Shown: positions 1 to 64,000 of the stretch, in pieces
Position numbering within the stretch: the stretch's first letter is position 1
Layout: the number at the start of each line of letters is the position of its first letter
Assembly: GCA_934418125.1 (NCBI GenBank)
Contig: CAKRWT010000005.1
Span: 82,095 to 146,094 of the forward strand
Direction: 5' to 3'
Origin: an uncultured Lachnospiraceae bacterium
GTDB lineage: Bacteria > Bacillota > Clostridia > Lachnospirales > Lachnospiraceae
DNA length: 64,000 bases
Made by a program: the position numbers and the translations under genes
The notes under the pieces: generated by a model
Databases searched by the model: none
What the model was told of the DNA's origin: nothing
What the model saw: only the letters and a program-made list of their open reading frames with translations

Positions 1-716
1 AGTTAGAGGAATATGAATTCACAGATTGCCCTATCGTTAAAGGTTCCGCATTAAAAGCTCTTGAAGATCCTAACGGAGAATGGGGCGACAAGATTATGGA
101 GTTAATGGATACAGTTGATTCCTATATTCCAGACCCTCAGCGTGATACAGATAAGCCTTTCCTTATGCCTATCGAGGACGTATTCTCTATCACAGGTCGT
201 GGTACTGTAGCAACTGGTAGAGTAGAGCGTGGTGTTCTTCATATGTCTGACGAAGTTGAAATCGTTGGTGTTAAGGAAGAAACACAGAAATCTGTTGTAA
301 CAGGTATCGAAATGTTCCGTAAGTTACTTGATGAAGCTCAGGCTGGTGATAACATCGGTGTTCTTCTTCGTGGTATCCAGAGAACAGATATCGAAAGAGG
401 ACAGGTTCTTGCTAAACCAGGTACTGTAACATGCCACAAGAAATTTACAGCTCAGGTTTACGTTTTAACAAAAGATGAAGGTGGACGTCATACTCCTTTC
501 TTCAACAACTACAGACCACAGTTCTACTTCAGAACAACAGATATCACAGGTGTATGTAACTTACCTGAAGGTACAGAAATGTGCATGCCTGGTGATAACG
601 TAGAAATGACAATCGAACTGATTCACCCAATCGCTATGGAGCAGGGTCTTACATTCGCTATTCGTGAAGGTGGACGTACAGTAGGATCAGGCCGTGTTGC
701 TACAATTATTGAGTAA
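1..716 (+). CDS. tuf: Elongation factor Tu, 3' part (5' end outside window)
   Basis: The GTPase that delivers aminoacyl-tRNA to the ribosome. The reading frame is open from base 3 and gives 237 residues covering the end of the G domain, then beta-barrel domain 2 (motif [14 protein letters not shown], the EF-Tu domain-2 signature) and domain 3 ([22 protein letters not shown]), ending [10 protein letters not shown] and TAA. No internal start is needed because the gene enters from the left edge. In most Firmicutes tuf is followed at once by rpsJ; here a terminator follows and rpsJ lies about 34 kb away. Identification is certain; only the N-terminal third or so is missing. Confidence 0.98.
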
Positions 717-728
717 TTGCGCGTAAGC

Positions 729-861
729 AACGAGAAGCTTAGATAAGTAAAAATATTACCCGGAGAGTGTTTACACTCTTCCGGGTATTTTTTTTGCTTA
801 TCGTAAAGCGGCGACTGCCGCGCTGAAATAGCTACGGAGTGGCTATGAATAGCTTCTCGTT
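729..861. repeat. Nested inverted repeat around the tuf terminator
   Basis: AACGAGAAGCT at 729-739 is an exact inverted copy of AGCTTCTCGTT at 851-861. The pair encloses the tuf terminator. Extended pairing could bring the terminator to the tip of a larger stem. Function is unknown; it may mark an insertion edge. Confidence 0.5.
757..797 (+). terminator. Intrinsic terminator after tuf
   Basis: ACCCGGAGAGTGT (758-770) pairs with ACACTCTTCCGGGT (773-786) with one bulged T. A run of eight or so T follows (788-795). It ends tuf transcription and separates it from the accessory block. Confidence 0.9.
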
Positions 862-1106
862 GTAAACCCTGCGTGAAAGTGGCTGTTTTTGCGTGCTTGC
901 GGGTATTTAGCGAATGCACGCAACTGAGAAATGCAGTATTTGCAAGGTGCGCTTATGATAAAATGAAATATATATTCGCAAGGTTATGCGAATGTTTCTT
1001 GAAGATAGAGAATAAACGTGTTAGAATGGTAAATAGTAAGCGGAAAATCGTGTTAGAATGATAATTGGTATTTGCAGGATTTTAACTGGATGATGGAGGA
1101 CACATT
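798..1106. other. Non-coding gap after tuf with small hairpins and a direct repeat
   Basis: No convincing gene. It holds a GCGTGC/GCACGC inverted repeat near 889-914 and a perfect hairpin ATTCGCA/TGCGAAT (974-980, 987-993). CGTGTTAGAATG occurs twice at 1017-1028 and 1049-1060, 32 bases apart, just upstream of the XRE gene. The direct repeat is a plausible regulator site. A 62-codon open frame at 873-1061 has no ribosome binding site or recognisable composition and was not called. Confidence 0.5.
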
Positions 1107-1310
1107 ATGGCTGTATCATACAATAGATTATGGAAATTATTGGTGGACAGGAAAATGAGCAAGGCAGACTTGAGAAAACAGGCGGAAATTGCACCAAATA
1201 CAATGACAAAACTTCGGAGAGATGAAGAGGTTACATTAGGGGTGCTTGGAAAGATTTGTAGGACGCTTGATGTGGATTATGGAGATATTATGGAATATGT
1301 GAAGGACTGA
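1107..1310 (+). CDS. Small XRE/Cro-type helix-turn-helix regulator
   Basis: A 67-residue stand-alone HTH protein. The helix-turn-helix is visible around residues 17-50 (KADLRKQAEIAPNTMTKLRR, then TLGVLGKICRTLDVDYGDIM), the usual layout of short YozG/Cro-type regulators. GGAGG at 1096-1100 lies 6 bases before the ATG. It precedes the helicase-nuclease gene by 77 bases in the same direction, so it may control that gene or itself. Small XRE proteins of this kind often head defence or mobile modules. The function here is inferred from position only. Confidence 0.85.
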   Translation: MAVSYNRLWKLLVDRKMSKADLRKQAEIAPNTMTKLRRDEEVTLGVLGKICRTLDVDYGDIMEYVKD

Positions 1311-1387
1311 GTCCGGATTTTGGGACACGATTTTGTGTAGAATCATATTGCAAATTTATAATGTCAAGTCCTGCAAGGAGGAATCAT

Positions 1388-4081
1388 ATGGATCTTTTTG
1401 AAAATTTGTCGGATAAGCAGATTGAAGCGGTAAAAACTATTGATGAAGATTTGGAAATTATAGCGTGTGCGGGTGCTGGTAAAACAGGTGTAGTTACTCG
1501 TAGAATTATTAACATCTTAAAATCGAATCCTAATATTTTACCTGAGAACATTGTGGCATTTACATTTACGGAAAAAGCTGCTGAAGAATTAAAGAGTAGA
1601 GTTTATAAATATGGCGAAGCCGTACTGGGGAATACAAAAGGCTTTGCTAATATGTATATTGGTACAATACATGGATTTTGCTTAAAAATGTTGCAGGAAT
1701 ATATTGTTCAGTTCCAGAAATTTACGGTTTTGGACGAAATTAAAACGAAGTTATATATTGAGAAAAATTATAATTTTTGTGGAATGAAAGATCTGGGCTT
1801 AAAGATATATACGGAGACGAATTTGTTTTTGAGTGTTATTAGTACATTAAATGAGAATTGGTTTGAAAGAGATAGATGGGATGAAAAGACCAGAAATGCA
1901 GTTGATAAGTATAAAGACACATTCTACAGAAAGAATTATTTTGACTATTCTTTGATTATGCAGGAAATGCTTAATCAGTTAGAGAATAACAAGGATTTTG
2001 CGGATATTATTTTGAATAAGATAAAATATTTGACAGTAGATGAGTACCAAGATACAAATCCAATACAGGAAAGGTTAATCCGTTTTATAAAACAGGGCGG
2101 ATGCAATTTGTGTATTGTTGGAGACGACGATCAAACAATTTACCAGTTCAGAGGGAGTGATCCTGAAAACATACTTACTTTTAGAGAAAGGTATGGAATC
2201 AATAAGTATATTGTTTTGGGAACAGATTATAGGAGCTCAGAAGCAATTATTGATGTTGCAAAACGCGTTATTGTAAATAATACAAAACGATTGCCGAAGG
2301 TAATGGAATCTGGAGCACTTGTGAAATACGAAGAGGGTGATGCGGTTTATAGAGAATTTAATGACTGTGAGGAAGAATATGAGTTCATTGCAAAACGTAT
2401 AAAAGCATTGCATGCTGTAGGGGTTAAATATTCAGAAATTGCTGTTTTACTTCGTAAACGTAAGCATGGACCGGATATTGCTAAAATGTTTGATGCATAT
2501 GATATACCATATATTATCGAAGGTGTAAATGAATTGTTTAGTACCGCTGAATGTCAGGCGGCAAAAGGTATATTTGATTATCTTTCTGGCACAATTGGAA
2601 TGATGGATTTGTTTCAATTATGGAAAAACATAGATTATGATTTGGATGCGAAAGAAATAGCAGAAGCAATTGCTACGCTTGATGTAATTGATGTAAAACC
2701 AAAAAAATTCTATGGAGAGTTTGTATTACAAAAGGTATATCATGATTTTTTACGTAGAATATCAATTGTGGATAACAGTAATTCATCGGAGATTATTTTG
2801 TATAATTTAGGAAAGTTTAGTCAGGTAATTAATGACTTTGAAACGATTTATTATACAACCACCCCGGCTAGCAAACTGAGTAGCTTTTGTAATTTCTTAA
2901 AATATACAGCGGATGGATATTATCCGGAGGGACATATTGCAAATACATATATTAGACCGGATGCAGTGAATATTATGACAGTACACCAATCCAAAGGATT
3001 GGAGTTTACTGCAGTCTTTATTCCGCAGATGAATCATAATAATTTCCCATCAGCTAAGATAGGAGGCAAGAGTATTTGGCATGTAATTGAAAAGGATTGG
3101 ATTTCCAATGCGGATCGATTTACAGGAGGGACAGAGGAAGAGCGTAAGTTATTTTATGTTGCTATTACACGTGCCAAGAAGTTTTTGTTTTTGACCAGAT
3201 CTCCGGGAAATGCAAGGGAAAAGAAAGTTTCGGAATTTATGATAGAGGCTAAGGAATCACCATATATGCTTGATTTTGACGAAAAAATGGTATATACAAG
3301 AGAACATATTCCTCCAATGAGTGAGGATGCAGCCCCTCTCAATCTTAACTTTTCCATTTTGCAAGATTATTTTGATTGTGCGTATCGTTTTAAACTGTCT
3401 ATGTTTTATGGATTTGTACAGCCTATTGTACCGGCATTAGGATACGGAAAGACAATGCACGAAATTGTTATGAACATACACAGAAGGTATCTAAGTGGAG
3501 AAACATTGTCGCCGGATGAAGTTGAGCAAATTGTGAATGATAGCTTTTATCTTCCTTATGCAAATCCTAAATTACGGGACAATATGTTGGAAGGTGCAAA
3601 AAAATCGATAGCGGGATACGTAACAAAAAATCAGGATGATTTTGTCAATATTACAATGGCAGAAGCCGATATTGAATTGGATATGGGAGATGGAATAAAG
3701 GTAAATGGACGAATTGACTTGGTAAAGCGTCGTGAGATTTCCGGTGAAGAAAAAACCTATATTGTTGATTTTAAAACAGCTAATCGAGAGGTTACAGAAT
3801 GCATTAACGCAGAACAGTTAAAAATATATGCATTGGGTTATCAGAAATTAACTGGTGAAACAGCAGACTATTTGGAGATTTATAATTTAGATAATTCTGA
3901 AAGTGAACGTCAGAGAGTTACAGAAGGTTTGCTGGATGATGTAAGCCGTGATATTAGGGATGCGGCATCTAATATTAGAAAGAATGATTTGCCACGTAAA
4001 TGTAATAAAGAAAAATGTCAGAAATGTTACTTGAACTATTTGTGTTTGAGTAAGAAGGAAAAGCAGGAATATGAGGTATAG
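1388..4081 (+). CDS. UvrD-family helicase fused to PD-(D/E)XK nuclease with Fe-S staple
   Basis: An 897-residue protein with a superfamily 1 helicase in its first ~620 residues. Walker A is ACAGAGKTG (26-34), the Walker B box is DEYQD (218-222), GDDDQTIYQFRG spans 245-256 and TVHQSKGLEF is near 531-540. The C-terminal part is a RecB/AddB-like nuclease: a GRID stretch near 770 and IVDFKT at 792-797 give the catalytic Asp and Lys. Cys664 (FDCAYRF) plus Cys877, Cys880 and Cys886 (C-X2-C-X5-C) match the 4Fe-4S staple of AddB and Cas4 nucleases. I chose ATG 1388 because AAGGAGG lies at 1375-1381; an upstream in-frame ATG at 1361 lacks a site. It is a single-chain helicase-nuclease, not AddA or AddB themselves, and is AT-rich compared with later genes. 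A role in DNA end processing or phage defence is inference. Confidence 0.9.
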   Translation: MDLFENLSDKQIEAVKTIDEDLEIIACAGAGKTGVVTRRIINILKSNPNILPENIVAFTFTEKAAEELKSRVYKYGEAVLGNTKGFANMYIGTIHGFCLKMLQEYIVQFQKFTVLDEIKTKLYIEKNYNFCGMKDLGLKIYTETNLFLSVISTLNENWFERDRWDEKTRNAVDKYKDTFYRKNYFDYSLIMQEMLNQLENNKDFADIILNKIKYLTVDEYQDTNPIQERLIRFIKQGGCNLCIVGDDDQTIYQFRGSDPENILTFRERYGINKYIVLGTDYRSSEAIIDVAKRVIVNNTKRLPKVMESGALVKYEEGDAVYREFNDCEEEYEFIAKRIKALHAVGVKYSEIAVLLRKRKHGPDIAKMFDAYDIPYIIEGVNELFSTAECQAAKGIFDYLSGTIGMMDLFQLWKNIDYDLDAKEIAEAIATLDVIDVKPKKFYGEFVLQKVYHDFLRRISIVDNSNSSEIILYNLGKFSQVINDFETIYYTTTPASKLSSFCNFLKYTADGYYPEGHIANTYIRPDAVNIMTVHQSKGLEFTAVFIPQMNHNNFPSAKIGGKSIWHVIEKDWISNADRFTGGTEEERKLFYVAITRAKKFLFLTRSPGNAREKKVSEFMIEAKESPYMLDFDEKMVYTREHIPPMSEDAAPLNLNFSILQDYFDCAYRFKLSMFYGFVQPIVPALGYGKTMHEIVMNIHRRYLSGETLSPDEVEQIVNDSFYLPYANPKLRDNMLEGAKKSIAGYVTKNQDDFVNITMAEADIELDMGDGIKVNGRIDLVKRREISGEEKTYIVDFKTANREVTECINAEQLKIYALGYQKLTGETADYLEIYNLDNSESERQRVTEGLLDDVSRDIRDAASNIRKNDLPRKCNKEKCQKCYLNYLCLSKKEKQEYEV

Positions 4082-4131
4082 AGGAAGAAAATGCAAAGAT
4101 GTTTAAGTAATAGAAAGAGAGATGATCATTT

Positions 4132-5628
4132 TTGAAGGATACTTTTGACCTTTCACAATTTGATGAATACAGAGAAGATAACAGAAGAGAAGTAAAAAAA
4201 GCAGAGGGTGGTTTGCCAGTTTCTTTGTGGGACACCTATTCTTCTTTTGCAAACTGTTATGGTGGAGTTATTATTCTTGGTGTTAAAGAAAATAAAGATG
4301 GTAGTTGGAGAACTACCGGTCTTCAGAATGCATCTAAGCTTCATAAAGAATTTTGGGATAATCTGAACAATCACAAGAAGGTAAGTATCAATCTCCTGTC
4401 AGAAGATGATGTTCAGACTTATGAGGTTGGCGATAATCATGATGTTATCATGGTTATTTATGTGCCGATGGCAAAGCGTGAGCAGAAGCCGGTGTACATC
4501 AATAATGATATTTTTAATGGAACATTCCGCAGAAATTATGAGGGCGATTATCATTGTACCCGTTTGCAGGTAAAGTCGATGCTTCGTGACCAGACTGAGC
4601 GTACCATGGACATGGAAGTGTTGGACAAGGTTCCGATGGAAGATTTGAATTATGATACCATCCATGGATATCGTAACAGCCACCGTTCTTTAAAAGAGGG
4701 ACATCCGTTTGAGCGCTTGAGCGATCATGAATATTTGCGAAGTATTGGTGCAGCTGCAATTTCTGATGAAGATGGAAGGTTGCATCCTACGGCAGCAGGT
4801 ATGCTGATGTTTGGTAACGAGTATAATATTGTGCGTCATTTCCCTGAGTATTTCTTGGATTATAGGGAAGAGTTAGACCCTACTACGCGCTGGAGTGACA
4901 GATTGCAGTCCAGTTCCGGTGAATGGTCTGGAAATGTGTGTGACTTTTATTTCAGGGTCTATAACAAAATTATTAAAGATGTTAAGGTGCCATTCAAAAT
5001 GTCCGGTGGTGAGCGTGTTGACGATACGCCGGTACACAAGGCAATTCGTGAAGCATTAGCAAATTGTTTGATTAATGCAGATTATCATGGCTTGCGTGGC
5101 GTTGTTATTCGAAAAGAGCCGGACAAGCTGGTTTTGGCAAATCCCGGTTATATCAGAACGGGTAAAAAGCAGATGCGTCTTGGTGGCGAATCCGATCCCC
5201 GAAACAAGGCTCTTATGAAAATGTTTAATCTTATCAATATTGGTGAACGCGCCGGAAGCGGTGTGCCGAATATCTTTAATGTTTGGGCAGATGAAGGTTG
5301 GGAAGAACCGGTGATTGAGGAGAGATTTGATCCGGATAGAACGCTATTGTCGCTTTCTTTCAAAAAAAGCGGCGATAAAAAAGCGGCGATAAAAAGCGGC
5401 GATAAAAAAGCGGCGATAAAAAGCGGCGATAAAAAAGTGACAAAGAAGACACAGATGCAATATGATAAAATTCTTGGCTTTATGGAAGAGGGAAAAGAAT
5501 ATGGTATTTGGGATTTTTGTGAATTGTTAGGATTAAAAGAAAGTCGTACTAAAGATATTTTGAAGGGACTTTCTGATAAGATTGAAATTATTGGTAGTAA
5601 TCGTGATAGACGATATCGAAAAAAATAG
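4132..5628 (+). CDS. AlbA_2 (Schlafen-like) and HATPase-domain protein with C-terminal winged helix
   Basis: A 498-residue member of the group annotated as 'ATP-binding protein / transcriptional regulator with HTH'. Residues ~15-150 form the AlbA_2 domain (SSFANCYGGVIILGVKE is the usual hallmark, ending in FRRNYEGDYHC). Residues ~290-390 are a GHKL-type ATPase remnant (EALANCLINADYHG, GERAGSGVPNIF). A Lys-rich linker with nine-residue repeats leads to a winged-helix domain (~440-498). The start is TTG 4132: an in-frame stop lies just upstream at 4123-4125 and no ATG precedes the conserved domain. The ribosome binding site is weak. It lies 50 bases after the helicase-nuclease gene and is probably cotranscribed. 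AlbA_2 proteins include nucleases and regulators; the activity here is not predictable from sequence. Confidence 0.85.
   Translation: MKDTFDLSQFDEYREDNRREVKKAEGGLPVSLWDTYSSFANCYGGVIILGVKENKDGSWRTTGLQNASKLHKEFWDNLNNHKKVSINLLSEDDVQTYEVGDNHDVIMVIYVPMAKREQKPVYINNDIFNGTFRRNYEGDYHCTRLQVKSMLRDQTERTMDMEVLDKVPMEDLNYDTIHGYRNSHRSLKEGHPFERLSDHEYLRSIGAAAISDEDGRLHPTAAGMLMFGNEYNIVRHFPEYFLDYREELDPTTRWSDRLQSSSGEWSGNVCDFYFRVYNKIIKDVKVPFKMSGGERVDDTPVHKAIREALANCLINADYHGLRGVVIRKEPDKLVLANPGYIRTGKKQMRLGGESDPRNKALMKMFNLINIGERAGSGVPNIFNVWADEGWEEPVIEERFDPDRTLLSLSFKKSGDKKAAIKSGDKKAAIKSGDKKVTKKTQMQYDKILGFMEEGKEYGIWDFCELLGLKESRTKDILKGLSDKIEIIGSNRDRRYRKK
5365..5436 (+). repeat. In-frame 27-bp tandem repeat inside the AlbA_2 gene
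   Basis: Two full copies of a 27-bp unit encoding KSGDKKAAI (5365-5391, 5392-5418) and a third partial copy ending KSGDKKVTKK. Each unit is itself two near-identical halves of 13-14 bases (AAAAGCGGCGATA). Loss or gain of a half unit would shift the reading frame and remove the winged-helix domain. Confidence 0.9.
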
Positions 5629-5658
5629 ATTTGCTTACATGTAAGTTGTGTGCAAATG

Positions 5659-5737
5659 CTGAATAATCGGCTTTTGAATCTAAAAACCCGATTATTCAGA
5701 CCGAAACCCGATTATTGAAGAGAATAATCCGATTATT
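5659..5737. promoter_or_regulatory. Cluster of CCGATTATT inverted and direct repeats
   Basis: CTGAATAATCGG (5659-5670) is an exact inverted copy of CCGATTATTCAG (5688-5699). CCGATTATT recurs at 5708-5716 and 5729-5737, and AATAATC on the opposite orientation at 5723-5729. Five half-sites in under 80 bases between the AlbA_2 gene and the next gene suggest a multi-site operator. No T-run follows, so a terminator is less likely. Confidence 0.6.
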
Positions 5738-5772
5738 AAAAATGAAAACTGACATGGGACAGGAGGCATTGA

Positions 5773-6279
5773 ATGATACATCCAGATAAGATTGGTGTAG
5801 AAGCTAAGAAAAAGGAAGATGAAAATTATAAATTTCGCAGTTACCTGAAAGGGCATGCAGATGAAGAAGAATTGGACAAACAGTTTTTGAGATTACATAG
5901 AGAGTTGTTTGCTGATTATGACTGTAGTAAGTGCAGAAACTGCTGTAAGATGTACAATGGTAGTATCCCGGAAGAAGATGTAGAAAAGGATGCTGAATAT
6001 TTGGGAATTACCATAGAGCAGTTTATAGATTTCTTTTTGGAAAAAGAGGAATGCGGACTTGGATATCATACAAAACATAAGCCGTGTGATTTCCTGCAGG
6101 GAGATGGTAGTTGCAAATTGGGGGATTGTAAGCCGGATAGCTGTAAGAAATATTCGTATACAGATCAACCGGAACGGTTATTCAGTTTGCTTGGGATGCT
6201 AGATATCATTACGATTTGTCCGGTAGCGTTTGAAATATTTGAAAGACTCAAAAAAGAGTATGGATTTAGGAAGAGATAA
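5773..6279 (+). CDS. YkgJ-family cysteine-cluster protein
   Basis: A 168-residue protein with the CxxCxxCC signature at Cys51, Cys54, Cys57 and Cys58 and further conserved cysteines downstream (HKPCDFLQGDGSCKLGDCKPDSCKKY, split across residues ~97-122, and a late ICPVAFE). This is the zinc/iron-sulfur cluster family PF03692, which includes flagellin N-methylase-like proteins; most members are uncharacterised. GGAGG at 5761-5765 precedes ATG 5773. It follows the repeat-rich gap after the AlbA_2 gene and precedes Fic. Metal binding is well supported; biochemical role unknown. Confidence 0.85.
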   Translation: MIHPDKIGVEAKKKEDENYKFRSYLKGHADEEELDKQFLRLHRELFADYDCSKCRNCCKMYNGSIPEEDVEKDAEYLGITIEQFIDFFLEKEECGLGYHTKHKPCDFLQGDGSCKLGDCKPDSCKKYSYTDQPERLFSLLGMLDIITICPVAFEIFERLKKEYGFRKR

Positions 6280-6384
6280 GGTAAAGATTTAAAGCAGTAT
6301 GTGAAAAGCCTTTCAAAAGTGGAACTTCAGGAGCAGTTGTTGAATGCACTGGTATAATTGGAAGAACGAAGGAATTACTGGTGA
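6280..6384 (+). pseudogene. Possible remnant of a small coding sequence
   Basis: Directly after the TAA of the cysteine-cluster gene the same frame continues as GKDLKQYVKSLSKVELQEQ followed by LLNALV, a stop, then LEERRNYW and another stop. The amphipathic, charged composition looks protein-like but there is no start codon and two in-frame stops. It may be the tail of a decayed gene or chance. Confidence is low. Confidence 0.25.
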
Positions 6385-6455
6385 TTTGATATATAAATAG
6401 GCTAATTGTGACTGGACAGAACGTTTATTTTTGTTCAATAGAATGAGGATATGAT

Positions 6456-7562
6456 GTGAAAGAAATAAAAAAAGATCCGTTTGATGAATATATAAAAAAT
6501 CTTCCGCCAACAAGAAAAGAATTAGGACAGGCATGGCAGACCGCCATCGGATTACAGGATGTAGATAGATTACAACCATCTGCGTATTTGTATGAAACAG
6601 CAAAGAAGAATATTGATGGCGAAATTTCTGTTGATGAGGCAGGGGCGCTTATTGATAGTTATTATGAGAGTAAAGATGGAAGATTAAAAAGTGAAGCAAG
6701 AACAGAAGAGGCGGATAAGGTATCTGCAAGAATTGCAAAGCTTCTTTCTGATAAATCCTTTATTTTTTCGACGACTCAGTATATTTCCATTCATCGTGAA
6801 TTGTTTATGGATATATATCCACATGCCGGGAAAATACGTGATTATAATATATCCAAGAAAGAATGGGTACTTGACGGAGATTCTGTTTCCTATGGCGGAG
6901 CGATAGATTTGCGTGAGACGCTTGAATATGATATTTCCCAGGAACGAAATTTTAGATTTAATGGATTGACAATGGATGAAACAATTCATCATCTTGCAAT
7001 ATTTATTTCCAGACTCTGGCAGATTCATGTTTTTGGGGAAGGAAATACAAGAACCACGGCAGTGTTCTTTATTAAGTATCTGAGAATGTTGGGATTTAAG
7101 GTCGAGAATGATTTGTTTGCGGAAAATTCATGGTATTTTAGGAATGCTTTAGTTCGTGCAAATTATAACAATATTAGGGCTGGTATTTATGAAACAACAG
7201 AATTTTTGGAAAAGTTTATGCGAAATCTATTATTTGATGAGAAGAACGAGTTGTATAATAGAGATATGCATATTAATGGTCAATTTTTATTGGGTCATGC
7301 AGACTTGATAGATGACCCGATAAATGACCCAATAAAATTGAATGAACGTGAGAAAAAAATAGTAGAAATATTGCGTAGAGAGCCGGCTTTGACTCGTAGC
7401 GGGATGGCAGAATGCCTGGGATGTTCAGATTCGACTGTAAAGAGAGCATTACAGTCTATGGTTGAAAAAGGTGTAATAAAACGTATCGGGTCAAACAAGA
7501 AAGGCGAATGGATTATACTGAATGTAAATGATAATGATAGCAACAAAAGTTTGGGGATATGA
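6456..7562 (+). CDS. Fic-domain protein with C-terminal winged helix
   Basis: A 368-residue Fic (filamentation induced by cAMP) protein, a family that mostly transfers AMP or other nucleotides to target proteins. The active-site loop is HVFGEGNTRT at residues 191-200, with catalytic His191, Glu195, Gly196, Asn197 and Arg199. The second Arg of the classical HPFx(D/E)GNGRxxR motif is Ala202 here, and GNGR reads GNTR. Residues ~295-360 form a winged helix (REKKIVEILRREPALTRSGM, then STVKRALQSMVEKGVIKRIG). Start is GTG 6456 with GAGGA at 6445-6449; nearby ATGs are out of frame. It closes the AT-rich accessory block. A toxin-like or regulatory role is inferred from family and setting. Confidence 0.88.
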   Translation: MKEIKKDPFDEYIKNLPPTRKELGQAWQTAIGLQDVDRLQPSAYLYETAKKNIDGEISVDEAGALIDSYYESKDGRLKSEARTEEADKVSARIAKLLSDKSFIFSTTQYISIHRELFMDIYPHAGKIRDYNISKKEWVLDGDSVSYGGAIDLRETLEYDISQERNFRFNGLTMDETIHHLAIFISRLWQIHVFGEGNTRTTAVFFIKYLRMLGFKVENDLFAENSWYFRNALVRANYNNIRAGIYETTEFLEKFMRNLLFDEKNELYNRDMHINGQFLLGHADLIDDPINDPIKLNEREKKIVEILRREPALTRSGMAECLGCSDSTVKRALQSMVEKGVIKRIGSNKKGEWIILNVNDNDSNKSLGI

Positions 7563-7664
7563 ATTTGATGAGGAAACTGTTCTCTTATACGATGAACTTT
7601 TTCCCAGTCAGGCAGTGGGATAAAAAGGCAGATTGCTTCGCTATTTTGGGAAAAGGAGATTACC

Positions 7665-8339
7665 ATGGTTAGGAATATATTGCTGGTAGAGGATGATGTT
7701 TCCCTATCAAACGGGGTGAAGCTGGCATTACAGAATCCGGAGAACAGGGTTATCCAGTGCTTTTTGTTGAAAGAAGCAAGGCAAATAGATATGACAAACG
7801 TGTCACTTATTATACTGGACATCAATTTGCCGGATGGGAATGGATTGGAGTACTTACAGGAACTGAAAAAGACTTGCCAAATACCGATTATTATACTGAC
7901 GGCAAATGATTTGGAAACGGATATCGTTACGGGCTTAGAACTGGGAGCAGATGATTATATTACCAAGCCTTTCAGTCTGGCGGTTTTAAGAGCCAGGGTA
8001 AATGCAAGGATGAGAAGTATGGAGAATAAAGGGAAGGCAGGCTATCAGTCGGAACGGTTTGGGTTTGATTTTCAGGAAATGACCTATTTTGTTTCGGGGG
8101 AACTGGTTGAACTAAGTAAAACGGAGCAAAAATTGCTCAGGCTGCTGGTTGAAAATAAGGGAATTGTGTTACAAAGAAGTGTCCTGATTGACCGGATATG
8201 GACGGATGGTGCGGAGTATGTGGACGAGAATGCCTTGTCTGTTGCCATAAAGCGGCTGCGGGATAAATTGGAAGAAGCACCTGCTAAGCCACGGCATATC
8301 AAGACGGTATACGGAATTGGTTATAAGTGGGAGGAGTAG
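7665..8339 (+). CDS. OmpR-family response regulator
   Basis: A 224-residue two-domain regulator. The receiver domain carries the acidic pair Asp10/Asp11, phosphoacceptor Asp52 (LIILDINLPDG) and Lys in DDYITKPF. The C-terminal half is a winged-helix OmpR/PhoB DNA-binding domain (LSKTEQKLLRLLVENKG, VYGIGYKWEE). GGAGA (7650s) precedes ATG 7665. The kinase gene starts 3 bases after its stop, and an ABC transporter follows, the layout of Bce/Vex-type peptide-sensing detoxification modules. Target genes are probably the adjacent transporter. Confidence 0.95.
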   Translation: MVRNILLVEDDVSLSNGVKLALQNPENRVIQCFLLKEARQIDMTNVSLIILDINLPDGNGLEYLQELKKTCQIPIIILTANDLETDIVTGLELGADDYITKPFSLAVLRARVNARMRSMENKGKAGYQSERFGFDFQEMTYFVSGELVELSKTEQKLLRLLVENKGIVLQRSVLIDRIWTDGAEYVDENALSVAIKRLRDKLEEAPAKPRHIKTVYGIGYKWEE

Positions 8340-8342
8340 GCG

Positions 8343-9188
8343 GTGAATATATGGAGTGTGAATCGGATTATGAACCGGCTGAATGTCATGATGGACCATG
8401 CCATTGACGGAGAACCAATCGAGGATTCCTTTGACGAAACGAAAATGTCTGCCTTGGAGACGAAGCTGGCGCAATATCTGAAAATGAATCAGTTGCGAAA
8501 AGAACAGTTACAGAAGGAAAAGGACAGGATAGATGAATTGATATCCGATATTTCCCACCAGACGAAAACGCCGCTTGCCAACATCCTACTGTATTCGGAA
8601 CTACTGGCAGAAGCGGTATCCGATGAAAAGAGTGGGGAAATGGTAAGTGCTATCCATACCCAGGGCGAAAAATTGTCCTTTTTAATCCAATCTCTGGTAA
8701 AAACATCAAGGCTGGAAAATGGGCTGATTCAAACTGCCCCTGAGAAAAATGCAGTGCAGGAGTTGGTGGAAAAAGCTGTTTTACAGATAGAAAAGAAGGC
8801 ATTGCAAAAGAAGATTGAAGTAGGGGTATCCTCTACAAAGAGTGAAGCGTTTTTTGACATGAAATGGACAATGGAAGCGGTTGGCAATATTCTGGATAAT
8901 GCGGTGAAATATACAGGGGAAGGCGGCAGAATCGAGATTGCTGTCAGCGAATATCCCCTGTTTGTAAGAATCGATATAAAAGATAATGGCATCGGCATTG
9001 CAGAAAGTGATTTGCCGAAGATTTTTGGGAGATTTTATAAATGTGCGACAACCAGACAGGAGGAAGGTGTCGGGTTGGGATTATATCTTGCCAGGGAAAT
9101 TATTTCAGGACAGGGTGGCTATATCAAAGTAAAGTCTCAGGAGAATAAGGGAACTGTGTTCTCCGTATTCTTACGAAGCATGGTTTAA
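8343..9188 (+). CDS. Soluble sensor histidine kinase
   Basis: A 281-residue kinase with no membrane segment. It begins with a coiled-coil-like region (residues ~35-65), then the H-box ISDISHQTKTPL with His72, the N-box NILDNAVKYT and G-boxes DNGIGI and GVGLGLYL. Start is GTG 8343, with GGAGGAG overlapping the end of the regulator gene, so the pair is translationally coupled. Because it lacks transmembrane or sensory domains, input probably comes from another protein, for example the FtsX-type permease downstream, as known for Bce-type modules whose transporter acts as the sensor. That link is inference. Confidence 0.93.
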   Translation: MNIWSVNRIMNRLNVMMDHAIDGEPIEDSFDETKMSALETKLAQYLKMNQLRKEQLQKEKDRIDELISDISHQTKTPLANILLYSELLAEAVSDEKSGEMVSAIHTQGEKLSFLIQSLVKTSRLENGLIQTAPEKNAVQELVEKAVLQIEKKALQKKIEVGVSSTKSEAFFDMKWTMEAVGNILDNAVKYTGEGGRIEIAVSEYPLFVRIDIKDNGIGIAESDLPKIFGRFYKCATTRQEEGVGLGLYLAREIISGQGGYIKVKSQENKGTVFSVFLRSMV

Positions 9189-9337
9189 ATCTTTCAAAAT
9201 TGTAAGAATAAAATCAAATAGGGAAAGATTTTGGAAAGAAAGATGTTTTATAGTCTGTATTGTAGAAATATGATACGGGCTTTTTTCGTAATAGGAAATT
9301 GCCGGCCAGAGTAAATTTTTTGATGGGAGGAAATGGA

Positions 9338-10015
9338 ATGGTTATTCTGGAAACAAGAAATCTTCAAAAGAATTATGGAAAGGACGATACGTTAGTCAAA
9401 GCCCTGGACCATGTGAGCCTGCAGATAGAAAATGGGGAATTTGTAGCCATTGTGGGAACCTCAGGAAGTGGAAAATCCACACTATTACACATGCTTGGCG
9501 GCTTGGACAGACCAACGGCGGGAGAAGTGTTTGTGGATGGCAAGAATATTTTTTCCCTGGGGGATGAGGAATTAACCATTTTCCGAAGAAGGAAAATAGG
9601 GTTTGTCTTCCAACAGTTTAACCTGATTCCGACTATGAATGTTTATGAAAATATAATGCTTCCGATGGGATTGGACGGAAAGGTGCCGGACGAAGGCTAT
9701 ATTGATAAAATAGTCAAAACATTGGGGCTGGAAAATAAGCTGCACAATCTTTCCAATCATCTGTCCGGTGGACAGCAGCAGAGAGTCGCAATCGCAAGGG
9801 CGTTGGCAAGTAAACCGGCAATTATTCTGGCAGATGAACCAACCGGAAATCTGGACAGCAGAACGAGCCAGGATGTATTGGGGCTGTTAAAAGTAACGGG
9901 CGAACAGTTCCGGCAGACGATAGTCATGATTACCCATGATGAGGAAATCGCGCAGATGGCAGACCGGATTATCCGGATTGAAGATGGAAAGATTGTAGGT
10001 GGTGCCGATGATTAG
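9338..10015 (+). CDS. ABC transporter ATP-binding protein (MacB/LolD type)
   Basis: A 225-residue ATPase: Walker A GTSGSGKST at 40-48, signature LSGGQQQ at 142-148, Walker B IILADEP near 162-167 and an H-loop in VMITHDEE. I chose ATG 9338, preceded by GGAGGAAA at 9327-9334; an upstream in-frame start at 9299 has no site. The 149-base gap before it suggests its own promoter, likely controlled by the neighbouring response regulator. The permease gene overlaps its 3' end by 8 bases, so the two form one transporter. Confidence 0.95.
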   Translation: MVILETRNLQKNYGKDDTLVKALDHVSLQIENGEFVAIVGTSGSGKSTLLHMLGGLDRPTAGEVFVDGKNIFSLGDEELTIFRRRKIGFVFQQFNLIPTMNVYENIMLPMGLDGKVPDEGYIDKIVKTLGLENKLHNLSNHLSGGQQQRVAIARALASKPAIILADEPTGNLDSRTSQDVLGLLKVTGEQFRQTIVMITHDEEIAQMADRIIRIEDGKIVGGADD

Positions 10016-12515
10016 GGTAGAGAATAAGAAAACAATTCGACATGTGGCAGATATTTCTTTCAGAACCGAAAAGATGAGAAATCTGTTTGCGGTAATAGCC
10101 ATTATTCTTACTACGGTGCTGTTTTGCAGTTTATTTGCGATTTCCAGTAGTCTGCTGGCATCTGTAGAGGAAAGCACCATGCGCCAGGTGGGTGGAAATG
10201 CACATGGCGGCTTTAAGTACCTTACGCCGGAACAATATGAACGTCTGAGCAAACATCCGGACATTAAAGAAATATCGTATTCGGTGGTGCTGGCGAGTGC
10301 AGAAAATCCGGAACTGAGTAAAAGACCAACAGAAATCCGGTATGCGAAGGATGCATTAGAAGCGGAAATGATGTTTTCCATGCCTACCACAGGAAGACTG
10401 CCGGAAGCAAAGAATGAAATCGCAACCGATACCCTGGTTTTGGAACAGTTAGGAATTCCGGCAAAACTGGGTGAAGTGGTAACCTTGCAATATTCTGTGG
10501 GCGGGACAGCATACCAGGACAGTTTTATATTGGTTGGTTTCTGGAAAGGTGATATTATCATGAGTGCCAGTCAGGCGTGGCTGAGCAGGGAATACGTGGA
10601 GGAAATACTAAGCAAACACGATTTAAGCCAGGAAGAAATATGCGGTTCCATCAATGCAGAGGTCAATTTTAACAATTCGTGGAACATAGAGTCTAAGTTA
10701 ATCAAAGTAATTACGGAAAGCGGTTATTCTGCGGATGAAATTGATTACGGGGTAAACTGGGCATATATGGGAAGTGAATCCCTGGATGCCGGCACTGTTC
10801 TGGGAGTCGTTATGATTGTGCTTATCATAACCTTTTGCGGATACTTAATGATTTCTAATGTATTCATGATTAGTGTTGCAAAAGATGTACATTTCTATGG
10901 TCTGTTAAAAACCATTGGCACAACCGGAAAGCAGATGAAAGTACTGATTAGGAGACAGGCAATGCGGATTAGTCTGATAGGGATTCCCATAGGATTGTTC
11001 CTCGGAAGTCTGGTAGGGAGTGCGCTTACTCCGTTTGTATTGGAAATTCTGAATACCAATGTGGTCAAAATAGCCATTCGCTGGTGGGTATTTCTGTTTG
11101 CGGCATTGTTTGCATGGGGAACGGTGTTTATCAGTATCCATAAAGCAGAGAAGGTGGCTTCCAGGGTAAGCCCCATAGAAGCCCTTAGAATGACAGATGC
11201 TATCGATAAGAAAAAGAAGAACAGTAAACCAGGTCAGAAGATTAGCCTGTGGAAAATGGCAGGAGAGAATGTAGGAAGAAACCGGAGAAAAGTGGTTCTC
11301 GTGACCCTTTCCTTATCCTTCAGCCTGATTATCCTAAACAGTGCCTACTCTATGGCAGACAGTTTTGATATGGATGCCTATCTGGACAACATGATTAGCC
11401 ATGATTTTGTGATTGGGGATGTATCCTGGTTTAATGTGTATTCCCAGTATGTAAAGCAGGATACCTTAAACGATAGTTTCCTGAAGGAACTGTCAAAACA
11501 CAGCGGAATAGAGTCACTGGAAAAGATATATTTTTCGGAAAATATCTGCAACTTGGATGAGCACTGGAATGATATGGCAGAACGCATCGGGGAAACGTTT
11601 GGGGTGAGTGGACAAAGGCTCGAAGATATAAAAGAGGAAATAGAGAGCGGAAAAGCAATCTATCATGTGTATGGAATAGACGATGCCGTATGGGATGACG
11701 TTACCGTATGGCAGGGAGAAATTGATTTGGAAAAGCTGCACAGCGGGAAGTATGTGGCAGTCAGCCCCCATGATACGGAAGGGCAGCTTAGCGCGTATCA
11801 AGTAGGGGACATGATAGAGGTATTCAGCCAGACAGGGGAAAGCAGAAGCTGTGAAATCCTTGCCATTGCAAGTATTCCATATAATATCAGCATCCAGCAT
11901 AGTCACCCGGTTGATATTGATATTCTGGTTCCAACGGATATCTTTTTACAGGAGGTGGAACAGAAATGCCCGATGATAATTACCCTGGATGTGGAAGCAG
12001 AAAAGGTAGATGAGATAGAGCAGTTCCTGGCAGGGTATTGTAAAGAGCAAGACCCTAATATGCAGTATACTTCCAAAGCCACTTATGTGGAAGAGTATGA
12101 AAATACCCAGAGAACCTATAAAGTAGTGGGAATGGTTGCCAGTATCCTGTTAGCTTTTATCGGGATTGCCAATTTTACCAATACCAGCATTACCTCCATG
12201 GTAGCAAGGAAACGGGAGCTTGCATTGCTGGAAAGCATTGGCATGACCATAAGGCAGCAGAGGGCAATGCTTATTTTTGAGGGATTGATTTATATGTTGC
12301 TTACCTTTGCCTTTACCGCGACGATTGGCACATTGATTGGAAGCTACGGGATGTCGATGCTGCTGGGGAACCAATACTATAAGGTTCATTTCACGATAAT
12401 CCCGGCGGTAGTCTGTATGCCAATATTCTTAATGATTGCAGTACTCATACCTGTTTTGAGCCAGAGGTATGTGAATGGGGAAAGTGTCGTGGAGCGTCTG
12501 AGGATGACGGAATAA
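10008..12515 (+). CDS. FtsX-family ABC transporter permease
   Basis: An 835-residue permease. One membrane segment lies near residues 25-50, a large extracellular region follows, then a three-helix FtsX block (~255-385, TVLGVVMIVLIITFCGYL onwards), a second N-terminal-type segment near 430, another extracellular region and a last FtsX block at ~700-830 (YKVVGMVASILLAFIGIA). This two-FtsX layout is usual for peptide or lipid efflux and antimicrobial-peptide resistance transporters. ATG 10008 overlaps the stop of the ATPase gene. Substrate unknown. Confidence 0.93.
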   Translation: MIRVENKKTIRHVADISFRTEKMRNLFAVIAIILTTVLFCSLFAISSSLLASVEESTMRQVGGNAHGGFKYLTPEQYERLSKHPDIKEISYSVVLASAENPELSKRPTEIRYAKDALEAEMMFSMPTTGRLPEAKNEIATDTLVLEQLGIPAKLGEVVTLQYSVGGTAYQDSFILVGFWKGDIIMSASQAWLSREYVEEILSKHDLSQEEICGSINAEVNFNNSWNIESKLIKVITESGYSADEIDYGVNWAYMGSESLDAGTVLGVVMIVLIITFCGYLMISNVFMISVAKDVHFYGLLKTIGTTGKQMKVLIRRQAMRISLIGIPIGLFLGSLVGSALTPFVLEILNTNVVKIAIRWWVFLFAALFAWGTVFISIHKAEKVASRVSPIEALRMTDAIDKKKKNSKPGQKISLWKMAGENVGRNRRKVVLVTLSLSFSLIILNSAYSMADSFDMDAYLDNMISHDFVIGDVSWFNVYSQYVKQDTLNDSFLKELSKHSGIESLEKIYFSENICNLDEHWNDMAERIGETFGVSGQRLEDIKEEIESGKAIYHVYGIDDAVWDDVTVWQGEIDLEKLHSGKYVAVSPHDTEGQLSAYQVGDMIEVFSQTGESRSCEILAIASIPYNISIQHSHPVDIDILVPTDIFLQEVEQKCPMIITLDVEAEKVDEIEQFLAGYCKEQDPNMQYTSKATYVEEYENTQRTYKVVGMVASILLAFIGIANFTNTSITSMVARKRELALLESIGMTIRQQRAMLIFEGLIYMLLTFAFTATIGTLIGSYGMSMLLGNQYYKVHFTIIPAVVCMPIFLMIAVLIPVLSQRYVNGESVVERLRMTE

Positions 12516-12534
12516 GTTCAGGGCTGGAAATTGG

Positions 12535-12576
12535 TTGACACGCAGCAGAAAGGATGATACGCTAACAATGTTAGCG
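12535..12576 (+). promoter_or_regulatory. Promoter and palindromic operator of the TetR gene
   Basis: TTGACA (12535-12540) is 17 bases from TACGCT (12558-12563). The -10 overlaps a perfect palindrome CGCTAAC-aat-GTTAGCG (12560-12576). A further half-site GTTAAC lies at about 12583-12588. This is the usual layout for TetR-family autorepression. Confidence 0.75.
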
Positions 12577-12606
12577 TACAATGTTAACAAAAAACGGGGT
12601 GTCAAT

Positions 12607-13221
12607 ATGCCAAAGGACAAGACAGCAAGCCATATTCAGGTCATAATAGCCATGAGGGCTGAATTTTTAGAAAAGGGATTTGCAGATGCATCCGTGCGGA
12701 GTATTGCAGCGCGGGCTGGAATGTCGGCGGCAGGGCTGTATCGGCATTATAAAAACAAAGAGGATATGTTTGATGCCCTGATGCAGCCTTTGATGGGCGA
12801 AATGAATGAGTGGCTGGAGCACCATAGAAGAATGAAATATGCTATGGTGGACCAGGATGGTGCAGACCGGGAGATGCTCTTTGGAGAAGCCTATATGGAT
12901 TTTGTGAAAGATGTGCTGTATCCCCGCAGGGAGGAATTCAAGCTGCTGCTCAGGGGTGCGCGCGGAACCAAGTATGAGAATTTTCTTCATGATTTTGTAG
13001 AAGAACAGCAAAGGGATATGATGGAAACCTTTGAATATATGAGGGCACATGGATGTGAGATAAAAATACCCACGCAGGAGGAAATGCACACATTGCTCAG
13101 TGCCTATCTGACAGCAGTGTTTGAAACGATTCTACATGGATATGAAAAAGAAAAAATGGAATATTGCATGGATACGCTGAACCGGTTTTTCCTGCCGGGC
13201 TGGATGGCGATTATGGGATAA
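12607..13221 (+). CDS. TetR/AcrR-family transcriptional regulator
   Basis: A 204-residue regulator with the N-terminal TetR helix-turn-helix (VRSIAARAGMSAAGLYRHY, residues ~29-48, followed by KNKEDMF) and a variable helical ligand domain. ATG 12607 is chosen because upstream in-frame codons run through the palindromic promoter. The operator just upstream indicates autorepression. It follows the ABC permease by 91 bases and could also act on that transporter, but no matching palindrome was seen upstream of 9338. Confidence 0.92.
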   Translation: MPKDKTASHIQVIIAMRAEFLEKGFADASVRSIAARAGMSAAGLYRHYKNKEDMFDALMQPLMGEMNEWLEHHRRMKYAMVDQDGADREMLFGEAYMDFVKDVLYPRREEFKLLLRGARGTKYENFLHDFVEEQQRDMMETFEYMRAHGCEIKIPTQEEMHTLLSAYLTAVFETILHGYEKEKMEYCMDTLNRFFLPGWMAIMG

Positions 13222-13245
13222 CGAAGCTTGCCCGGGAGGTTAATC

Positions 13246-13761
13246 ATGCCTGAAAATAAAAATAAAAACAAATACGAACATATCATTCATCCGTTTCCAC
13301 CCTTATACGACGAGCATTCCGAAATCCTTATTTTAGGAAGTCTGCCATCGGTAAAATCAAGAGAGCAGATGTTCTTCTATGGGCATCCTCAGAATCGTTT
13401 CTGGAAGGTGCTCAGTGCAGTGCTGGGAGAAACGCTTCCCACCACAGTCGAAGAAAAGAAGCAGATGTTACTGCGAAACCATATTGCCCTCTGGGATACG
13501 ATTTACAGTTGTGACATTATTGGCTCCAGTGACAGCAGCATCCGGAATGTAGTCCCTACGGATTTAAACAGGATACTCACAGAATCTGCTGTCAGCCGGA
13601 TATATTGTAATGGCAAAACTTCAGCGAAGTATTTTGAAAAGTACCAGCAGAAGATTCTTGGCATGGAGGCACAGGTGTTACCCTCCACCAGCCCGGCGAA
13701 TGCCGCCTATTCTGTGGAGAAGTTAATCAGTATGTGGGCAGAGGCGTTGCAGAATCGGTAA
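13246..13761 (+). CDS. DNA-deoxyinosine (hypoxanthine-DNA) glycosylase
   Basis: A 171-residue member of the uracil-DNA glycosylase superfamily of the Hdg type, which removes hypoxanthine produced by adenine deamination. Motifs are ILILGSLPS near residues 27-35, YGHPQNRFWK near 46-55 (in place of the UDG water-activating loop) and the C-terminal STSPANAA loop. GGGAGG precedes ATG 13246. It follows the TetR gene closely and converges with the metallophosphoesterase gene, overlapping it by 35 bases. Confidence 0.88.
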   Translation: MPENKNKNKYEHIIHPFPPLYDEHSEILILGSLPSVKSREQMFFYGHPQNRFWKVLSAVLGETLPTTVEEKKQMLLRNHIALWDTIYSCDIIGSSDSSIRNVVPTDLNRILTESAVSRIYCNGKTSAKYFEKYQQKILGMEAQVLPSTSPANAAYSVEKLISMWAEALQNR

Positions 13762-14638
13762 AAATAGCCGTTAAAGGACAAGAGGACAGAACCGTTCTTT
13801 CTACGAAAAGGGTTCTGTCCTTTCGTATGTCTACAGACCATTTTACAAGGGAAATCTGTGCGTGTTCAATTTCCAGACAGGTAATGCAGCGGGGATGGAC
13901 ACAACTGCCGGTGTTGAGATAGGCAGGAGCCTCCGGGTTCAGGCGGGGACGGTGGGTGTGACCGGTAACAAGGTGCAACTGATTTTTTACCGCAAAGGCA
14001 GACAGCCGCTTCTCCGTATGGTCTTTCCGGGTATAGTTCTTAGCCGCACTGGTAGGGTCTAACACGCCGAAATGCTCTAAGGGTCGCCATACATAGCGTA
14101 CCAGGAAGCGGGTTACGCGCCACAGCGTAGAATTAAAGAAATCCGCCTGATGTCCGTGGGTCAGATGGAGGCAGTTCCCGGTCAGCGGATCCCTTAGAAT
14201 CAGACCTTCATAGAAAGGCAGGTCGGGGAAAAGAGATTGTTTGCACTGCGTATCACTGCAAAAATAGGAGGCACATTTCTGGCGGCTGTAATTACATTTC
14301 TTCTTTTCCATATCGTGATTGCCATAGAGCAGGAAAAGGCGGTGTTCCTGATAAAACCGGGACATAAGCCAGAAAATGTGGTTGTGGATGTCGATAATCT
14401 GATTCATATTCCGGTTTTCCCACAGTTCATCCCCATCCCCCAGTTCGATATAGGAAAAGCCCTTGTGGTAGTAATGCTGCAGGGCAGTGAAATAGAGGTT
14501 CTGATTTTTCAGGAAGTTATCGCCCCAACTGCCATCTCCACGATGGCAGTCACTGATAAGGACATAACGGCTGTTGGCAGTAAGGGGGAGAACAGGGGCT
14601 TTCTGAAAGGCTTTTTGCAGGCGGGAATCATAACTCAT
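13727..14638 (-). CDS. Calcineurin-like metallophosphoesterase
   Basis: A 303-residue phosphoesterase resembling UDP-2,3-diacylglucosamine hydrolase-like enzymes. Metal ligands are visible in order: ISDCHRGD, GDGDELWE, YGNHDME, LTHGHQAD and VTGHTHRP. ATG 14638 is preceded by GGAGG and overlaps the TGA of the DUF4474 gene by 4 bases (ATGA), so translation is coupled. A longer in-frame extension to 14866 would add a non-conserved Pro/Leu-rich stretch and is rejected. Its last codons run through an inverted repeat (13783-13821) and overlap the 3' end of the glycosylase gene. Substrate unknown. Confidence 0.9.
   Translation of the reverse strand: MSYDSRLQKAFQKAPVLPLTANSRYVLISDCHRGDGSWGDNFLKNQNLYFTALQHYYHKGFSYIELGDGDELWENRNMNQIIDIHNHIFWLMSRFYQEHRLFLLYGNHDMEKKKCNYSRQKCASYFCSDTQCKQSLFPDLPFYEGLILRDPLTGNCLHLTHGHQADFFNSTLWRVTRFLVRYVWRPLEHFGVLDPTSAAKNYTRKDHTEKRLSAFAVKNQLHLVTGHTHRPRLNPEAPAYLNTGSCVHPRCITCLEIEHAQISLVKWSVDIRKDRTLFVERTVLSSCPLTAIFTDSATPLPTY
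13783..13821. other. Perfect 11-bp inverted repeat at a convergent gene end
   Basis: AGGACAGAACC (13783-13793) and GGTTCTGTCCT (13811-13821) with a 17-base loop. It lies 22 bases after the glycosylase stop and inside the end of the opposing phosphoesterase gene. No clear T-run follows on either strand, so its strength as a terminator is uncertain. Confidence 0.6.
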
Positions 14639-15516
14639 GAAGAATGCCTCCGCAGATGAAGTAATTTCCGGAAGAAAAAGGGAAGTAAAAAGTAAAGATA
14701 GAGCAGGCGGTCTAGGGTCAGGCAAAAGACACGGGTAATCCTGCGGTAGAGGAAACAGAAGAAGCGGTTCCAAAACTGTGCCCATTTTCTTCGGAGACGA
14801 TAAAAGAAAGAAGTACGGGAAGGCAGAGGCTCCCGGAAACAAATCTGCAGGGAGGTGCCACAGCATTTTACCAGATGCATGGGAAATCCGGTGTCGGACA
14901 ACCCTTTTAGAAAGCCGTACATCATATCACAATCGGGAAAGACCACAGAGGCAGTCAGTGTAAGACATTCCGGTCTGGAGAAACAGCCGGGAAGAAAGGC
15001 GGTAAGCCACCAGGTTCGTTTTGCCATCCGGGCATAGCAGGAGTCTTTCCTGCTCAGGGTAAAGGAGAGCGATAGCATGTCATCATCGTCCACTGCCTGA
15101 AAGAGTGTTCTGGATAAGTCACTTTTCGGAACGATGTGGTCGGCATAATAAATACCCACCTCCGCACCGGTGTTGATACCATACTGTCCTTTCCAGAATT
15201 CTATCAGCCAGGTACGTCCGTCATAGGAAAAATAAACCGGCAGGCAGTCAAACACCATGGAGAGGAAAGAAGCCGCATGGTCAAAGTGTGCCGTATAGCT
15301 GGCAGAGCGTTGCCAGGCATCTTTGTGGGTGGAGATACAGTCCTGGGTGGCATCATAGAGATAACCGAAAGGGGAAAGCAGGGAGTTTAGGAGTTCACAT
15401 TTCTGTGTATGGGAAAGTGTGCAGACTTTCCGGACACATTTACGTTTACGGAAGGTAAACAGGGTTATGCTGCACAGTAGCAGAAGCAGTAGGAAAATTC
15501 CCAGAGAAAGGTACAT
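14635..15516 (-). CDS. DUF4474-domain membrane-anchored protein
   Basis: A 293-residue protein with an N-terminal membrane segment (YLSLGIFLLLLLLCSITLF) and a DUF4474-type domain (LYDATQDCISTHKDAWQR, YFSYDGRTWLIEFWKGQYG, INTGAEVGIYY). The C-terminal 60 residues are rich in aromatic and basic residues. DUF4474 is common in Lachnospiraceae and has no assigned role. ATG 15516 is preferred to the TTG two codons upstream. It is the first gene of a two-gene operon with the metallophosphoesterase. Confidence 0.75.
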   Translation of the reverse strand: MYLSLGIFLLLLLLCSITLFTFRKRKCVRKVCTLSHTQKCELLNSLLSPFGYLYDATQDCISTHKDAWQRSASYTAHFDHAASFLSMVFDCLPVYFSYDGRTWLIEFWKGQYGINTGAEVGIYYADHIVPKSDLSRTLFQAVDDDDMLSLSFTLSRKDSCYARMAKRTWWLTAFLPGCFSRPECLTLTASVVFPDCDMMYGFLKGLSDTGFPMHLVKCCGTSLQICFREPLPSRTSFFYRLRRKWAQFWNRFFCFLYRRITRVFCLTLDRLLYLYFLLPFFFRKLLHLRRHSS

Positions 15517-15735
15517 AATCAACAGTTCCGTAAAGAATGGTTTACTATATGGTATGAAAAGTGTGGAAAAAAAGTTCGGATTTGTAGTTACAGCAGATTT
15601 TATTGTTATGTGGTATAATGAGCAGATAAAAGATGGACAGCCTGGGAAAAGTGTGAAGCATACATAACTTTAGACCTGGAAAAGTGTAATAAATGAAGAA
15701 TGATGATTCAAATAAAGTAATTCAGAAGGGAAAAA

Positions 15736-16431
15736 ATGAAAGAGACAATCTCTGTCGCAGGACGAAAATGTGATATTTTCTATAGAGAATCAGAACCAAT
15801 AACAACCCTGTTACTGCAGCCCATGGGCGAACACGAACTATCGGGGATTGCACGGGAATATGAACAGATTCAGGCAGGCACGGAAACGGGATTTATGCTG
15901 GCTGCTTTCCGGGTCAATGACTGGAATGGCGAACTGTCGCCATGGCAGGCACCAGCAGTCTTTCGGGAACAGGAATTTGCCGGGCTTGGGCAGGCAACCT
16001 TGCAGGAGGTTCTGGAAAAGATTCTACCAGAAGTGCTGGCAAGATACCATCTGTCAGAAGAAATTCCGGTTATTCTTGGAGGATATTCCCTGGCAGGGCT
16101 TTTTGCCCTCTGGGCAGCGTATCAGACTAACCGGTTTCAGAAAATTGCAGCAGTGTCCCCCTCTGTCTGGTTTCCGGGCTGGCTGGAATATATAAAGGAC
16201 AGAAGCATACAGGCACAGGCGGTGTATCTGAGCCTTGGCAGGAAGGAAGAAAAGGCTGGAAACAGGCAGATGGCTACGGTGGGCGACAACCTCAGACTGA
16301 TGCAGGAATGGTATCAGGAAAAGGAACTGCCCGGACGGGTTACTCTGGAATGGAATGAAGGCAATCATTTCCGGGAACCGGAGATAAGAACCGCGAAAGG
16401 ATTTTCGTGGGCGATGAAAAATATGCTATAA
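15736..16431 (+). CDS. Alpha/beta-hydrolase, putative esterase
   Basis: A 231-residue hydrolase of the esterase D/enterochelin-esterase-like group. The nucleophile elbow is GGYSLAG (Ser near residue 117) and a C-terminal GNHF supplies the likely catalytic His. No signal peptide is visible, so it should be cytoplasmic. GAAGGG precedes the ATG. A TATAAT at 15614-15619 with no good -35 may be its promoter. The thioesterase gene follows 37 bases later, suggesting cotranscription. Substrate unknown. Confidence 0.75.
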   Translation: MKETISVAGRKCDIFYRESEPITTLLLQPMGEHELSGIAREYEQIQAGTETGFMLAAFRVNDWNGELSPWQAPAVFREQEFAGLGQATLQEVLEKILPEVLARYHLSEEIPVILGGYSLAGLFALWAAYQTNRFQKIAAVSPSVWFPGWLEYIKDRSIQAQAVYLSLGRKEEKAGNRQMATVGDNLRLMQEWYQEKELPGRVTLEWNEGNHFREPEIRTAKGFSWAMKNML

Positions 16432-16468
16432 TTGTATTATCATTAGGAAAAGATAAGGTGGGAGAAAG

Positions 16469-16963
16469 ATGGAAGAGAAGGATACGAAAGCATTAGAACC
16501 CAAAAAGGTTTCTGATTCTGAAACCTCGCAGCTTAGAGTCATTATCTATCCGGATATCAACGGATTTGGAAGACTGTTCGGCGGGCGGCTCTTAGCGTGG
16601 ATAGATGAAGTGGCAGGTGCGACTGCCAGACGGCATTGTGGCAGGGATGCCACTACCGTAGCGATTGATAATCTGTATTTTAAATCCGGTGCTTACTTAA
16701 ATGACATTATTGTCATTATTGGAAAAGTAACGCATGTAGGGCATACCTCAATGGAAGTAAGGGTGGATACTTACCGGGAGGATGTAGACGGTACAAGGCA
16801 CGTTATCAACCGGGCATATTTTGTGATGGTTGCCATGGGCGATGACGGAAAACCAACCGCCGTTCCCCCTCTGATTCTGGAAAATGACGGGGAACGTATG
16901 GAATGGGAAAATGCGGAGAAAAGACGTGAATTACGCCTTATCCGGAAAAAGGAAGGATATTAA
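16469..16963 (+). CDS. Acyl-CoA thioesterase (hotdog fold)
   Basis: A 164-residue hotdog thioesterase of the BACH/YciA group, hydrolysing acyl-CoA to free acid and CoA. The conserved core is GRLFGGRLLAWIDEVAG (residues ~30-46) with the Asp of IDE, followed by FKSGAYLNDIIVIIGKV and the THVGHTSMEV strand. GGGAG precedes the ATG. The stop overlaps the stop of the convergent GH2 gene by 3-4 bases. Chain-length preference cannot be told. Confidence 0.88.
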   Translation: MEEKDTKALEPKKVSDSETSQLRVIIYPDINGFGRLFGGRLLAWIDEVAGATARRHCGRDATTVAIDNLYFKSGAYLNDIIVIIGKVTHVGHTSMEVRVDTYREDVDGTRHVINRAYFVMVAMGDDGKPTAVPPLILENDGERMEWENAEKRRELRLIRKKEGY

Positions 16964-18795
16964 ATTACTTTAATGACACGTCTGTCATAAGTAACCAGAC
17001 CATTCACTTCTTCTTCCACATCGGATAATTGTGTATAGACAGCACCGCTTAAACCTTTTGGAACAAGGGGCAGGAGCTGCTTATGAAAAAGGGTGTGGAC
17101 GGCAGCAGACAAAGTGTCAGTGTCGTCATATTTTCGGTAACCGTAAGAGTGGGTTACGGAAGAATGGTCTGCGATATGGCAGGCATAGCCGCCGTACTCA
17201 CTGATGAGTATGGCACGTCCATCGGCAGGATGAGGCACTTTCAAAGGACGAAAATAGTTGTGGATACTGATAAAGTCACCGCTTTTCTGGTCGAACCAGC
17301 CACTGGCATGGTCTACCGGACGGGTGGTGTCTTTTTCTTTTATCTGCTGGGTAATTCTGGCAGCATCAAACTGTCCCCAGCCTTCGTTGAAAGGCACCCA
17401 CATTGCCAGGGAGGGGACGTTGTACAGATGGGTAATGGTATCCATACATTCCTGTTCCCAGAGGGTACGCCCTTCCTGGGATTGTCTGGCAAAAAGGGAA
17501 TAATGGCAGTCCTTGATACGATGGGCAGTAAAGGGCAGGAGGGTTGGCAGGTAGCAGACGAAAGGCATACAGTAGCTGCCGCTACCGTTTACCATATCCT
17601 GACATACAATCATCCCCAAACGGTCACAGTGATAATACCAGCGTAGAGGCTCGATTTTGATATGCTTCCGGAGCATGGTAAAGCCTTTTTTTCTGGCAAG
17701 GGTAATATCGAAGATAAGGGCTTCGTCTGCAGGTGCAGTCATCAGTCCGTCAGACCAGTAGCCCTGGTCCAGTAAGCCGTTGAGAAAATAAGGCTGATGG
17801 TTCAGGCAAAAGCGTGGAATCTGGTTTTCATCCGGTTCTATGGTGTAGGAACGCAGCGCGAAGTAGGTGTGCACGGTATCCTCATCAGCGGTGATGGTAA
17901 GCTGGTACAGATAAGGAGTTTCCGGTGTCCACAGGCGCACGGACTCCTGGGGGATAGTAAGGGTAAAAGTTGTTGCATCTATCTTTTCGTAGGTAAAAGA
18001 AATCTCCGGGCAGGCTGTTCCCTGTTCTATATTATAAGAGCAGGTGGCTTCCAAAAGCTGCCAGGAAATCTGGGAAAAAGGAGCCGGGGAGTGCAACGTA
18101 ATCTGCACCTGTCTGGTATCGATGTCTGGGGTGATGGTAAGGCGGCTGATATAATTTGCCGGAACCCATTCGTACCAGACACTTTGCCAGATACCACTCT
18201 GGGCAGTGTAGAACATGCCACCCCGCTTCAGGGTCTGTTTGCCCCGACTGTAATAGGACGTGTCGCTGTAGTCCTGTACCCGAATCTGGAGGGTTACAGA
18301 GGAATCGGTCAAGTAAGGCGTAATATCCACTTCAAAGGGGAGATATCCACCCACATGGGAAGCCACCTCTTTCCCATTGATATAGATAACGGCAATCTGG
18401 TCGATGGCACCAAAATGCAGGAGACAGTGTTTGCCCTGATGGAGAAAGGAGAGCTCTTCCTGGGAAAAGGTAAGACGTCTCTCATACCAGAGATAATTAC
18501 CAGGCAGAACTTGTCTGTGAACACCGGAAAGAAGAGCTTCCGGGGAAAAGGGAACCAGAATCTCTCCGTCAGCCGAAAACGTTTCCGAGGCAGCAGGATT
18601 TTGGTTGATGGCATAATGCCACTTTCCGTTTAACATCTGATAGTTACTACGGCGTAGCTGCGGTCTTGGATACTCAGGAAGGACGTTGGTTTCCTGCTCC
18701 TTTTCAATCGCTTCTCCCCAGGGAGTATAAAGGGGAGTTAAGGTATCTTTGGAATGTTCCTTTTGCATGGCAGAAACTGCATTTTTCAGATTCAT
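16960..18795 (-). CDS. Glycoside hydrolase family 2 enzyme
   Basis: A 611-residue GH2 protein (beta-galactosidase, glucuronidase or mannosidase type). Residues ~50-215 form the jelly-roll sugar-binding domain (LNGKWHY, GAIDQIAVIYINGKEVASH, then GGYLPFEVD), ~220-320 the immunoglobulin-like domain and ~325-611 the TIM barrel. The acid/base is Glu471 (PFNEGWG) and the nucleophile Glu533 (LISEYGG). No signal peptide, so it probably acts on imported oligosaccharides. A repeat element lies directly upstream (18830-18982). Exact sugar specificity is not predictable. Confidence 0.92.
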   Translation of the reverse strand: MNLKNAVSAMQKEHSKDTLTPLYTPWGEAIEKEQETNVLPEYPRPQLRRSNYQMLNGKWHYAINQNPAASETFSADGEILVPFSPEALLSGVHRQVLPGNYLWYERRLTFSQEELSFLHQGKHCLLHFGAIDQIAVIYINGKEVASHVGGYLPFEVDITPYLTDSSVTLQIRVQDYSDTSYYSRGKQTLKRGGMFYTAQSGIWQSVWYEWVPANYISRLTITPDIDTRQVQITLHSPAPFSQISWQLLEATCSYNIEQGTACPEISFTYEKIDATTFTLTIPQESVRLWTPETPYLYQLTITADEDTVHTYFALRSYTIEPDENQIPRFCLNHQPYFLNGLLDQGYWSDGLMTAPADEALIFDITLARKKGFTMLRKHIKIEPLRWYYHCDRLGMIVCQDMVNGSGSYCMPFVCYLPTLLPFTAHRIKDCHYSLFARQSQEGRTLWEQECMDTITHLYNVPSLAMWVPFNEGWGQFDAARITQQIKEKDTTRPVDHASGWFDQKSGDFISIHNYFRPLKVPHPADGRAILISEYGGYACHIADHSSVTHSYGYRKYDDTDTLSAAVHTLFHKQLLPLVPKGLSGAVYTQLSDVEEEVNGLVTYDRRVIKVI

Positions 18796-18829
18796 AGTAG
18801 AGCCCTCGCTTATGTCGTATGTGTGATAT

Positions 18830-18982
18830 GGTAATTTGGAAAGCTAATATTTGACTAAATGTGTAAGCGATAACCACTTCGGACACGCTTTCGCTTTCGC
18901 TCCGCTCCGGACACAATGGTCCTTCAGTTGGTTATTCACTTCCACAATTTTAAAATCATGCTTTATATAATTTCAAAATTAC
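18830..18982 (-). repeat. Dispersed palindromic repeat, copy A (internally deleted)
   Basis: Shares the ends and right half of copies B (21047) and C (57996). Read on the minus strand it has GTGAATAACC near its left inner end, CGGAGCGGAGCGAAAGCG and GTGTCCGAAGTGGTTATC. Compared with copy C it lacks about 49 bases, exactly the central hairpin, between two ACC triplets, and has an extra GAAAGC. Outer inverted ends GGTAATTT and AAATTAC are still recognisable. Confidence 0.8.
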
Positions 18983-19045
18983 TATTCTCTATTTTACCAT
19001 AAGCGAAGGACACTGACTACCAACAGCGCAGTTTAACAGGTTGAA

Positions 19046-19076
19046 TTGACAGAGGGCAGTCTGACTGTGCTATGAT
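19046..19076 (+). promoter_or_regulatory. Promoter of the hydroxyacid dehydrogenase gene
   Basis: TTGACA at 19046-19051 and an extended -10 TGcTATGAT (hexamer 19071-19076). The spacer is 19 bases, longer than ideal, which the extended -10 may compensate. Confidence 0.6.
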
Positions 19077-19110
19077 ACGGAATAGGAAATAACAGAAATG
19101 GAGAATTGGT

Positions 19111-20097
19111 ATGAAAATATATGCATTTGGTGTGAGAGAAGATGAGCGGGCAGCATTTGAAAAGTATGAAAAAGAGTATGACCTGGAGTTGTCCTGCACG
19201 AAGGAGGTATTAAGCCTCTCCAATATAGATTTGGTAAAGGGGTGTGACGGTGTTACCATTCTGGGCATGCACACTTACGGAAAAGAGGAACTGGACAAGC
19301 TGAAAGAATACGGGGTAAAGTGCCTGACGACAAGAAGCATCGGTTATGACCATATCGATGTGGCGTATGCCAGGGAAATCGGCTTAAAGGTCTGCAATGC
19401 GGCATATCCTCCAACCGGTGTGGCAGAGTATACCATTATGATGATATTGCTTTGTCTTAGAAATTATAAACAGTCCCTGTGGAGAACCCAGGTAAATGAC
19501 TATTCCTTAACCGGTTTAATCGGCAGGGAAATCAACCGTCTTACCATCGGTGTTGTGGGAACCGGGCGTATTGGTATGAAAGTCATTCAGGCATTGTCGG
19601 GCTTTGGTGGTAAAATCATAGCCTATGACCCGCATGAAAATGAGGAAGTAAAAAAATACGCTACCTACGTGTCCTTGGAGGAAGTTTACGCAAAGGCAGA
19701 TGTGATTACCTTCCACATGCCACTGTTGGAGGATACTTACCACATGGTAAACAATGAGAGCATTGCCAGGATGAAAGATGGGGTAGTCCTAATTAACTGT
19801 GCCAGAGGGTCGCTGATGAATATTGATGCCCTGATTGAGAACATTGAGAACTGTAAGATTGGTGCGCTGGGCTTGGACTGTATCGAAGAAGAAGAAGGAA
19901 TTGTCCATAGGAATTTTAAAAGTGATATTATTTCCAACCGGAAAATGGCATATCTGCGCCAGTTCCCCAATGTAGTGCACACGCAGCACATGGCATTTTA
20001 CACCGATGTGGCGGTAGAAAGCATGGTACAGTATGGGCTGTATGGCATTATGGAAATCGTAAATGGCAGGGACTATGCCAATGACCTGACGAAATAA
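19111..20097 (+). CDS. D-isomer-specific 2-hydroxyacid dehydrogenase (D-lactate dehydrogenase/VanH-like)
   Basis: A 328-residue NAD-dependent dehydrogenase that should interconvert a 2-oxoacid and a D-2-hydroxyacid. Residues ~100-300 hold the Rossmann fold with GVVGTGRIG (~147-155). Catalytic residues are Arg in CARGSL (~232), Glu in DCIEEEEG (~262) and His in HTQHMAFY (~295). Length fits D-lactate dehydrogenase. TGGAG precedes the ATG. It is transcribed alone or with the SpoU gene 79 bases downstream, which has its own leader. Substrate (pyruvate or a branched 2-oxoacid) is not certain. Confidence 0.9.
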   Translation: MKIYAFGVREDERAAFEKYEKEYDLELSCTKEVLSLSNIDLVKGCDGVTILGMHTYGKEELDKLKEYGVKCLTTRSIGYDHIDVAYAREIGLKVCNAAYPPTGVAEYTIMMILLCLRNYKQSLWRTQVNDYSLTGLIGREINRLTIGVVGTGRIGMKVIQALSGFGGKIIAYDPHENEEVKKYATYVSLEEVYAKADVITFHMPLLEDTYHMVNNESIARMKDGVVLINCARGSLMNIDALIENIENCKIGALGLDCIEEEEGIVHRNFKSDIISNRKMAYLRQFPNVVHTQHMAFYTDVAVESMVQYGLYGIMEIVNGRDYANDLTK

Positions 20098-20132
20098 AAA
20101 GGTAGACGGAAAGCTGTCCGCGGGAACAGGTA

Positions 20133-20176
20133 GCAACACGACATGCGCCAAGGCATGCGTAGAAATGAGGATTCGT
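20133..20176 (+). promoter_or_regulatory. Shared leader module, copy 1 (before SpoU methyltransferase)
   Basis: Contains ACATGCGCCAAGGCATGCGT followed by AGAAATGAGGATT and the start codon. The same arrangement occurs before the GH3 gene and the M15 peptidase gene. AGAAATGAGG matches the complement of the 16S 3' end (AGAAAGGAGG) at 9 of 10 bases, an extended Shine-Dalgarno site. Confidence 0.6.
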
Positions 20177-20983
20177 ATGGCACATATCATAGAAATAGGG
20201 GATTTTGAAGCACCACAGTTAGACGTTTATGCAAGGCTTTCGGAGAATCAACTGCTGAACAGGCAGGAGCCGGAAAAGGGAATGTTTATCGCAGAAAGTC
20301 CTAAGGTCATTGAGCGTGCACTGGATGCTGGTTGTATTCCGATTTCTTTCCTGATGGAGAGAAAGCATGTGGAAGGAGAGGGCAGGGAGCTGATAGAGCG
20401 TTGCAGCGGACTGCCGGTGTATACGGCACCCTTTGATGTGCTGACGAAACTGACTGGATTTCAGTTGACCAGAGGAATGTTGTGTGCTATGTACCGCCCG
20501 CCACTGCCAGCTGTGGAACAGGTTTGTGAGAAAGCCCGCCGGATTGTGGTTTTGGAAAATGTAGTAAATCCGACCAATGTGGGTGCTATTTTCCGCTCGG
20601 CAGCAGCCCTGCACATGGATGGTATCTTACTGACACCGGCATGCAGCAATCCATTATACCGCCGGGCAATCCGCGTCAGCATGGGAACTGTTTTTCAGAT
20701 TCCATGGACTTTCCTGGAAAAGGACATAAACGCTCTAAAAGAAATGGGCTTTCGTACCGTTGCGATGGCACTGCGGGAAGATTCCATCGGAATTGATGAC
20801 CCACGGCTGCGGGCAGAAGAAAAACTTGCCATTCTTCTGGGAACCGAAGGCGATGGGTTGGCAGACGGAACCATAGCAGACTGTGATTATACGGTCAGAA
20901 TCCCCATGACCCATGGTGTGGATTCCCTCAATGTGGCAGCTGCCAGTGCTGTAGCATTCTGGGAACTGGGAAAAGAGGAATAA
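20177..20983 (+). CDS. SpoU/TrmH-family RNA 2'-O-methyltransferase
   Basis: A 268-residue knotted (SPOUT) methyltransferase that should methylate the 2'-OH of a tRNA or rRNA nucleotide. An N-terminal substrate-binding domain (~1-105, FIAESPKVIERAL) precedes the catalytic domain with motif 1 VLENVVNPTNVGAIFRSA, motif 2 ILLGTEGDGL and motif 3 RIPMTHGVDSLNVAAASAVA. ATG 20177 is chosen because GAGG (20167-20170) is 6 bases upstream; ATG 20165 lies inside that ribosome binding site. Target nucleotide unknown. Confidence 0.9.
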   Translation: MAHIIEIGDFEAPQLDVYARLSENQLLNRQEPEKGMFIAESPKVIERALDAGCIPISFLMERKHVEGEGRELIERCSGLPVYTAPFDVLTKLTGFQLTRGMLCAMYRPPLPAVEQVCEKARRIVVLENVVNPTNVGAIFRSAAALHMDGILLTPACSNPLYRRAIRVSMGTVFQIPWTFLEKDINALKEMGFRTVAMALREDSIGIDDPRLRAEEKLAILLGTEGDGLADGTIADCDYTVRIPMTHGVDSLNVAAASAVAFWELGKEE

Positions 20984-21046
20984 CAAGATAGTACAGCTTC
21001 CATACAAGATATCCCATTGTACCCGATTGTGGAATATTTGATAATA

Positions 21047-21250
21047 AACAGGTAATTAGGAAACCTTGCATTTTTGATAAACATGTGCAAATGAAAACCA
21101 TCTTGGACACGCTTTCGCTCCAATCCAAACGCAGTGGTACATAAACGACTACAATACAGTCGCTAAGTACCAGCGTTTTACCAGGGTCCTGCGATTGGTT
21201 ATTCATCCGCACATGTAGATAAGACAATCATGGTTTCCCACTTACCTGTT
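21047..21250 (-). repeat. Dispersed palindromic repeat, copy B (full length)
   Basis: A 204-bp element with terminal inverted repeats of 53-54 bases: 21047-21099 starts AACAGGTAA and 21197-21250 ends TTACCTGTT, about three quarters identical with one gap. Inside are stems AAACGC/GCGTTT (21127-21132, 21173-21178) and ACGACT/AGTCGC (21145-21150, 21158-21163). The same stems exist in copy C with different bases but kept pairing. It carries no protein gene that looks functional. Confidence 0.85.
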
Positions 21251-21291
21251 TTTTTAGTACATGTACCATTCATCTTATAAATGGGAGGCTA

Positions 21292-21400
21292 GTGTGAAAA
21301 ATCCATATACGAAAGATTTTTCACACACGAGATTTGTGTCTGCGCGCACTTGACACAAACTCGGCATGCGCAAAGAACGTGCGCAGAAATGAGGATTTTT
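21292..21400 (+). promoter_or_regulatory. Three consecutive hairpins plus shared leader module (copy 2) before GH3 gene
   Basis: Hairpin 1: GTGTGAAAAATC (21292-21303) and GATTTTTCACAC (21315-21326), perfect. Hairpin 2: CGAGATTTGTGTC (21328-21340) and GACACAAACTCG (21352-21363), one mismatch. Hairpin 3: GCATGCGC then ACGTGCGC within 21364-21384. AGAAATGAGG follows at the ribosome binding site. The stretch from 21352 to the start codon matches the M15 leader at about 39 of 46 positions. Confidence 0.65.
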
Positions 21401-24271
21401 ATGGAAGCAAATAAGACTACAAAATTCTGGGACAACACATTGCCCATAGAGGAGCGGTTAGACTGGCTGATTGCCAACATGACGATAGAGGAGAAGCTGA
21501 GCTGTCTGTGTTCCAGCGGACCGGCGATAGAGCGGCTGGGCATACCGGGAAGCTATGTGGGAAGTGAAGCTGCCCACGGAATCGAGGCACGGAACGACCA
21601 GAATCCGATTGGCAAGCCGGATTACACCACATCCCTGCCACAGCCCATCGGGATGAGTGCCACCTGGGATAAAGAATTATTGCAGCGGGCAGGCGATATG
21701 GTGGGAAGAGAAGCCAGAGCCCTTTATAAGGTTCGGGACAGAGGCGGCTTATGCCGTTGGGCACCGACTGTGGATTTGGAGCGGGACCCACGCTGGGGCA
21801 GAAATGAGGAAAGCTATGGGGAAGACCCATTGCTTACTGGAGAGATGGCGGGTGCCTATATCAAGGGAATGCAGGGGGATGACCCACGTTACCTGCAGGT
21901 GGCAGCGACCCTGAAGCATTTTTATGGAAATAATACAGAGGATGGCAGAACTTATAAGAGCTCTTCCATCGATTCACGTAATCGTTATGAACTGTACCTG
22001 GAGCCATTCCGTCGTTGTATTGAAGAGGCAGGCGCAGAAGCGGTAATGACCGCCTATAACCGGATTAACGGCACAGTTGGTATGCTGAATCATGAAGTGC
22101 AGGATATTTTGAAGAATCAGTATGGGCTGAAGCATGTAGTCTGCGATGGTGGTGCTTTGGAACTGGTAGTGAGGGATCAGCACTATTTTGAAAGCCATGC
22201 GCAGTCCATTGCAGCTTCGGTCAAGGCTGGTGTGGATGCAATGTCAGACAGGCAGGAGCTGGTAGACGAAGCAGCAAAGGAGGCTTATGAAAAGGGGTTG
22301 CTGACGGAAGAAGAGGTAAATCGGGCGATTCGCAATACTTTCCGTACCAAGCTTCGTCTGGGAATCTATGACAGGGAGAATGAGAACCCTTATGACCGGG
22401 TAACAGAAGCGGATAGAAATACTTTGCAGAATCAGGAGATTTGTAAAGAAGTTTCCAGGGAAAGCATTGTCTTATTAAAAAATGAAAGCAATATACTGCC
22501 ACTTAAAAGTGACGCGGATGTCACAAATATGGCACTGGCAGGTCCTCTGGGCGATGTGTGGTATCAGGACTGGTATGGGGGCACACCGCTTTATCAGAAA
22601 ACACTGCGACAGGGAATCAAGGAAGTGACAGGTAGCGAGATTCCTTTTGCAGATGGGCTGGACAGGGTACTGTTCCGGTGTGGGGATGGTTATCTGGGAA
22701 TCGGAGAGAAAGAACAACTGTGTATCTGTCAGAAGCCGGAGATTTTTATAGAGGAAAACTGGGGCGAGGGCAGTTATACGTATCGCAGTGTACGCACCGG
22801 ACGCTATATGAATCTGGGAAAAAAGGAAGATGGACAAAAAGATGGTGGCAGAATGTATGTTGCCAGCCAGAGAGCTTTTGACTGGTTTGTCTTAGAACGG
22901 ATGCATAAGGAAGAAAGAGAAGATGGGATGGTAATTTTAACAGACCGTTTTGAGAACCCATTACAGGCAGACGATGCAGGAAATTTTTCTTCTGTGAAAA
23001 AGGAAACAGCAGAAGGAACGGCGCTTCGGATGGAAGTGGTAGAGAATGGACTGGAAAAAGCGCTTTCCATCATGCAGGAAAAAGAGATGATTCTGCTGGC
23101 ACTTGGCTGCAATCCGATGATAAACGCCAAGGAGGAAGTGGACAGAAAGACACTGACCCTGCCGCCTTATCAGGAGCGGCTGTTAGAAAAGGCAGCCGGA
23201 TTTGGCAAGCCTGTTATACTGGTGCTGTTTACCAACTATCCCTATGCGATTCTGGAAGCGCAGGCAAAGATTCCGGCAATTATTTCTTCGGCAACCGGCA
23301 GCCAGGATATGGGAACTGCTATGGCAGAAGCTCTTTTTGGCAGGACAGCACCGGCCGGCTGCCTGAATATGACCTGGTATCAAAGTGTGGAGCAGTTACC
23401 GGATATCGACGACTATGACATCATTCAGGGCAAACGGACTTACCGCTATTTTGACGGCGAAGTATTATATCCTTTCGGATATGGCTTGAACTATACTACG
23501 TTTGCTTATGGGAAACTGGAAGTGACCCTGCAGGATAATATGACACATGTGTCAAAATACAGAAAAACACCTTTTACCATACCGGAAGCAATCGGTGTCC
23601 GTTTTGAAGTTACCAATACCGGGGAGAGAACCAGTGACAAAGTGGTGCAGGTTTATGGTGTGGCACCCGCATCCAGAGTGAAGAAGCCAGTGAGCCAGCT
23701 GCTTGCCTTTGAACGGCTTAAGGCAGTAAGACCGGGGGAAACACGCCAGGTAGCCTTTGAAATCCCGGCAGAGGATTTCCGCTTCTATGATGTTATCAGT
23801 GAAAGTCTTATGGTAGAAGAAGGTACTTACCGGATATATGTAGGAGATTCCTGCAAGGCGGAAAAGCTTTCTGCGGCCATTTTCCTTCCGGGAAAGAAAC
23901 CGGGCAATCGCCGGTTGGATAACAGACTGCAGGCAGACCATTACGATACCTGTGAAAATATGATTCTGGTGGAAGGACAGCAGGGCTATACGGCGGTAAC
24001 ACCAAAGCAACCGGAGCAGGAAGGCTTATTGAACTTTATGGATTGTCTGGTTTCCACCTTGCCAGAGCAGATGACACTGGCAGGAATGGGAACGGGAACC
24101 ATCCATCTTTATGCCGATGGGAAATGCTGTGGCAGTTGGAATGGAACCTGTGATACCTGGACAGAAATCCAGATACCGGTAGCGAAAAAGAATGTGGAAT
24201 TTGGCGAGAAAGAAACCTTTTCCCTGCAAATAGGTATTGAAGGGGAAGTGAAACTGTTATATGTTAAGTAA
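21401..24271 (+). CDS. Glycoside hydrolase family 3 enzyme (beta-glucosidase/xylosidase type)
   Basis: A 956-residue GH3 protein. The TIM-barrel domain (~15-340) has RWAPTVDLERDPRWGR and LKHFYGNN; the likely nucleophile is Asp249 in VVCDGGALEL. The alpha/beta sandwich (~365-700) provides the acid/base side and is interrupted by a ~100-residue insert (~445-545, SYTYRSVRTGRYMNLG) that looks like a beta-trefoil or lectin-like fold. A fibronectin III-like domain follows (~725-800, FEVTNTGERTSDKVVQVYG), then a C-terminal carbohydrate-binding-like region (~845-956). No signal peptide, so intracellular. ATG 21401 follows the AGAAATGAGG site; upstream in-frame codons belong to the leader hairpins. 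Specificity uncertain. Confidence 0.92.
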   Translation: MEANKTTKFWDNTLPIEERLDWLIANMTIEEKLSCLCSSGPAIERLGIPGSYVGSEAAHGIEARNDQNPIGKPDYTTSLPQPIGMSATWDKELLQRAGDMVGREARALYKVRDRGGLCRWAPTVDLERDPRWGRNEESYGEDPLLTGEMAGAYIKGMQGDDPRYLQVAATLKHFYGNNTEDGRTYKSSSIDSRNRYELYLEPFRRCIEEAGAEAVMTAYNRINGTVGMLNHEVQDILKNQYGLKHVVCDGGALELVVRDQHYFESHAQSIAASVKAGVDAMSDRQELVDEAAKEAYEKGLLTEEEVNRAIRNTFRTKLRLGIYDRENENPYDRVTEADRNTLQNQEICKEVSRESIVLLKNESNILPLKSDADVTNMALAGPLGDVWYQDWYGGTPLYQKTLRQGIKEVTGSEIPFADGLDRVLFRCGDGYLGIGEKEQLCICQKPEIFIEENWGEGSYTYRSVRTGRYMNLGKKEDGQKDGGRMYVASQRAFDWFVLERMHKEEREDGMVILTDRFENPLQADDAGNFSSVKKETAEGTALRMEVVENGLEKALSIMQEKEMILLALGCNPMINAKEEVDRKTLTLPPYQERLLEKAAGFGKPVILVLFTNYPYAILEAQAKIPAIISSATGSQDMGTAMAEALFGRTAPAGCLNMTWYQSVEQLPDIDDYDIIQGKRTYRYFDGEVLYPFGYGLNYTTFAYGKLEVTLQDNMTHVSKYRKTPFTIPEAIGVRFEVTNTGERTSDKVVQVYGVAPASRVKKPVSQLLAFERLKAVRPGETRQVAFEIPAEDFRFYDVISESLMVEEGTYRIYVGDSCKAEKLSAAIFLPGKKPGNRRLDNRLQADHYDTCENMILVEGQQGYTAVTPKQPEQEGLLNFMDCLVSTLPEQMTLAGMGTGTIHLYADGKCCGSWNGTCDTWTEIQIPVAKKNVEFGEKETFSLQIGIEGEVKLLYVK

Positions 24272-24282
24272 GTAGGAAAATG

Positions 24283-24326
24283 TTTCATAACAGGGAATGA
24301 TTTTCATAACAGGAAGTGATTCCCTG
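24283..24326. promoter_or_regulatory. Tandem 19-bp repeat and inverted repeat upstream of deoC
   Basis: TTTCATAACAGGGAATGAT (24283-24301) is followed directly by the near copy TTTCATAACAGGAAGTGAT (24302-24320). CAGGGAAT (24291-24298) is an exact inverted copy of ATTCCCTG (24319-24326). The arrangement resembles a regulator site in front of deoC. Confidence 0.5.
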
Positions 24327-24392
24327 ACAAGAAGCTGTGAAACAATAAGAAAATCATATCGTAACAGAAAATACGTACACAGGGAGAAAACA

Positions 24393-25046
24393 ATGGATAA
24401 AAAAGAAATCTTAAAACATGTAGACCATACCTTACTGGCACAAACTGCCACCTGGGAGGAAATAAAACAGATTTGTGACGATGCCATGCACTACGGCACG
24501 GCATCTGTCTGTATTCCGGCAAGTTATGTGAAGCAGGCAAAAGAATATGTGCAGGATAACATGGCAGTCTGCACAGTAATCGGTTTTCCTAATGGTTATG
24601 CAACCACTGCCTGTAAGGAATTTGAAACAAAGGATGCCCTTGCAAACGGCGCAGATGAGATTGATATGGTTATCAACTTAGGCTGGGTAAAGGACGGCAG
24701 ATTTGATAAGATGGAAGAAGAAATCCGTATCTTAAAAAAGGCCTGCCGGGATAAAATTCTGAAAGTCATTATTGAAACCTGTCTTCTTACGGAAGCAGAG
24801 AAGATTAAGATGTGTGAAGTAGTAACGGCTGCGGGGGCAGATTATATTAAGACCTCTACCGGTTTCTCCACAGCCGGTGCAACCTTTGCTGATGTGGAAC
24901 TGTTTGCACAGCATGTAGGTGCCGGTGTGAAGATTAAGGCAGCAGGCGGCATCTCCTCCATGGAAGATGCTGAAAAATTCCTGGCACTGGGAGCTGACCG
25001 CCTGGGAACCAGCCGTATTATCAAACTGGTAAAAGCAATGGAATAA
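24393..25046 (+). CDS. deoC: Deoxyribose-phosphate aldolase
   Basis: A 217-residue DERA, cleaving 2-deoxyribose 5-phosphate to glyceraldehyde 3-phosphate and acetaldehyde in deoxynucleoside breakdown. The Schiff-base Lys is in YIKTSTGF (~151) and the second active-site Lys in GVKIKAAGG (~180). VDHTLL near the N-terminus and EIDMVINLG are family signatures. ATG 24393 is chosen with GGGAG 8 bases upstream; the longer in-frame start at 24297 would run through the regulatory repeats. It is not next to other nucleoside genes. It ends one base before the convergent ABC exporter gene. Confidence 0.96.
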
Positions 25047-25047
25047 G

Positions 25048-26841
25048 TTATTTCTGTTCTTTTAGAAAATCAAACTGTGACATATACAGTTTATAGTATT
25101 CGCCTTTCATAGCTAATAACTCTTCGTGAGAACCTCTTTCCAGGATATCCCCCTTGTCCACATACAGAATGCAGTTGGCATTTTTGATGGTGGAAAGCCG
25201 GTGGGCGATGATGAAGGAGGTTCTTCCTTTTAACAGTTCATTCAATCCCTTTTGCAGTAGCAGTTCGGTTTCCGTATCAATGCTGGAGGTTGCCTCATCC
25301 AGAATGAGAATCTTCGGGTTGGCAAGCAGTGCCCTGGCAAAGGAGATAAGCTGCCTTTGTCCGGCAGAAAGGCGGCTGCCCCGTTCATTTACTTCCGTGT
25401 AATAGCCATGTTCCATTTCCATAATAAAATCATGGGCGCATACCGTTTTGGCAGCGCGGATAACAGCTTCATCGGTAGCTGTTTTATTGCCATAGCGGAT
25501 ATTGTCCATAATGGTGCCGGAGAAGATAAAACTGTCCTGCATCATGACGCCCATCTGTGCCCGCAGGGAATGGATGGTAACCTTGGAAATATCCACATCA
25601 TCGATAAGTACCTGACCGGAATCCACATTGTAGAAGCGGCTGATAAGGTTGACGATGGTGGTTTTGCCGGCACCGGTCGGTCCTACAATCGCGAAGGAGT
25701 CACCGGGATTGGCAGTAAAGTTAATATGGTTCAGAATCGGATGTCCTGGCTCATAGCTGAAGCATACGTCCTGAAAGGTTATTTTACCCACAATAGGTGG
25801 CATGGGAACCGCATCCGGTGCATCTTTGACCAAAACCTCTTCATCGATGGTTTCGAAGATACGTTCCAGATAGGAGATGGCAGTGAGCAGGGAGTTATAG
25901 AAGCTCGCCAGCGTGTTAATGGGGTTCCAGAACTGGCTGATATAGGCAGTAAAAGCCACCAGCACACCGACGGTAATACCGCCATCGCCGCTAAGCATCC
26001 AGTTAATACCCAGCACATAGACAAAGGAAGTGGTAATAACGGATATAATATCCACACTGGGTCCCATCAGGAAATTGAACTTTACAGCCCGCATCCAGGA
26101 CTGGCGGTAGCCACGGCTTAAATGGTTGAAAATATCGGTATTTCGCTGCTCACGTGTAAAGGACTGGGTAACCCGTATACCATTGATGCTTTCTGCAATA
26201 TAGGCATTTAAGTTGGACTGTTTGTTACTCTGAATCTGCCAGGCGCGGCGCTGCTTTTTCTTAATCACAATAATCACGAGGATTAAAACCGGCAAACCAC
26301 ACAGACAGATAAGGGTCAGTCTCACGTTAATAAATAGCATGAACAGGAGAATAAAAACCAGGTTACACAGGTCGGTAATGGTGTTGATGATACCATTACT
26401 TAACAGGTCACTTAAACTGTTTACATAATTTACTACACGTACCTGAATTTTGCCATGCGGCCTGTCATCATAATAGGAAAAAGGCAATTCCTGTAAATGT
26501 TTAAAGATGTCATAGCGAATCTGGTAAATAACGTTTTGTCCCAGTTCGTTTGTTACCTTGATTTTGTAACGTAAGCTGATACAGGCATATAAGGCAATTA
26601 ACAGAGTCAGACCGGCATACTTGAAAATTGTGTGCATATCCTTTGCAGGAATACAGTCATCCATAACCCGCATCAGAAACTGCGGTATCAGCATGGATAA
26701 TGCGGAGGAGGACAGCATCAGAAAAATAACGAAAAGCATGGGCTTGCGGTAAGGGGTAATGTAGCTGGCAAGCCGCTTTAACTGCCCCAGGTCAAAGTGG
26801 TCTTCTAACACTTCATCTACATCATAAGTATTTCTAGCCAT
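25048..26841 (-). CDS. ABC exporter half-transporter, canonical ATPase partner
   Basis: A 597-residue fusion of a six-helix exporter membrane domain (~20-320) and an ATPase domain (~350-597). Walker A is GPTGAGKTT, signature LSAGQRQ, Walker B ILILDEATSSID with catalytic Glu and the H-loop IIAHRLST with His. The start has AAGGAG just upstream. It is the second gene of a two-gene operon, 27 bases after its partner. The two should form a heterodimeric multidrug or peptide exporter in which this subunit provides the intact hydrolysis site residues. Confidence 0.94.
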   Translation of the reverse strand: MARNTYDVDEVLEDHFDLGQLKRLASYITPYRKPMLFVIFLMLSSSALSMLIPQFLMRVMDDCIPAKDMHTIFKYAGLTLLIALYACISLRYKIKVTNELGQNVIYQIRYDIFKHLQELPFSYYDDRPHGKIQVRVVNYVNSLSDLLSNGIINTITDLCNLVFILLFMLFINVRLTLICLCGLPVLILVIIVIKKKQRRAWQIQSNKQSNLNAYIAESINGIRVTQSFTREQRNTDIFNHLSRGYRQSWMRAVKFNFLMGPSVDIISVITTSFVYVLGINWMLSGDGGITVGVLVAFTAYISQFWNPINTLASFYNSLLTAISYLERIFETIDEEVLVKDAPDAVPMPPIVGKITFQDVCFSYEPGHPILNHINFTANPGDSFAIVGPTGAGKTTIVNLISRFYNVDSGQVLIDDVDISKVTIHSLRAQMGVMMQDSFIFSGTIMDNIRYGNKTATDEAVIRAAKTVCAHDFIMEMEHGYYTEVNERGSRLSAGQRQLISFARALLANPKILILDEATSSIDTETELLLQKGLNELLKGRTSFIIAHRLSTIKNANCILYVDKGDILERGSHEELLAMKGEYYKLYMSQFDFLKEQK

Positions 26842-26868
26842 GGTAAGCTCCTTTCTATATAGAATAAT

Positions 26869-28605
26869 CTAGGATAACTCTGCCGGAATCTCTCCGTACT
26901 GGTTCCGGAAGGCAGAGGCGTAATAACCGTTATTTTGCAATAATTCTTCGTGCGTACCGCGCTCAATAATGCGTCCGTTATCCATAACCAGAATAAGGTC
27001 GGCATCCTTGATGGAAGAAATGCGGTAAGCGATAATGAAAATCGTGCAGTCTTTTTCAATCTTCTTAAGCTGTGTCTGGATATAACTTTCGGTCTCCATA
27101 TCTACCGCAGAAGTCGTATCGTCAAGAATCAGGATGGAAGGGTCCTTTAACAGGGCCCGGGCAAGGGAGATACGCTGTTTTTGTCCACCGGAAAGCCCTA
27201 CCCCACGTTCCCCGACAATGGTATCATAACCATCCGGCAGGTTTTGGATAAAGTGGTTGGCATCTGCCATAATAGCAGCATGCTTAACTTCCTCAAAAGG
27301 ACAGTCCGGCTTGGCATAGGCAATATTGCCTTCTATCGTATCGGAGAAAAGGAATACGTCCTGCATTGCCATACCGATGTTGTCCCGCAGGTCATATAAG
27401 TCCAAATTCTTTACATTGATACCATCTACCAGAACTTCGCCGGCGGTCACATCATAGAAACGACACAGCAGGTTCATGATTGTGGATTTGCCGGCACCGG
27501 TGGAACCAATGATACCTACGGTCTGTCCTGGTTTGACACAGAAGCTGATATCGTGGACAATGTCTTCGCCATCTGCCTGATAGGAAACATCCCGGAAGGT
27601 AACGGCTCCCTGAAGATGTTTGCGCATGGTGCCGTTTACGGGGGCTTTTACAGAGGGTTCCTCCGTGTAGGTGGCGTAGATTTTTTCTACAGAGGTAACA
27701 AAACGTTGGATATCATTAATCCACCAGCCTGCCATCCGCAGGGGAACGGTAAGCATCCACAGATAACCATTTACGGTAACCATGTTGCCCAGGGTAATTT
27801 CCCCACGGATAACCATGTAACCTCCATAGAGCATGAGGATGATGGTCAGCAGGTTGGATAACATTTCAAAAACAGGCAGATAACGCATCCAGATTTTAGA
27901 GGCATCTAACTGGGAATCCCGGAAGGCATCGTTTTCCTTATTAAATTTTTCAATTTCATAATCTTCTTTGGAAAAGGCTTTTACCACCCGGTTACCGCTG
28001 ACATTTTCCTGTACAAAAGCATTCAGGGAAGAGAAACAGTCCCGGTTCCGCTGAAAAGCTGGTTTTACCTGTTTGGATTGCAGATAGGTGGTAAGGGCAG
28101 TAAAAGGAAGTACTGCCATCATGCACAAAGCCAGCTTTACGTTGACAGTAAAAATCATCGTCAACGCGAAAAGGAAGAGCAGGATATTCTCATAGACAGC
28201 ATAGATAACATAGGCAACAAAATGACGGATAGCATCCATGTCGCCCGTCTGTCTTGACATCAAATCGCCGGTTCTTTTCCGGTTATAGAAAGCGAAGTCC
28301 TCCTGTAACAGTTTGCGATAGACCTTGTCACGCATTTCATAGAGGACACCCTGGGAACAGGTTTCGAAAACAACCTGATAATAGTAGCGGAGTATACCAC
28401 GGATGGAAGTCGCAGCCAACAGGGCGATAATCAGCTTTGGCAGCAGGGAAAGCTTGCCGCCGGTGATGACTTCATCTACAATCATACCCGAAATATAAGG
28501 GTTGACAATGGCAAGAATGGAGATGATGGTGGTAAGTAACAGACCAAGAACCATGAGCCATTTATACTTTTTGAGAAACGATAGAAACCATTTCATAGCA
28601 CGCAT
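26869..28605 (-). CDS. ABC exporter half-transporter, degenerate ATPase partner
   Basis: A 578-residue exporter half with membrane helices over ~15-300 and ATPase over ~335-578. Walker A GSTGAGKST and signature LSGGQKQ are intact, but the Walker B reads LILDDTTSAVD (Asp for the catalytic Glu) and the H-loop reads IIAYRISS (Tyr for His). Such changes are known in one subunit of heterodimeric exporters such as TM287/288, which then has one consensus and one degenerate site. AAAGAGG precedes ATG 28605. First gene of the operon, divergent from the AraC gene. Confidence 0.94.
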   Translation of the reverse strand: MRAMKWFLSFLKKYKWLMVLGLLLTTIISILAIVNPYISGMIVDEVITGGKLSLLPKLIIALLAATSIRGILRYYYQVVFETCSQGVLYEMRDKVYRKLLQEDFAFYNRKRTGDLMSRQTGDMDAIRHFVAYVIYAVYENILLFLFALTMIFTVNVKLALCMMAVLPFTALTTYLQSKQVKPAFQRNRDCFSSLNAFVQENVSGNRVVKAFSKEDYEIEKFNKENDAFRDSQLDASKIWMRYLPVFEMLSNLLTIILMLYGGYMVIRGEITLGNMVTVNGYLWMLTVPLRMAGWWINDIQRFVTSVEKIYATYTEEPSVKAPVNGTMRKHLQGAVTFRDVSYQADGEDIVHDISFCVKPGQTVGIIGSTGAGKSTIMNLLCRFYDVTAGEVLVDGINVKNLDLYDLRDNIGMAMQDVFLFSDTIEGNIAYAKPDCPFEEVKHAAIMADANHFIQNLPDGYDTIVGERGVGLSGGQKQRISLARALLKDPSILILDDTTSAVDMETESYIQTQLKKIEKDCTIFIIAYRISSIKDADLILVMDNGRIIERGTHEELLQNNGYYASAFRNQYGEIPAELS

Positions 28606-28641
28606 AGAAAACCTCTTTCTGCCCTGTGGGCAATGGATAAA

Positions 28642-28663
28642 TTAACATCGGAGAGGATGTTAA
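28642..28663. promoter_or_regulatory. Palindrome between exporter operon and AraC gene
   Basis: TTAACATC (28642-28649) and GATGTTAA (28656-28663) form a perfect 8-bp dyad with a 6-base centre. On the minus strand it lies just after a TATACT -10-like sequence (28669-28674), so it would overlap the start of exporter transcription, as a repressor site does. Confidence 0.55.
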
Positions 28664-28805
28664 GCTATAGTATAAAGAAAAGAGAAAAAATGAAAATGTA
28701 GTATCTTGCAACTTTGATGTATATTTTTGTGATTTGTTTACTTTTAGGAAAATCTTTAGTAAAATAAAGAATAGTGAAAACGTAAGGAAACGGAACTGGA
28801 AAACG

Positions 28806-29651
28806 ATGTGCGATGGAAATGATATTCTGACAGAAGAGCTGAATCCAACCTTCCTGTTTGCCTGGAAAGGTGCCAGAAGCTGTGATGAAAAAAACTATCA
28901 CTGCCATGAAAACAGTATTGAGATGAGCTTTATTATGGCGGGTAGTGGAAAATACAGAATTGATGGTGTGGTTTATGACATCAGGGAAGGCGATTTGCTG
29001 ATATTGAACCCAGGCTGTTATCATCAGGCGCTTACCGATGGTAAGGGTAATCCGGTGGTGGAGTTTTTCGTGGGATTTACGGATGTTGCGTTCCGGAATA
29101 TGAAACCGAATCATTTTGAACTGGTTGACGGACCGGTTTTACATACAAAGGGGGAACTGCGGCAGAAGCTTTTCCGGATAGCCAGGAGTATGGCAGCGGA
29201 GAATGAACAGTGGCAGCAGGGACGGTATTTCATGCTGCGGACTTATCTGGTGCAGATTCTGTTACTGCTTATCAGGGAGCAGTCTGAGGCAGTCAGACCG
29301 AAGAAAGGTTATGCCTTTGAATCGGTAAACAAGAAATATGTAGTGGAGCAGATATGCAATTATTTTGAAGACCACTATGCAGAGAAAATATCCCTGGACC
29401 AGATTGCAGAAAATATGTATCTGAGTCCATTTTATATTTCCAAGATTTTTAAGAGTGAAACGGGAGACACTCCGATTCACTATCTGATTGATATCCGCCT
29501 GGAGCGGGCCAGAGAGATTCTGGAAAAAGGAGAGTGCAACAGTATTCAGGAGGTTGCAGCGGCGGTAGGCTATGAGGATGCCTATCATTTCAGCAAGCTC
29601 TTTAAGAAGAAGTATAACGTACCGCCCTCCAAGATATCGCAGCTTATTTAG
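28806..29651 (+). CDS. AraC-family regulator with cupin sensor domain
   Basis: A 281-residue regulator. Residues ~1-145 form an AraC-type cupin (NYHCHENSIEMSFIMAGSGK, then IREGDLLILNPGCYHQ). The C-terminal ~100 residues hold two helix-turn-helix motifs (ISLDQIAENMYLSPFYISKI and SIQEVAAAVGYEDAYHFSKL). ATG 28806 is preferred; a TTG 72 bases upstream would prepend a Lys-rich stretch overlapping a TTGTTT...TAAAAT promoter-like sequence. It is followed 24 bases later by the LacI-GGDEF gene. Ligand probably a sugar; targets unknown. Confidence 0.9.
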   Translation: MCDGNDILTEELNPTFLFAWKGARSCDEKNYHCHENSIEMSFIMAGSGKYRIDGVVYDIREGDLLILNPGCYHQALTDGKGNPVVEFFVGFTDVAFRNMKPNHFELVDGPVLHTKGELRQKLFRIARSMAAENEQWQQGRYFMLRTYLVQILLLLIREQSEAVRPKKGYAFESVNKKYVVEQICNYFEDHYAEKISLDQIAENMYLSPFYISKIFKSETGDTPIHYLIDIRLERAREILEKGECNSIQEVAAAVGYEDAYHFSKLFKKKYNVPPSKISQLI

Positions 29652-29675
29652 AAAAAGAAACAGGAAGGGTTTTGT

Positions 29676-31985
29676 ATGAGCGGGAAAAGCAGAAAGAGAA
29701 CCATAGGACTGTTGGTCAGTGGTATTATGGATGATTATACAGCAGCTATTTGTAAAGGCGTGAACCGGGCAGCCAGAAAACAAAATGTCAATGTAATTGT
29801 TTTCCCCGGAAAATATGTGGACAGAGATTTATCGGATAACAGGGAACTGTGTTATGAGTATCAGTATAACACAGTGTTTTCCTATGCCAGAAATAAGGGG
29901 CTGGATGCTTTGATTGTGGCGGCAGACTGTATTGGCTGCTTTACGTCCAGAAAGCGGATTGTGCAGCTACTCGAGGAATATCTGGGGATTCCCTGTATTG
30001 TTCTGGCATCCAGAATTGAGGGATATCCAGGTGTCATTTTTGACAATTACCAGGGTATCAAAGACGGACTGGAGTATATGATAAAAGAAAACGGCTGCCG
30101 CAAGCTTGCCATGATAGGTGGGAATGAGCAGAATATGGATGCCAGCGAAAGAAAGCAGGCTTTCTTAAGTGTATTGGAAGAAAATGGGATTACCTTTGAA
30201 GAGCACATGTATGTGGAGGGTGACCTGACCAGAAGATGTGGAAAGGCATTTCAGAAGGTATTAGATGACAATCCGGGTGTGCAAGGTATTTTCTGCGTGA
30301 ATGATGATACCGCTATCGGGGTGTATGATGAAATAAAGCGAAGAGGACTGCATATTGGCCAGGATATTTTCGTGCTGGGCTTTGACGATACTGTGGCAGC
30401 AGCCCAGGCATCACCGCCGCTTGCTTCTGTAAGGGCAGATTCCGGTCTGTTGGGGGAAGAGGCCGTCTATATGGCGTGCCATCAGCTGGATGGTAATACA
30501 CCGGAAAGCAAGGTGCTGCCAACCCGCTTTATTATGCGACACTCTGTTAGCGGAAGTAAGAAGAATGCAGAGAATCAGGATTTCTATCCTGTGCGGGATT
30601 TTGATGCAAATTTTATGGAGATTTTCCACTGTAATATTACAGAAGGAATTACCAAACAATTGGCGCAGACTCGTCTTGCCTATAAGAAACTGATAATTAC
30701 TTTTACCAGAAATGCGCTGGATGGTTTTAAAAATCCGAACTGTAATGCAGAGATTGCGGCCTGTGCCGATAAATTTTTAAGCACTGGTGGGATGAAATAT
30801 GCGGATGTGGATATTATGCTGTCTCATCTGGAAATTTCTTATAAAATAGTTCGGGCAAAGCAGTCAAAGACAGAGGAACGAAACGAATTACGGGATCTTT
30901 ATTTTGAACTATATCGGAAAACCGTACGTGCATTGAATGAGCTGCTGGGAGATATTCAGAAGGAGAAAATGCGGGAAAGCTATGATATGAAGCTGTTTGT
31001 TCAGGATATTCTGCAGTTTGAAAAAGGAAAGGATCAAAGCTATGGAGTCCTGTTGGAGAACCTGAACTGGCTTTCTATCGAGAATGCGGATGTATATCTG
31101 TTGGAAAAACCGGTGTTGCATCTATTCCTGGAAAACTTTAAGGCACCGGAAGTATTGTATCATAAAGCAACTCTTAGAAAAGGCGTGGTCTGTACCATCC
31201 CGGTGGTACAACAGCAGGAGGCTTTCAGCACCATTTTTGATAAACACGAAGAAACATATTGCTACCGGGTGGTACTTCCTTTGTATTCCAATGAAGTAGT
31301 CTATGGTATATTGGTGTGTGATATGACAGATGCACTCCATGATAATGGAGAATTCCTGGTTAATCAGATGAGTGCGGCAGTCAAGATGTTAAAACTGTTA
31401 GAGGCAAATGAGTACATCCAACAGCAGTTAGAGGAAAACCTGGCTACCTTGCGGGATTCGAATATTAAACTGGATACGCTGTCTAAATCGGATGTACTGA
31501 CAGGCATTTATAACCGGAGAGGATTCTATGATGTGGCAGAGAAGCTCCTGGAAGAGTGCAGGTGTAAGGAAAAGAATGTTCTGGCAGTCTATGTGGATAT
31601 GAATAACCTGAAAATCATAAATGACAGATATGGTCATGAGGAGGGCGACCATTCGCTGAAACTGATTGGTTCGATACTGCACGAGATAGCCGGGGAACAA
31701 GGTGTTGCCGGAAGAATCGGTGGTGATGAATATGCCTTTGCCATTCCCTATACGGATACGGGAAATGGAAATGAGATACTGGAGGATTTATATGGAAGGT
31801 TTGAAACTTATAATGCTGCCAGTGATAAAAAATATACTGTGACGGTTTCTGCCGGAGCCTATGTGATTGGCTGGCGGGAAGCTGTCACTTTAAAAGATGC
31901 TCTGTTGCAGGCAGATGAAAAATTATATCTGGTAAAACAGAAACGTAAGAAAGATGTAGTAAAGCATAGGGATGGTAAAGGATAA
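29676..31985 (+). CDS. LacI-type sugar-binding sensor fused to GGDEF diguanylate cyclase
   Basis: A 769-residue soluble protein. Residues ~8-290 match the periplasmic-binding-like domain of LacI/GalR regulators (TIGLLVSGIMDDYTAAICKG, GIFCVNDDTAIGVYDEIKRR, VLGFDD) but no DNA-binding helix-turn-helix precedes it. A helical and GAF-like middle region (~310-570) and a short coiled coil lead to a GGDEF domain (~600-765) with GGDEY at 682-686. The product would be cyclic di-GMP. No RxxD inhibitory site is seen 5 residues before GGDEY. There is no membrane segment, so it should sense a cytoplasmic sugar. It follows the AraC gene and precedes TraX in the same direction. Confidence 0.88.
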   Translation: MSGKSRKRTIGLLVSGIMDDYTAAICKGVNRAARKQNVNVIVFPGKYVDRDLSDNRELCYEYQYNTVFSYARNKGLDALIVAADCIGCFTSRKRIVQLLEEYLGIPCIVLASRIEGYPGVIFDNYQGIKDGLEYMIKENGCRKLAMIGGNEQNMDASERKQAFLSVLEENGITFEEHMYVEGDLTRRCGKAFQKVLDDNPGVQGIFCVNDDTAIGVYDEIKRRGLHIGQDIFVLGFDDTVAAAQASPPLASVRADSGLLGEEAVYMACHQLDGNTPESKVLPTRFIMRHSVSGSKKNAENQDFYPVRDFDANFMEIFHCNITEGITKQLAQTRLAYKKLIITFTRNALDGFKNPNCNAEIAACADKFLSTGGMKYADVDIMLSHLEISYKIVRAKQSKTEERNELRDLYFELYRKTVRALNELLGDIQKEKMRESYDMKLFVQDILQFEKGKDQSYGVLLENLNWLSIENADVYLLEKPVLHLFLENFKAPEVLYHKATLRKGVVCTIPVVQQQEAFSTIFDKHEETYCYRVVLPLYSNEVVYGILVCDMTDALHDNGEFLVNQMSAAVKMLKLLEANEYIQQQLEENLATLRDSNIKLDTLSKSDVLTGIYNRRGFYDVAEKLLEECRCKEKNVLAVYVDMNNLKIINDRYGHEEGDHSLKLIGSILHEIAGEQGVAGRIGGDEYAFAIPYTDTGNGNEILEDLYGRFETYNAASDKKYTVTVSAGAYVIGWREAVTLKDALLQADEKLYLVKQKRKKDVVKHRDGKG

Positions 31986-32002
31986 AGAAGGTTTGAAAAG
32001 CG

Positions 32003-32770
32003 ATGAAAAAAATAAATTGCAGCAGTGCGATGTTACAAAACATAGCTTTTGTTACCATGTTTATAGATCATTTCTTTGCCATTGTATTTTCGGCTTATAT
32101 GGATACTTTGCAGGGGAGTGCGTACCTAGAGGCATATTATGTGTATCGGACAGGAAGGGCAATCGGCAGAATTTCTTTTGTTTTGTTTGCGTACCTTCTG
32201 GTAGAGGGCTTTGTTTATACCAGAAACCGGAAAAAATATCTGCTGCGTCTTGGAGTGCTTGCCTTGTTGTCTGAGATACCCTTTGACCTGGCATTTCAGA
32301 GAAAGCTATATGCACCGGAGAGTCAGAATGTATATTTTACCCTGGTTCTGGGTCTCTTTGTGATGATGCTGCTGGAATGGTATCAAAACAAGGGAGTGCA
32401 GGTACTTGTCATATTATCGGGGTGTGCGGCGGCATGGGTGCTGCAGACCGATTATATGTTTATGGGAATCCTGTTGATTGTGAGTTTCTACTATAATAGA
32501 GGGAGATTGTTCCGACAGATGGTGTGGAGTGCCCTTATTATGGGCGGTGGAATGATTGCTGTATATCTGGTGCGGTACGGAACTGCGGAAGATACCATTA
32601 TGTTGTATGTTTATTCCGGGTTGCGGGAGCTGTATGGAATGATTGCATTTGTATTCATAGCCTGTTATCGCGGCGAACGTGGCAGCAGAATACCGAAAGC
32701 CATCACGTATGGCTTCTATCCGGTGCATTTGCTTGTGCTGACCGGTATCAGACAATTATTGTTAGGATAA
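32003..32770 (+). CDS. TraX-family membrane protein
   Basis: A 255-residue polytopic protein with about seven or eight hydrophobic segments. The conserved TraX start is present (MLQNIAFVTMFIDHFFA) together with GRISFVLFAYLLVEGFVYT and LLSEIPFDLAFQRK. TraX of F plasmid acetylates pilin; chromosomal Firmicute homologues are of unknown function and probably acyltransferase-like. It is 18 bases after the GGDEF gene and 5 bases before the DUF2752 gene, so likely cotranscribed. Confidence 0.85.
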   Translation: MKKINCSSAMLQNIAFVTMFIDHFFAIVFSAYMDTLQGSAYLEAYYVYRTGRAIGRISFVLFAYLLVEGFVYTRNRKKYLLRLGVLALLSEIPFDLAFQRKLYAPESQNVYFTLVLGLFVMMLLEWYQNKGVQVLVILSGCAAAWVLQTDYMFMGILLIVSFYYNRGRLFRQMVWSALIMGGGMIAVYLVRYGTAEDTIMLYVYSGLRELYGMIAFVFIACYRGERGSRIPKAITYGFYPVHLLVLTGIRQLLLG

Positions 32771-32774
32771 AGAT

Positions 32775-33248
32775 ATGATAGAGAAAATAAAAGGAATAGG
32801 AATGAGAGTGAAGAAGGATTGTCAGACGTATGGGATAGCGGTGGCGGTGGTGCTGGGATATCTTTTTCTGACGAAACTGGTTTTCCATGCGTTCTGCCCG
32901 CTGGTCATTACCCTGGGGCTTCCTTGTCCTGGCTGCGGAATGACCAGGGCTGCGGGGCTATTTCTGACCGGAAGATGGAGACAGGCGGTGGAGATGAATC
33001 CTATGATTGTTCCTGTGGCAGGTGCCTTTCTGTATTTTGCAGTTAACCGATATGCGTTTGGCAGAAGAGCGAGAGGAATGAAGGGGATTGTTGTTGGCAT
33101 TGCGGTAGCCATGATACTCAGTTACAGTTATCGGATGTATCTGTATTTCCCGGATAGAGTACCTTATGTTTATACAAAAGGAAATATGTTCGAGCATATT
33201 ATTGGAAAAGATTTCATAAATATGCTATACGAGAGAATAAGTTTATGA
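32775..33248 (+). CDS. DUF2752 small membrane protein
   Basis: A 157-residue protein with the DUF2752 signature CPGCGMTRA near residue 51 and about three hydrophobic segments (~20-40, ~75-92, ~105-122). Two closely spaced cysteines and a following Arg define the family, whose function is unknown. It starts 5 bases after TraX. Confidence 0.85.
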   Translation: MIEKIKGIGMRVKKDCQTYGIAVAVVLGYLFLTKLVFHAFCPLVITLGLPCPGCGMTRAAGLFLTGRWRQAVEMNPMIVPVAGAFLYFAVNRYAFGRRARGMKGIVVGIAVAMILSYSYRMYLYFPDRVPYVYTKGNMFEHIIGKDFINMLYERISL

Positions 33249-33317
33249 TAAAATAGGCAGTACAGTGTGAAAACACTCGAAAAACATTATAATGAGTCAT
33301 TATGAGGAGGAATTCAA

Positions 33318-33629
33318 ATGGACAGTAACAACATGTATCAGAGTCAGGACAACCAGCAGTATCAGCAGCCATACCAGCAGCCGGTATATCAGCAGCCGAT
33401 GCAGGGGCTGGAAGAGCCGATGAGTCTGGGTGAGTGGATGATTACGCTCTTAATTATGTTTATCCCATGTGTAAACATTGTAATGATGTTTGTATGGGCA
33501 TTCAGCAAGAATCAGAAGCAGAGCAAATCCAATTTCTTTAAAGCACAGCTTATCTATACTGGTATCGTGATTCTGCTTTACCTTATTGTTTTTGTTGTAT
33601 TTGGCGTATCTATGGCAAGTATGTATTAA
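33318..33629 (+). CDS. Small membrane protein with Gln/Tyr/Pro-rich N-terminus
   Basis: A 103-residue protein. Residues 1-30 are a low-complexity YQQP/QQ-rich tail; two hydrophobic segments follow (~42-62, EWMITLLIMFIPCVNIVMMF, and ~80-100). GAGGAGG at 33303-33309 gives strong translation. A TATAAT at 33288-33293 is a candidate -10. Similar proteins are widespread in Lachnospiraceae and uncharacterised. Confidence 0.8.
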   Translation: MDSNNMYQSQDNQQYQQPYQQPVYQQPMQGLEEPMSLGEWMITLLIMFIPCVNIVMMFVWAFSKNQKQSKSNFFKAQLIYTGIVILLYLIVFVVFGVSMASMY

Positions 33630-33655
33630 AAACAAGGTACGCTGTTTAGCGTACC
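33626..33655 (-). terminator. Intrinsic terminator of the RlmI-like gene
   Basis: GGTACGCT-gttt-AGCGTACC (33636-33655) is a perfect 8-bp stem. On the minus strand it is followed by TTGTTTTTAA. The stem contains the stop codon of the minus-strand gene. Confidence 0.75.
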
Positions 33656-34506
33656 CATCGACCGGAAGCCCCGCAGGGCAGTACCAGACCATTACCGGAA
33701 ACCGGAAGACCGATTTCGGAAGCTTCTACATGACCACCAAAGTCTGGAACCAGAACGGTATTCATCATATAGGTAAGCACGGCTGGCTGTAAACCGGTTG
33801 TATAAGAGTTAATTAAGAAAAACAGAGCATCTTTTGCCAGGATTTTGGACGCAAGTTCAACGAAGGGGAAGATGCTCTCTTCAATTTTCCAGATTTCCCC
33901 TTTCGGTCCACGACCATAAGAAGGAGGGTCCATAATAATACCATCATAGGTATTGCCGCGGCGGATTTCCCGCTCTACGAATTTCACGCAGTCATCTACC
34001 AGCCAACGGATAGGGGCGTCTCCAAGACCGGAGGCAGCTGCATTTTCCTTTGCCCAGGTTACCATACCCTTGGAAGCATCGACGTGGGTTACGCTGGCAC
34101 CGGCTTTGGCAGCCGCAAGAGTAGCACCGCCGGTGTAGGCAAAGAGGTTTAACACTTTAACCGGTCTGCCGGCATTCTTGATAATAGAAGAAAACCAGTC
34201 CCAGTTGACTGCCTGCTCCGGGAAAAGTCCGGTGTGTTTGAAGCTGAAAGGCTTCAGATGGAAGGTAAGTTCCTTATAATGGATACTCCATTCCTGGGGC
34301 AGCTGGAAAAACTCCCATTCGCCACCGCCTCTGGAGCTTCTGTGATAGTGACCATTCATGTGCTTCCAACGTTTGTCGCTCTTAGGGGTATTCCAGATAA
34401 CCTGGGGGTCTGGACGGACCAGAATATAATCGCCCCAACGCTCTAATTTTTCTCCGCTGGAAGTATCTATTACTTCATAATCTTTCCATTCGTTTGCAAT
34501 CCACAT
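33646..34506 (-). CDS. RlmI-like class I SAM-dependent methyltransferase
   Basis: A 286-residue enzyme similar to 23S rRNA (cytosine-5) methyltransferases of the RlmI/RlmK group without a PUA domain. The SAM motif is VLNLFAYTGGATLAAAKAGA followed by THVDASKGMV, and the catalytic-loop motif is IIMDPPSYGRG. ATG 34506 has TGGAG 7 bases upstream in the context AGAAATGGAG; an upstream in-frame ATG at 34539 has none. It lies immediately upstream of, and opposite to, the S10 operon promoters. Confidence 0.88.
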   Translation of the reverse strand: MWIANEWKDYEVIDTSSGEKLERWGDYILVRPDPQVIWNTPKSDKRWKHMNGHYHRSSRGGGEWEFFQLPQEWSIHYKELTFHLKPFSFKHTGLFPEQAVNWDWFSSIIKNAGRPVKVLNLFAYTGGATLAAAKAGASVTHVDASKGMVTWAKENAAASGLGDAPIRWLVDDCVKFVEREIRRGNTYDGIIMDPPSYGRGPKGEIWKIEESIFPFVELASKILAKDALFFLINSYTTGLQPAVLTYMMNTVLVPDFGGHVEASEIGLPVSGNGLVLPCGASGRWVR

Positions 34507-34660
34507 AATAATCTCCATTTCTGTGCCGGTATCTGACACTTATTGCTGTATTCTGTCGTTTTATGAAAAGTGTTTCTTCTATATATATAGATAATATAAA
34601 CAGACGATATCATACATTCATGAGCATAACATACTTTATTCCCAGACACAACTTGACAGA

Positions 34661-34689
34661 TTGCGAATTTTGTAAAATGAGATTATAAT
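34661..34689 (+). promoter_or_regulatory. Promoter P1 upstream of the S10 operon
   Basis: TTGCGA (34661-34666), 17-base spacer, TATAAT (34684-34689). A TTGACA at 34653-34658 is too far from this -10. Transcripts from P1 would meet a terminator-like hairpin within about 70 bases. Confidence 0.7.
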
Positions 34690-34733
34690 GAAGCAGGCAG
34701 TATGGCAGTGTTGGAAAGTGCAGCAAACACCAC

Positions 34734-34765
34734 AATATTGTATCTAAAAAAATACAATATTTTTT
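34734..34765 (+). terminator. Terminator-like hairpin between P1 and P2
   Basis: AATATTGTAT (34734-34743) and ATACAATATT (34752-34761) form a perfect stem followed by a T-run to 34765. The stem is AT-rich and so relatively weak. It could attenuate P1 transcription or end a short RNA. Confidence 0.6.
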
Positions 34766-34777
34766 GAGAAAATTCTA

Positions 34778-34806
34778 TTGCAATTATAAGGAAAGTCATA
34801 TATACT
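34778..34806 (+). promoter_or_regulatory. Promoter P2 of the S10 operon
   Basis: TTGCAA (34778-34783), 17-base spacer, TATACT (34801-34806). Its position before the long leader makes it the probable main promoter for rpsJ and downstream genes. Confidence 0.75.
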
Positions 34807-34812
34807 AGTCAT

Positions 34813-35062
34813 TGCTGTGGCATGATAGCTAAGAAGCGTGAGGTTGCTGTCCACTGGACAGGTTTTTCCGTGGAGCGAATGTCAAGTTAGGAAACTGACG
34901 ACAAGTCACTGTACAACAAACAAAGAACGTCTGGCATAGCCAGAAACGACGTGGTTAGTGATTCTGAATGAGCGTTAAGATTTAGGACACACACGGGAGA
35001 GTGTACAGTCACCGCTTGTCGTACTTAGAAATTAAAAGTGCGAAAAGGAGGCGACTTTTTTT
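34813..35062 (+). ncRNA. Structured 5' leader of the S10 operon
   Basis: About 250 non-coding bases. A hairpin CTGTCC/GGACAG lies at 34847-34861. ACGACAAG (34898-34905) and ACTGTACA (34908-34915) pair with CTTGTCGT (35015-35022) and TGTACAGT (35002-35009), closing a multibranch region that includes the hairpin TCTGGC/GCCAGA near 34930-34945. AAGGAGG follows and precedes ATG 35063. This is the position where ribosomal-protein autoregulation acts in other bacteria; the regulator here is not identifiable. Confidence 0.6.
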
Positions 35063-35380
35063 ATGGCAAGTCAAGTAATGAGAATTACACTTAAAGCCTA
35101 TGATCATCAGTTAGTTGATGCATCTGCAAAAAAAATCATCGAAACAGTAAAGAAAAACGGAGCTCAGGTAAGTGGACCTGTACCGCTTCCTACCAAAAAG
35201 GAAGTTGTTACAATTCTTAGAGCGGTTCACAAGTACAAAGATTCCAGAGAGCAGTTTGAACAGAGAACTCATAAGAGACTCATCGACATCATTGCTCCAA
35301 CACCTAAGACTGTAGACGCTTTACAGAGATTAGAGATGCCGGCAGGTGTTTATATCGACATCAAGATGAAAAACAAATAA
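35063..35380 (+). CDS. rpsJ: 30S ribosomal protein S10
   Basis: A 105-residue S10, first gene of the S10 operon, part of the 30S head and the NusB-NusE antitermination complex. Recognised from [20 protein letters not shown], the [19 protein letters not shown] loop and HKRLIDI. AAGGAGG is 12 bases before the ATG. Confidence 0.99.
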
Positions 35381-35396
35381 GGACCCCTACTAGTAT

Positions 35397-35414
35397 GATT
35401 CCGATAACGGAATC
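35397..35414 (+). other. Perfect stem-loop between rpsJ and rplC
   Basis: GATTCCG-ataa-CGGAATC, no T-run. One of several such intergenic hairpins in this operon. Confidence 0.7.
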
Positions 35415-35442
35415 CGCTGTAGAATAACAGGAGGTAAAGGAA

Positions 35443-36129
35443 ATGAAGAAAGCTATTTTAGCAACAAAAGTCGGAATGACTCAAATCTTCAACGAAGACG
35501 GAACGTTAACACCTGTTACCGTACTTCAGGCAGGCCCTTGTGCAGTAACACAGATTAAGACTGTTGAAAACGACGGTTACAGTGCGGTACAGGTTGGTTA
35601 TGTAGACAAGAAAGAAAAGATTGTCAACAAAGACAAGGCTGGAAAGAAAGAAATCATTCACAGACACGGCGTGAACAAAGCACAGAAAGGCCACTTTGAA
35701 AAAGCGGGCGTTTCCTGCAAGAGATTTGTAAGAGAGTTCAAGTTTGAGAACGCAGAAGAGTATACACTTGGAAGTGAAATCAAAGCTGACATCTTCGAAG
35801 CTGGCGACAGAGTTGATGCAACTGCAATCTCCAAAGGTAAAGGATTCCAGGGTGCTATCAAGAGACACGGTCAGCATAGAGGACCTATGGCTCACGGTTC
35901 TAAATTCCATCGTCATCAGGGTTCCAACGGTGCATGTTCTTCCCCAAGTAAAGTATTTAAAGGAAAAGGAATGCCTGGACACATGGGTTGTGTAAAGGTA
36001 ACAGTTCAGAACCTTACAGTAGTAAGAGTTGATGCAGAGAAGAATCTTCTTCTTGTAAAAGGTGCTGTACCAGGACCTAAGAAAGCCTTAGTAACCATCA
36101 AAGAGACAACTAAGGTTGATGCGAAATAG
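35443..36129 (+). CDS. rplC: 50S ribosomal protein L3
   Basis: A 228-residue L3, an early assembly protein near the peptidyl transferase centre. Typical start [14 protein letters not shown] and the loop [20 protein letters not shown] near residues 150-170, with the Gln site modified in other bacteria (HRHQGS). GGAGG precedes the ATG. Confidence 0.99.
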
Positions 36130-36142
36130 TGACTTGAGTCAC
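36129..36142 (+). other. Stem-loop at the rplC stop codon
   Basis: GTGACT-tg-AGTCAC starting on the last base of the rplC stop codon; no T-run. A two-base loop means the closing pairs would open in RNA. Confidence 0.55.
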
Positions 36143-36164
36143 AGATGAAAGGAGGACCATTCAG

Positions 36165-36785
36165 ATGGCAAACGTATCTGTTTATAATATGGAAGGTAAA
36201 GAAGTCGGCAAGATGGACTTAAACGATGCGGTATTTGGTGTAGAAATCAACGAGCACCTCGTACACATGGCAGTTGTTCAGACACTTGCTAATAAACGTC
36301 AGGGAACACAGAAAGCAAAGACACGTTCCGAAGTATCCGGTGGTGGTAGAAAACCTTGGAGACAGAAAGGAACAGGTCATGCTAGACAGGGTTCAACAAG
36401 AGCTCCTCAGTGGACAGGCGGCGGTGTTGTATTCGCTCCAGTTCCGAGAGATTACTCTTTTAAATTAAACAAGAAAGAGAAAAGAGCTGCTCTGAAATCT
36501 GTTTTGACAAGCAGAGTACAGGAAAACAAATTAATCGTAGTTGATGAGTTGAAATTTGACGAGATTAAAACAAAGAACTTCAAAAATGTAATGGATAATC
36601 TCAAGGTTGAGAAAGCAATCGTTGTACTTGGAGAGAAAGACGATACTGTAATCGCTTCTGCAAAGAACATGCAGGCATTCTCTACAGCAGTTGCAGACAA
36701 CATCAACGTATATGATATCTTAAAAGGCGACACAGTAGTAGTTACAAAAGATGCTGTAGCAAAAATCGAGGAGGTGTATGCATAA
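36165..36785 (+). CDS. rplD: 50S ribosomal protein L4
   Basis: A 206-residue L4, lining the exit tunnel with its extended loop ([18 protein letters not shown], residues ~60-80). In Gammaproteobacteria L4 represses the S10 operon; whether it does so here is unknown. Its stop overlaps the rplW start as TAATG. Confidence 0.99.
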
Positions 36786-37084
36786 TGGCAGCAATTCAGT
36801 ATTATGATGTAATCCTCAAACCAGTTATTACAGAAAAGAGCATGGCAGGCATGAGCGAAAAGAAATATACTTTCTTAGTTCATCCGGAAGCTAACAAGAC
36901 ACAGATTAAAGAAGCTGTTGAAAAAATGTTCGAAGGTGCTAAGGTTGCAAGTGTTAACACAATGAACTTAGACGGAAAGAACAAGAGACGTGGTATGGTA
37001 TATGGCAAAACTGCCAAGACCAAGAAAGCTATCGTTCAGTTAACAGCTGACAGCAAAGATATCGAAATCTTCGCTGGACTGTAG
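36785..37084 (+). CDS. rplW: 50S ribosomal protein L23
   Basis: A 99-residue L23, which sits at the tunnel exit and docks trigger factor and SRP. Signature [12 protein letters not shown] near the start and [22 protein letters not shown] loop. Start codon shares one base with the rplD stop, and GGAGG lies inside the end of rplD, so it is coupled. Confidence 0.99.
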
Positions 37085-37087
37085 GAA

Positions 37088-37126
37088 GATTGCCTGCAAT
37101 CATTCCTGCTTGGTCGTAGCACCAAG
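37088..37126 (+). other. Two stem-loops between rplW and rplB
   Basis: GATTGC-ct-GCAATC (37088-37101) and CTTGGT-cgtagc-ACCAAG (37109-37126), neither followed by a T-run. Confidence 0.55.
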
Positions 37127-37179
37127 TAACAATATACGCAACCAAAGCGTGATAATAAATAAGAAAAGGAGATACAACC

Positions 37180-38022
37180 ATGGGAATTAAGACATATAAC
37201 CCATATACACCTTCCAGACGTAACATGACTGGTTCTGACTTCTCCGAGATTACAAAGAGCACACCTGAGAAAGCACTTTGTACTTCTCTTAAGAAGAACG
37301 CTGGACGTAACAACCAGGGTAAAATTACTGTCAGACATCAGGGCGGCGGAAGCAGAAGATTATATAGAAACATTGATTTTAAGAGAAATAAAGATGGCGT
37401 TGCTGCAAAAGTAATCGGTATCGAATATGACCCGAACAGAACAGCAAACATCGCATTAATCTGTTATGAAGATGGTGAGAAGGCATACATCCTTGCACCG
37501 GAAGGTTTAACAGACGGCATGAAGGTTATGAACGGACCGGAAGCAGAAGTAAGAATTGGTAACTGCTTACCATTATCCGAGATTCCGGTAGGTACACTGG
37601 TTCATAACATTGAGTTATATCCTGGAAAAGGCGGACAGATGGTTCGTTCTGCAGGTAACAGTGCACAGCTGATGGCTAAGGAAGGCAAATATGCAACCCT
37701 TAGATTACCATCCGGCGAAATGAGAATGGTTCCAATCGTATGTAGAGCAACAGTTGGTACAGTTGGCAATGTAGACCACAACCTGATTAAGATTGGTAAA
37801 GCTGGTCGTAAACGTCACATGGGTATCCGTCCTACCGTTCGCGGTTCCGTTATGAACCCTAATGACCATCCACATGGTGGTGGTGAAGGTAGAGCACCAA
37901 TCGGTCGTCCAGGTCCATGTACACCTTGGGGCAAACCTGCACTCGGACTTAAGACACGTAAGAAGAAGAAAGCTTCTAACAAGCTTATCGTAAGAAGAAG
38001 AGACGGTAGAGCAATCAAATAA
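37180..38022 (+). CDS. rplB: 50S ribosomal protein L2
   Basis: A 280-residue L2, needed for subunit joining and close to the peptidyl transferase centre. [20 protein letters not shown] near residues 220-240 contains the conserved His. Full length; AAGGAG precedes the ATG. Confidence 0.99.
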
Positions 38023-38054
38023 TATGTTTTTAACAAAAACAGGAGGAAAGATTC

Positions 38055-38336
38055 ATGGCTAGATCACTGAAAAAAGGACCATTTGCAGATGCGAGCTTAC
38101 TGAAAAAAGTAGATGCTATGAACGCAGCAGGACAGAAACAGGTTATTAAGACCTGGTCTCGTCGTTCTACAATTTTCCCTTCCTTCGTTGGACACACAAT
38201 CGCTGTTCATGACGGAAGAAAGCACGTACCGGTATATGTTACAGAAGATATGGTTGGACACAAACTCGGCGAGTTCGTAGCAACCAGAACCTATAGAGGA
38301 CATGACAAGGACGAAAGAAAGTCTAAAGTCCGCTAA
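38055..38336 (+). CDS. rpsS: 30S ribosomal protein S19
   Basis: A 93-residue S19 of the 30S head. Signature [17 protein letters not shown] and [26 protein letters not shown] precedes the ATG. Confidence 0.99.
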
Positions 38337-38357
38337 TTTGAAAGGAGGTCATTATCT

Positions 38358-38744
38358 ATGGCTAAAGGACATAGATCCCAGATAAAGAGAGAAAGAAATG
38401 CGAACAAAGATACAAGACCTTCAGCTAAGTTATCTTATGCTAGAGTGTCTGTACAGAAAGCTTGTTTCGTATTAGATGCCATCAGAGGAAAGGATGTAGC
38501 AACAGCACTTGCTATTCTGGAATACAATCCTAGATATGCATCAAGCATTATTAAGAAGTTATTAGAATCTGCTATCGCAAACGCAGAAAATAACAATGGA
38601 ATGAATGTGGAGAACCTTTATGTAGCAGCTTGTTACGCAAACAAAGGACCTACCATGAAGAGAGTAAGACCAAGAGCACAGGGTAGAGCTTATAGAATCG
38701 AAAAGAGAATGAGCCATATCACAATCGTTCTTGATGAAAGATAG
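38358..38744 (+). CDS. rplV: 50S ribosomal protein L22
   Basis: A 128-residue L22 whose beta-hairpin reaches into the exit tunnel. [20 protein letters not shown] and the C-terminal [18 protein letters not shown] are diagnostic; the latter is the macrolide-related loop. AAAGGAGG precedes the ATG. Confidence 0.99.
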
Positions 38745-38767
38745 GATCATATAGGAAGGAGAACAAC

Positions 38768-39424
38768 ATGGGACAGAAAGTTAATCCACACGGCTTAAGA
38801 GTCGGTGTTATTAAAGATTGGGATTCCAAATGGTATGCTGATGCAGAGTTTTCTGATTTCTTAGTAGAAGATTACAACATCAGAAAATACTTAAAGAAGA
38901 AATTATACAGTGCTGGTATCGCTAAAATCGAGATTGAAAGAGCATCTGACAGAGTAAAGGTTATCATCTATACTGCTAAACCAGGTGTTGTAATCGGTAA
39001 AGGCGGTGCTGAAATCGAAGTAACAAAGAAAGAGCTTTCCAAACTGACAAGCAAGAAAGTTCTCGTAGATATTAAGGAAATCAAGAGACCGGACAGAGAT
39101 GCACAGCTTGTAGCAGAGAATATTGCTCAGCAGTTAGAAAACCGTGTATCTTTCAGACGTGCTATGAAGTCCTGCATGGGCAGAACAATGAAGTCTGGAG
39201 CACAGGGTATTAAGACTTCCGTATCCGGACGTCTTGGTGGTGCAGATATGGCTCGTACAGAGTTCTACAGTGAAGGTACTATTCCGCTGCAGACATTAAG
39301 AGCAGATATCGACTATGGTTTCGCAGAAGCAGACACAACTTATGGTAAAGTTGGTGTTAAAGTATGGATTTACAAAGGCGAGGTACTTCCTACTAAATCT
39401 AACAAGGAAGGGAGCGATAAATAA
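38768..39424 (+). CDS. rpsC: 30S ribosomal protein S3
   Basis: A 218-residue S3 with an N-terminal KH domain ([11 protein letters not shown], ~75-85) and the C-terminal [24 protein letters not shown] region. Forms part of the mRNA entry channel helicase. Its stop overlaps the rplP start as TAATG. Confidence 0.99.
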
Positions 39425-39861
39425 TGTTAATGCCAAAGAGAGTTAAACGTCGTAAACAGTTCCGTGGTTCTATGGCTGGTAAGGCTAGCCGCGGCAATAC
39501 AATCACATATGGTGAATATGGTATTGTAGCATTAGAGCCATGTTGGATTAAATCTAACCAGATTGAAGCAGCCCGTATCGCTATGACACGTCATATCAAG
39601 CGTGGTGGTAAAGTCTGGATTAAGATTTTCCCTGATAAACCTGTAACAGCAAAACCAGCAGAAACACGTATGGGTTCCGGTAAAGGTACCTTAGAATACT
39701 GGGTAGCAGTTGTTAAGCCAGGACGCGTAATGTTCGAAATCTCAGGAGTAGCTGAGGATGTAGCGAAAGAAGCATTACGTCTTGCAACACATAAGCTTCC
39801 ATGTAAATGTAAAATCGTTTCTAAAGCAGACTTGGAAGGCGGTGTATCAAATGAAAACTAA
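39424..39861 (+). CDS. rplP: 50S ribosomal protein L16
   Basis: A 145-residue L16, organising the A-site tRNA on the 50S. Begins [17 protein letters not shown] and carries [20 protein letters not shown]. The rpmC gene starts 11 bases before its stop. Confidence 0.99.
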
Positions 39862-40060
39862 TCAGTATGTAGAAGATTTAAAGAAAAAATCAGAAGCAGA
39901 ATTAGCACAGGCGTTAGTAGATGCTAAAAAAGAACTTTTCAATTTGAGATTCCAGAACGCAACAAATCAGTTAGACAATACAGCAAGAATTAAAGATGTT
40001 AGAAGAAACATCGCAAGAATTCAGACCGTAATCACTGAAAAAGCAAAAGCAGCTAACTAA
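39851..40060 (+). CDS. rpmC: 50S ribosomal protein L29
   Basis: A 69-residue L29 at the tunnel exit beside L23. Signature [23 protein letters not shown] 39851 overlaps the end of rplP by 11 bases, with GGAAGGCGG upstream as ribosome binding site; a longer in-frame start within rplP (39782) is rejected because it would precede the conserved protein. Confidence 0.98.
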
Positions 40061-40099
40061 TGAACAGGTAATGTATTGTTTAAGAAAGGAGAAGCAATC

Positions 40100-40354
40100 G
40101 TGGAAAGAAATTTGAGAAAAACTCGTACTGGAAAAGTAACCAGTAATAAAATGGACAAAACAATTGTTGTAGCAATTGAAAACCATGTTAAACATCCACT
40201 TTACAACAAGATTGTAAAGAAGACTTATAAATTAAAAGCACATGATGAGAACAATGAGTGTAACATCGGTGATACCGTAAAAGTGATGGAAACAAGACCA
40301 TTATCCAAAGATAAGAGATGGAGACTTGTTGAAATCGTTGAAAGAGCAAAATAG
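40100..40354 (+). CDS. rpsQ: 30S ribosomal protein S17
   Basis: An 84-residue S17. GTG 40100 gives the normal N-terminus [27 protein letters not shown] is 8 bases upstream. The in-frame TTG at 40076 would add eight non-conserved residues and include the ribosome binding site. Confidence 0.98.
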
Positions 40355-40380
40355 GAAAGGATTTCTCTGGAAATTCTTTC
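40355..40380 (+). other. Stem-loop between rpsQ and rplN
   Basis: GAAAGGATTTC-tctg-GAAATTCTTTC: 11 pairs including one G-U, four-base loop, immediately after the rpsQ stop; no T-run. Confidence 0.7.
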
Positions 40381-40411
40381 GATTACCAGACATTTTGGAA
40401 GGAGAATTAGC

Positions 40412-40780
40412 ATGATTCAACAGGAAAGCAGACTTAAAGTCGCTGATAATACTGGTGCGAAAGAACTTTTATGCATCAGAGTTATGGGCGGTTCTACAAG
40501 AAGATATGCGCGTATTGGTGATGTTATCGTTGCTTCGGTCAAAGATGCAACACCAGGCGGCGTTGTAAAAAAAGGCGATGTTGTTAAAGCCGTAGTTGTA
40601 CGTAGCGTTAAAGGCGCACGTCGTAAAGACGGTTCTTATATCAAGTTTGACGAAAATGCTGCTGTTATCATCAAAGATGACAAGACTCCAAGAGGAACAC
40701 GTATTTTTGGACCAGTAGCAAGAGAGCTTCGTGATAAACAGTTTATGAAAATTGTTTCACTGGCTCCAGAAGTATTATAG
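40412..40780 (+). CDS. rplN: 50S ribosomal protein L14
   Basis: A 122-residue L14 of the subunit interface. [20 protein letters not shown] and [20 protein letters not shown] are diagnostic. GGAGG overlaps its stop and serves rplX. Confidence 0.99.
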
Positions 40781-40791
40781 GAGGTGCCGGT

Positions 40792-41124
40792 ATGTCAACA
40801 TTTAAGATTAAAAAAGGCGATACAGTAAAGGTTATCGCTGGTAAAGATAAAGACAAAGAAGGCAAAGTTATTTCCGTAGACAGCAAAAATAACAAAGTCG
40901 TTGTAGAAGGTGTTAACATGATTACAAAACATGAGAAACCTTCCGCAGCTAATCAGAACGGCGGTATCGTTCAGAAAGAAGCTGCAATTGACGCTTCTAA
41001 TGTAATGTATGTACACAAGGGAAAAGCAACAAGAATCGGAATCAAACGTGTTGCTGATGAGAAACGTCCAGGCAAGACAAAAGCAATCCGTTTCGCAAAA
41101 TCCACTGGTGACAACATTGACTAA
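40792..41124 (+). CDS. rplX: 50S ribosomal protein L24
   Basis: A 110-residue L24, an assembly initiator, with the KOW motif [20 protein letters not shown] near the start. GGAGG at the rplN stop precedes the ATG by about 8 bases. Confidence 0.99.
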
Positions 41125-41148
41125 TACTAAGAAAGGAGGTCTAAAACG

Positions 41149-41691
41149 TTGAGTAGTAGACTTAAAGATATGTATAAGGACGAGATCGTAGATGCTATGA
41201 TCAAGAAGTTTGGATATAAAAATATTATGGAAGTTCCGAAGCTTGACAAAATTGTAATCAACATGGGTGTTGGTGAAGCAAAGGATAACGCAAAAGTTTT
41301 GGAAACCGCTGTAAGTGATATGGAAACAATCACAGGTCAGAAAGCAGTTCTTACAAAAGCAAAGAATTCTGTTGCTAACTTCAAAATCAGAGAAGGTCAG
41401 GCAATTGGTTGTAAGACAACACTTCGTGGCGATAAGATGTATGAGTTTTTAGATCGTCTTGTAAACCTTGCACTTCCTCGTGTACGTGACTTCAGAGGTG
41501 TAAACCCTAATGCATTCGACGGAAGAGGTAACTATGCACTTGGTATTAAAGAGCAGCTTATCTTCCCTGAAATCGAGTATGATAAGGTAGATAAGGTAAG
41601 AGGTATGGATATTATTTTCGTTACCACTGCTAAGACAGACGAAGAAGCTCGTGAGTTGTTAAGATTATTTAACATGCCATTCGCTAAATAA
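41149..41691 (+). CDS. rplE: 50S ribosomal protein L5
   Basis: A 180-residue L5 that contacts 5S rRNA and the P-site tRNA. The start is TTG 41149, with AAAGGAGG 8 bases upstream and no ATG before conserved sequence. [14 protein letters not shown] and [20 protein letters not shown] are diagnostic. Confidence 0.98.
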
Positions 41692-41705
41692 AAGGAGGTA
41701 AATTC

Positions 41706-41891
41706 ATGGCTAAGACAGCAATGAAGATTAAACAGCAGCGTAAACCGAAATTCTCCACAAGAGAATACAATCGTTGCAAAATTTGTGGTCGTCCACATGC
41801 TTATTTAAGAAAATACGGAATCTGCAGAATTTGCTTCCGTGAATTAGCATACAAGGGTCAGATTCCTGGCGTTAAGAAAGCAAGCTGGTAA
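41706..41891 (+). CDS. rpsZ: 30S ribosomal protein S14, zinc type
   Basis: A 61-residue S14 with [20 protein letters not shown], the CxxC...CxxC zinc site of the short C+ paralogue. AAAGGAGG precedes the ATG. Confidence 0.99.
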
Positions 41892-41916
41892 AATTTAAGA
41901 GAAGGAGGCAATTCAA

Positions 41917-42318
41917 ATGACAATGAGCGATCCAATTGCAGATATGCTTACAAGAATCCGTAATGCAAACACTGCAAAACATGATACAGTAGATGTACCA
42001 TCATCTAAAATGAAATTAGCTATCGCACAGATTCTTTTAGATGAAGGTTATATCAAGAAATTCGATGTAATCGAAGATGGTAACTTCAAGACTATCCATA
42101 TTACATTAAAATATGGCGAGGACAAAAATGATAAAATCATTTCCGGTATCAAGAGAATCTCTAAACCAGGTCTTCGTGTATATGCTGGCAAAGAAGATTT
42201 GCCAAAGGTTCTTGGAGGACTTGGTGTTGCAATCATCTCTACAAACCAGGGTGTTGTAACAGATAAGAAAGCAAGAGAACTTCAGGTAGGTGGAGAAGTA
42301 CTTGCATTCGTATGGTAG
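41917..42318 (+). CDS. rpsH: 30S ribosomal protein S8
   Basis: A 133-residue S8 binding the central domain of 16S r[22 protein letters not shown] and the C-terminal [20 protein letters not shown] are diagnostic. S8 represses the spc operon in E. coli; any equivalent here is unproven. Confidence 0.99.
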
Positions 42319-42343
42319 GAAGAATGACCAGAGTCATTCTTCC
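42318..42343 (+). other. Perfect 11-bp stem-loop between rpsH and rplF
   Basis: GGAAGAATGAC-caga-GTCATTCTTCC begins on the last base of the rpsH stop codon. No T-run follows. It is the longest perfect hairpin of the operon's gaps. Confidence 0.8.
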
Positions 42344-42401
42344 GGAATGATTCTATTCATGTAACTTTTAGTTTCAACTAATAAAAATAGGAGGTACGGG
42401 C

Positions 42402-42944
42402 ATGTCACGTATAGGAAGAATGCCAATCGCGATTCCTGCAGGCGTAACTGTAGAGGTTGCAGAAAATAACAAAGTGACTGTAAAAGGTCCTAAGGGAACA
42501 CTTGAGAGAGTGCTTCCGGCTGAGATGGATATCAAAGTAGAAGGCGATGAGGTTGTAGTTACAAGACCTAACGACTTAAAGAAGATGAAATCTTTCCACG
42601 GTCTTACAAGAACACTGATTCACAACATGGTAGTTGGTGTTACTGAAGGATTCGAGAAGAAATTGGAAGTAAACGGTGTAGGTTACAGAGCATCCAAATC
42701 CGGTAAAACATTAACCTTGAACTTAGGTTATTCCCATCCGGTAGAGATGACTGATCCAGAAGGCATTGAAACAGTTGTCGATGGACAGAACCTGATTATC
42801 GTTAAAGGTATTGATAAAGAAAAAGTTGGACAGTTTGCGGCTGAAATCAGAGACAAGAGAAGACCTGAACCTTACAAAGGAAAAGGTATTAAGTATGCTG
42901 ATGAGACAATTAGACGTAAAGTTGGTAAGACTGGTAAGAAATAA
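42402..42944 (+). CDS. rplF: 50S ribosomal protein L6
   Basis: A 180-residue L6 near the GTPase centre, with two repeated folds. [15 protein letters not shown] and [16 protein letters not shown] are diagnostic. GGAGG precedes the ATG. Confidence 0.99.
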
Positions 42945-42964
42945 TAGATAAGGAGAGTATGAAA

Positions 42965-43333
42965 ATGGTTAGTAAAGAATCAAGACAAAAAGTTCGTGTA
43001 AAAAAACACAACAGAATGCGTAACCGTTTCAGCGGCACTGCTGAGAGACCACGTCTGGCTGTGTTCAGAAGCAATAATCATATGTATGCTCAAATTATTG
43101 ACGATACAGTTGGAAATACTTTAGTTGCAGCATCTACACTTGAGAAGAGCGTAAAGGCTGAACTTGAAAAAACCAATAACGTTGATGCAGCAGCATATTT
43201 AGGAACAGTAATCGCTAAGAGAGCACTTGAAAAAGGTATCACAACCGTTGTATTTGACAGAGGCGGTTTTATTTACCAGGGTAAGATTGCAGCATTAGCT
43301 GATGCAGCCAGAGAAGCTGGCTTAGAATTCTAG
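42965..43333 (+). CDS. rplR: 50S ribosomal protein L18
   Basis: A 122-residue L18 binding 5S r[23 protein letters not shown] and [20 protein letters not shown] are diagnostic. ATG 42965 leaves 9 bases to GGAG; the ATG at 42959 is only 3 bases from it. Confidence 0.97.
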
Positions 43334-43352
43334 GAAGGGAGAAGAAAATCAC

Positions 43353-43862
43353 ATGAGACGTACAATCATTGATGTAAGTCAGTTAGAGTTGACTGAAAAA
43401 GTTGTAACAATCAAACGTGTTACAAAGGTTGTTAAAGGTGGTCGTAACATGCGCTTCACTGCTTTAGTAGTAGTTGGTGATGGCAATGGTCATGTTGGCG
43501 CAGGCTTAGGAAAAGCAACTGAAATCCCTGATGCAATTCGCAAAGGTAAAGAAGATGCAATCAAGAATTTAGTTTCTGTTGCACTTGATGATAATAAGAG
43601 TATTACACATGATTTCATCGGAAAATTCGGTTCTGCATCTGTTCTCTTAAAGAGAGCTCCAGAAGGTACCGGTATCATCGCTGGTGGTCCTGCCCGTATC
43701 GTATGTGAACTTGCAGGTATCAAGAATATCCGTACAAAATCATTAGGTTCTAACAATAAACAGAACGTTGTACTTGCTACAATCGCTGGACTTAGCCAGT
43801 TAAAGACTCCTGAAGAAGTAGCTAAAAAGCGTGGTAAAGCAGTAGAAGATATCCGCGCATAA
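43353..43862 (+). CDS. rpsE: 30S ribosomal protein S5
   Basis: A 169-residue S5 with the double-stranded RNA-binding-like N-domain ([20 protein letters not shown]) and the C-domain [19 protein letters not shown]. Implicated in decoding accuracy. Confidence 0.99.
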
Positions 43863-43909
43863 GTAGTTACCAAGAAAGCAATGAATCAAGAATTTAGGAG
43901 GAAAAAAAG

Positions 43910-44095
43910 ATGGCAGCAAAAACATTAAAGATTACTTTAGTTAAATCTACAATCGGTCAGGTACCTAAGACCCGTGCTACAATCGAAGCTATGGGACTTA
44001 AGAAAATCCACCAGACAGTGGAACTGCCTGACAACGATGCAACCAGAGGTCAGCTTCAGAAAGTAAGACATATGGTTAAAGTAGAAGAAGCATAA
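43910..44095 (+). CDS. rpmD: 50S ribosomal protein L30
   Basis: A 61-residue L30. KITLVKSTIGQVPKTRATIE and RHMVKVEE are diagnostic. AGGAGG precedes the ATG; the 47-base gap before it has no clear hairpin. Confidence 0.98.
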   Translation: MAAKTLKITLVKSTIGQVPKTRATIEAMGLKKIHQTVELPDNDATRGQLQKVRHMVKVEEA

Positions 44096-44113
44096 TATGA
44101 AGGAGGTGTCAGA

Positions 44114-44554
44114 ATGGAATTATCAAATTTAAGACCTGCTGAAGGTTCCGTACACAGTGATAATTTTAGAAGAGGTCGTGGACACGGTTCAGGAAATGGC
44201 AAGACAGCTGGTAAGGGACATAAGGGACAGAAAGCTCGTTCCGGAGCACCAAGACCAGGTTTCGAAGGTGGTCAGATGCCATTATATAGACGACTTCCTA
44301 AGAGAGGTTTCAAGAACAGAAACACAAAGGATATCGTAGCAATCAACTTAGGTGCATTAGAAGTATTTGATAATGGCACAACTGTTGATGTGAATGCATT
44401 AATCGAAAAAGGTATCGTTAAGAATCCACGCGATGGCGTTAAGATTCTTGGAAACGGAGAATTTACTAAGAAGCTCGATGTGAAGGTAGATGCCTTCAGT
44501 GCATCCGCAAAAGAAAAAATCGAGGCACTTGGTGGAACAGCAGAGGTGATCTAA
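44114..44554 (+). CDS. rplO: 50S ribosomal protein L15
   Basis: A 146-residue L15 with the basic Gly-rich N-terminus ([20 protein letters not shown]) that penetrates the 50S core. Its stop overlaps the secY start as TAATG. Confidence 0.99.
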
Positions 44555-45867
44555 TGCTTACAACCTTAAAAAATGCGTTTAAGATTAAAGAAATCAGGAA
44601 GAAGTTATTATTTACATTTGCAATGTTAGTTGTGATCCGTTTAGGGTCACAGCTTCCTGTTCCAGGTGTAGACAGAACTTATTTCGCAAACTGGTTTTCA
44701 CAGCAGACTGGTGATGCATTTAATTTCTTTGATGCTTTTACAGGTGGCTCTTTCCTTAACATGTCCATCTTGGCATTGAATATCACACCATACATCACAT
44801 CTTCCATTATTATGCAGTTGATGACGATTGCCATTCCGAAACTGGAAGAGATGCAGCGTGATGGTGCCGATGGCAGGAAGAAGATTGCATCTATTACAAG
44901 ATATGTAACAGTAGCACTTGCTCTGATTGAATCAAGTGCTATGGCAATTGGATTCGGCCGCCAGGGATTGCTGGAGACTTATAACGCAATTAACGTCATT
45001 ACCGTTATTGTTGCACTGACCGCAGGTAGTGCATTCCTGATGTGGATTGGCGAAAGAATTACAGAGAATGGAGTTGGTAATGGTATTTCCATCGTACTGA
45101 CAATCAATATTCTCTCCCGTATGCCACAGGACATTTCAAATCTGTTTGAGCAGTTTGTAATTGGCAAGTCCATTGCTAAAGGTGTTGTAGCGGCGATTAT
45201 CATTATCGCAATTATCATTTTAATGGTAGTGTTAGTTATCATCTTAAATGATGGTGTACGTAAAATTCCTGTACAGTATGCAAAGAAAGTACAGGGTAGA
45301 AAAATGGTTGGCGGACAGACAACAAACATTCCTCTGAAAGTCAATACATCTGGTGTAATTCCGGTTATTTTTGCATCTTCTTTATTCCAGATTCCGAGTA
45401 TTATCTGCACACTGTTCCATGTTAATGCAACAGGTGTATGGGCAGGAATTTTGAAAGGCATTAACTCCAACTATTGGTGTGACCCAGATAACCTGATTTA
45501 TTCCATCGGTCTGGTTGTATATATTGCATTGGTTATCTTCTTTGCATACTTCTATACATCCATTACCTTTAATCCTTTAGAGATTGCCGAGAACATGAAG
45601 AAACAGGGTGGCTTTATCCCGGGTATCAGACCTGGAAAGCCAACCAGTGATTACTTAAGCAAAGTGCTTAACTACATCATCTTCATCGGAGCAGTCGGTC
45701 TTACGATTGTATGTGTTGTACCATATTTCTTCAATGGAGTATTCGGCGCAAGCGTATCTTTCAGTGGAACAAGCCTTATCATTATCGTAAGCGTTGTTCT
45801 TGAGACAATTAAACAGATTGAATCTCAGATGCTGGTTCGTAATTACAAAGGATTTTTAAATGACTAA
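44554..45867 (+). CDS. secY: Preprotein translocase subunit SecY
   Basis: A 437-residue ten-helix membrane channel for secreted and membrane proteins. Signatures include ARLGSQLPVPGVD-type start (VIRLGSQLPVPGVDRTYF), the plug region and cytoplasmic loop C5 GFIPGIRPGKPT. Start coupled to rplO. Confidence 0.99.
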   Translation: MLTTLKNAFKIKEIRKKLLFTFAMLVVIRLGSQLPVPGVDRTYFANWFSQQTGDAFNFFDAFTGGSFLNMSILALNITPYITSSIIMQLMTIAIPKLEEMQRDGADGRKKIASITRYVTVALALIESSAMAIGFGRQGLLETYNAINVITVIVALTAGSAFLMWIGERITENGVGNGISIVLTINILSRMPQDISNLFEQFVIGKSIAKGVVAAIIIIAIIILMVVLVIILNDGVRKIPVQYAKKVQGRKMVGGQTTNIPLKVNTSGVIPVIFASSLFQIPSIICTLFHVNATGVWAGILKGINSNYWCDPDNLIYSIGLVVYIALVIFFAYFYTSITFNPLEIAENMKKQGGFIPGIRPGKPTSDYLSKVLNYIIFIGAVGLTIVCVVPYFFNGVFGASVSFSGTSLIIIVSVVLETIKQIESQMLVRNYKGFLND

Positions 45868-45881
45868 TCTATAAAAGTTAT

Positions 45882-45917
45882 GGAAGGGACGGGCAGGTAA
45901 TCTGATACGTCCCTTCC
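45882..45917 (+). other. Perfect 10-bp stem-loop between secY and adk
   Basis: GGAAGGGACG (45882-45891) and CGTCCCTTCC (45908-45917), 16-base loop. The following TTATATAC is a poor T-run, so it could be a weak terminator or processing site. Confidence 0.7.
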
Positions 45918-45946
45918 TTATATACTAAGAGAAGGGTGAGACAATA

Positions 45947-46588
45947 ATGAAGATTATTATGTTAGGTGCTCCAGGAGCAGGTAAAGGTACACAGGCTAAA
46001 ATGATAGCTGAGAAATATGGTGTTCCGCATATTTCCACAGGTGATATTTTCAGAGCCAATATTAAGAATGGTACAGAGCTTGGTATGGAAGCTAAGAAGT
46101 ATATGGATCAGGGACTTCTGGTACCGGATGAATTAACCGTAAAAATCTTACTGGACAGAGTAGCAAAGGATGACTGCAAGAATGGTTATGTTCTGGATGG
46201 TTTTCCAAGAACTATTCCGCAGGCAGAAGTATTAGACAAAGCCCTGACAGAGCTTGGTGATAAGATTGATTATGCAATTGATGTAGATGTGCCGGACGAG
46301 AATATCATTAAGAGAATGGGCGGAAGACGTGCATGCCTTTCCTGCGGCGCAACCTATCACATCGAACATGTACCACCGAAAAAAGAGGGTATCTGCGATA
46401 AGTGTGGTTCCGAACTGGTACTTCGTGATGATGACAAGCCAGAGACCGTAAAGAATCGTCTGAATGTATATCATGAGCAGACACAGCCACTGATTGATTT
46501 TTACACCAGAAAAGGTGTTCTTAAGACAGTGGATGGTACTGTCGATATGAAAGATGTATTTGCAGCAATTGTGGCAATCTTAGGCTAA
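45947..46588 (+). CDS. adk: Adenylate kinase, zinc-lid type
   Basis: A 213-residue kinase interconverting AMP + ATP and 2 ADP. P-loop GAPGAGKGT at residues 7-15; LID domain carries two CxxC pairs (CLSCG near 130 and CDKCGS near 150), the zinc form usual in Firmicutes. LDGFPRT is the AMP-binding motif. Confidence 0.99.
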   Translation: MKIIMLGAPGAGKGTQAKMIAEKYGVPHISTGDIFRANIKNGTELGMEAKKYMDQGLLVPDELTVKILLDRVAKDDCKNGYVLDGFPRTIPQAEVLDKALTELGDKIDYAIDVDVPDENIIKRMGGRRACLSCGATYHIEHVPPKKEGICDKCGSELVLRDDDKPETVKNRLNVYHEQTQPLIDFYTRKGVLKTVDGTVDMKDVFAAIVAILG

Positions 46589-46624
46589 GGATAGAGAAAA
46601 GAAATGAAAATGGCGGAAAGCGGG

Positions 46625-46651
46625 AGAATGAAAACTGCTTTTCGTCATTCT
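46625..46651 (+). other. Stem-loop between adk and map
   Basis: AGAATGA (46625-46631) and TCATTCT (46645-46651) with further A/T pairing inside; no T-run. Confidence 0.5.
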
Positions 46652-46670
46652 AAGTGAAAGAGGTAGCGAA

Positions 46671-47426
46671 ATGGCTGTTACAATCAAATCAGAGAAAGAA
46701 ATTGAACTTATGAGGGAAGCGGGACGGCGATTAAGCATTGTTCACGAAGAACTTGCAAAGATAGTCAGACCCGGTATATCGACTAAGGATATTGACAGAG
46801 AGTGTGAGAAGATTATCAGAGGTTTTGATTGTATACCGAATTTCCTTCATTATCAGGGATATCCGGCAAGTGTCTGCGTATCCGTCAATGAAGAGGTTGT
46901 ACATGGGATTCCACGGGAAGACCATATAATTAAAGAAGGTGACATCGTCAGCCTGGATACTGGTCTTATTTATAAAGGATATCATTCTGATGCGGCAAGA
47001 ACCCATGCAGTAGGGCAGGTCAGCCAGGAAGTGCAGCAGCTGATGGATGTGACAAAGCAAAGCTTTTTTGAAGGAATTAAAATGGCAAAAGCTGGCAATC
47101 ATTTATATGATATCTCTAATGCCATTGATGCTTATATCAGACCTTATGGTTATGGAATCGTAAGAAGCCTGGTTGGTCACGGAATCGGTACCCATCTGCA
47201 TGAAGACCCACAGATACCGAATTTTGCGCAGAGAAGAAAAGGATTGCGGTTACAGCCGGGTATGACACTGGCAATTGAACCTATGGTAAACATGGGAACA
47301 GCTGAGGTGGAATGGCTGGATGATGACTGGACCGTTATTGCAGCAGACCATTCCATGTCTGCTCATTATGAAAATACTATACTGATTACAGATGGGGAAC
47401 CGGAAATATTAACTTTGGCAGAATAA
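46671..47426 (+). CDS. map: Methionine aminopeptidase, type I
   Basis: A 251-residue metalloenzyme removing initiator Met. Conserved segments: EEVVHGIP (substrate His), SLDTGLIYKGYHSDAAR (two Asp ligands), GHGIGTHLHEDP (His ligand) and LAIEPMVNMG and YENTILIT (Glu ligands). Confidence 0.98.
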   Translation: MAVTIKSEKEIELMREAGRRLSIVHEELAKIVRPGISTKDIDRECEKIIRGFDCIPNFLHYQGYPASVCVSVNEEVVHGIPREDHIIKEGDIVSLDTGLIYKGYHSDAARTHAVGQVSQEVQQLMDVTKQSFFEGIKMAKAGNHLYDISNAIDAYIRPYGYGIVRSLVGHGIGTHLHEDPQIPNFAQRRKGLRLQPGMTLAIEPMVNMGTAEVEWLDDDWTVIAADHSMSAHYENTILITDGEPEILTLAE

Positions 47427-47454
47427 ATGGTTACAACAAAACGGGAGGCACATT

Positions 47455-47706
47455 ATGGTAGGAATGTTTGCGACCGCAAAAGCGGGACATGACAAAGACA
47501 AACTATATGTCATAATGCGGGAAGATGAGGAATATGTATATTTAGTTGATGGCAGAATCCGTACCATGGATAAGCCCAAGAAAAAGAACAAAAAGCATAT
47601 TCAGATTATCACGAAAAAAAGTCCTGCTTTGGAACAGAATCAGTGGAATGATTTGATGATAAAACGAATTCTGAAGGAATATCAGAAATCGAAAGAAAAA
47701 TCTTGA
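47455..47706 (+). CDS. KOW-domain RNA-binding protein (L14e-like)
   Basis: An 83-residue basic protein commonly found between map and infA in Clostridia. The N-terminal part GMFATAKAGHDKDKLYVIM resembles a KOW/L14e fold, followed by a Lys-rich linker (KPKKKNKKHI). GGGAGG precedes the ATG. Likely binds RNA or the ribosome; its function is not established. Confidence 0.85.
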   Translation: MVGMFATAKAGHDKDKLYVIMREDEEYVYLVDGRIRTMDKPKKKNKKHIQIITKKSPALEQNQWNDLMIKRILKEYQKSKEKS

Positions 47707-47782
47707 CAAGAAAGATAAGGAAACTTTATCTTATATAGGAACCTACATGAAACAGTAGTGACATGCAAAGAGGAGGAAACAG

Positions 47783-48001
47783 ATGTCAAAAGCCGATGTA
47801 ATTGAAATCGAGGGAACTGTAATTGAAAAGTTACCTAATACTATGTTCCAGGTTGAGTTAGAGAACGGACACGTAGTATTAGCTCACATAAGTGGTAAGC
47901 TGCGTCAGAATTTCATTCGTATCTTACCTGGTGATAAAGTAACTTTAGAGTTATCACCTTACGATCTGTCCAAGGGAAGAATTATCTGGAGAGATAAATA
48001 A
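47783..48001 (+). CDS. infA: Translation initiation factor IF-1
   Basis: A 72-residue S1-fold factor occupying the A site during initiation. [20 protein letters not shown] and [16 protein letters not shown] are diagnostic. AGGAGG precedes the ATG. Confidence 0.99.
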
Positions 48002-48050
48002 GAAGAAATTAGATTCTGGATTATTTCCTGAAGAAAGATTGGAAAAGGTC

Positions 48051-48079
48051 TTGCCAAATGGCAAATGTGATGCTATAAT
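48051..48079 (+). promoter_or_regulatory. Internal promoter before rpmJ
   Basis: TTGCCA (48051-48056), 17-base spacer, extended -10 TGcTATAAT (hexamer 48074-48079). The -35 lies in a dyad TTGCCA-aa-TGGCAA (48051-48064). It would allow rpmJ, S13, S11, S4, rpoA and L17 to be made independently of the upstream operon. Confidence 0.75.
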
Positions 48080-48112
48080 GTAAGACGGTCTTTTTTGAAA
48101 GGAGGGTTTGAG

Positions 48113-48226
48113 ATGAAAGTTAGATCATCCGTAAAACCGATTTGCGAAAAATGCAAAGTAATTAAAAGAAAAGGAAAGATCAGAATTATCTGTGAAAATC
48201 CAAAACACAAACAGGTACAAGGTTAA
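48113..48226 (+). CDS. rpmJ: 50S ribosomal protein L36
   Basis: A 37-residue L36. [20 protein letters not shown] carries two of the zinc cysteines, the third Cys and the His follow in [10 protein letters not shown]. It is the zinc-binding (C+) form. AAAGGAGGG is 8-9 bases before the ATG. Confidence 0.98.
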
Positions 48227-48476
48227 TCCCCGAACAATCTAAGCTTTAAGAGGGGTTCTTGTCCAACTGATTATGAGCGGCTGCAGTACCGTTCTTTTTC
48301 TGGTTAGAAGAAGAGGCGTACTGATTATAATAGATGGAAGAGCCTATGGGAGATAACTTTTTGATACCAACCAGTGTGTTTGGAAAGGTCGGATATTTTG
48401 GTCCGATTGGGTAGAGACTGCCCCAATCAATTAGTATCAGATGCATGAAAATGCAAAGAAAATGGAGGAAACGTAA
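48227..48476 (+). ncRNA. Structured leader between rpmJ and rpsM
   Basis: A 250-base gap without a gene. It has hairpins GGTCGGA/TCCGATT (about 48388-48407, with one wobble) and GATTGGG/CCCAATC (48405-48411, 48422-48428), which compete with each other. TGATAC (48362-48367) could pair with GTATCA (48434-48439), closing the region. A TATAAT at 48326-48331 lacks a good -35. Position matches alpha-operon autoregulation by S4 in other bacteria; ligand here unknown. Confidence 0.5.
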
Positions 48477-48845
48477 ATGGCTCGTATTGCAGGTGTTGAC
48501 TTACCTAGAGAAAAACGTGTAGAAATTGGTTTGACTTATATCTACGGTATCGGTAGAGTAAGTGCAAGCAAAATTCTGGAGGCAGCTAATGTTAACCCAG
48601 ATACTCGTGTCAGAGAATTAACTGATGACGAAGTTAAGAGACTTGCTGAGGTAATCGACAAAGATTACACAGTAGAAGGTGATTTGAGAAGAGAGATTGC
48701 TCTGAATATCAAACGTCTTCAGGAAATCGGATGCTACAGAGGTATCCGTCATAGAAAAGGACTTCCGGTTCGTGGTCAGAAGACTAAGACAAATGCAAGA
48801 ACCAGAAAAGGTCCTAAGAGAACTGTTGCAAACAAGAAGAAATAA
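48477..48845 (+). CDS. rpsM: 30S ribosomal protein S13
   Basis: A 122-residue S13 of the subunit bridge in the head. [20 protein letters not shown] and [20 protein letters not shown] are diagnostic. GGAGG precedes the ATG. Confidence 0.99.
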
Positions 48846-48895
48846 GTTTAAGAAACAAAGTTGTTAATTATTATCAGAAAGTAGGTTAGTTTATT

Positions 48896-49291
48896 ATGGC
48901 TAAAAAAGTTGCAAAAAAAGTAACAAAAAAGCGTGTAAAGAAAAACGTTGAACATGGACAGGCACATATTCAGTCTTCTTTTAACAATACAATTGTTACC
49001 TTAACAGATAGCGAAGGTAATGCTTTAAGCTGGGCTAGTGCAGGTGGTCTTGGTTTTAGAGGTTCAAGGAAATCTACTCCATATGCAGCACAGATGGCTG
49101 CAGAAACAGCTACAAAGGCTGCTTTAATTCATGGTTTAAAGACAGTAGACGTTATGGTTAAAGGACCTGGTTCAGGTCGTGAGGCTGCTATCCGTGCATT
49201 ACAGGCATGTGGTCTTGAAGTTACAAGTATCCGTGACGTAACTCCGGTACCTCACAATGGATGCCGTCCTCCTAAGAGACGTCGTGTATAG
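48896..49291 (+). CDS. rpsK: 30S ribosomal protein S11
   Basis: A 131-residue S11 near the mRNA exit on the platform. Lys-rich N-terminus, then [20 protein letters not shown] and the C-terminal [12 protein letters not shown]. Confidence 0.99.
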
Positions 49292-49377
49292 TCTGATTAT
49301 TTATCAGCAGCAACCCAAATACTTGGAAGAAGGCGCGTAAGCGTTGTAAACAAAATGAAAAGAGAGGAGCCAAAACA

Positions 49378-49971
49378 ATGGCAGTAAACAGAGTCCCTGT
49401 ATTAAAAAGATGCAGATCACTTGATTTAGACCCTATTTATTTAGGATATGACAAAAAATCCAACAGAACATCCGCAAGAGCTGGTAAGAAAATAAGCGAG
49501 TACGGACTTCAGTTGAGAGAGAAACAGAAAGCTAAATTCATCTACGGTGTATTAGAGAAGCCTTTCAGAAACTATTATGAGAAAGCTGATAGAATGAAAG
49601 GTATGACTGGTGAGAACCTGATGGTTCTGTTAGAGAGCAGACTGGACAGCGTAGTTTTCAGAATGGGTTTTGCAAGAACAAGAAGAGAAGCAAGACAGAT
49701 TGTTGGTCACAAGCACTTCCTTGTAAATGGCAAGGCAGTAAACATCCCTTCTTACTTAATCAAAGCAGGTGATGTAATCGAGGTCAGAGAGAAATCCAAA
49801 TCTTTACAGAGATACAAAGATATCCTTGAGGTTACAGGCGGAAGACTTGTTCCAGAATGGATTGATGTAGACCAGGAAGCATTAAAAGGAACTGTTAAAT
49901 ATCTTCCTACAAGAGAAATGATTGATGTTCCTGTAAACGAAATGCTTATCGTCGAGTTATACTCCAAGTAG
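49378..49971 (+). CDS. rpsD: 30S ribosomal protein S4
   Basis: A 197-residue S4, a primary 16S-binding protein. The N-terminal zinc cysteine set is absent (single Cys in [10 protein letters not shown]), and the S4 RNA-binding domain is at ~90-150 ([20 protein letters not shown]). In Bacillus S4 represses its own gene. Confidence 0.98.
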
Positions 49972-50010
49972 GCATAGCATTTAAACATGTTCGTAAAGGA
50001 GGGTATTTGA

Positions 50011-50970
50011 GTGTTCGATTTTGAGAGACCAAATATTGAGGTAGTAGAAATCTCAGAAGACAAGAAGTATGGTAAATTCGTAGTAGAGCCTTTGGAAAGA
50101 GGCTACGGCATTACCCTTGGTAATTCTCTTAGAAGAATTATGCTTTCATCTCTGCCAGGCGCAGCAGTAAGCCAGGTAAAGATTGAAGGTGTATTACATG
50201 AGTTCAGCTCCATTCCTGGTGTCAAGGAAGATGTTACTGAGATTATCATGAACATCAAGAGCCTTGCAATTAAGAATAGCAGTGATACAAACGAACCTAA
50301 GACAGCATACATTGAGTATGAAGGCGAAGGAATCGTAAGAGCATCTGATATTCAGGCAGACCAGGATATTGAAATTCTGAATCCTGATTTAGTCATTGCA
50401 ACATTAAGTGGCAAAGATACTAAGTTATACATGGAATTAACCATTACAAAGGGTAGAGGCTACGTAAGTTCTGACAAAAACAAAACAGAAGATTTACCAA
50501 TCGGTGTCATTGCAATAGACTCAATCTATACACCTGTTGAAAGAGTCAATGTAACCGTTGAGAACACACGTGTTGGTCAGATTACCGATTACGACAAGCT
50601 GACACTTGACGTGAATACAAATGGAACACTGGTTCCTGATGAAGCGGTTAGTTTGGCTGCTAAAGTACTGAGCGAACATTTAAGCCTTTTCATCGACTTA
50701 TCCGAAAATGCTAAGACTGCAGAAGTTATGGTAGAAAAGGAAGACGACGAGAAAGAAAAAGTATTGGAAATGAGCATTGACGAATTAGAGTTATCTGTTC
50801 GTTCCTATAACTGCTTAAAGAGAGCTGGTATCAATACAGTTGAAGAATTAACAAACAAGACATCTGAAGACATGATGAAGGTTCGTAACCTTGGACGTAA
50901 GTCTTTAGAAGAGGTACTTGCAAAGTTAAAAGAGTTAGGTTTACAGCTGAATCCAAGCGACGAAGCTTAA
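50011..50970 (+). CDS. rpoA: RNA polymerase alpha subunit
   Basis: A 319-residue alpha subunit. N-terminal assembly domain ([20 protein letters not shown]) and C-terminal helix-hairpin-helix domain ([30 protein letters not shown]) that contacts UP elements and activators. Start is GTG 50011 with AAAGGAGG upstream. Confidence 0.99.
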
Positions 50971-51119
50971 GAACATAAAAGACACAGGAGATAAGTCCAA
51001 AAGGCACTGCTGTGTCAACTCATGAATGGAACTATTAACGCATTCGGTAAGTAAGTCCAAAGAGCGTGGCCGGATGTACCATGGCGGGAGAGAACTCCCC
51101 AGTGAGAAAGGAGCCTATT
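50971..51119 (+). other. Structured gap between rpoA and rplQ
   Basis: 149 bases with a hairpin GACACAG/CTGTGTC (50981-50987, 51010-51016). AAGTCCAAA occurs twice at about 50993 and 51054. A GGGAGA/TCTCCC-like element lies close to the ribosome binding site. May control L17 synthesis. Confidence 0.45.
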
Positions 51120-51656
51120 ATGGCAAAATACAGAAAACTTGGCAGAACATCTGACCAGAGAAAAGCATTGCTGAGAAGTCAGGTAACAGCACTTCTTCAC
51201 AATGGTAAAATCGTTACCACAGAAGCAAAGGCAAAAGAAGTTCGTAAGATTGCAGAAGGACTGATTGCACTTGCAGTAAAAGAAAAAGATAACTTCGAAA
51301 CCATTAAAGTAGAAGCTAAAGTAGCTCGTAAAGACAAAGATGGTAAGAGAGTAAAAGAAGTAGTAGATGGCAAGAAAGTTACTGTATATGATACAGTAGA
51401 AAAAGAAATCAAGAAAGATATGCCATCCAGATTACATGCCAGAAGACAGATGTTAAAGGTATTATATCCTGTGACAGAAGTTCCTACTACAGCAGCTGGC
51501 AAGAAGAAAGCTACCAAGGAAGTTGACTTAGTAGCAAAACTCTTCGATGAGTACGGTGCTAAATATGCAAGCCGTAATGGTGGTTACACAAGAATCGTTA
51601 AGATTGGACCTCGTAAAGGTGATGCAGCTATGGAAGTTGTACTTGAGTTAGTATAG
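51120..51656 (+). CDS. rplQ: 50S ribosomal protein L17, extended form
   Basis: A 178-residue L17, about 50 residues longer than the E. coli protein. The N-terminal core is normal (KYRKLGRTSDQRKALLRSQV), while an internal Lys-rich insert (~60-105, ARKDKDGKRVKEVVDGKKV) and an Ala/Lys stretch near 125 are extra. The C-terminal GGYTRIVKIGPRKGDAA is standard. ATG 51120 fits GGAG upstream; an in-frame start at 51066 would add unrelated sequence. Confidence 0.97.
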   Translation: MAKYRKLGRTSDQRKALLRSQVTALLHNGKIVTTEAKAKEVRKIAEGLIALAVKEKDNFETIKVEAKVARKDKDGKRVKEVVDGKKVTVYDTVEKEIKKDMPSRLHARRQMLKVLYPVTEVPTTAAGKKKATKEVDLVAKLFDEYGAKYASRNGGYTRIVKIGPRKGDAAMEVVLELV

Positions 51657-51702
51657 GAACAGAGCTGTCCGATAACAAAGGCTTCATGAAAATTTATCAT
51701 AC

Positions 51703-51740
51703 AAAAAACCGACACTCCTTCGTGGGTGCCGGTTTTTTGC
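51703..51740 (+). terminator. Bidirectional intrinsic terminator after rplQ
   Basis: AAAAAACCG (51703-51711) pairs with CGGTTTTTT (51730-51738), with inner CAC/GTG pairing. The A-run on the left serves as T-run for the convergent M15 peptidase gene, so it works for both strands. Confidence 0.9.
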
Positions 51741-51751
51741 TTTTATTCCAG

Positions 51752-52786
51752 TCAGTCGATTGCTTTCTGGAAATGCTGGTAGTCTTTGCAGGAATTCCAG
51801 TCCCCACCCCAGGTAAAACCATGTTCTTTAAAGAGACGGTAGCATAAATCAGATTCATCAATTTTATAGGCGAAGCTCTGGCTTCTGTCAGCGTAGATTT
51901 CACTGCCGGCAGGAGAAATATAAGTTTCACCGGTTCCGTTTTTATTAAATACCACGTAGGGGTTGTAGAAGGGATTGATATCAATGGCCAGTCCATAAGC
52001 ATGCTTGGAAAGGCTGGTTGTGCCATCTACTACACGATAGTTAAAGCAGGAAGTATTATTTTCCATCATGGAGAGGGTATCGTCTCCGTCATATTCATCA
52101 ATCAGGCGAATCTGTTCTATCTGGTAGTCATTTTGGTACAACTCATAGAAAATTTCTACCATGTCCTGTGCAATTTCCTTATTGCAGATAAGTTCGCCAT
52201 CCTGTTCTTTTCCATCAAAATCAAGATAAGTAACACGTACATAACGCAAGTCCTCATAAGGGACGGTACAGCCGGCTTCCGGATAGCTGATTCCGGTGAT
52301 GCGGGCTTTGATAGTGTCGTCTAAAGGCTCGTAGGAAAAGCCGGGCTGATAAGTAATGCGGTCTGGATTGTCAGTCATGTCTGTCTGCTCCTTGGATTCT
52401 TCTTGTTTAGTATATGCGCTTTCCGAGGTTGTGTCTTCGTTTTTTGCCGGAACAGTTTTGGCTTCATTGCCTGTTTTGGCTTCATCGCCTGTTTTGGCTT
52501 CATCGCCTGTTTTGTCTGTGTTCTGGGAGCCGCCCGTTTCTTCCGCTGAAATGCTGTCATCTACTGTGGTGGTATCTGTCCCAGCTTCTTGTGTACTGCC
52601 ATAAGCTGCTTCCGGGTTATTCCTGGCGTATTCGGACAGGGTTTCCGAATCGGTCAGATAGCGGGCAAGGAAGCCACAGATAAGAACCAGTGCAAGCAGG
52701 AATAAAAAAGGGGGACCGGCCTGTTTTAGCAGTTGGTTTCGACAGGGGAGTTTCCCGCCGGTTTTCGGAGAGTGATTCTGTGTCAT
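51752..52786 (-). CDS. M15-family D-Ala-D-Ala carboxypeptidase-like membrane protein
   Basis: A 344-residue protein with one N-terminal membrane helix (~25-43, PPFLFLLALVLICGFLA), a long Thr/Glu/Lys-rich linker (~50-140) and a zinc peptidase domain (~190-344). Zinc and catalytic residues are in SLSKHAYGLAIDINP (His, Asp), GFTWGGDW and DYQHFQK (His). Probably trims cell-wall peptides outside the membrane. ATG 52786 follows AGAAATGAGG; the ATG inside that site (52798) is rejected. It splits the usual rplQ-ecfA1 junction on the opposite strand. Confidence 0.88.
   Translation of the reverse strand: MTQNHSPKTGGKLPCRNQLLKQAGPPFLFLLALVLICGFLARYLTDSETLSEYARNNPEAAYGSTQEAGTDTTTVDDSISAEETGGSQNTDKTGDEAKTGDEAKTGNEAKTVPAKNEDTTSESAYTKQEESKEQTDMTDNPDRITYQPGFSYEPLDDTIKARITGISYPEAGCTVPYEDLRYVRVTYLDFDGKEQDGELICNKEIAQDMVEIFYELYQNDYQIEQIRLIDEYDGDDTLSMMENNTSCFNYRVVDGTTSLSKHAYGLAIDINPFYNPYVVFNKNGTGETYISPAGSEIYADRSQSFAYKIDESDLCYRLFKEHGFTWGGDWNSCKDYQHFQKAID
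52455..52514 (-). repeat. 18-bp tandem repeat in the M15 linker
   Basis: Three copies of an 18-bp unit (52455-52472, 52473-52490, 52491-52508; one variant base) plus a partial copy. They encode a TGDEAK-type six-residue repeat in the wall-spanning linker. Confidence 0.9.
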
Positions 52787-52834
52787 GTTAATCCTCATTT
52801 CTGTGCACGCGCTTAGCGCATGCCGGGTTTGTGC
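52787..52834 (-). promoter_or_regulatory. Shared leader module, copy 3 (before M15 gene)
   Basis: On the minus strand: ACAAACCCGGCATGCGC, TAA, GCGCGTGC, ACAGAAATGAGGATT, then the start codon. GCATGCGC and GCGCGTGC form a hairpin with one G-U pair. An extended -10 TGaTATACT lies further upstream (52847-52852). Confidence 0.65.
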
Positions 52835-52850
52835 TAGTCTGAAAATAGTA

Positions 52851-53001
52851 TATCACATGTTACTGTGCACAGATAGTATTCCGCGAGGTGTTTTGCAAAG
52901 CAAAATCCCGAGAATCGCAAGTGCCAAATGCAATTTATTGCATTTGTGTACATAGATTATTGCTGGAACGAGGGATGAGTGAACAGCAATTATCACATGT
53001 T
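52851..53001. repeat. MITE-like element flanked by 11-bp direct repeats
   Basis: TATCACATGTT occurs at 52851-52861 and again at 52991-53001, exactly 140 bases apart. The ~129 bases between have imperfect inverted ends (CTGTGCAC near the left, GTGAACAG at the right). Inner hairpins are GTTTTGC/GCAAAAT around 52892-52909, CAAATGCAAT/ATTGCATTTG (52925-52946) and ATTGCTG/CAGCAAT (about 52959-52990). No gene inside. Confidence 0.5.
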
Positions 53002-53028
53002 GCATATTTCTCCTATGCTAGAATTTCC

Positions 53029-53057
53029 TTGTATTTTCCAATGTAATCTAGTAAAAT
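53029..53057 (+). promoter_or_regulatory. Promoter of the ECF operon
   Basis: TTGTAT (53029-53034), 17-base spacer, TAAAAT (53052-53057), 52 bases before ATG 53109. Confidence 0.65.
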
Positions 53058-53108
53058 AAGCGTTGATGTAGCATATTGTAAACTATGTTACCGAAAAGGA
53101 TGACAATA

Positions 53109-53975
53109 ATGGGAATTATTAAGACAGATAAATTAGTTTATGAATATATCAGGCGCGATGAAGAGGGCAATGTAGAGGGCATTACCCGTGCAGTCGATGA
53201 AGTGGACATTGATGTAAAACAGGGCGATTTTGTAGCGATTCTGGGACATAATGGTTCCGGTAAATCCACTCTTGCCAAACATATCAATGCCATTCTCTAT
53301 CCTACAGAAGGTGCTGTCTGGGTGGATGGCATGAACACCAGGGACGAAAAGGATTTGTGGAATATCAGACAGGAAGCAGGTATGGTATTTCAGAACCCGG
53401 ATAACCAGATTATCGGTCAGGTGGTCGAGGAAGATGTAGGATTTGGACCGGAGAATATGGGAGTACCAACAGAGGAAATCTGGGAGCGTGTAGAGGAAAG
53501 CCTGAAGGCGGTAGATATGTATGAATATCGGAAACACTCACCCAATAAGCTTTCAGGGGGGCAGAAGCAGAGAGTTTCCATCGCAGGTGTGATTGCCATG
53601 CATCCGAAGTGCATTATTCTGGATGAGCCCACGGCGATGCTTGACCCGAATGGACGAAAAGAGGTAGTACGTGCCGTCAGGGCGTTAAATGATGTGGAGG
53701 GCATTACCATTGTCCTCATTACGCATTATATGGAAGAAATTATTCATGCGGATAAGGTATTTGTAATGGATAAGGGAAAAGTGGCTATGGAAGGAACTCC
53801 TTATGAAATCTTTTCCCAGGTAGAGCGATTAAAGGAACTGCGTCTGGATGTACCACAGGTTACCTTACTGGCACATGAACTGAAACAGAGAGGACTGGAT
53901 TTACCGGATGGCATTTTGACGGTGGAAGAACTGACAGATGCATTGATGAAAGAAAGGGCACAGAAATGTCTTTGA
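53109..53975 (+). CDS. ecfA1: Energy-coupling factor transporter ATPase EcfA1
   Basis: A 288-residue ATPase of the shared ECF module that powers vitamin uptake with separate S components. Walker [10 protein letters not shown] at 46-54, LSGGQKQ signature and [16 protein letters not shown] 53109 fits AAAGGA spacing best. Its 3' end overlaps ecfA2 by 10 bases. No S-component gene is nearby, as expected for the group II shared module. Confidence 0.95.
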
Positions 53976-54814
53976 TATTAGACCATGTGAATTATGTATA
54001 TGGAGATGATACTGCACTGGCAGTACATGCATTAAAGGATGTGAATCTGGTAATTCCGGAAGGACAATTTATCGGTCTTATCGGACATACCGGTTCTGGC
54101 AAATCCACCCTGGTACAGCATTTAAACGGACTGATTAAGCCTACCAGTGGGGCGATTTACTTTAATGGGGAAGATATCCATGCAGAGGATTATGATAAGA
54201 AGAAGCTGCGCAGCAAGGTTGGGCTGGTGTTTCAGTATCCGGAGCATCAGTTGTTTGAGATAGATGTGTTTACAGATGTCTGCTTTGGCCCTAAGAATCT
54301 GGGCTTATCCAAGCAGGAAACAGAGCTCCGTGCTTATGCAGCATTGAAACAGGTAGGCTTGGAGGATGAATATTTCTATCAGTCCCCCTTTGACCTTTCC
54401 GGTGGACAGAAGAGAAGAGTTGCCATTGCCGGGGTACTTGCCATGAAACCGGATATCCTGATTCTGGACGAGCCTACGGCGGGGCTGGACCCTAAGGGAA
54501 GAGATGAGATTCTTGATCAGATTGCAAAGTTAAAAGAGGAAACAGGCATTACGGTCATCCTGGTATCTCACAGTATGGAAGATGTTGCAAAATATGTGGA
54601 GCGGATTATTGTCATGAACCATGGCAGTGTGCTCTATGACGACACACCGAAGGAAGTATTCAAGCATTATAAGGAGCTGGAAGAGGTCGGGCTTGCAGCA
54701 CCCCAGGTAACTTATATTATGCAGGCACTGGCGAAGCGTGGACTGCCGGTAGCAACGGATGCCACGACGATTGAAGAAGCCAGGGATGAGATTTTAAGAG
54801 CGATGAACAAGTAA
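53966..54814 (+). CDS. ecfA2: Energy-coupling factor transporter ATPase EcfA2
   Basis: A 282-residue partner ATPase: Walker [10 protein letters not shown], signature [13 protein letters not shown], Walker [14 protein letters not shown]. Overlaps ecfA1, and ecfT follows within 31 bases. EcfA1-EcfA2 form the motor bound by EcfT. Confidence 0.95.
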
Positions 54815-54845
54815 CGAAGAAAAGAAAAAAGATTGGAGTATGGAT

Positions 54846-55646
54846 ATGATTCGAGATATCACACTGGGCCAGTATTATCAGGCAGACTCTGTCATTCATA
54901 AACTGGACCCACGGGTAAAGCTGGTAGCGACTATCTGCTTTATCATATCTTTGTTTGTAGTGCAGAACTGGGTAGGTTATGTGGTGGCAGCTGTTTTTCT
55001 GGCAGCTATGATTAAGTTGTCTAAGGTTCCGTTTAAATTCATGGTAAAAGGAATGAAAGCGATAGTCTTTATTCTGTTGATTACCCTGTTGTTTAACCTG
55101 TTCCTGACACCGGGAGAGCCGCTCATTACCATCTGGAAGTTAAAAATTACAAAGGAAGGCTTACGAATTGCCGTGATGATGGCGGTCCGTTTATGTTTTT
55201 TAATTATCGGTTCTTCCATTATGACATTAACGACTACCCCGAACAGCCTGACAGATGGTATGGAGAAGCTGATGAAGCCGCTGAAGATATTCCGCGTACC
55301 GGTGCATGAGGTGGCAATGATGATGTCCATCGCACTGCGTTTTATTCCCATTTTATTAGAAGAGACCGATAAGATTATGAAAGCACAGATTGCCAGAGGC
55401 GCCGATTTTGAAAGTGGTAATCTGATTAAGAAGGCAAAGGCAATGGTGCCATTGTTAGTACCATTATTTATCTCCGCGTTCCGTAGAGCCAACGATTTGG
55501 CGATGGCAATGGAAGCCAGATGTTATCGTGGAGGAGAACATCGGACGAAAATGAAGCCGTTAATCTACCACAAGAGGGATTATATCGGCTATACCATACT
55601 GGCATGTTATTTTGCACTGTGCATTACCATCCGCATTGTATTTTAA
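54846..55646 (+). CDS. ecfT: Energy-coupling factor transmembrane protein EcfT
   Basis: A 266-residue membrane protein with about five hydrophobic segments and the two coupling motifs ARGAD (near 178) and ARCYRG (near 222) that dock into the ATPases. ATG 54846 leaves 7 bases to GGAG; ATG 54840 is too close. Confidence 0.95.
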   Translation: MIRDITLGQYYQADSVIHKLDPRVKLVATICFIISLFVVQNWVGYVVAAVFLAAMIKLSKVPFKFMVKGMKAIVFILLITLLFNLFLTPGEPLITIWKLKITKEGLRIAVMMAVRLCFLIIGSSIMTLTTTPNSLTDGMEKLMKPLKIFRVPVHEVAMMMSIALRFIPILLEETDKIMKAQIARGADFESGNLIKKAKAMVPLLVPLFISAFRRANDLAMAMEARCYRGGEHRTKMKPLIYHKRDYIGYTILACYFALCITIRIVF

Positions 55647-55712
55647 AAAAGGAAAGCTGTATAGCAGCGATTTTGCGAAGAGCCCATAGGTTCTTGCAGA
55701 AATGAGGAAATT

Positions 55713-56450
55713 ATGAAACGAGTTATGCTGACAGTTGCCTATGATGGAACCAACTATCATGGCTGGCAGATACAACCAAATGGAGAGACAATAGAAGGCA
55801 TCCTGAACAGATGCCTTTCTGTGCTTTTAGGGGAAAAAATTGCAGTCATAGGAGCCAGCCGGACAGACTCCGGCGTGCATGCCATGGGAAATGTTGCTGT
55901 TTTTGATACGGAAAGTCCTATTCCGGCAGAGAAAATGTCTTATGCCCTGAATCAGAGACTGCCGGAGGATATACGGATTCAGAAAGCAGAAGAAGTAGCT
56001 TCTGATTTTCATCCAAGGCACTGTGCCAGCCGGAAAACCTATGAATACCGGATTTATAATGCGCCCTTCCCAATGCCGGTAAGAAGACTGTACAGCTATT
56101 TTACTTATGTGCCTCTTGCTATAGAACGTATGCGTCAGGGGGCAGCTTATCTGGTGGGAGAACATGATTTTAAGAGCTTTTGCAGCGTGCAGGCACAGGT
56201 GGAGAGCACCATACGTCAGATAGATGCGGTAGAAGTATTACAGGAAAATCAGGAAATCGTTATCCGGGTATCCGGCAGGGGATTTCTCTATAATATGGTA
56301 CGGATTATTGCAGGAACTTTGATGGAAGTAGGAAGAGGGCATATTGAGCCGGAAAAGGTAGATGAGATTCTCAGGGCAAAAGACCGGCAGGCAGCAGGTC
56401 CTACAGCCCCCGCCTGTGGTCTTACCCTGATAAAATATGAATTCCTTTAA
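55713..56450 (+). CDS. truA: tRNA pseudouridine(38-40) synthase TruA
   Basis: A 245-residue synthase. Catalytic Asp52 lies in SRTDSGVHAMGN; GRGFLYNMVRIIAGTLMEVG and the C-terminal AGPTAPACGLTL are family signatures. Leader has GCAGAAATGAGGA before the start. Its stop overlaps the convergent GH43 stop by about 4 bases. In other Firmicutes rplM follows directly; here it is 6.6 kb away. Confidence 0.97.
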   Translation: MKRVMLTVAYDGTNYHGWQIQPNGETIEGILNRCLSVLLGEKIAVIGASRTDSGVHAMGNVAVFDTESPIPAEKMSYALNQRLPEDIRIQKAEEVASDFHPRHCASRKTYEYRIYNAPFPMPVRRLYSYFTYVPLAIERMRQGAAYLVGEHDFKSFCSVQAQVESTIRQIDAVEVLQENQEIVIRVSGRGFLYNMVRIIAGTLMEVGRGHIEPEKVDEILRAKDRQAAGPTAPACGLTLIKYEFL

Positions 56451-57958
56451 TCGTTCTGATAATGGCAGTTAAAGTCTGTGAAAACAGCAGTATTACCACC
56501 GATAGCATAAAGTCCCAGGACAACGCCGGTAAAACCGCCAGCCACTTCGCTGGATAGATATTTAGAGTAGCCCATGCCCAGATAGGTTTCTTCTGGAGCT
56601 GGTGTATCGGTAACTATCGCATCGGTGTTGGAAGTCACATAGAAGTGATAAGTAAGGCTGTCGGAACGGACAATCAGCTTCGCACTGTTTCCCGTTACCG
56701 GAATCACGGACTGGATATGCTTGGCACTGCCAATGTTAATCTTTAAGACTGCTTCATATCCTGACGCGCCTTTTCGCAGGGCAATATCATAATGTTCCAG
56801 TTCATCCATATAGACAGTAAGACCTGCTTCGCCCTGGTTTAAGGAAAGGGCAACGCTGGTTGTCATGGTAAAATCCTTCTGACGGATTCCCAGGAACGTA
56901 GGTGAGTCAGCTTCCTCTAAAGTAATAGCGGTTCCATGCAGGGTCAGTTTATTCTCAGCCATTTCATACTGCCCGGTATGTGGATGACGCAGGTAAATCC
57001 AGTCCAGATTCCAGTCGGTATTCTGGAAGGTATAGGTGTTTTTAACTTCCTGGACAAAATCACCGGCAATCTCATAAGAGGCTTCGGTGGTGCCATCGTT
57101 GCCACAGGTAAACCAGCCGTCTGCATCGAAGGTAACCGGGGTAAGGAATGTTTCCCTGCCAAGATGGTGAAAAGGCTGCCATTTATGAATCTGGCGGAAA
57201 CCAAGGGTCAGGATAAACCAGTCGCCGTTTGCTTTCTGCACCAGGTCTCCGTGACCGATACCCTGGATGATTTCCGGAGCCTTGTTACGATTAGTTAATA
57301 CCGGATTCTTTGGATAGTTCTCGAAAGGTCCCCAGATATTGTCGGATTTGGCATAGGCAACCATGTGGCCATATTCCGTACCGCCTTCCGCCACCATCAG
57401 ATAGTAGGTGTCTCCGATGCGATACATGTGTGGGCTTTCCAGATAACGGCCACCGGCACCCTGCCAGATAGCCTTACTGGGGGAAAGCTTCTTACCGGTC
57501 TGAATATCAATTTCACACTGGATAACACTGTTTACGCCATTTTCATCCTGTCCATTGCTGATAAAATATGCGTGACCATTATCAAACAGCAGGGAAGGGT
57601 CAATGCCACCCTGGTCTACGGTAATCGGCTCGGACCACTCGCCGTAGATGTCATCGGTATAAACATAGAAGTTTTCTTCCGTGGTATTGTTGTTGGTTAC
57701 CATGTAGAAGCGTCCCTCATGATAACGGATAGTCGGGGCAAACACACCGCCGGAACTGTTTACTTTTTCTAACATGACCTGGCTTTTGCGGGTCAGCACA
57801 TGTCCAATCTGTTTCCAGTTGACCAAATCTTCACTTTCAAATAGTGGTACACCAGGAAGGAACTGAAAAGAACTGCAAGTAAGGTAAAATTTGCCATTTG
57901 CTTCGCAGACACTGGGGTCCGGGTAGAAGCCTTTTACAACAGGGTTAGTATAACGCAT
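56447..57958 (-). CDS. Glycoside hydrolase family 43 enzyme (beta-xylosidase/arabinofuranosidase type)
   Basis: A 503-residue two-domain GH43. The five-bladed propeller (~1-310) has catalytic base Asp14 (FYPDPSV), pKa modulator Asp120 (GGIDPS) and acid Glu174 (YLESPHMY). The C-terminal beta-sandwich (~325-503) is the usual accessory domain of GH43 xylosidases. No signal peptide, so it should act on imported xylo-oligosaccharides. Leader TTCAGAAATGAGGA precedes the start. Specificity between xylose and arabinose cannot be fixed from sequence alone. Confidence 0.93.
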   Translation of the reverse strand: MRYTNPVVKGFYPDPSVCEANGKFYLTCSSFQFLPGVPLFESEDLVNWKQIGHVLTRKSQVMLEKVNSSGGVFAPTIRYHEGRFYMVTNNNTTEENFYVYTDDIYGEWSEPITVDQGGIDPSLLFDNGHAYFISNGQDENGVNSVIQCEIDIQTGKKLSPSKAIWQGAGGRYLESPHMYRIGDTYYLMVAEGGTEYGHMVAYAKSDNIWGPFENYPKNPVLTNRNKAPEIIQGIGHGDLVQKANGDWFILTLGFRQIHKWQPFHHLGRETFLTPVTFDADGWFTCGNDGTTEASYEIAGDFVQEVKNTYTFQNTDWNLDWIYLRHPHTGQYEMAENKLTLHGTAITLEEADSPTFLGIRQKDFTMTTSVALSLNQGEAGLTVYMDELEHYDIALRKGASGYEAVLKINIGSAKHIQSVIPVTGNSAKLIVRSDSLTYHFYVTSNTDAIVTDTPAPEETYLGMGYSKYLSSEVAGGFTGVVLGLYAIGGNTAVFTDFNCHYQND

Positions 57959-57995
57959 AATGGATTCCTCATTTCTGAATTATTATTTAAGATGG

Positions 57996-58194
57996 GGTAA
58001 TTGTGACATTATTAGATGATTGATTTACGATATACAAATGAATAACCAGTCGAAGGACCCTTGTAGGACGCTGGTATTTAGTGGCTGTATTTTAGCCACT
58101 TATGTACCATTGCGTCCGGAGCGGAGCGAAAGCGTGTCCGAGATGGTTATTCGGTTGCATATCGTTTTCGTATTTCTACAGAGTCGCAATTACC
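57996..58194 (+). repeat. Dispersed palindromic repeat, copy C (full length)
   Basis: A ~199-bp element with inverted ends (GGTAATTGTGAC at 57996-58007; GTCGCAATTACC ending 58194). Inner inverted repeat 58028-58047 and 58145-58164 match at 17 of 20 positions. Central hairpins: GGACGC/GCGTCC (58066-58071, 58112-58117), GGTA/TACC and GTGGCT/AGCCAC (58081-58086, 58094-58099). It fills the gap upstream of GH43 and before the ABC operon promoter. Confidence 0.85.
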
Positions 58195-58292
58195 TGTTAC
58201 CTTAATTAGTGTAATTTCAGTATAGAAGAGATTACCGCAAGGCACAATGTAATAATCTATTTATTATAGTGTAAAAAATAGATGTCAGAATA

Positions 58293-58344
58293 TTGACAAA
58301 TGTAAAAAAAAACCTATAATATTTAGTTAGTCGAAACTAACTAA
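58293..58344 (+). promoter_or_regulatory. Promoter and operator of the ABC/lipoprotein operon
   Basis: TTGACA (58293-58298), 16-base spacer, TATAAT (58315-58320). A perfect dyad TTAGTTAG-tcgaaa-CTAACTAA (58323-58344) sits at the transcription start, typical of TetR or MarR repression. No such regulator gene is adjacent. Confidence 0.8.
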
Positions 58345-58397
58345 CAACGCGAATTAAGACAAGAATGAGAACAAAAACACAATGAGGAGGGAAAGAG

Positions 58398-59096
58398 ATG
58401 TTTTTGGAGATACAGAATATCAAAAAGCATTATGGAGAGGGAGACAGCCGGGTTGAAGTACTAAAAGGAATCAATCTGTCCATCGAAAAGGGTGAATTCT
58501 GTGTATTACTGGGTCCATCCGGTTCCGGAAAGTCCACGTTATTAAATATTATGGGTGGAATTGACCAGGCAGACGAGGGCAGCATCCTGATTAACCAGGA
58601 AAAAATCGCAGATATGAATGAAAAGAGACTGACAGAATACCGCAGAAAGCATCTGGGATATATTTTCCAGATGTATAACCTGATACCCAATCTTACAGTA
58701 CGTGAGAATATCGAAGTAGGAGCTTATTTAAGCGATGCCCCGCTGGAAGTGGATGAACTGATGGAGACACTGGGACTGACAGCACATAAGAATAAATTAC
58801 CAAACCAATTATCCGGTGGACAACAACAGCGATGTGCCATAGGTCGCGCTATTGTAAAGAACCCGGATATTTTATTGTGTGACGAACCTACCGGGGCACT
58901 GGATTATGCCAATTCCAAAGAGATTTTGAAACTGATAGAAGCCGTCAATAAGAAATATGGAAATACCATTATCATGGTAACCCATAACGATGCCATTAAG
59001 CTGATGGCAGACAGAGTTGTAAAGCTGCGTGATGGTATGATTCGTAAAAATTACCTGAATGAAGAGAAAGTTCTTGCACAGGATTTGGATTGGTAA
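58398..59096 (+). CDS. ABC transporter ATP-binding protein (MacB/LolD type)
   Basis: A 232-residue ATPase with Walker [11 protein letters not shown]-loop FQMYNLIPN, signature [14 protein letters not shown] and Walker [21 protein letters not shown] precedes the ATG. The FtsX-type permease begins 14 bases after its stop. Repressor-controlled promoter upstream. Confidence 0.95.
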
Positions 59097-59110
59097 GGAG
59101 GATCAGGAAA

Positions 59111-61429
59111 ATGAAAAATCCGTTAAGAAAACGATTGCCAAGAGAATTCCGTGATGAACTGGGGAAATATCTTGTCATTCTTATTTTACTGGTTGCTACC
59201 ATCGGTTTTGTATCCGGCTTCCTGGTAGCGGACGGCAGTATGTTAAGTGCCTATAACGAAGGCTTTACCAAATATTGTATCGAAAATGGTCACTTTACAA
59301 CGGTAAAGCAGATGAACAAGGCACAGAAAAAAGCCATAGAAGATATGGGAATCAACATCTATGAGCAGTTTTATGTAGAAGAGGAACTGGAAAATAACAG
59401 CAAACTCAGAATTTATGCTGACAGGACACAGGTCAATATCGTGTGCCTGATGGAAGGTTCTATGCCGGCAGGGGAAAATGAAATTGCTCTGGACCGTATG
59501 TATGCAGACAACAATAGTCTGACAACGGGAGAAAGCATAAATATCGCAGGAAAGACATATGTGGTTACCGGACTGGTAGCTTTGCCGGATTATAGCTGCC
59601 TGTTTGAGGATAATGGAGATTCTATGTTTGATGCGGTCAAATTCGGAGTAGCCGTGGTAACCCCGGAGGCATTCCAGAATTTGGATAAAGAACAGATGTC
59701 CTGCACCTACGCCTGGCGGTACAAGACGCAGCCAACAGACGAAATCGAAGAGAAAGAGTGGGCGGATGATTTGTCTGAGCAGATAACACAAGAAGTGGTA
59801 CTGGACGATTATGTGCCCCGGTATATGAACCAGGCAATTCGTTTTACCGGAGATGATATGGGCTCGGATAAAGCAATGGTAACGGTACTGCTGTATATTA
59901 TCATTATTATCATGGCATTTGTATTTGGATTAACCATCAGTGATACCATTACCAGAGAGTCCAATGTTATTGGTACCCTGCGGGCCTCTGGTTATACCAA
60001 AAAGGAATTGATTTCACATTACATGGCAGCACCTATGGCAATTACTCTTTTGGGAGCAGTTGCGGGAAATATTATTGGTTATACCATAATGAAAAAGGTG
60101 TGTGTGGATATGTATTACGGAAGCTATAGCCTGCCAACTTATACTACTGTCTGGAGTGGAGAGGCGTTTGTCCTGACTACGATTATACCGGCAATCATGA
60201 TGGCAGTCATTAACTATGCCGTTTTAAGCCACAAGATGAAATGTACACCTCTTCAGTTTTTGAGAAAAGATTTAACGAAACGTAAGAGAAAGCATGCCGT
60301 GAAATTGAACAGAAGAATCCCCTTTTTCCTGCGATTCCGTTTGCGGGTTATTTTCCAGAATATTGGAAATTATGTGGTACTGATGATTGGTATCCTGTTT
60401 GTAAATCTGTTGCTGCTTTTCGGACTGGGAATGCCTTCTACCTTGGATTATTATCAAAATACGGTTACAGAAAACATGCTGGCTAAGTATCAGTATATCC
60501 TGACCATCCCCACCGGCAGTATCAAGGAAGACCATAAGCTGGAAAGTATGCTGGCAGGACTGGAGTTTATGAATGAAGTGTCCACAGAAAATGAAGATGC
60601 GGAGAAATTCAGCGCGTATTCTTTGGAAACCACCACTACCGGTGTTAAAAAAGAAGAAATTCTTTTCTATGGCATTGAAGAAAACAGTAAGTATGTAGAT
60701 TTAGACCTGAAAAAGGGTGATGTTGTTATTTCCAGTGCCTATGCCGGCAAGTTTGATTTGGAAAAAGGAGATATTATTACTCTGAAAGAAAAATATGAGA
60801 AGGAAGAATATTCTTTTCAGGTGACCGGCATCTATGACTACGAGGCAAGTCTGGTCGTCTTTATGGACAGGGAGTATCTGAATGAAGTGTTTGATTTGGG
60901 AAAAGGAATGTTCGGCGGGTATTTTTCTTCCACGGAGATTACAGATATAGACAGTCAATATATCGGTTCTGTCATTGATGAAGATGCTCTGACAAAAATC
61001 AGCAGACAGCTTGATGTATCCATGGGAAATTTCATGGTACTGATAGAAGGGTTTGCAGTACTTATCTTTGTGGTAATTATTTATCTGCTTAGTAAGATTA
61101 TCATTGAGAAAAATGCCAGTGCCATTTCCATGACAAAGATACTTGGATACCGCAATGGGGAAATCGGCAGACTCTATATTCTGTCTACCACCATGGTAGT
61201 CATACTTGGCATCCTGATTAGTATTCCATTGGATGTGGAGGCATTAAAAGGAATATGGAAGGAAATGATGTTAAGTAGTTTTACCGGATGGCTGCCGTGT
61301 CATCTGGAGTCAGATATTTATATCAAAACCTTTGCCATTGGAATTATCAGCTATGCCTGTGTGGCATTTCTGGAACTGCGCAAAATCAAGCGGGTGCCAA
61401 TGGACGTAGCGTTGAAAAATGTAGAGTAA
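59111..61429 (+). CDS. FtsX-family ABC transporter permease
   Basis: A 772-residue permease: N-terminal membrane segment (~18-40), extracellular region, FtsX block (~260-390, VLLYIIIIIMAFVFGLTISD), second amphipathic/membrane start near 415-440 and a C-terminal FtsX block (~640-765). ATG 59111 follows AAGGAGG at 59094-59100. Works with the preceding ATPase and probably with the lipoprotein encoded next. Confidence 0.93.
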   Translation: MKNPLRKRLPREFRDELGKYLVILILLVATIGFVSGFLVADGSMLSAYNEGFTKYCIENGHFTTVKQMNKAQKKAIEDMGINIYEQFYVEEELENNSKLRIYADRTQVNIVCLMEGSMPAGENEIALDRMYADNNSLTTGESINIAGKTYVVTGLVALPDYSCLFEDNGDSMFDAVKFGVAVVTPEAFQNLDKEQMSCTYAWRYKTQPTDEIEEKEWADDLSEQITQEVVLDDYVPRYMNQAIRFTGDDMGSDKAMVTVLLYIIIIIMAFVFGLTISDTITRESNVIGTLRASGYTKKELISHYMAAPMAITLLGAVAGNIIGYTIMKKVCVDMYYGSYSLPTYTTVWSGEAFVLTTIIPAIMMAVINYAVLSHKMKCTPLQFLRKDLTKRKRKHAVKLNRRIPFFLRFRLRVIFQNIGNYVVLMIGILFVNLLLLFGLGMPSTLDYYQNTVTENMLAKYQYILTIPTGSIKEDHKLESMLAGLEFMNEVSTENEDAEKFSAYSLETTTTGVKKEEILFYGIEENSKYVDLDLKKGDVVISSAYAGKFDLEKGDIITLKEKYEKEEYSFQVTGIYDYEASLVVFMDREYLNEVFDLGKGMFGGYFSSTEITDIDSQYIGSVIDEDALTKISRQLDVSMGNFMVLIEGFAVLIFVVIIYLLSKIIIEKNASAISMTKILGYRNGEIGRLYILSTTMVVILGILISIPLDVEALKGIWKEMMLSSFTGWLPCHLESDIYIKTFAIGIISYACVAFLELRKIKRVPMDVALKNVE

Positions 61430-61474
61430 TAGTGATACCGGAAAGCAACAAAAGGTGCAGAAATGAGGAGCAAT

Positions 61475-62797
61475 ATGAGCGGGAAAAAGAATATTATCAA
61501 AAGAATTACAGGAACGGCAGCACTGCTGGCAGCCTTGTCTATGACCGGATGTGGCAGCAGTAAACAGCCTGCAGTAGAAGAAAAAATAGAAAACCAGGAA
61601 GTGCAGGAGGAAATCTATTCTTATCAGGAAAGCCACATGGAATATGATAAGGAAGAACAGGTCTATGCATTGGCAGATGCCTACGGAAATCCTACCGAAA
61701 TTACCGTGACAACCAAGTTAAAATGTCCCGGTGAGACAGAAACGATAACCGATTATACCAGTCTTACGGATATTAAAAATAAAGAAGGGGATGAAGAATA
61801 TACGTTGGAAGCAGACGGCACTCTTATATGGGAAAATCACGGGGCAGATATTCAATATGAAGGAACGGCAACCAAAGAACTGCCCGTCAGCGTACAGGTG
61901 ACCTACCTTCTGGATGACAAAGAAGTAACCCCGGAAGAGCTGGCAGGGGCAACCGGTAAAGTCACAATCCGTTTTGCTTATGAGAATAAGACTGGGGAAG
62001 GAAAAGACATCGTTCCCTTTGTGGTTGTTTCCGGGATGCAGTTGTCTGCCGATGTGGCATCCAATGTAGAGGCAACCAATGCCAGGGTAAAATACAGTGA
62101 TGACGAATATTACATCATAGGAATGACGTTCCCGGGCATGCAGCAGGTATTTGATGCCGAAGAAAAAGAAGAGAATGAGAAAGAAAACGACAAAGACGAT
62201 GAGAAAGACGAAATCCCGGAAACCATGGAAGTTACCTTCGATGCCACGAATTTTGAACTGGATTTTACCGCAACCATTATCAGCAATGGACTCGTAGAAG
62301 ACCTTGACACAGAAAAACTGGATGATAAAATAACAAAGTATGTGGACAACTTCGGAAAACTGGATGAAGGCGTGGCAAAACTGGCAGATGGCATGAAACA
62401 ACTGGCACAGAGCGGTGATTCCCTCGTAGCAGGTGCGCAGAACTTACAGGCAGGCCTGGAAAGCCTGAATGCTACCATAGCAGCCCTTGCCGCAAGCGGT
62501 GACCCTACCTATGTACAGCTCGCAGCCGCTGCCCAGGCACTGACCCAGGGAAGTACCCAGATGACCGCCGGTGTAAAACAGTATACAGACGGCGTAAAAC
62601 AGGCTTATGACGGAACGGAAAAATTAAAAGAAGGAACCGGAAAGCTTAATGATGCTGCAGACGATATGGAAGAACTGGTGGATAAGATTAAAAATCTCAA
62701 GAACGCCGACGCATCTTATGATAATTACGGAGGCATCGAAGAAGGAAAAAGTGGACAGGTCATGTTTATTGTGGAAACCGCTGAGATAAAAGAGTAG
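61475..62797 (+). CDS. Lipoprotein with YhgE/Pip-like heptad region
   Basis: A 440-residue predicted lipoprotein. Signal peptide ends in the lipobox SMTGC with Cys26. After a beta-rich region (~60-270) and an acidic Lys/Glu stretch (~228-245) comes a helical region (~290-400) with LxxG-type heptads (LADGMKQLAQ, NLQAGLESL, LKEGTGKL) as in YhgE/phage-infection proteins. It has no C-terminal membrane block, unlike full YhgE. ATG 61475 follows GCAGAAATGAGGAG. It ends the ABC/FtsX operon, so it may be an extracellular partner of that transporter. Confidence 0.82.
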   Translation: MSGKKNIIKRITGTAALLAALSMTGCGSSKQPAVEEKIENQEVQEEIYSYQESHMEYDKEEQVYALADAYGNPTEITVTTKLKCPGETETITDYTSLTDIKNKEGDEEYTLEADGTLIWENHGADIQYEGTATKELPVSVQVTYLLDDKEVTPEELAGATGKVTIRFAYENKTGEGKDIVPFVVVSGMQLSADVASNVEATNARVKYSDDEYYIIGMTFPGMQQVFDAEEKEENEKENDKDDEKDEIPETMEVTFDATNFELDFTATIISNGLVEDLDTEKLDDKITKYVDNFGKLDEGVAKLADGMKQLAQSGDSLVAGAQNLQAGLESLNATIAALAASGDPTYVQLAAAAQALTQGSTQMTAGVKQYTDGVKQAYDGTEKLKEGTGKLNDAADDMEELVDKIKNLKNADASYDNYGGIEEGKSGQVMFIVETAEIKE

Positions 62798-62847
62798 AAC
62801 ATGTGCAAAAATCGTGGAAAAACATTTAAAAATCAACGGAAACCTTA

Positions 62848-62876
62848 TTGACACGCGCGGAAGCGTATAATATAAT
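62848..62876 (+). promoter_or_regulatory. Promoter of rplM-rpsI
   Basis: TTGACA (62848-62853), 17-base spacer, TATAAT (62871-62876). Near-consensus; lies 51 bases after the lipoprotein gene. Confidence 0.85.
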
Positions 62877-62882
62877 AGATAA

Positions 62883-63047
62883 CTGTGACAATGTTTAAAA
62901 ATGTTTAGCCAAAGCCCCGGCGAAGACATTTTGAATAGAGTACAATCGTTATCCAGAGGTTTTTACGTGTGGCCGGACATCTGCACAAGAATACGGAAGG
63001 GTAACACAGACAATCGAAAGCGATTAGTTACTATGGAGGTTAATGGA
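62883..63047 (+). ncRNA. Probable L13 leader RNA upstream of rplM
   Basis: A 165-base untranslated leader between a strong promoter and the rplM ribosome binding site (TGGAGGT at 63034-63040). L13 leaders that bind L13 are established in Firmicutes at this position. Local pairing such as AATCG.AAGCGATT (around 63012-63025) is visible, but I did not fold the full consensus. Confidence 0.5.
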
Positions 63048-63476
63048 ATGAAGACTTTTATGGCAAGTCCAGCTACAATCGAAAGAAAATGGTATGTAGT
63101 TGATGCAACAGATATGACACTCGGACGTTTAGCATCTGAGGTTGCTAAAGTATTAAGAGGTAAAAACAAACCAATCTTTACACCACACATTGATACAGGT
63201 GATTATGTAATCGTTGTAAATGCAGCTAAAATCAAAGTAACAGGTAAGAAATTAGACCAGAAGATTTATTATCATCACTCTGATTATGTAGGCGGAATGA
63301 AAGAGACTACATTAAAAGAAATGTTACAGAAACATCCTGAAAGAGTTGTAGAGTTTGCAGTGAAAGGCATGCTTCCAAAAGGACCTTTGGGAAGACAAAT
63401 GTACACAAAACTTCATGTATATGCAGGACCTGAACATGAGCAGGCAGCACAGAAGCCAGAAGTATTAACATTTTAA
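63048..63476 (+). CDS. rplM: 50S ribosomal protein L13
   Basis: A 142-residue L13, an early 50S assembly protein. [20 protein letters not shown] and [19 protein letters not shown] are diagnostic. ATG 63048 follows TGGAGGT; longer in-frame translation would cover the leader. Confidence 0.98.
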
Positions 63477-63505
63477 TTCACAAGGACTGAAAGGAGAAAA
63501 TAATA

Positions 63506-63910
63506 ATGGCTAAAGCAGCTAAATCAGCAAAATATTATGGAACTGGTAGAAGAAAAAAATCTATCGCTAGAGTATACTTAGTACCTGGTAAAGGTGAAAT
63601 CACAATCAACAAGAGAAGTATTGATGATTATTTTGGATTAGAGACATTAAAAGTTATCGTTCGTCAGCCACTTACAGCTACAGAAACTGCTGATAAGTTT
63701 GATGCAATCGTTACTGTTAGAGGTGGCGGATACACAGGTCAGGCTGGTGCCGTAAGACATGGTATTGCAAGAGCATTACTTCAGGCAGACCCAGATTACA
63801 GACCAACATTAAAGAAGGCTGGCTACTTAACAAGAGACCCTCGTATGAAAGAAAGAAAGAAGTACGGTCTCAAAGCAGCTCGTCGCGCTCCGCAGTTCAG
63901 CAAGCGATAA
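63506..63910 (+). CDS. rpsI: 30S ribosomal protein S9
   Basis: A 134-residue S9, whose C-terminal tail touches P-site t[23 protein letters not shown] and the terminal tail [14 protein letters not shown] are diagnostic. AAAGGAG precedes the ATG. Confidence 0.99.
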
Positions 63911-63930
63911 TCTACAGCTTAAAAATGCTA

Positions 63931-63966
63931 AAAAAGCCCGGAAATACGCCATTTTCCGGGCTTTTT
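63931..63966 (+). terminator. Intrinsic terminator after rpsI
   Basis: GCCCGGAAA (63936-63944) and TTTCCGGGC (63953-63961) form a perfect stem, flanked by an A-run and followed by TTTTTC. Ends the rplM-rpsI transcript. Confidence 0.92.
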
Positions 63967-64000
63967 CTATGCCTAAAATCACCTGATTCCGATGGTGAAA

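What the first reader, a model, noticed from the sequence alone, without database searches (positions are those of the whole stretch)
18830..58194. Three copies of a ~200-bp palindromic repeat with covarying internal hairpins
Copies lie at 18830-18982 (minus), 21047-21250 (minus) and 57996-58194 (plus). B and C have ~50-base inverted ends and two nested central stems. The stems differ in sequence but keep pairing: GGACGC/GCGTCC in C is AAACGC/GCGTTT in B, and GTGGCT/AGCCAC in C is GCGACT/AGTCGT (read on the minus strand) in B. Such compensatory changes imply selection on a folded RNA or single-stranded DNA rather than drift of a dead transposon. Copy A has lost exactly the central hairpin between two ACC triplets. 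All copies sit in gaps beside glycoside hydrolase or dehydrogenase genes.
Basis: seen in the sequence. Interest (0 to 1): 0.75.

Follow-up and report, generated by a model that had tools for sequence, protein, structure and literature searches.

The report
Gut-bacterial jumping repeat with RNA-like core
The three repeats belong to a large, apparently unnamed family of small jumping DNA elements in gut Lachnospiraceae bacteria; at least in one genome they share their ends with enzyme-coding jumping elements, and they carry the same elaborately folded core, which looks like a conserved RNA whose job is unknown.

Summary
Copies A, B and C exist; B and C fold far better than chance and differ by paired changes. 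They belong to a family built on a ~97-nt core: a junction stem, a long arm with a conserved U·U mismatch, frequent tandem G·A and a bulged U, and a tiny GNRA hairpin. A covariance model finds it in 88 of 200 Lachnospiraceae species genomes, with 118 copies in one genome and 141 in another. No Rfam family matched in the scans made. On a free alignment of 95 cores, 29 of 31 pairs show compensatory changes. It is also a mobile element. In genome G604, 30 of 36 copies have target duplications, and four resident IS4-family elements have nearly the same ends. In G005 different ends give 9-12 bp duplications at 11 of 55 copies. The glycoside-hydrolase link does not extend to the family. Gene orientation shows no common rule, so a cis-riboswitch is unlikely. 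Whether the core acts as RNA or single-stranded DNA, and what it does, is unproven. New variant of a known kind.

The parts
57996..58194 (+). Copy C, complete element: ~50-nt imperfect inverted arms (GGTAA...TTACC) around the core
   Evidence: read; RNA fold z -9.0; no target duplication found at its ends
58050..58146 (+). Core of copy C (junction stem, long arm, GNRA hairpin)
   Evidence: R1 85.7 bits, E 1.8e-20 in a search of 63 sources; first row of A2 and A7, so part of the model's training set
58126..58133 (+). GNRA mini-hairpin GC-GAAA-GC of copy C
   Evidence: read; GNRA in 91 of 95 aligned cores
21047..21250 (-). Copy B, complete element, between a SpoU methylase gene and a GH3 gene, both on the + strand
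   Evidence: read; RNA fold z -9.2; neighbours
21098..21194 (-). Core of copy B
   Evidence: R1 82.1 bits, E 1.7e-19; part of the training set
18830..18998 (-). Copy A, element with the long arm deleted, upstream of the GH2-type gene 16960-18795 (-)
   Evidence: read
18874..18927 (-). Core remnant of copy A: junction stem and GNRA hairpin kept, long arm lost
   Evidence: R1 22.9 bits, E 0.0028; same kind of loss read by eye in G005 loci L244, L254, L258

Best explanation
Each copy is a non-autonomous transposable element (a MITE) of about 160-240 bp. A transposase made by a resident insertion sequence recognises its terminal repeats and inserts it into gaps between genes. Supported for genome G604: it has nearly the same ends as resident IS4-family elements and makes 10-bp target duplications. 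The ends differ between lineages (G005 has other ends and 9-12 bp duplications), but the inner ~97-nt core is the same: a junction stem, a long arm with conserved mismatches, and a GNRA hairpin. The core is under selection as a folded single strand, most likely RNA made when the element is transcribed from outside. It probably serves the element's own spread or its tolerance by the host, not one neighbouring gene. Inferred, not shown: that the strand is RNA, that this transposase moves it, and what the core does. My split: mobile element 0.95; core selected as a strand-specific fold 0.8; RNA rather than single-stranded DNA about 0.6-0.65.
For: Mobility: G604, 30 of 36 delimited copies (of 40 fetched) with duplications by a loose rule; in a first 19, 17 had >=9 of 10 matching, against 33 of 342 mismatched flank pairs. 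Four IS4-family elements in G604 with ends within 0-2 mismatches of the element's end pattern (L390, L395, L400, L402 among 13 fetched of 16 PF01609 places; NF033592 above cut-off), two of the four with perfect 10-bp duplications. G005: 11 of 55 copies with >=8 of 9 matching, about 0.2 expected from mismatched flanks. Core: A7, 95 sequences aligned without the model, 87.8% of cells paired (shuffled 67.0), 645 cells changed on both sides (shuffled 183), score 0.566 against 0.192 shuffled and at most 0.146 slid. GNRA in 91 of 95. Unpaired U, U, U, A, G kept in 41/41, 41/41, 40/43, 43/43, 41/43 of the 43 representatives in A4 (gaps excluded). Retention: 39 of 39 short end-to-end pairs in the listed part enclose a core. 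Six copies of a 158-bp subfamily lost most of one arm yet kept the core and, by eye, target duplications.
Against: No expression data. No convincing dedicated promoter: sites >=8 bits in 21 of 119 5' arms, 19 of 119 3' arms, 20 of 119 shuffled; a small median difference, p 0.03. No common orientation rule relative to genes. The G.U versus A.C test for a strand-specific fold is inconclusive: 40 against 24 distinct events outside the basal arm helix (p 0.06), 22 against 21 in it; by cells 74 against 61; the arms lean the other way, 230 against 347. Core-less elements and copies without the long arm exist in G005, one (L244) with a duplication read by eye as 11 of 13 bases, so the long arm is not strictly needed to move there. 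Single copies carry mutations in conserved core positions. The window copies show no target duplication, and duplications were not tested systematically outside G604 and G005.
Confidence: 0.6

Rival explanations
1. Same mobile element, but the core works as single-stranded DNA: a hairpin formed on one strand during replication that the transposase or a host factor uses.
For: No clear promoter and no common orientation rule relative to genes. GCGAAAGC, the commonest hairpin (34 of 78), is also known as an unusually stable DNA mini-hairpin (recalled). Core kept in 39 of 39 short end-to-end pairs in the listed part for G604.
Against: The loop follows the RNA GNRA rule in 91 of 95; of the four other loops none is GNYA, which a DNA hairpin might also allow. 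Tandem G.A and U.U motifs are RNA-like. Copies without the long arm exist, one with a duplication (L244).
Confidence: 0.25
2. No function of the core. Imperfect palindromes are mended by template switching during replication, which produces paired changes without selection.
For: Each copy's arms match each other far better than randomly paired arms (median score 21.6 against 8.2), even though an arm is dispensable in the 158-bp subfamily. A paired change between G604 subfamilies is seen in the arms (L329, L330). G.U and A.C are about equal in the basal helix.
Against: Template switching should erase mismatches, yet U.U, tandem G.A (43 of 78), a bulged U and the GNRA hairpin persist across the family while flanking pairs change. 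The core is shared between lineages whose ends differ.
Confidence: 0.12
3. Cis-regulatory leader or riboswitch-like element of the neighbouring genes.
For: In G005 the right end often lies, by eye, 15-25 nt before a ribosome-binding site, and that genome alone leans to the same strand as both neighbours, 27 against 11; copy A lies just upstream of the GH2-type gene.
Against: Across 185 copies: same strand as both neighbours 61, opposite to both 66, genes pointing away 23, genes pointing towards it 35 (tandem arrays of G116 add to the 66). In G007, 11 of 17 copies sit between convergent genes. Neighbouring genes are unrelated.
Confidence: 0.04
4. Intrinsic terminator or REP-like palindrome kept for the host.
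For: Strong hairpin, between genes, often next to gene ends in G007.
Against: No constant T-run after the hairpin seen by eye in the flanks listed, occurrence upstream of genes, target duplications, size and three-way core.
Confidence: 0.05

Closest known systems
bcr1 repeats of the Bacillus cereus group
   Same: Interspersed non-coding mobile repeat of similar size, up to 130 copies per genome (passages of PMC6542083); a stem-loop family with predicted conserved structure (passages of PMC2267715).
   Different: [quoted passage not shown] Here the ends are nearly those of DDE insertion sequences in G604, with 10-bp duplications. bcr1 itself was not aligned here.
MITEs derived from IS4-family insertion sequences
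   Same: Ends nearly shared with complete IS4-family elements in the same genome, 10-bp target duplications.
   Different: A core shared with elements that have different ends in other lineages, with RNA-like conserved features.
IStrons (group I intron plus insertion sequence)
   Same: A conserved RNA fold travelling with a DNA transposon; only the start of an abstract was seen in a listing (PMC4227781).
   Different: No group I intron or other Rfam family at gathering score at the copies in the window or in 12 core-bearing loci (which also held two rRNA loci, the only ones with matches); permissive scans gave only four (copy C) and two (7 loci) matches, all below gathering score. No protein gene in the element.
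REP / CGTC-tagged palindromes
   Same: Dispersed palindromes between genes, often in pairs.
   Different: REPs are 20-40 bp (abstract start); the CGTC class was reported from five phyla not including this one (passages of PMC3733652). Here the CGYC is paired inside a ~97-nt core.
BOX, ERIC, Correia and other structured bacterial MITEs
   Same: Structured small repeats spread in gaps between genes (recalled; three review passages, PMC10969869).
   Different: Not compared by alignment here; hosts and sequence differ as far as recalled.

Membership tests
MITE (non-autonomous DNA transposon) | Terminal inverted repeats | tested here: met
   G604 CAATGTCATTWAGTTAAG ends; G005 TAGRCNNTTGCGAAAC ends; window arms GGTAA..TTACC
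MITE (non-autonomous DNA transposon) | Target-site duplications | tested here: met
   Met in G604, 30 of 36, and G005, 11 of 55. Not found at the three window copies; not seen by eye in G093; not tested systematically elsewhere
MITE (non-autonomous DNA transposon) | Autonomous partner with the same ends | tested here: met
   Met in G604: four IS4-family elements, ends within 0-2 mismatches. Outside G604 no fetched PF01609 locus had a matching end on both sides (30 of 35 places fetched over five genomes; no pattern of its own was used for G064). Untestable for the window, no genome held
MITE (non-autonomous DNA transposon) | No transposase gene inside | tested here: met
   158-191 bp in 35 of the 36 G604 copies delimited; one call of 316 bp overran into a second end
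Derivative of the IS4-family element itself | Core present in the parent insertion sequence | tested here: not met
   R1 finds nothing at E<=1 in 14 of the 30 fetched PF01609 loci, the four partners included
Rfam structured RNA family | Match at or above a family's gathering score | tested here: not met
   gathering; permissive, nothing at gathering score
Cis-regulatory leader / riboswitch | Consistent same-strand position upstream of genes | tested here: not met
   G005 alone leans that way
Cis-regulatory leader / riboswitch | Related downstream genes | tested here: not met
   58 of 138 eligible downstream genes scanned, no Pfam family above 2 members
Small RNA gene | Own promoter and transcript | tested here: inconclusive
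   promoter scan near background; no transcript data available
REP element | 20-40 bp palindrome | tested here: not met
   size
REP element | Linked RAYT transposase | not tested
   no search made

The most novel reading that the evidence does not exclude
A single structured RNA module has been picked up again and again by different transposition systems in gut Lachnospiraceae. It is an RNA passenger that makes a host element succeed whatever transposase moves it, by acting in the read-through transcript or on the transposition machinery: an RNA that hops between transposons.
Probability: 0.35. Interest if true: 0.85.

Novelty: new variant of a known kind. Interest (0 to 1): 0.62.

Why it matters
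A structured element present in 88 of 200 sampled species of a major gut family, with over 100 copies in some genomes, matched no Rfam family in the scans made. If the core is RNA, it gives a rare testable case of a conserved RNA fold that helps DNA transposons regardless of the transposase. The partner insertion sequences named here make a simple laboratory test possible.

Tried and rejected
Rejected: (1) 5'-leader role. An early reading of divergent pairs in G005 (note) suggested it; the counts over several genomes removed it as a general rule, although G005 alone leans that way. (2) Core-less elements or transposases between the G005 ends: 20 places fetched where no core had been listed gave an R1 match at 17 (at four of these the match at that place has only E 0.0047-0.098); core-less ~143-bp elements with the same outer ends exist (L263, L264); no transposase found between ends in the places read. 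(3) Strand test by G·U against A·C: inconclusive. (4) Dedicated promoter: near background. (5) Matches of the first pattern in 23S rRNA (L012, L022, L072) and coding DNA were set aside as chance; of 81 genome stretches I kept 12 as complete family members by eye; L041 may be a further, rearranged one and was left out. (6) Presence/absence: at one locus G093 has the element and G821 (97% alike) does not, about 180 bp; only a few bases of microhomology, so insertion and clean loss cannot be told apart. (7) Nearest relatives for the window: best 84% over a ribosomal-protein stretch among 346 scored genomes, 51 not scored, so no empty-site test for the window.

Biases: the 12 outside seeds were chosen with GCGAAAGC fixed, so their loop is no evidence; later copies came through the model. 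The second G604 set was picked for low scores, so I drew no rate from it. For A7, 2 of 78 representatives (L156:1792-1955, L201:2849-2938) were left out and 19 of the 42 rows added. Loci fetched were mostly the best-scoring ones, and tandem copies count several times. Genes there were called by my own simple script, not by an annotation tool.

Literature: eight searches. Searches returned no paper; I saw only titles and abstract starts, and none described this family. Passages of four papers were seen. Only this open library was searched. The Drum and skipping-rope RNA motifs, recalled as possible relatives, were covered only by the Rfam scans.
Full report
WHAT IS THERE. Copies A (18830-18998, -), B (21047-21250, -) and C (57996-58194, +) are confirmed. 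B and C have inverted arms of about 50 nt around a core, and as RNA they fold with z-scores near -9. The short motif GCGAAAGCGTGTCCNNNNTGG is present three times in the window, 0.14 expected.

FAMILY. A scan of genome contigs with that motif gave 81 stretches, of which I judged 12 to carry the complete core by eye; the others look like rRNA, coding DNA or chance. With B and C they gave a 14-row alignment and a covariance model, R1. R1 finds copies in 88 of 200 species of the family of G007. That family contains genomes whose loci are titled Lachnospiraceae (G001, G002, G003), and the window's ribosomal-protein stretch fits it at 84% identity at best. Spread: 5 of 398 across the phylum with stricter filters, four of the five (G007, G003, G186, G347) being in the family sample; 19 of 21 in the genus of G604; 0 in each of three unrelated genomes. 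Copy numbers reach 118 in G604 and 141 in G612; in G005 100, with 150 of 794 candidates scored.

STRUCTURE. From outside in: a variable outer stem that runs into the arms; a junction stem (GGAC/GTCC in C, varying elsewhere); a long arm with a two-base bulge ending in U, a symmetric U·U mismatch and, in 43 of 78 representatives, a tandem G·A; and a two-pair hairpin with a GNRA loop. On A7 (95 sequences, aligned by MAFFT without the model) 87.8% of cells pair, against 67.0% shuffled. 29 of 31 pairs have compensatory changes, 645 cells changed on both sides against 183 shuffled, and sliding the partners collapses the signal. On the first 14 rows the figures were 20 of 32 pairs and 87.4%. The loop is GNRA in 91 of 95 (GAAA 45, GAGA 30, GCAA 7, GGAA 5, GCGA 4). 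Several unpaired bases vary less than most paired ones. The structure was drawn from 14 of these sequences by hand, so the paired percentage is partly built in; the compensatory counts are the stronger figure, but related sequences are not independent.

MOBILITY. In G604 the element starts and ends with CAATGTCATTWAGTTAAG. In the first set, 17 of 19 copies had at least 9 of 10 matching bases on the two sides; the mismatched control was 33 of 342, raised because the targets share a motif. Over both sets 30 of 36 delimited copies, of 40 fetched, have a duplication by a looser rule. Many insertions lie, by eye, inside another palindromic repeat. Four IS4-family insertion sequences in the same genome have ends within 0-2 mismatches of the element's end pattern; two of the four have perfect 10-bp duplications, the other two 4 and 2 of 10. 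None contains the core. In G005 the ends are different (TAGRCNNTTGCGAAAC) and 11 of 55 copies have duplications of 9-12 bp, about 0.2 expected. No PF01609 locus fetched from G005, G007, G064 or G093 had a matching end on both sides. For the window no genome is held and its copies show no duplication, so its mobility is inferred from the family.

CORE AND ENDS ARE SEPARABLE. The core is common while the ends differ between G604, G005, G007 and the window. G064 has ends like those of G005. In G604, 39 of 39 short end-to-end pairs in the listed part of the pattern search enclose a core; of 22 unpaired ends 16 have a core nearby, three belong to insertion sequences and three have none. Six copies of a 158-bp form lost most of the right arm by deletion between two GCGCGTCC repeats and still show duplications by eye. 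Against this, in G005 core-less elements share the outer ends, and copies lacking the long arm exist, one with a duplication read by eye as 11 of 13 bases (L244); window copy A has the same kind of loss. So the core is usually kept, but is not strictly required for movement in every lineage.

NOT A GENERAL GENE REGULATOR. Among 185 copies the neighbours run with the element in 61, against it in 66, away on both sides in 23 and towards it in 35. Single genomes have preferences: in G005 27 with against 11 opposed, often upstream of a ribosome-binding site; in G007 between convergent genes (11 of 17). The 3' end lies nearer a gene than the 5' end in 138 of 185. The 58 downstream genes scanned (of 138 eligible) are unrelated, so the glycoside hydrolase neighbours in the window are a local matter.

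RNA OR DNA. For RNA: the GNRA rule, tandem G·A and U·U. Against or neutral: no clear promoter, no common orientation rule, and a G·U over A·C excess that is weak (40 to 24 events, p 0.06) and absent in the basal helix or reversed in the arms. Template switching in palindromes can mimic compensation and probably does so in the arms; it does not explain conserved mismatches.

MECHANISM, COMMITTED. A resident insertion sequence supplies the transposase (inferred in G604 from nearly shared ends and duplications of the same length, assumed elsewhere). The element lands in gaps between genes. The core forms on one strand, most likely in RNA read through from a neighbour, and helps the element persist or spread (inferred). 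I put RNA at 0.6-0.65, single-stranded DNA at about 0.25 and no function at about 0.12.

KNOWN OR NEW. No Rfam family matches at gathering score in the window apart from an S10 leader elsewhere, nor in 12 core-bearing loci, and only sub-threshold matches appear at permissive thresholds. Eight searches of the open library showed no description. Structured bacterial MITEs such as bcr1 are known, so the kind is known. The new aspect is one RNA-like core shared by elements with different ends.

Noticed in passing
window 34823-34904 (+): S10-Clostridia ribosomal protein leader, 91.4 bits in Rfam, ahead of a run of + strand ORFs.
   Followed up: no
window 52455-52517: Short tandem repeat of GTTTTGGCTTCATYGCCTGTTTTGGCT, 18-base period, three copies, inside ORF 51752-52798 (-).
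   Followed up: no
window 5364-5444: 27-base direct repeat AAAAAGCGGCGAT.. in three tandem copies inside ORF 4132-5628.
   Followed up: no
L263:1317-1459, L264:895-1037 (G005): A second, core-less element type of about 143 bp shares the outer 16 bp with the core-bearing elements in the same genome.
   Followed up: partly
L173, L174, L175, L176, L179 (G116): Tandem arrays of 2-4 cores with periods of 137-211 bp, unlike most copies elsewhere.
   Followed up: no
G604, for example L315 and L316: The element inserts into another palindromic repeat (GTAACAGTTCAGCC..GGCTGAACTGTTAC), itself not characterised.
   Followed up: no
L253 and L134, L190, L195 (G005): Copies in which the long arm is replaced by, or accompanied by, another hairpin (TTACGGTTTGCAACCGTAA-like), seen at several places.
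   Followed up: partly
G007 loci L223-L237: The consensus of 18 copies shows a further conserved, partly palindromic stretch of roughly 150 nt just outside the 5' end; by eye the 3' end often abuts a stop codon.
   Followed up: partly
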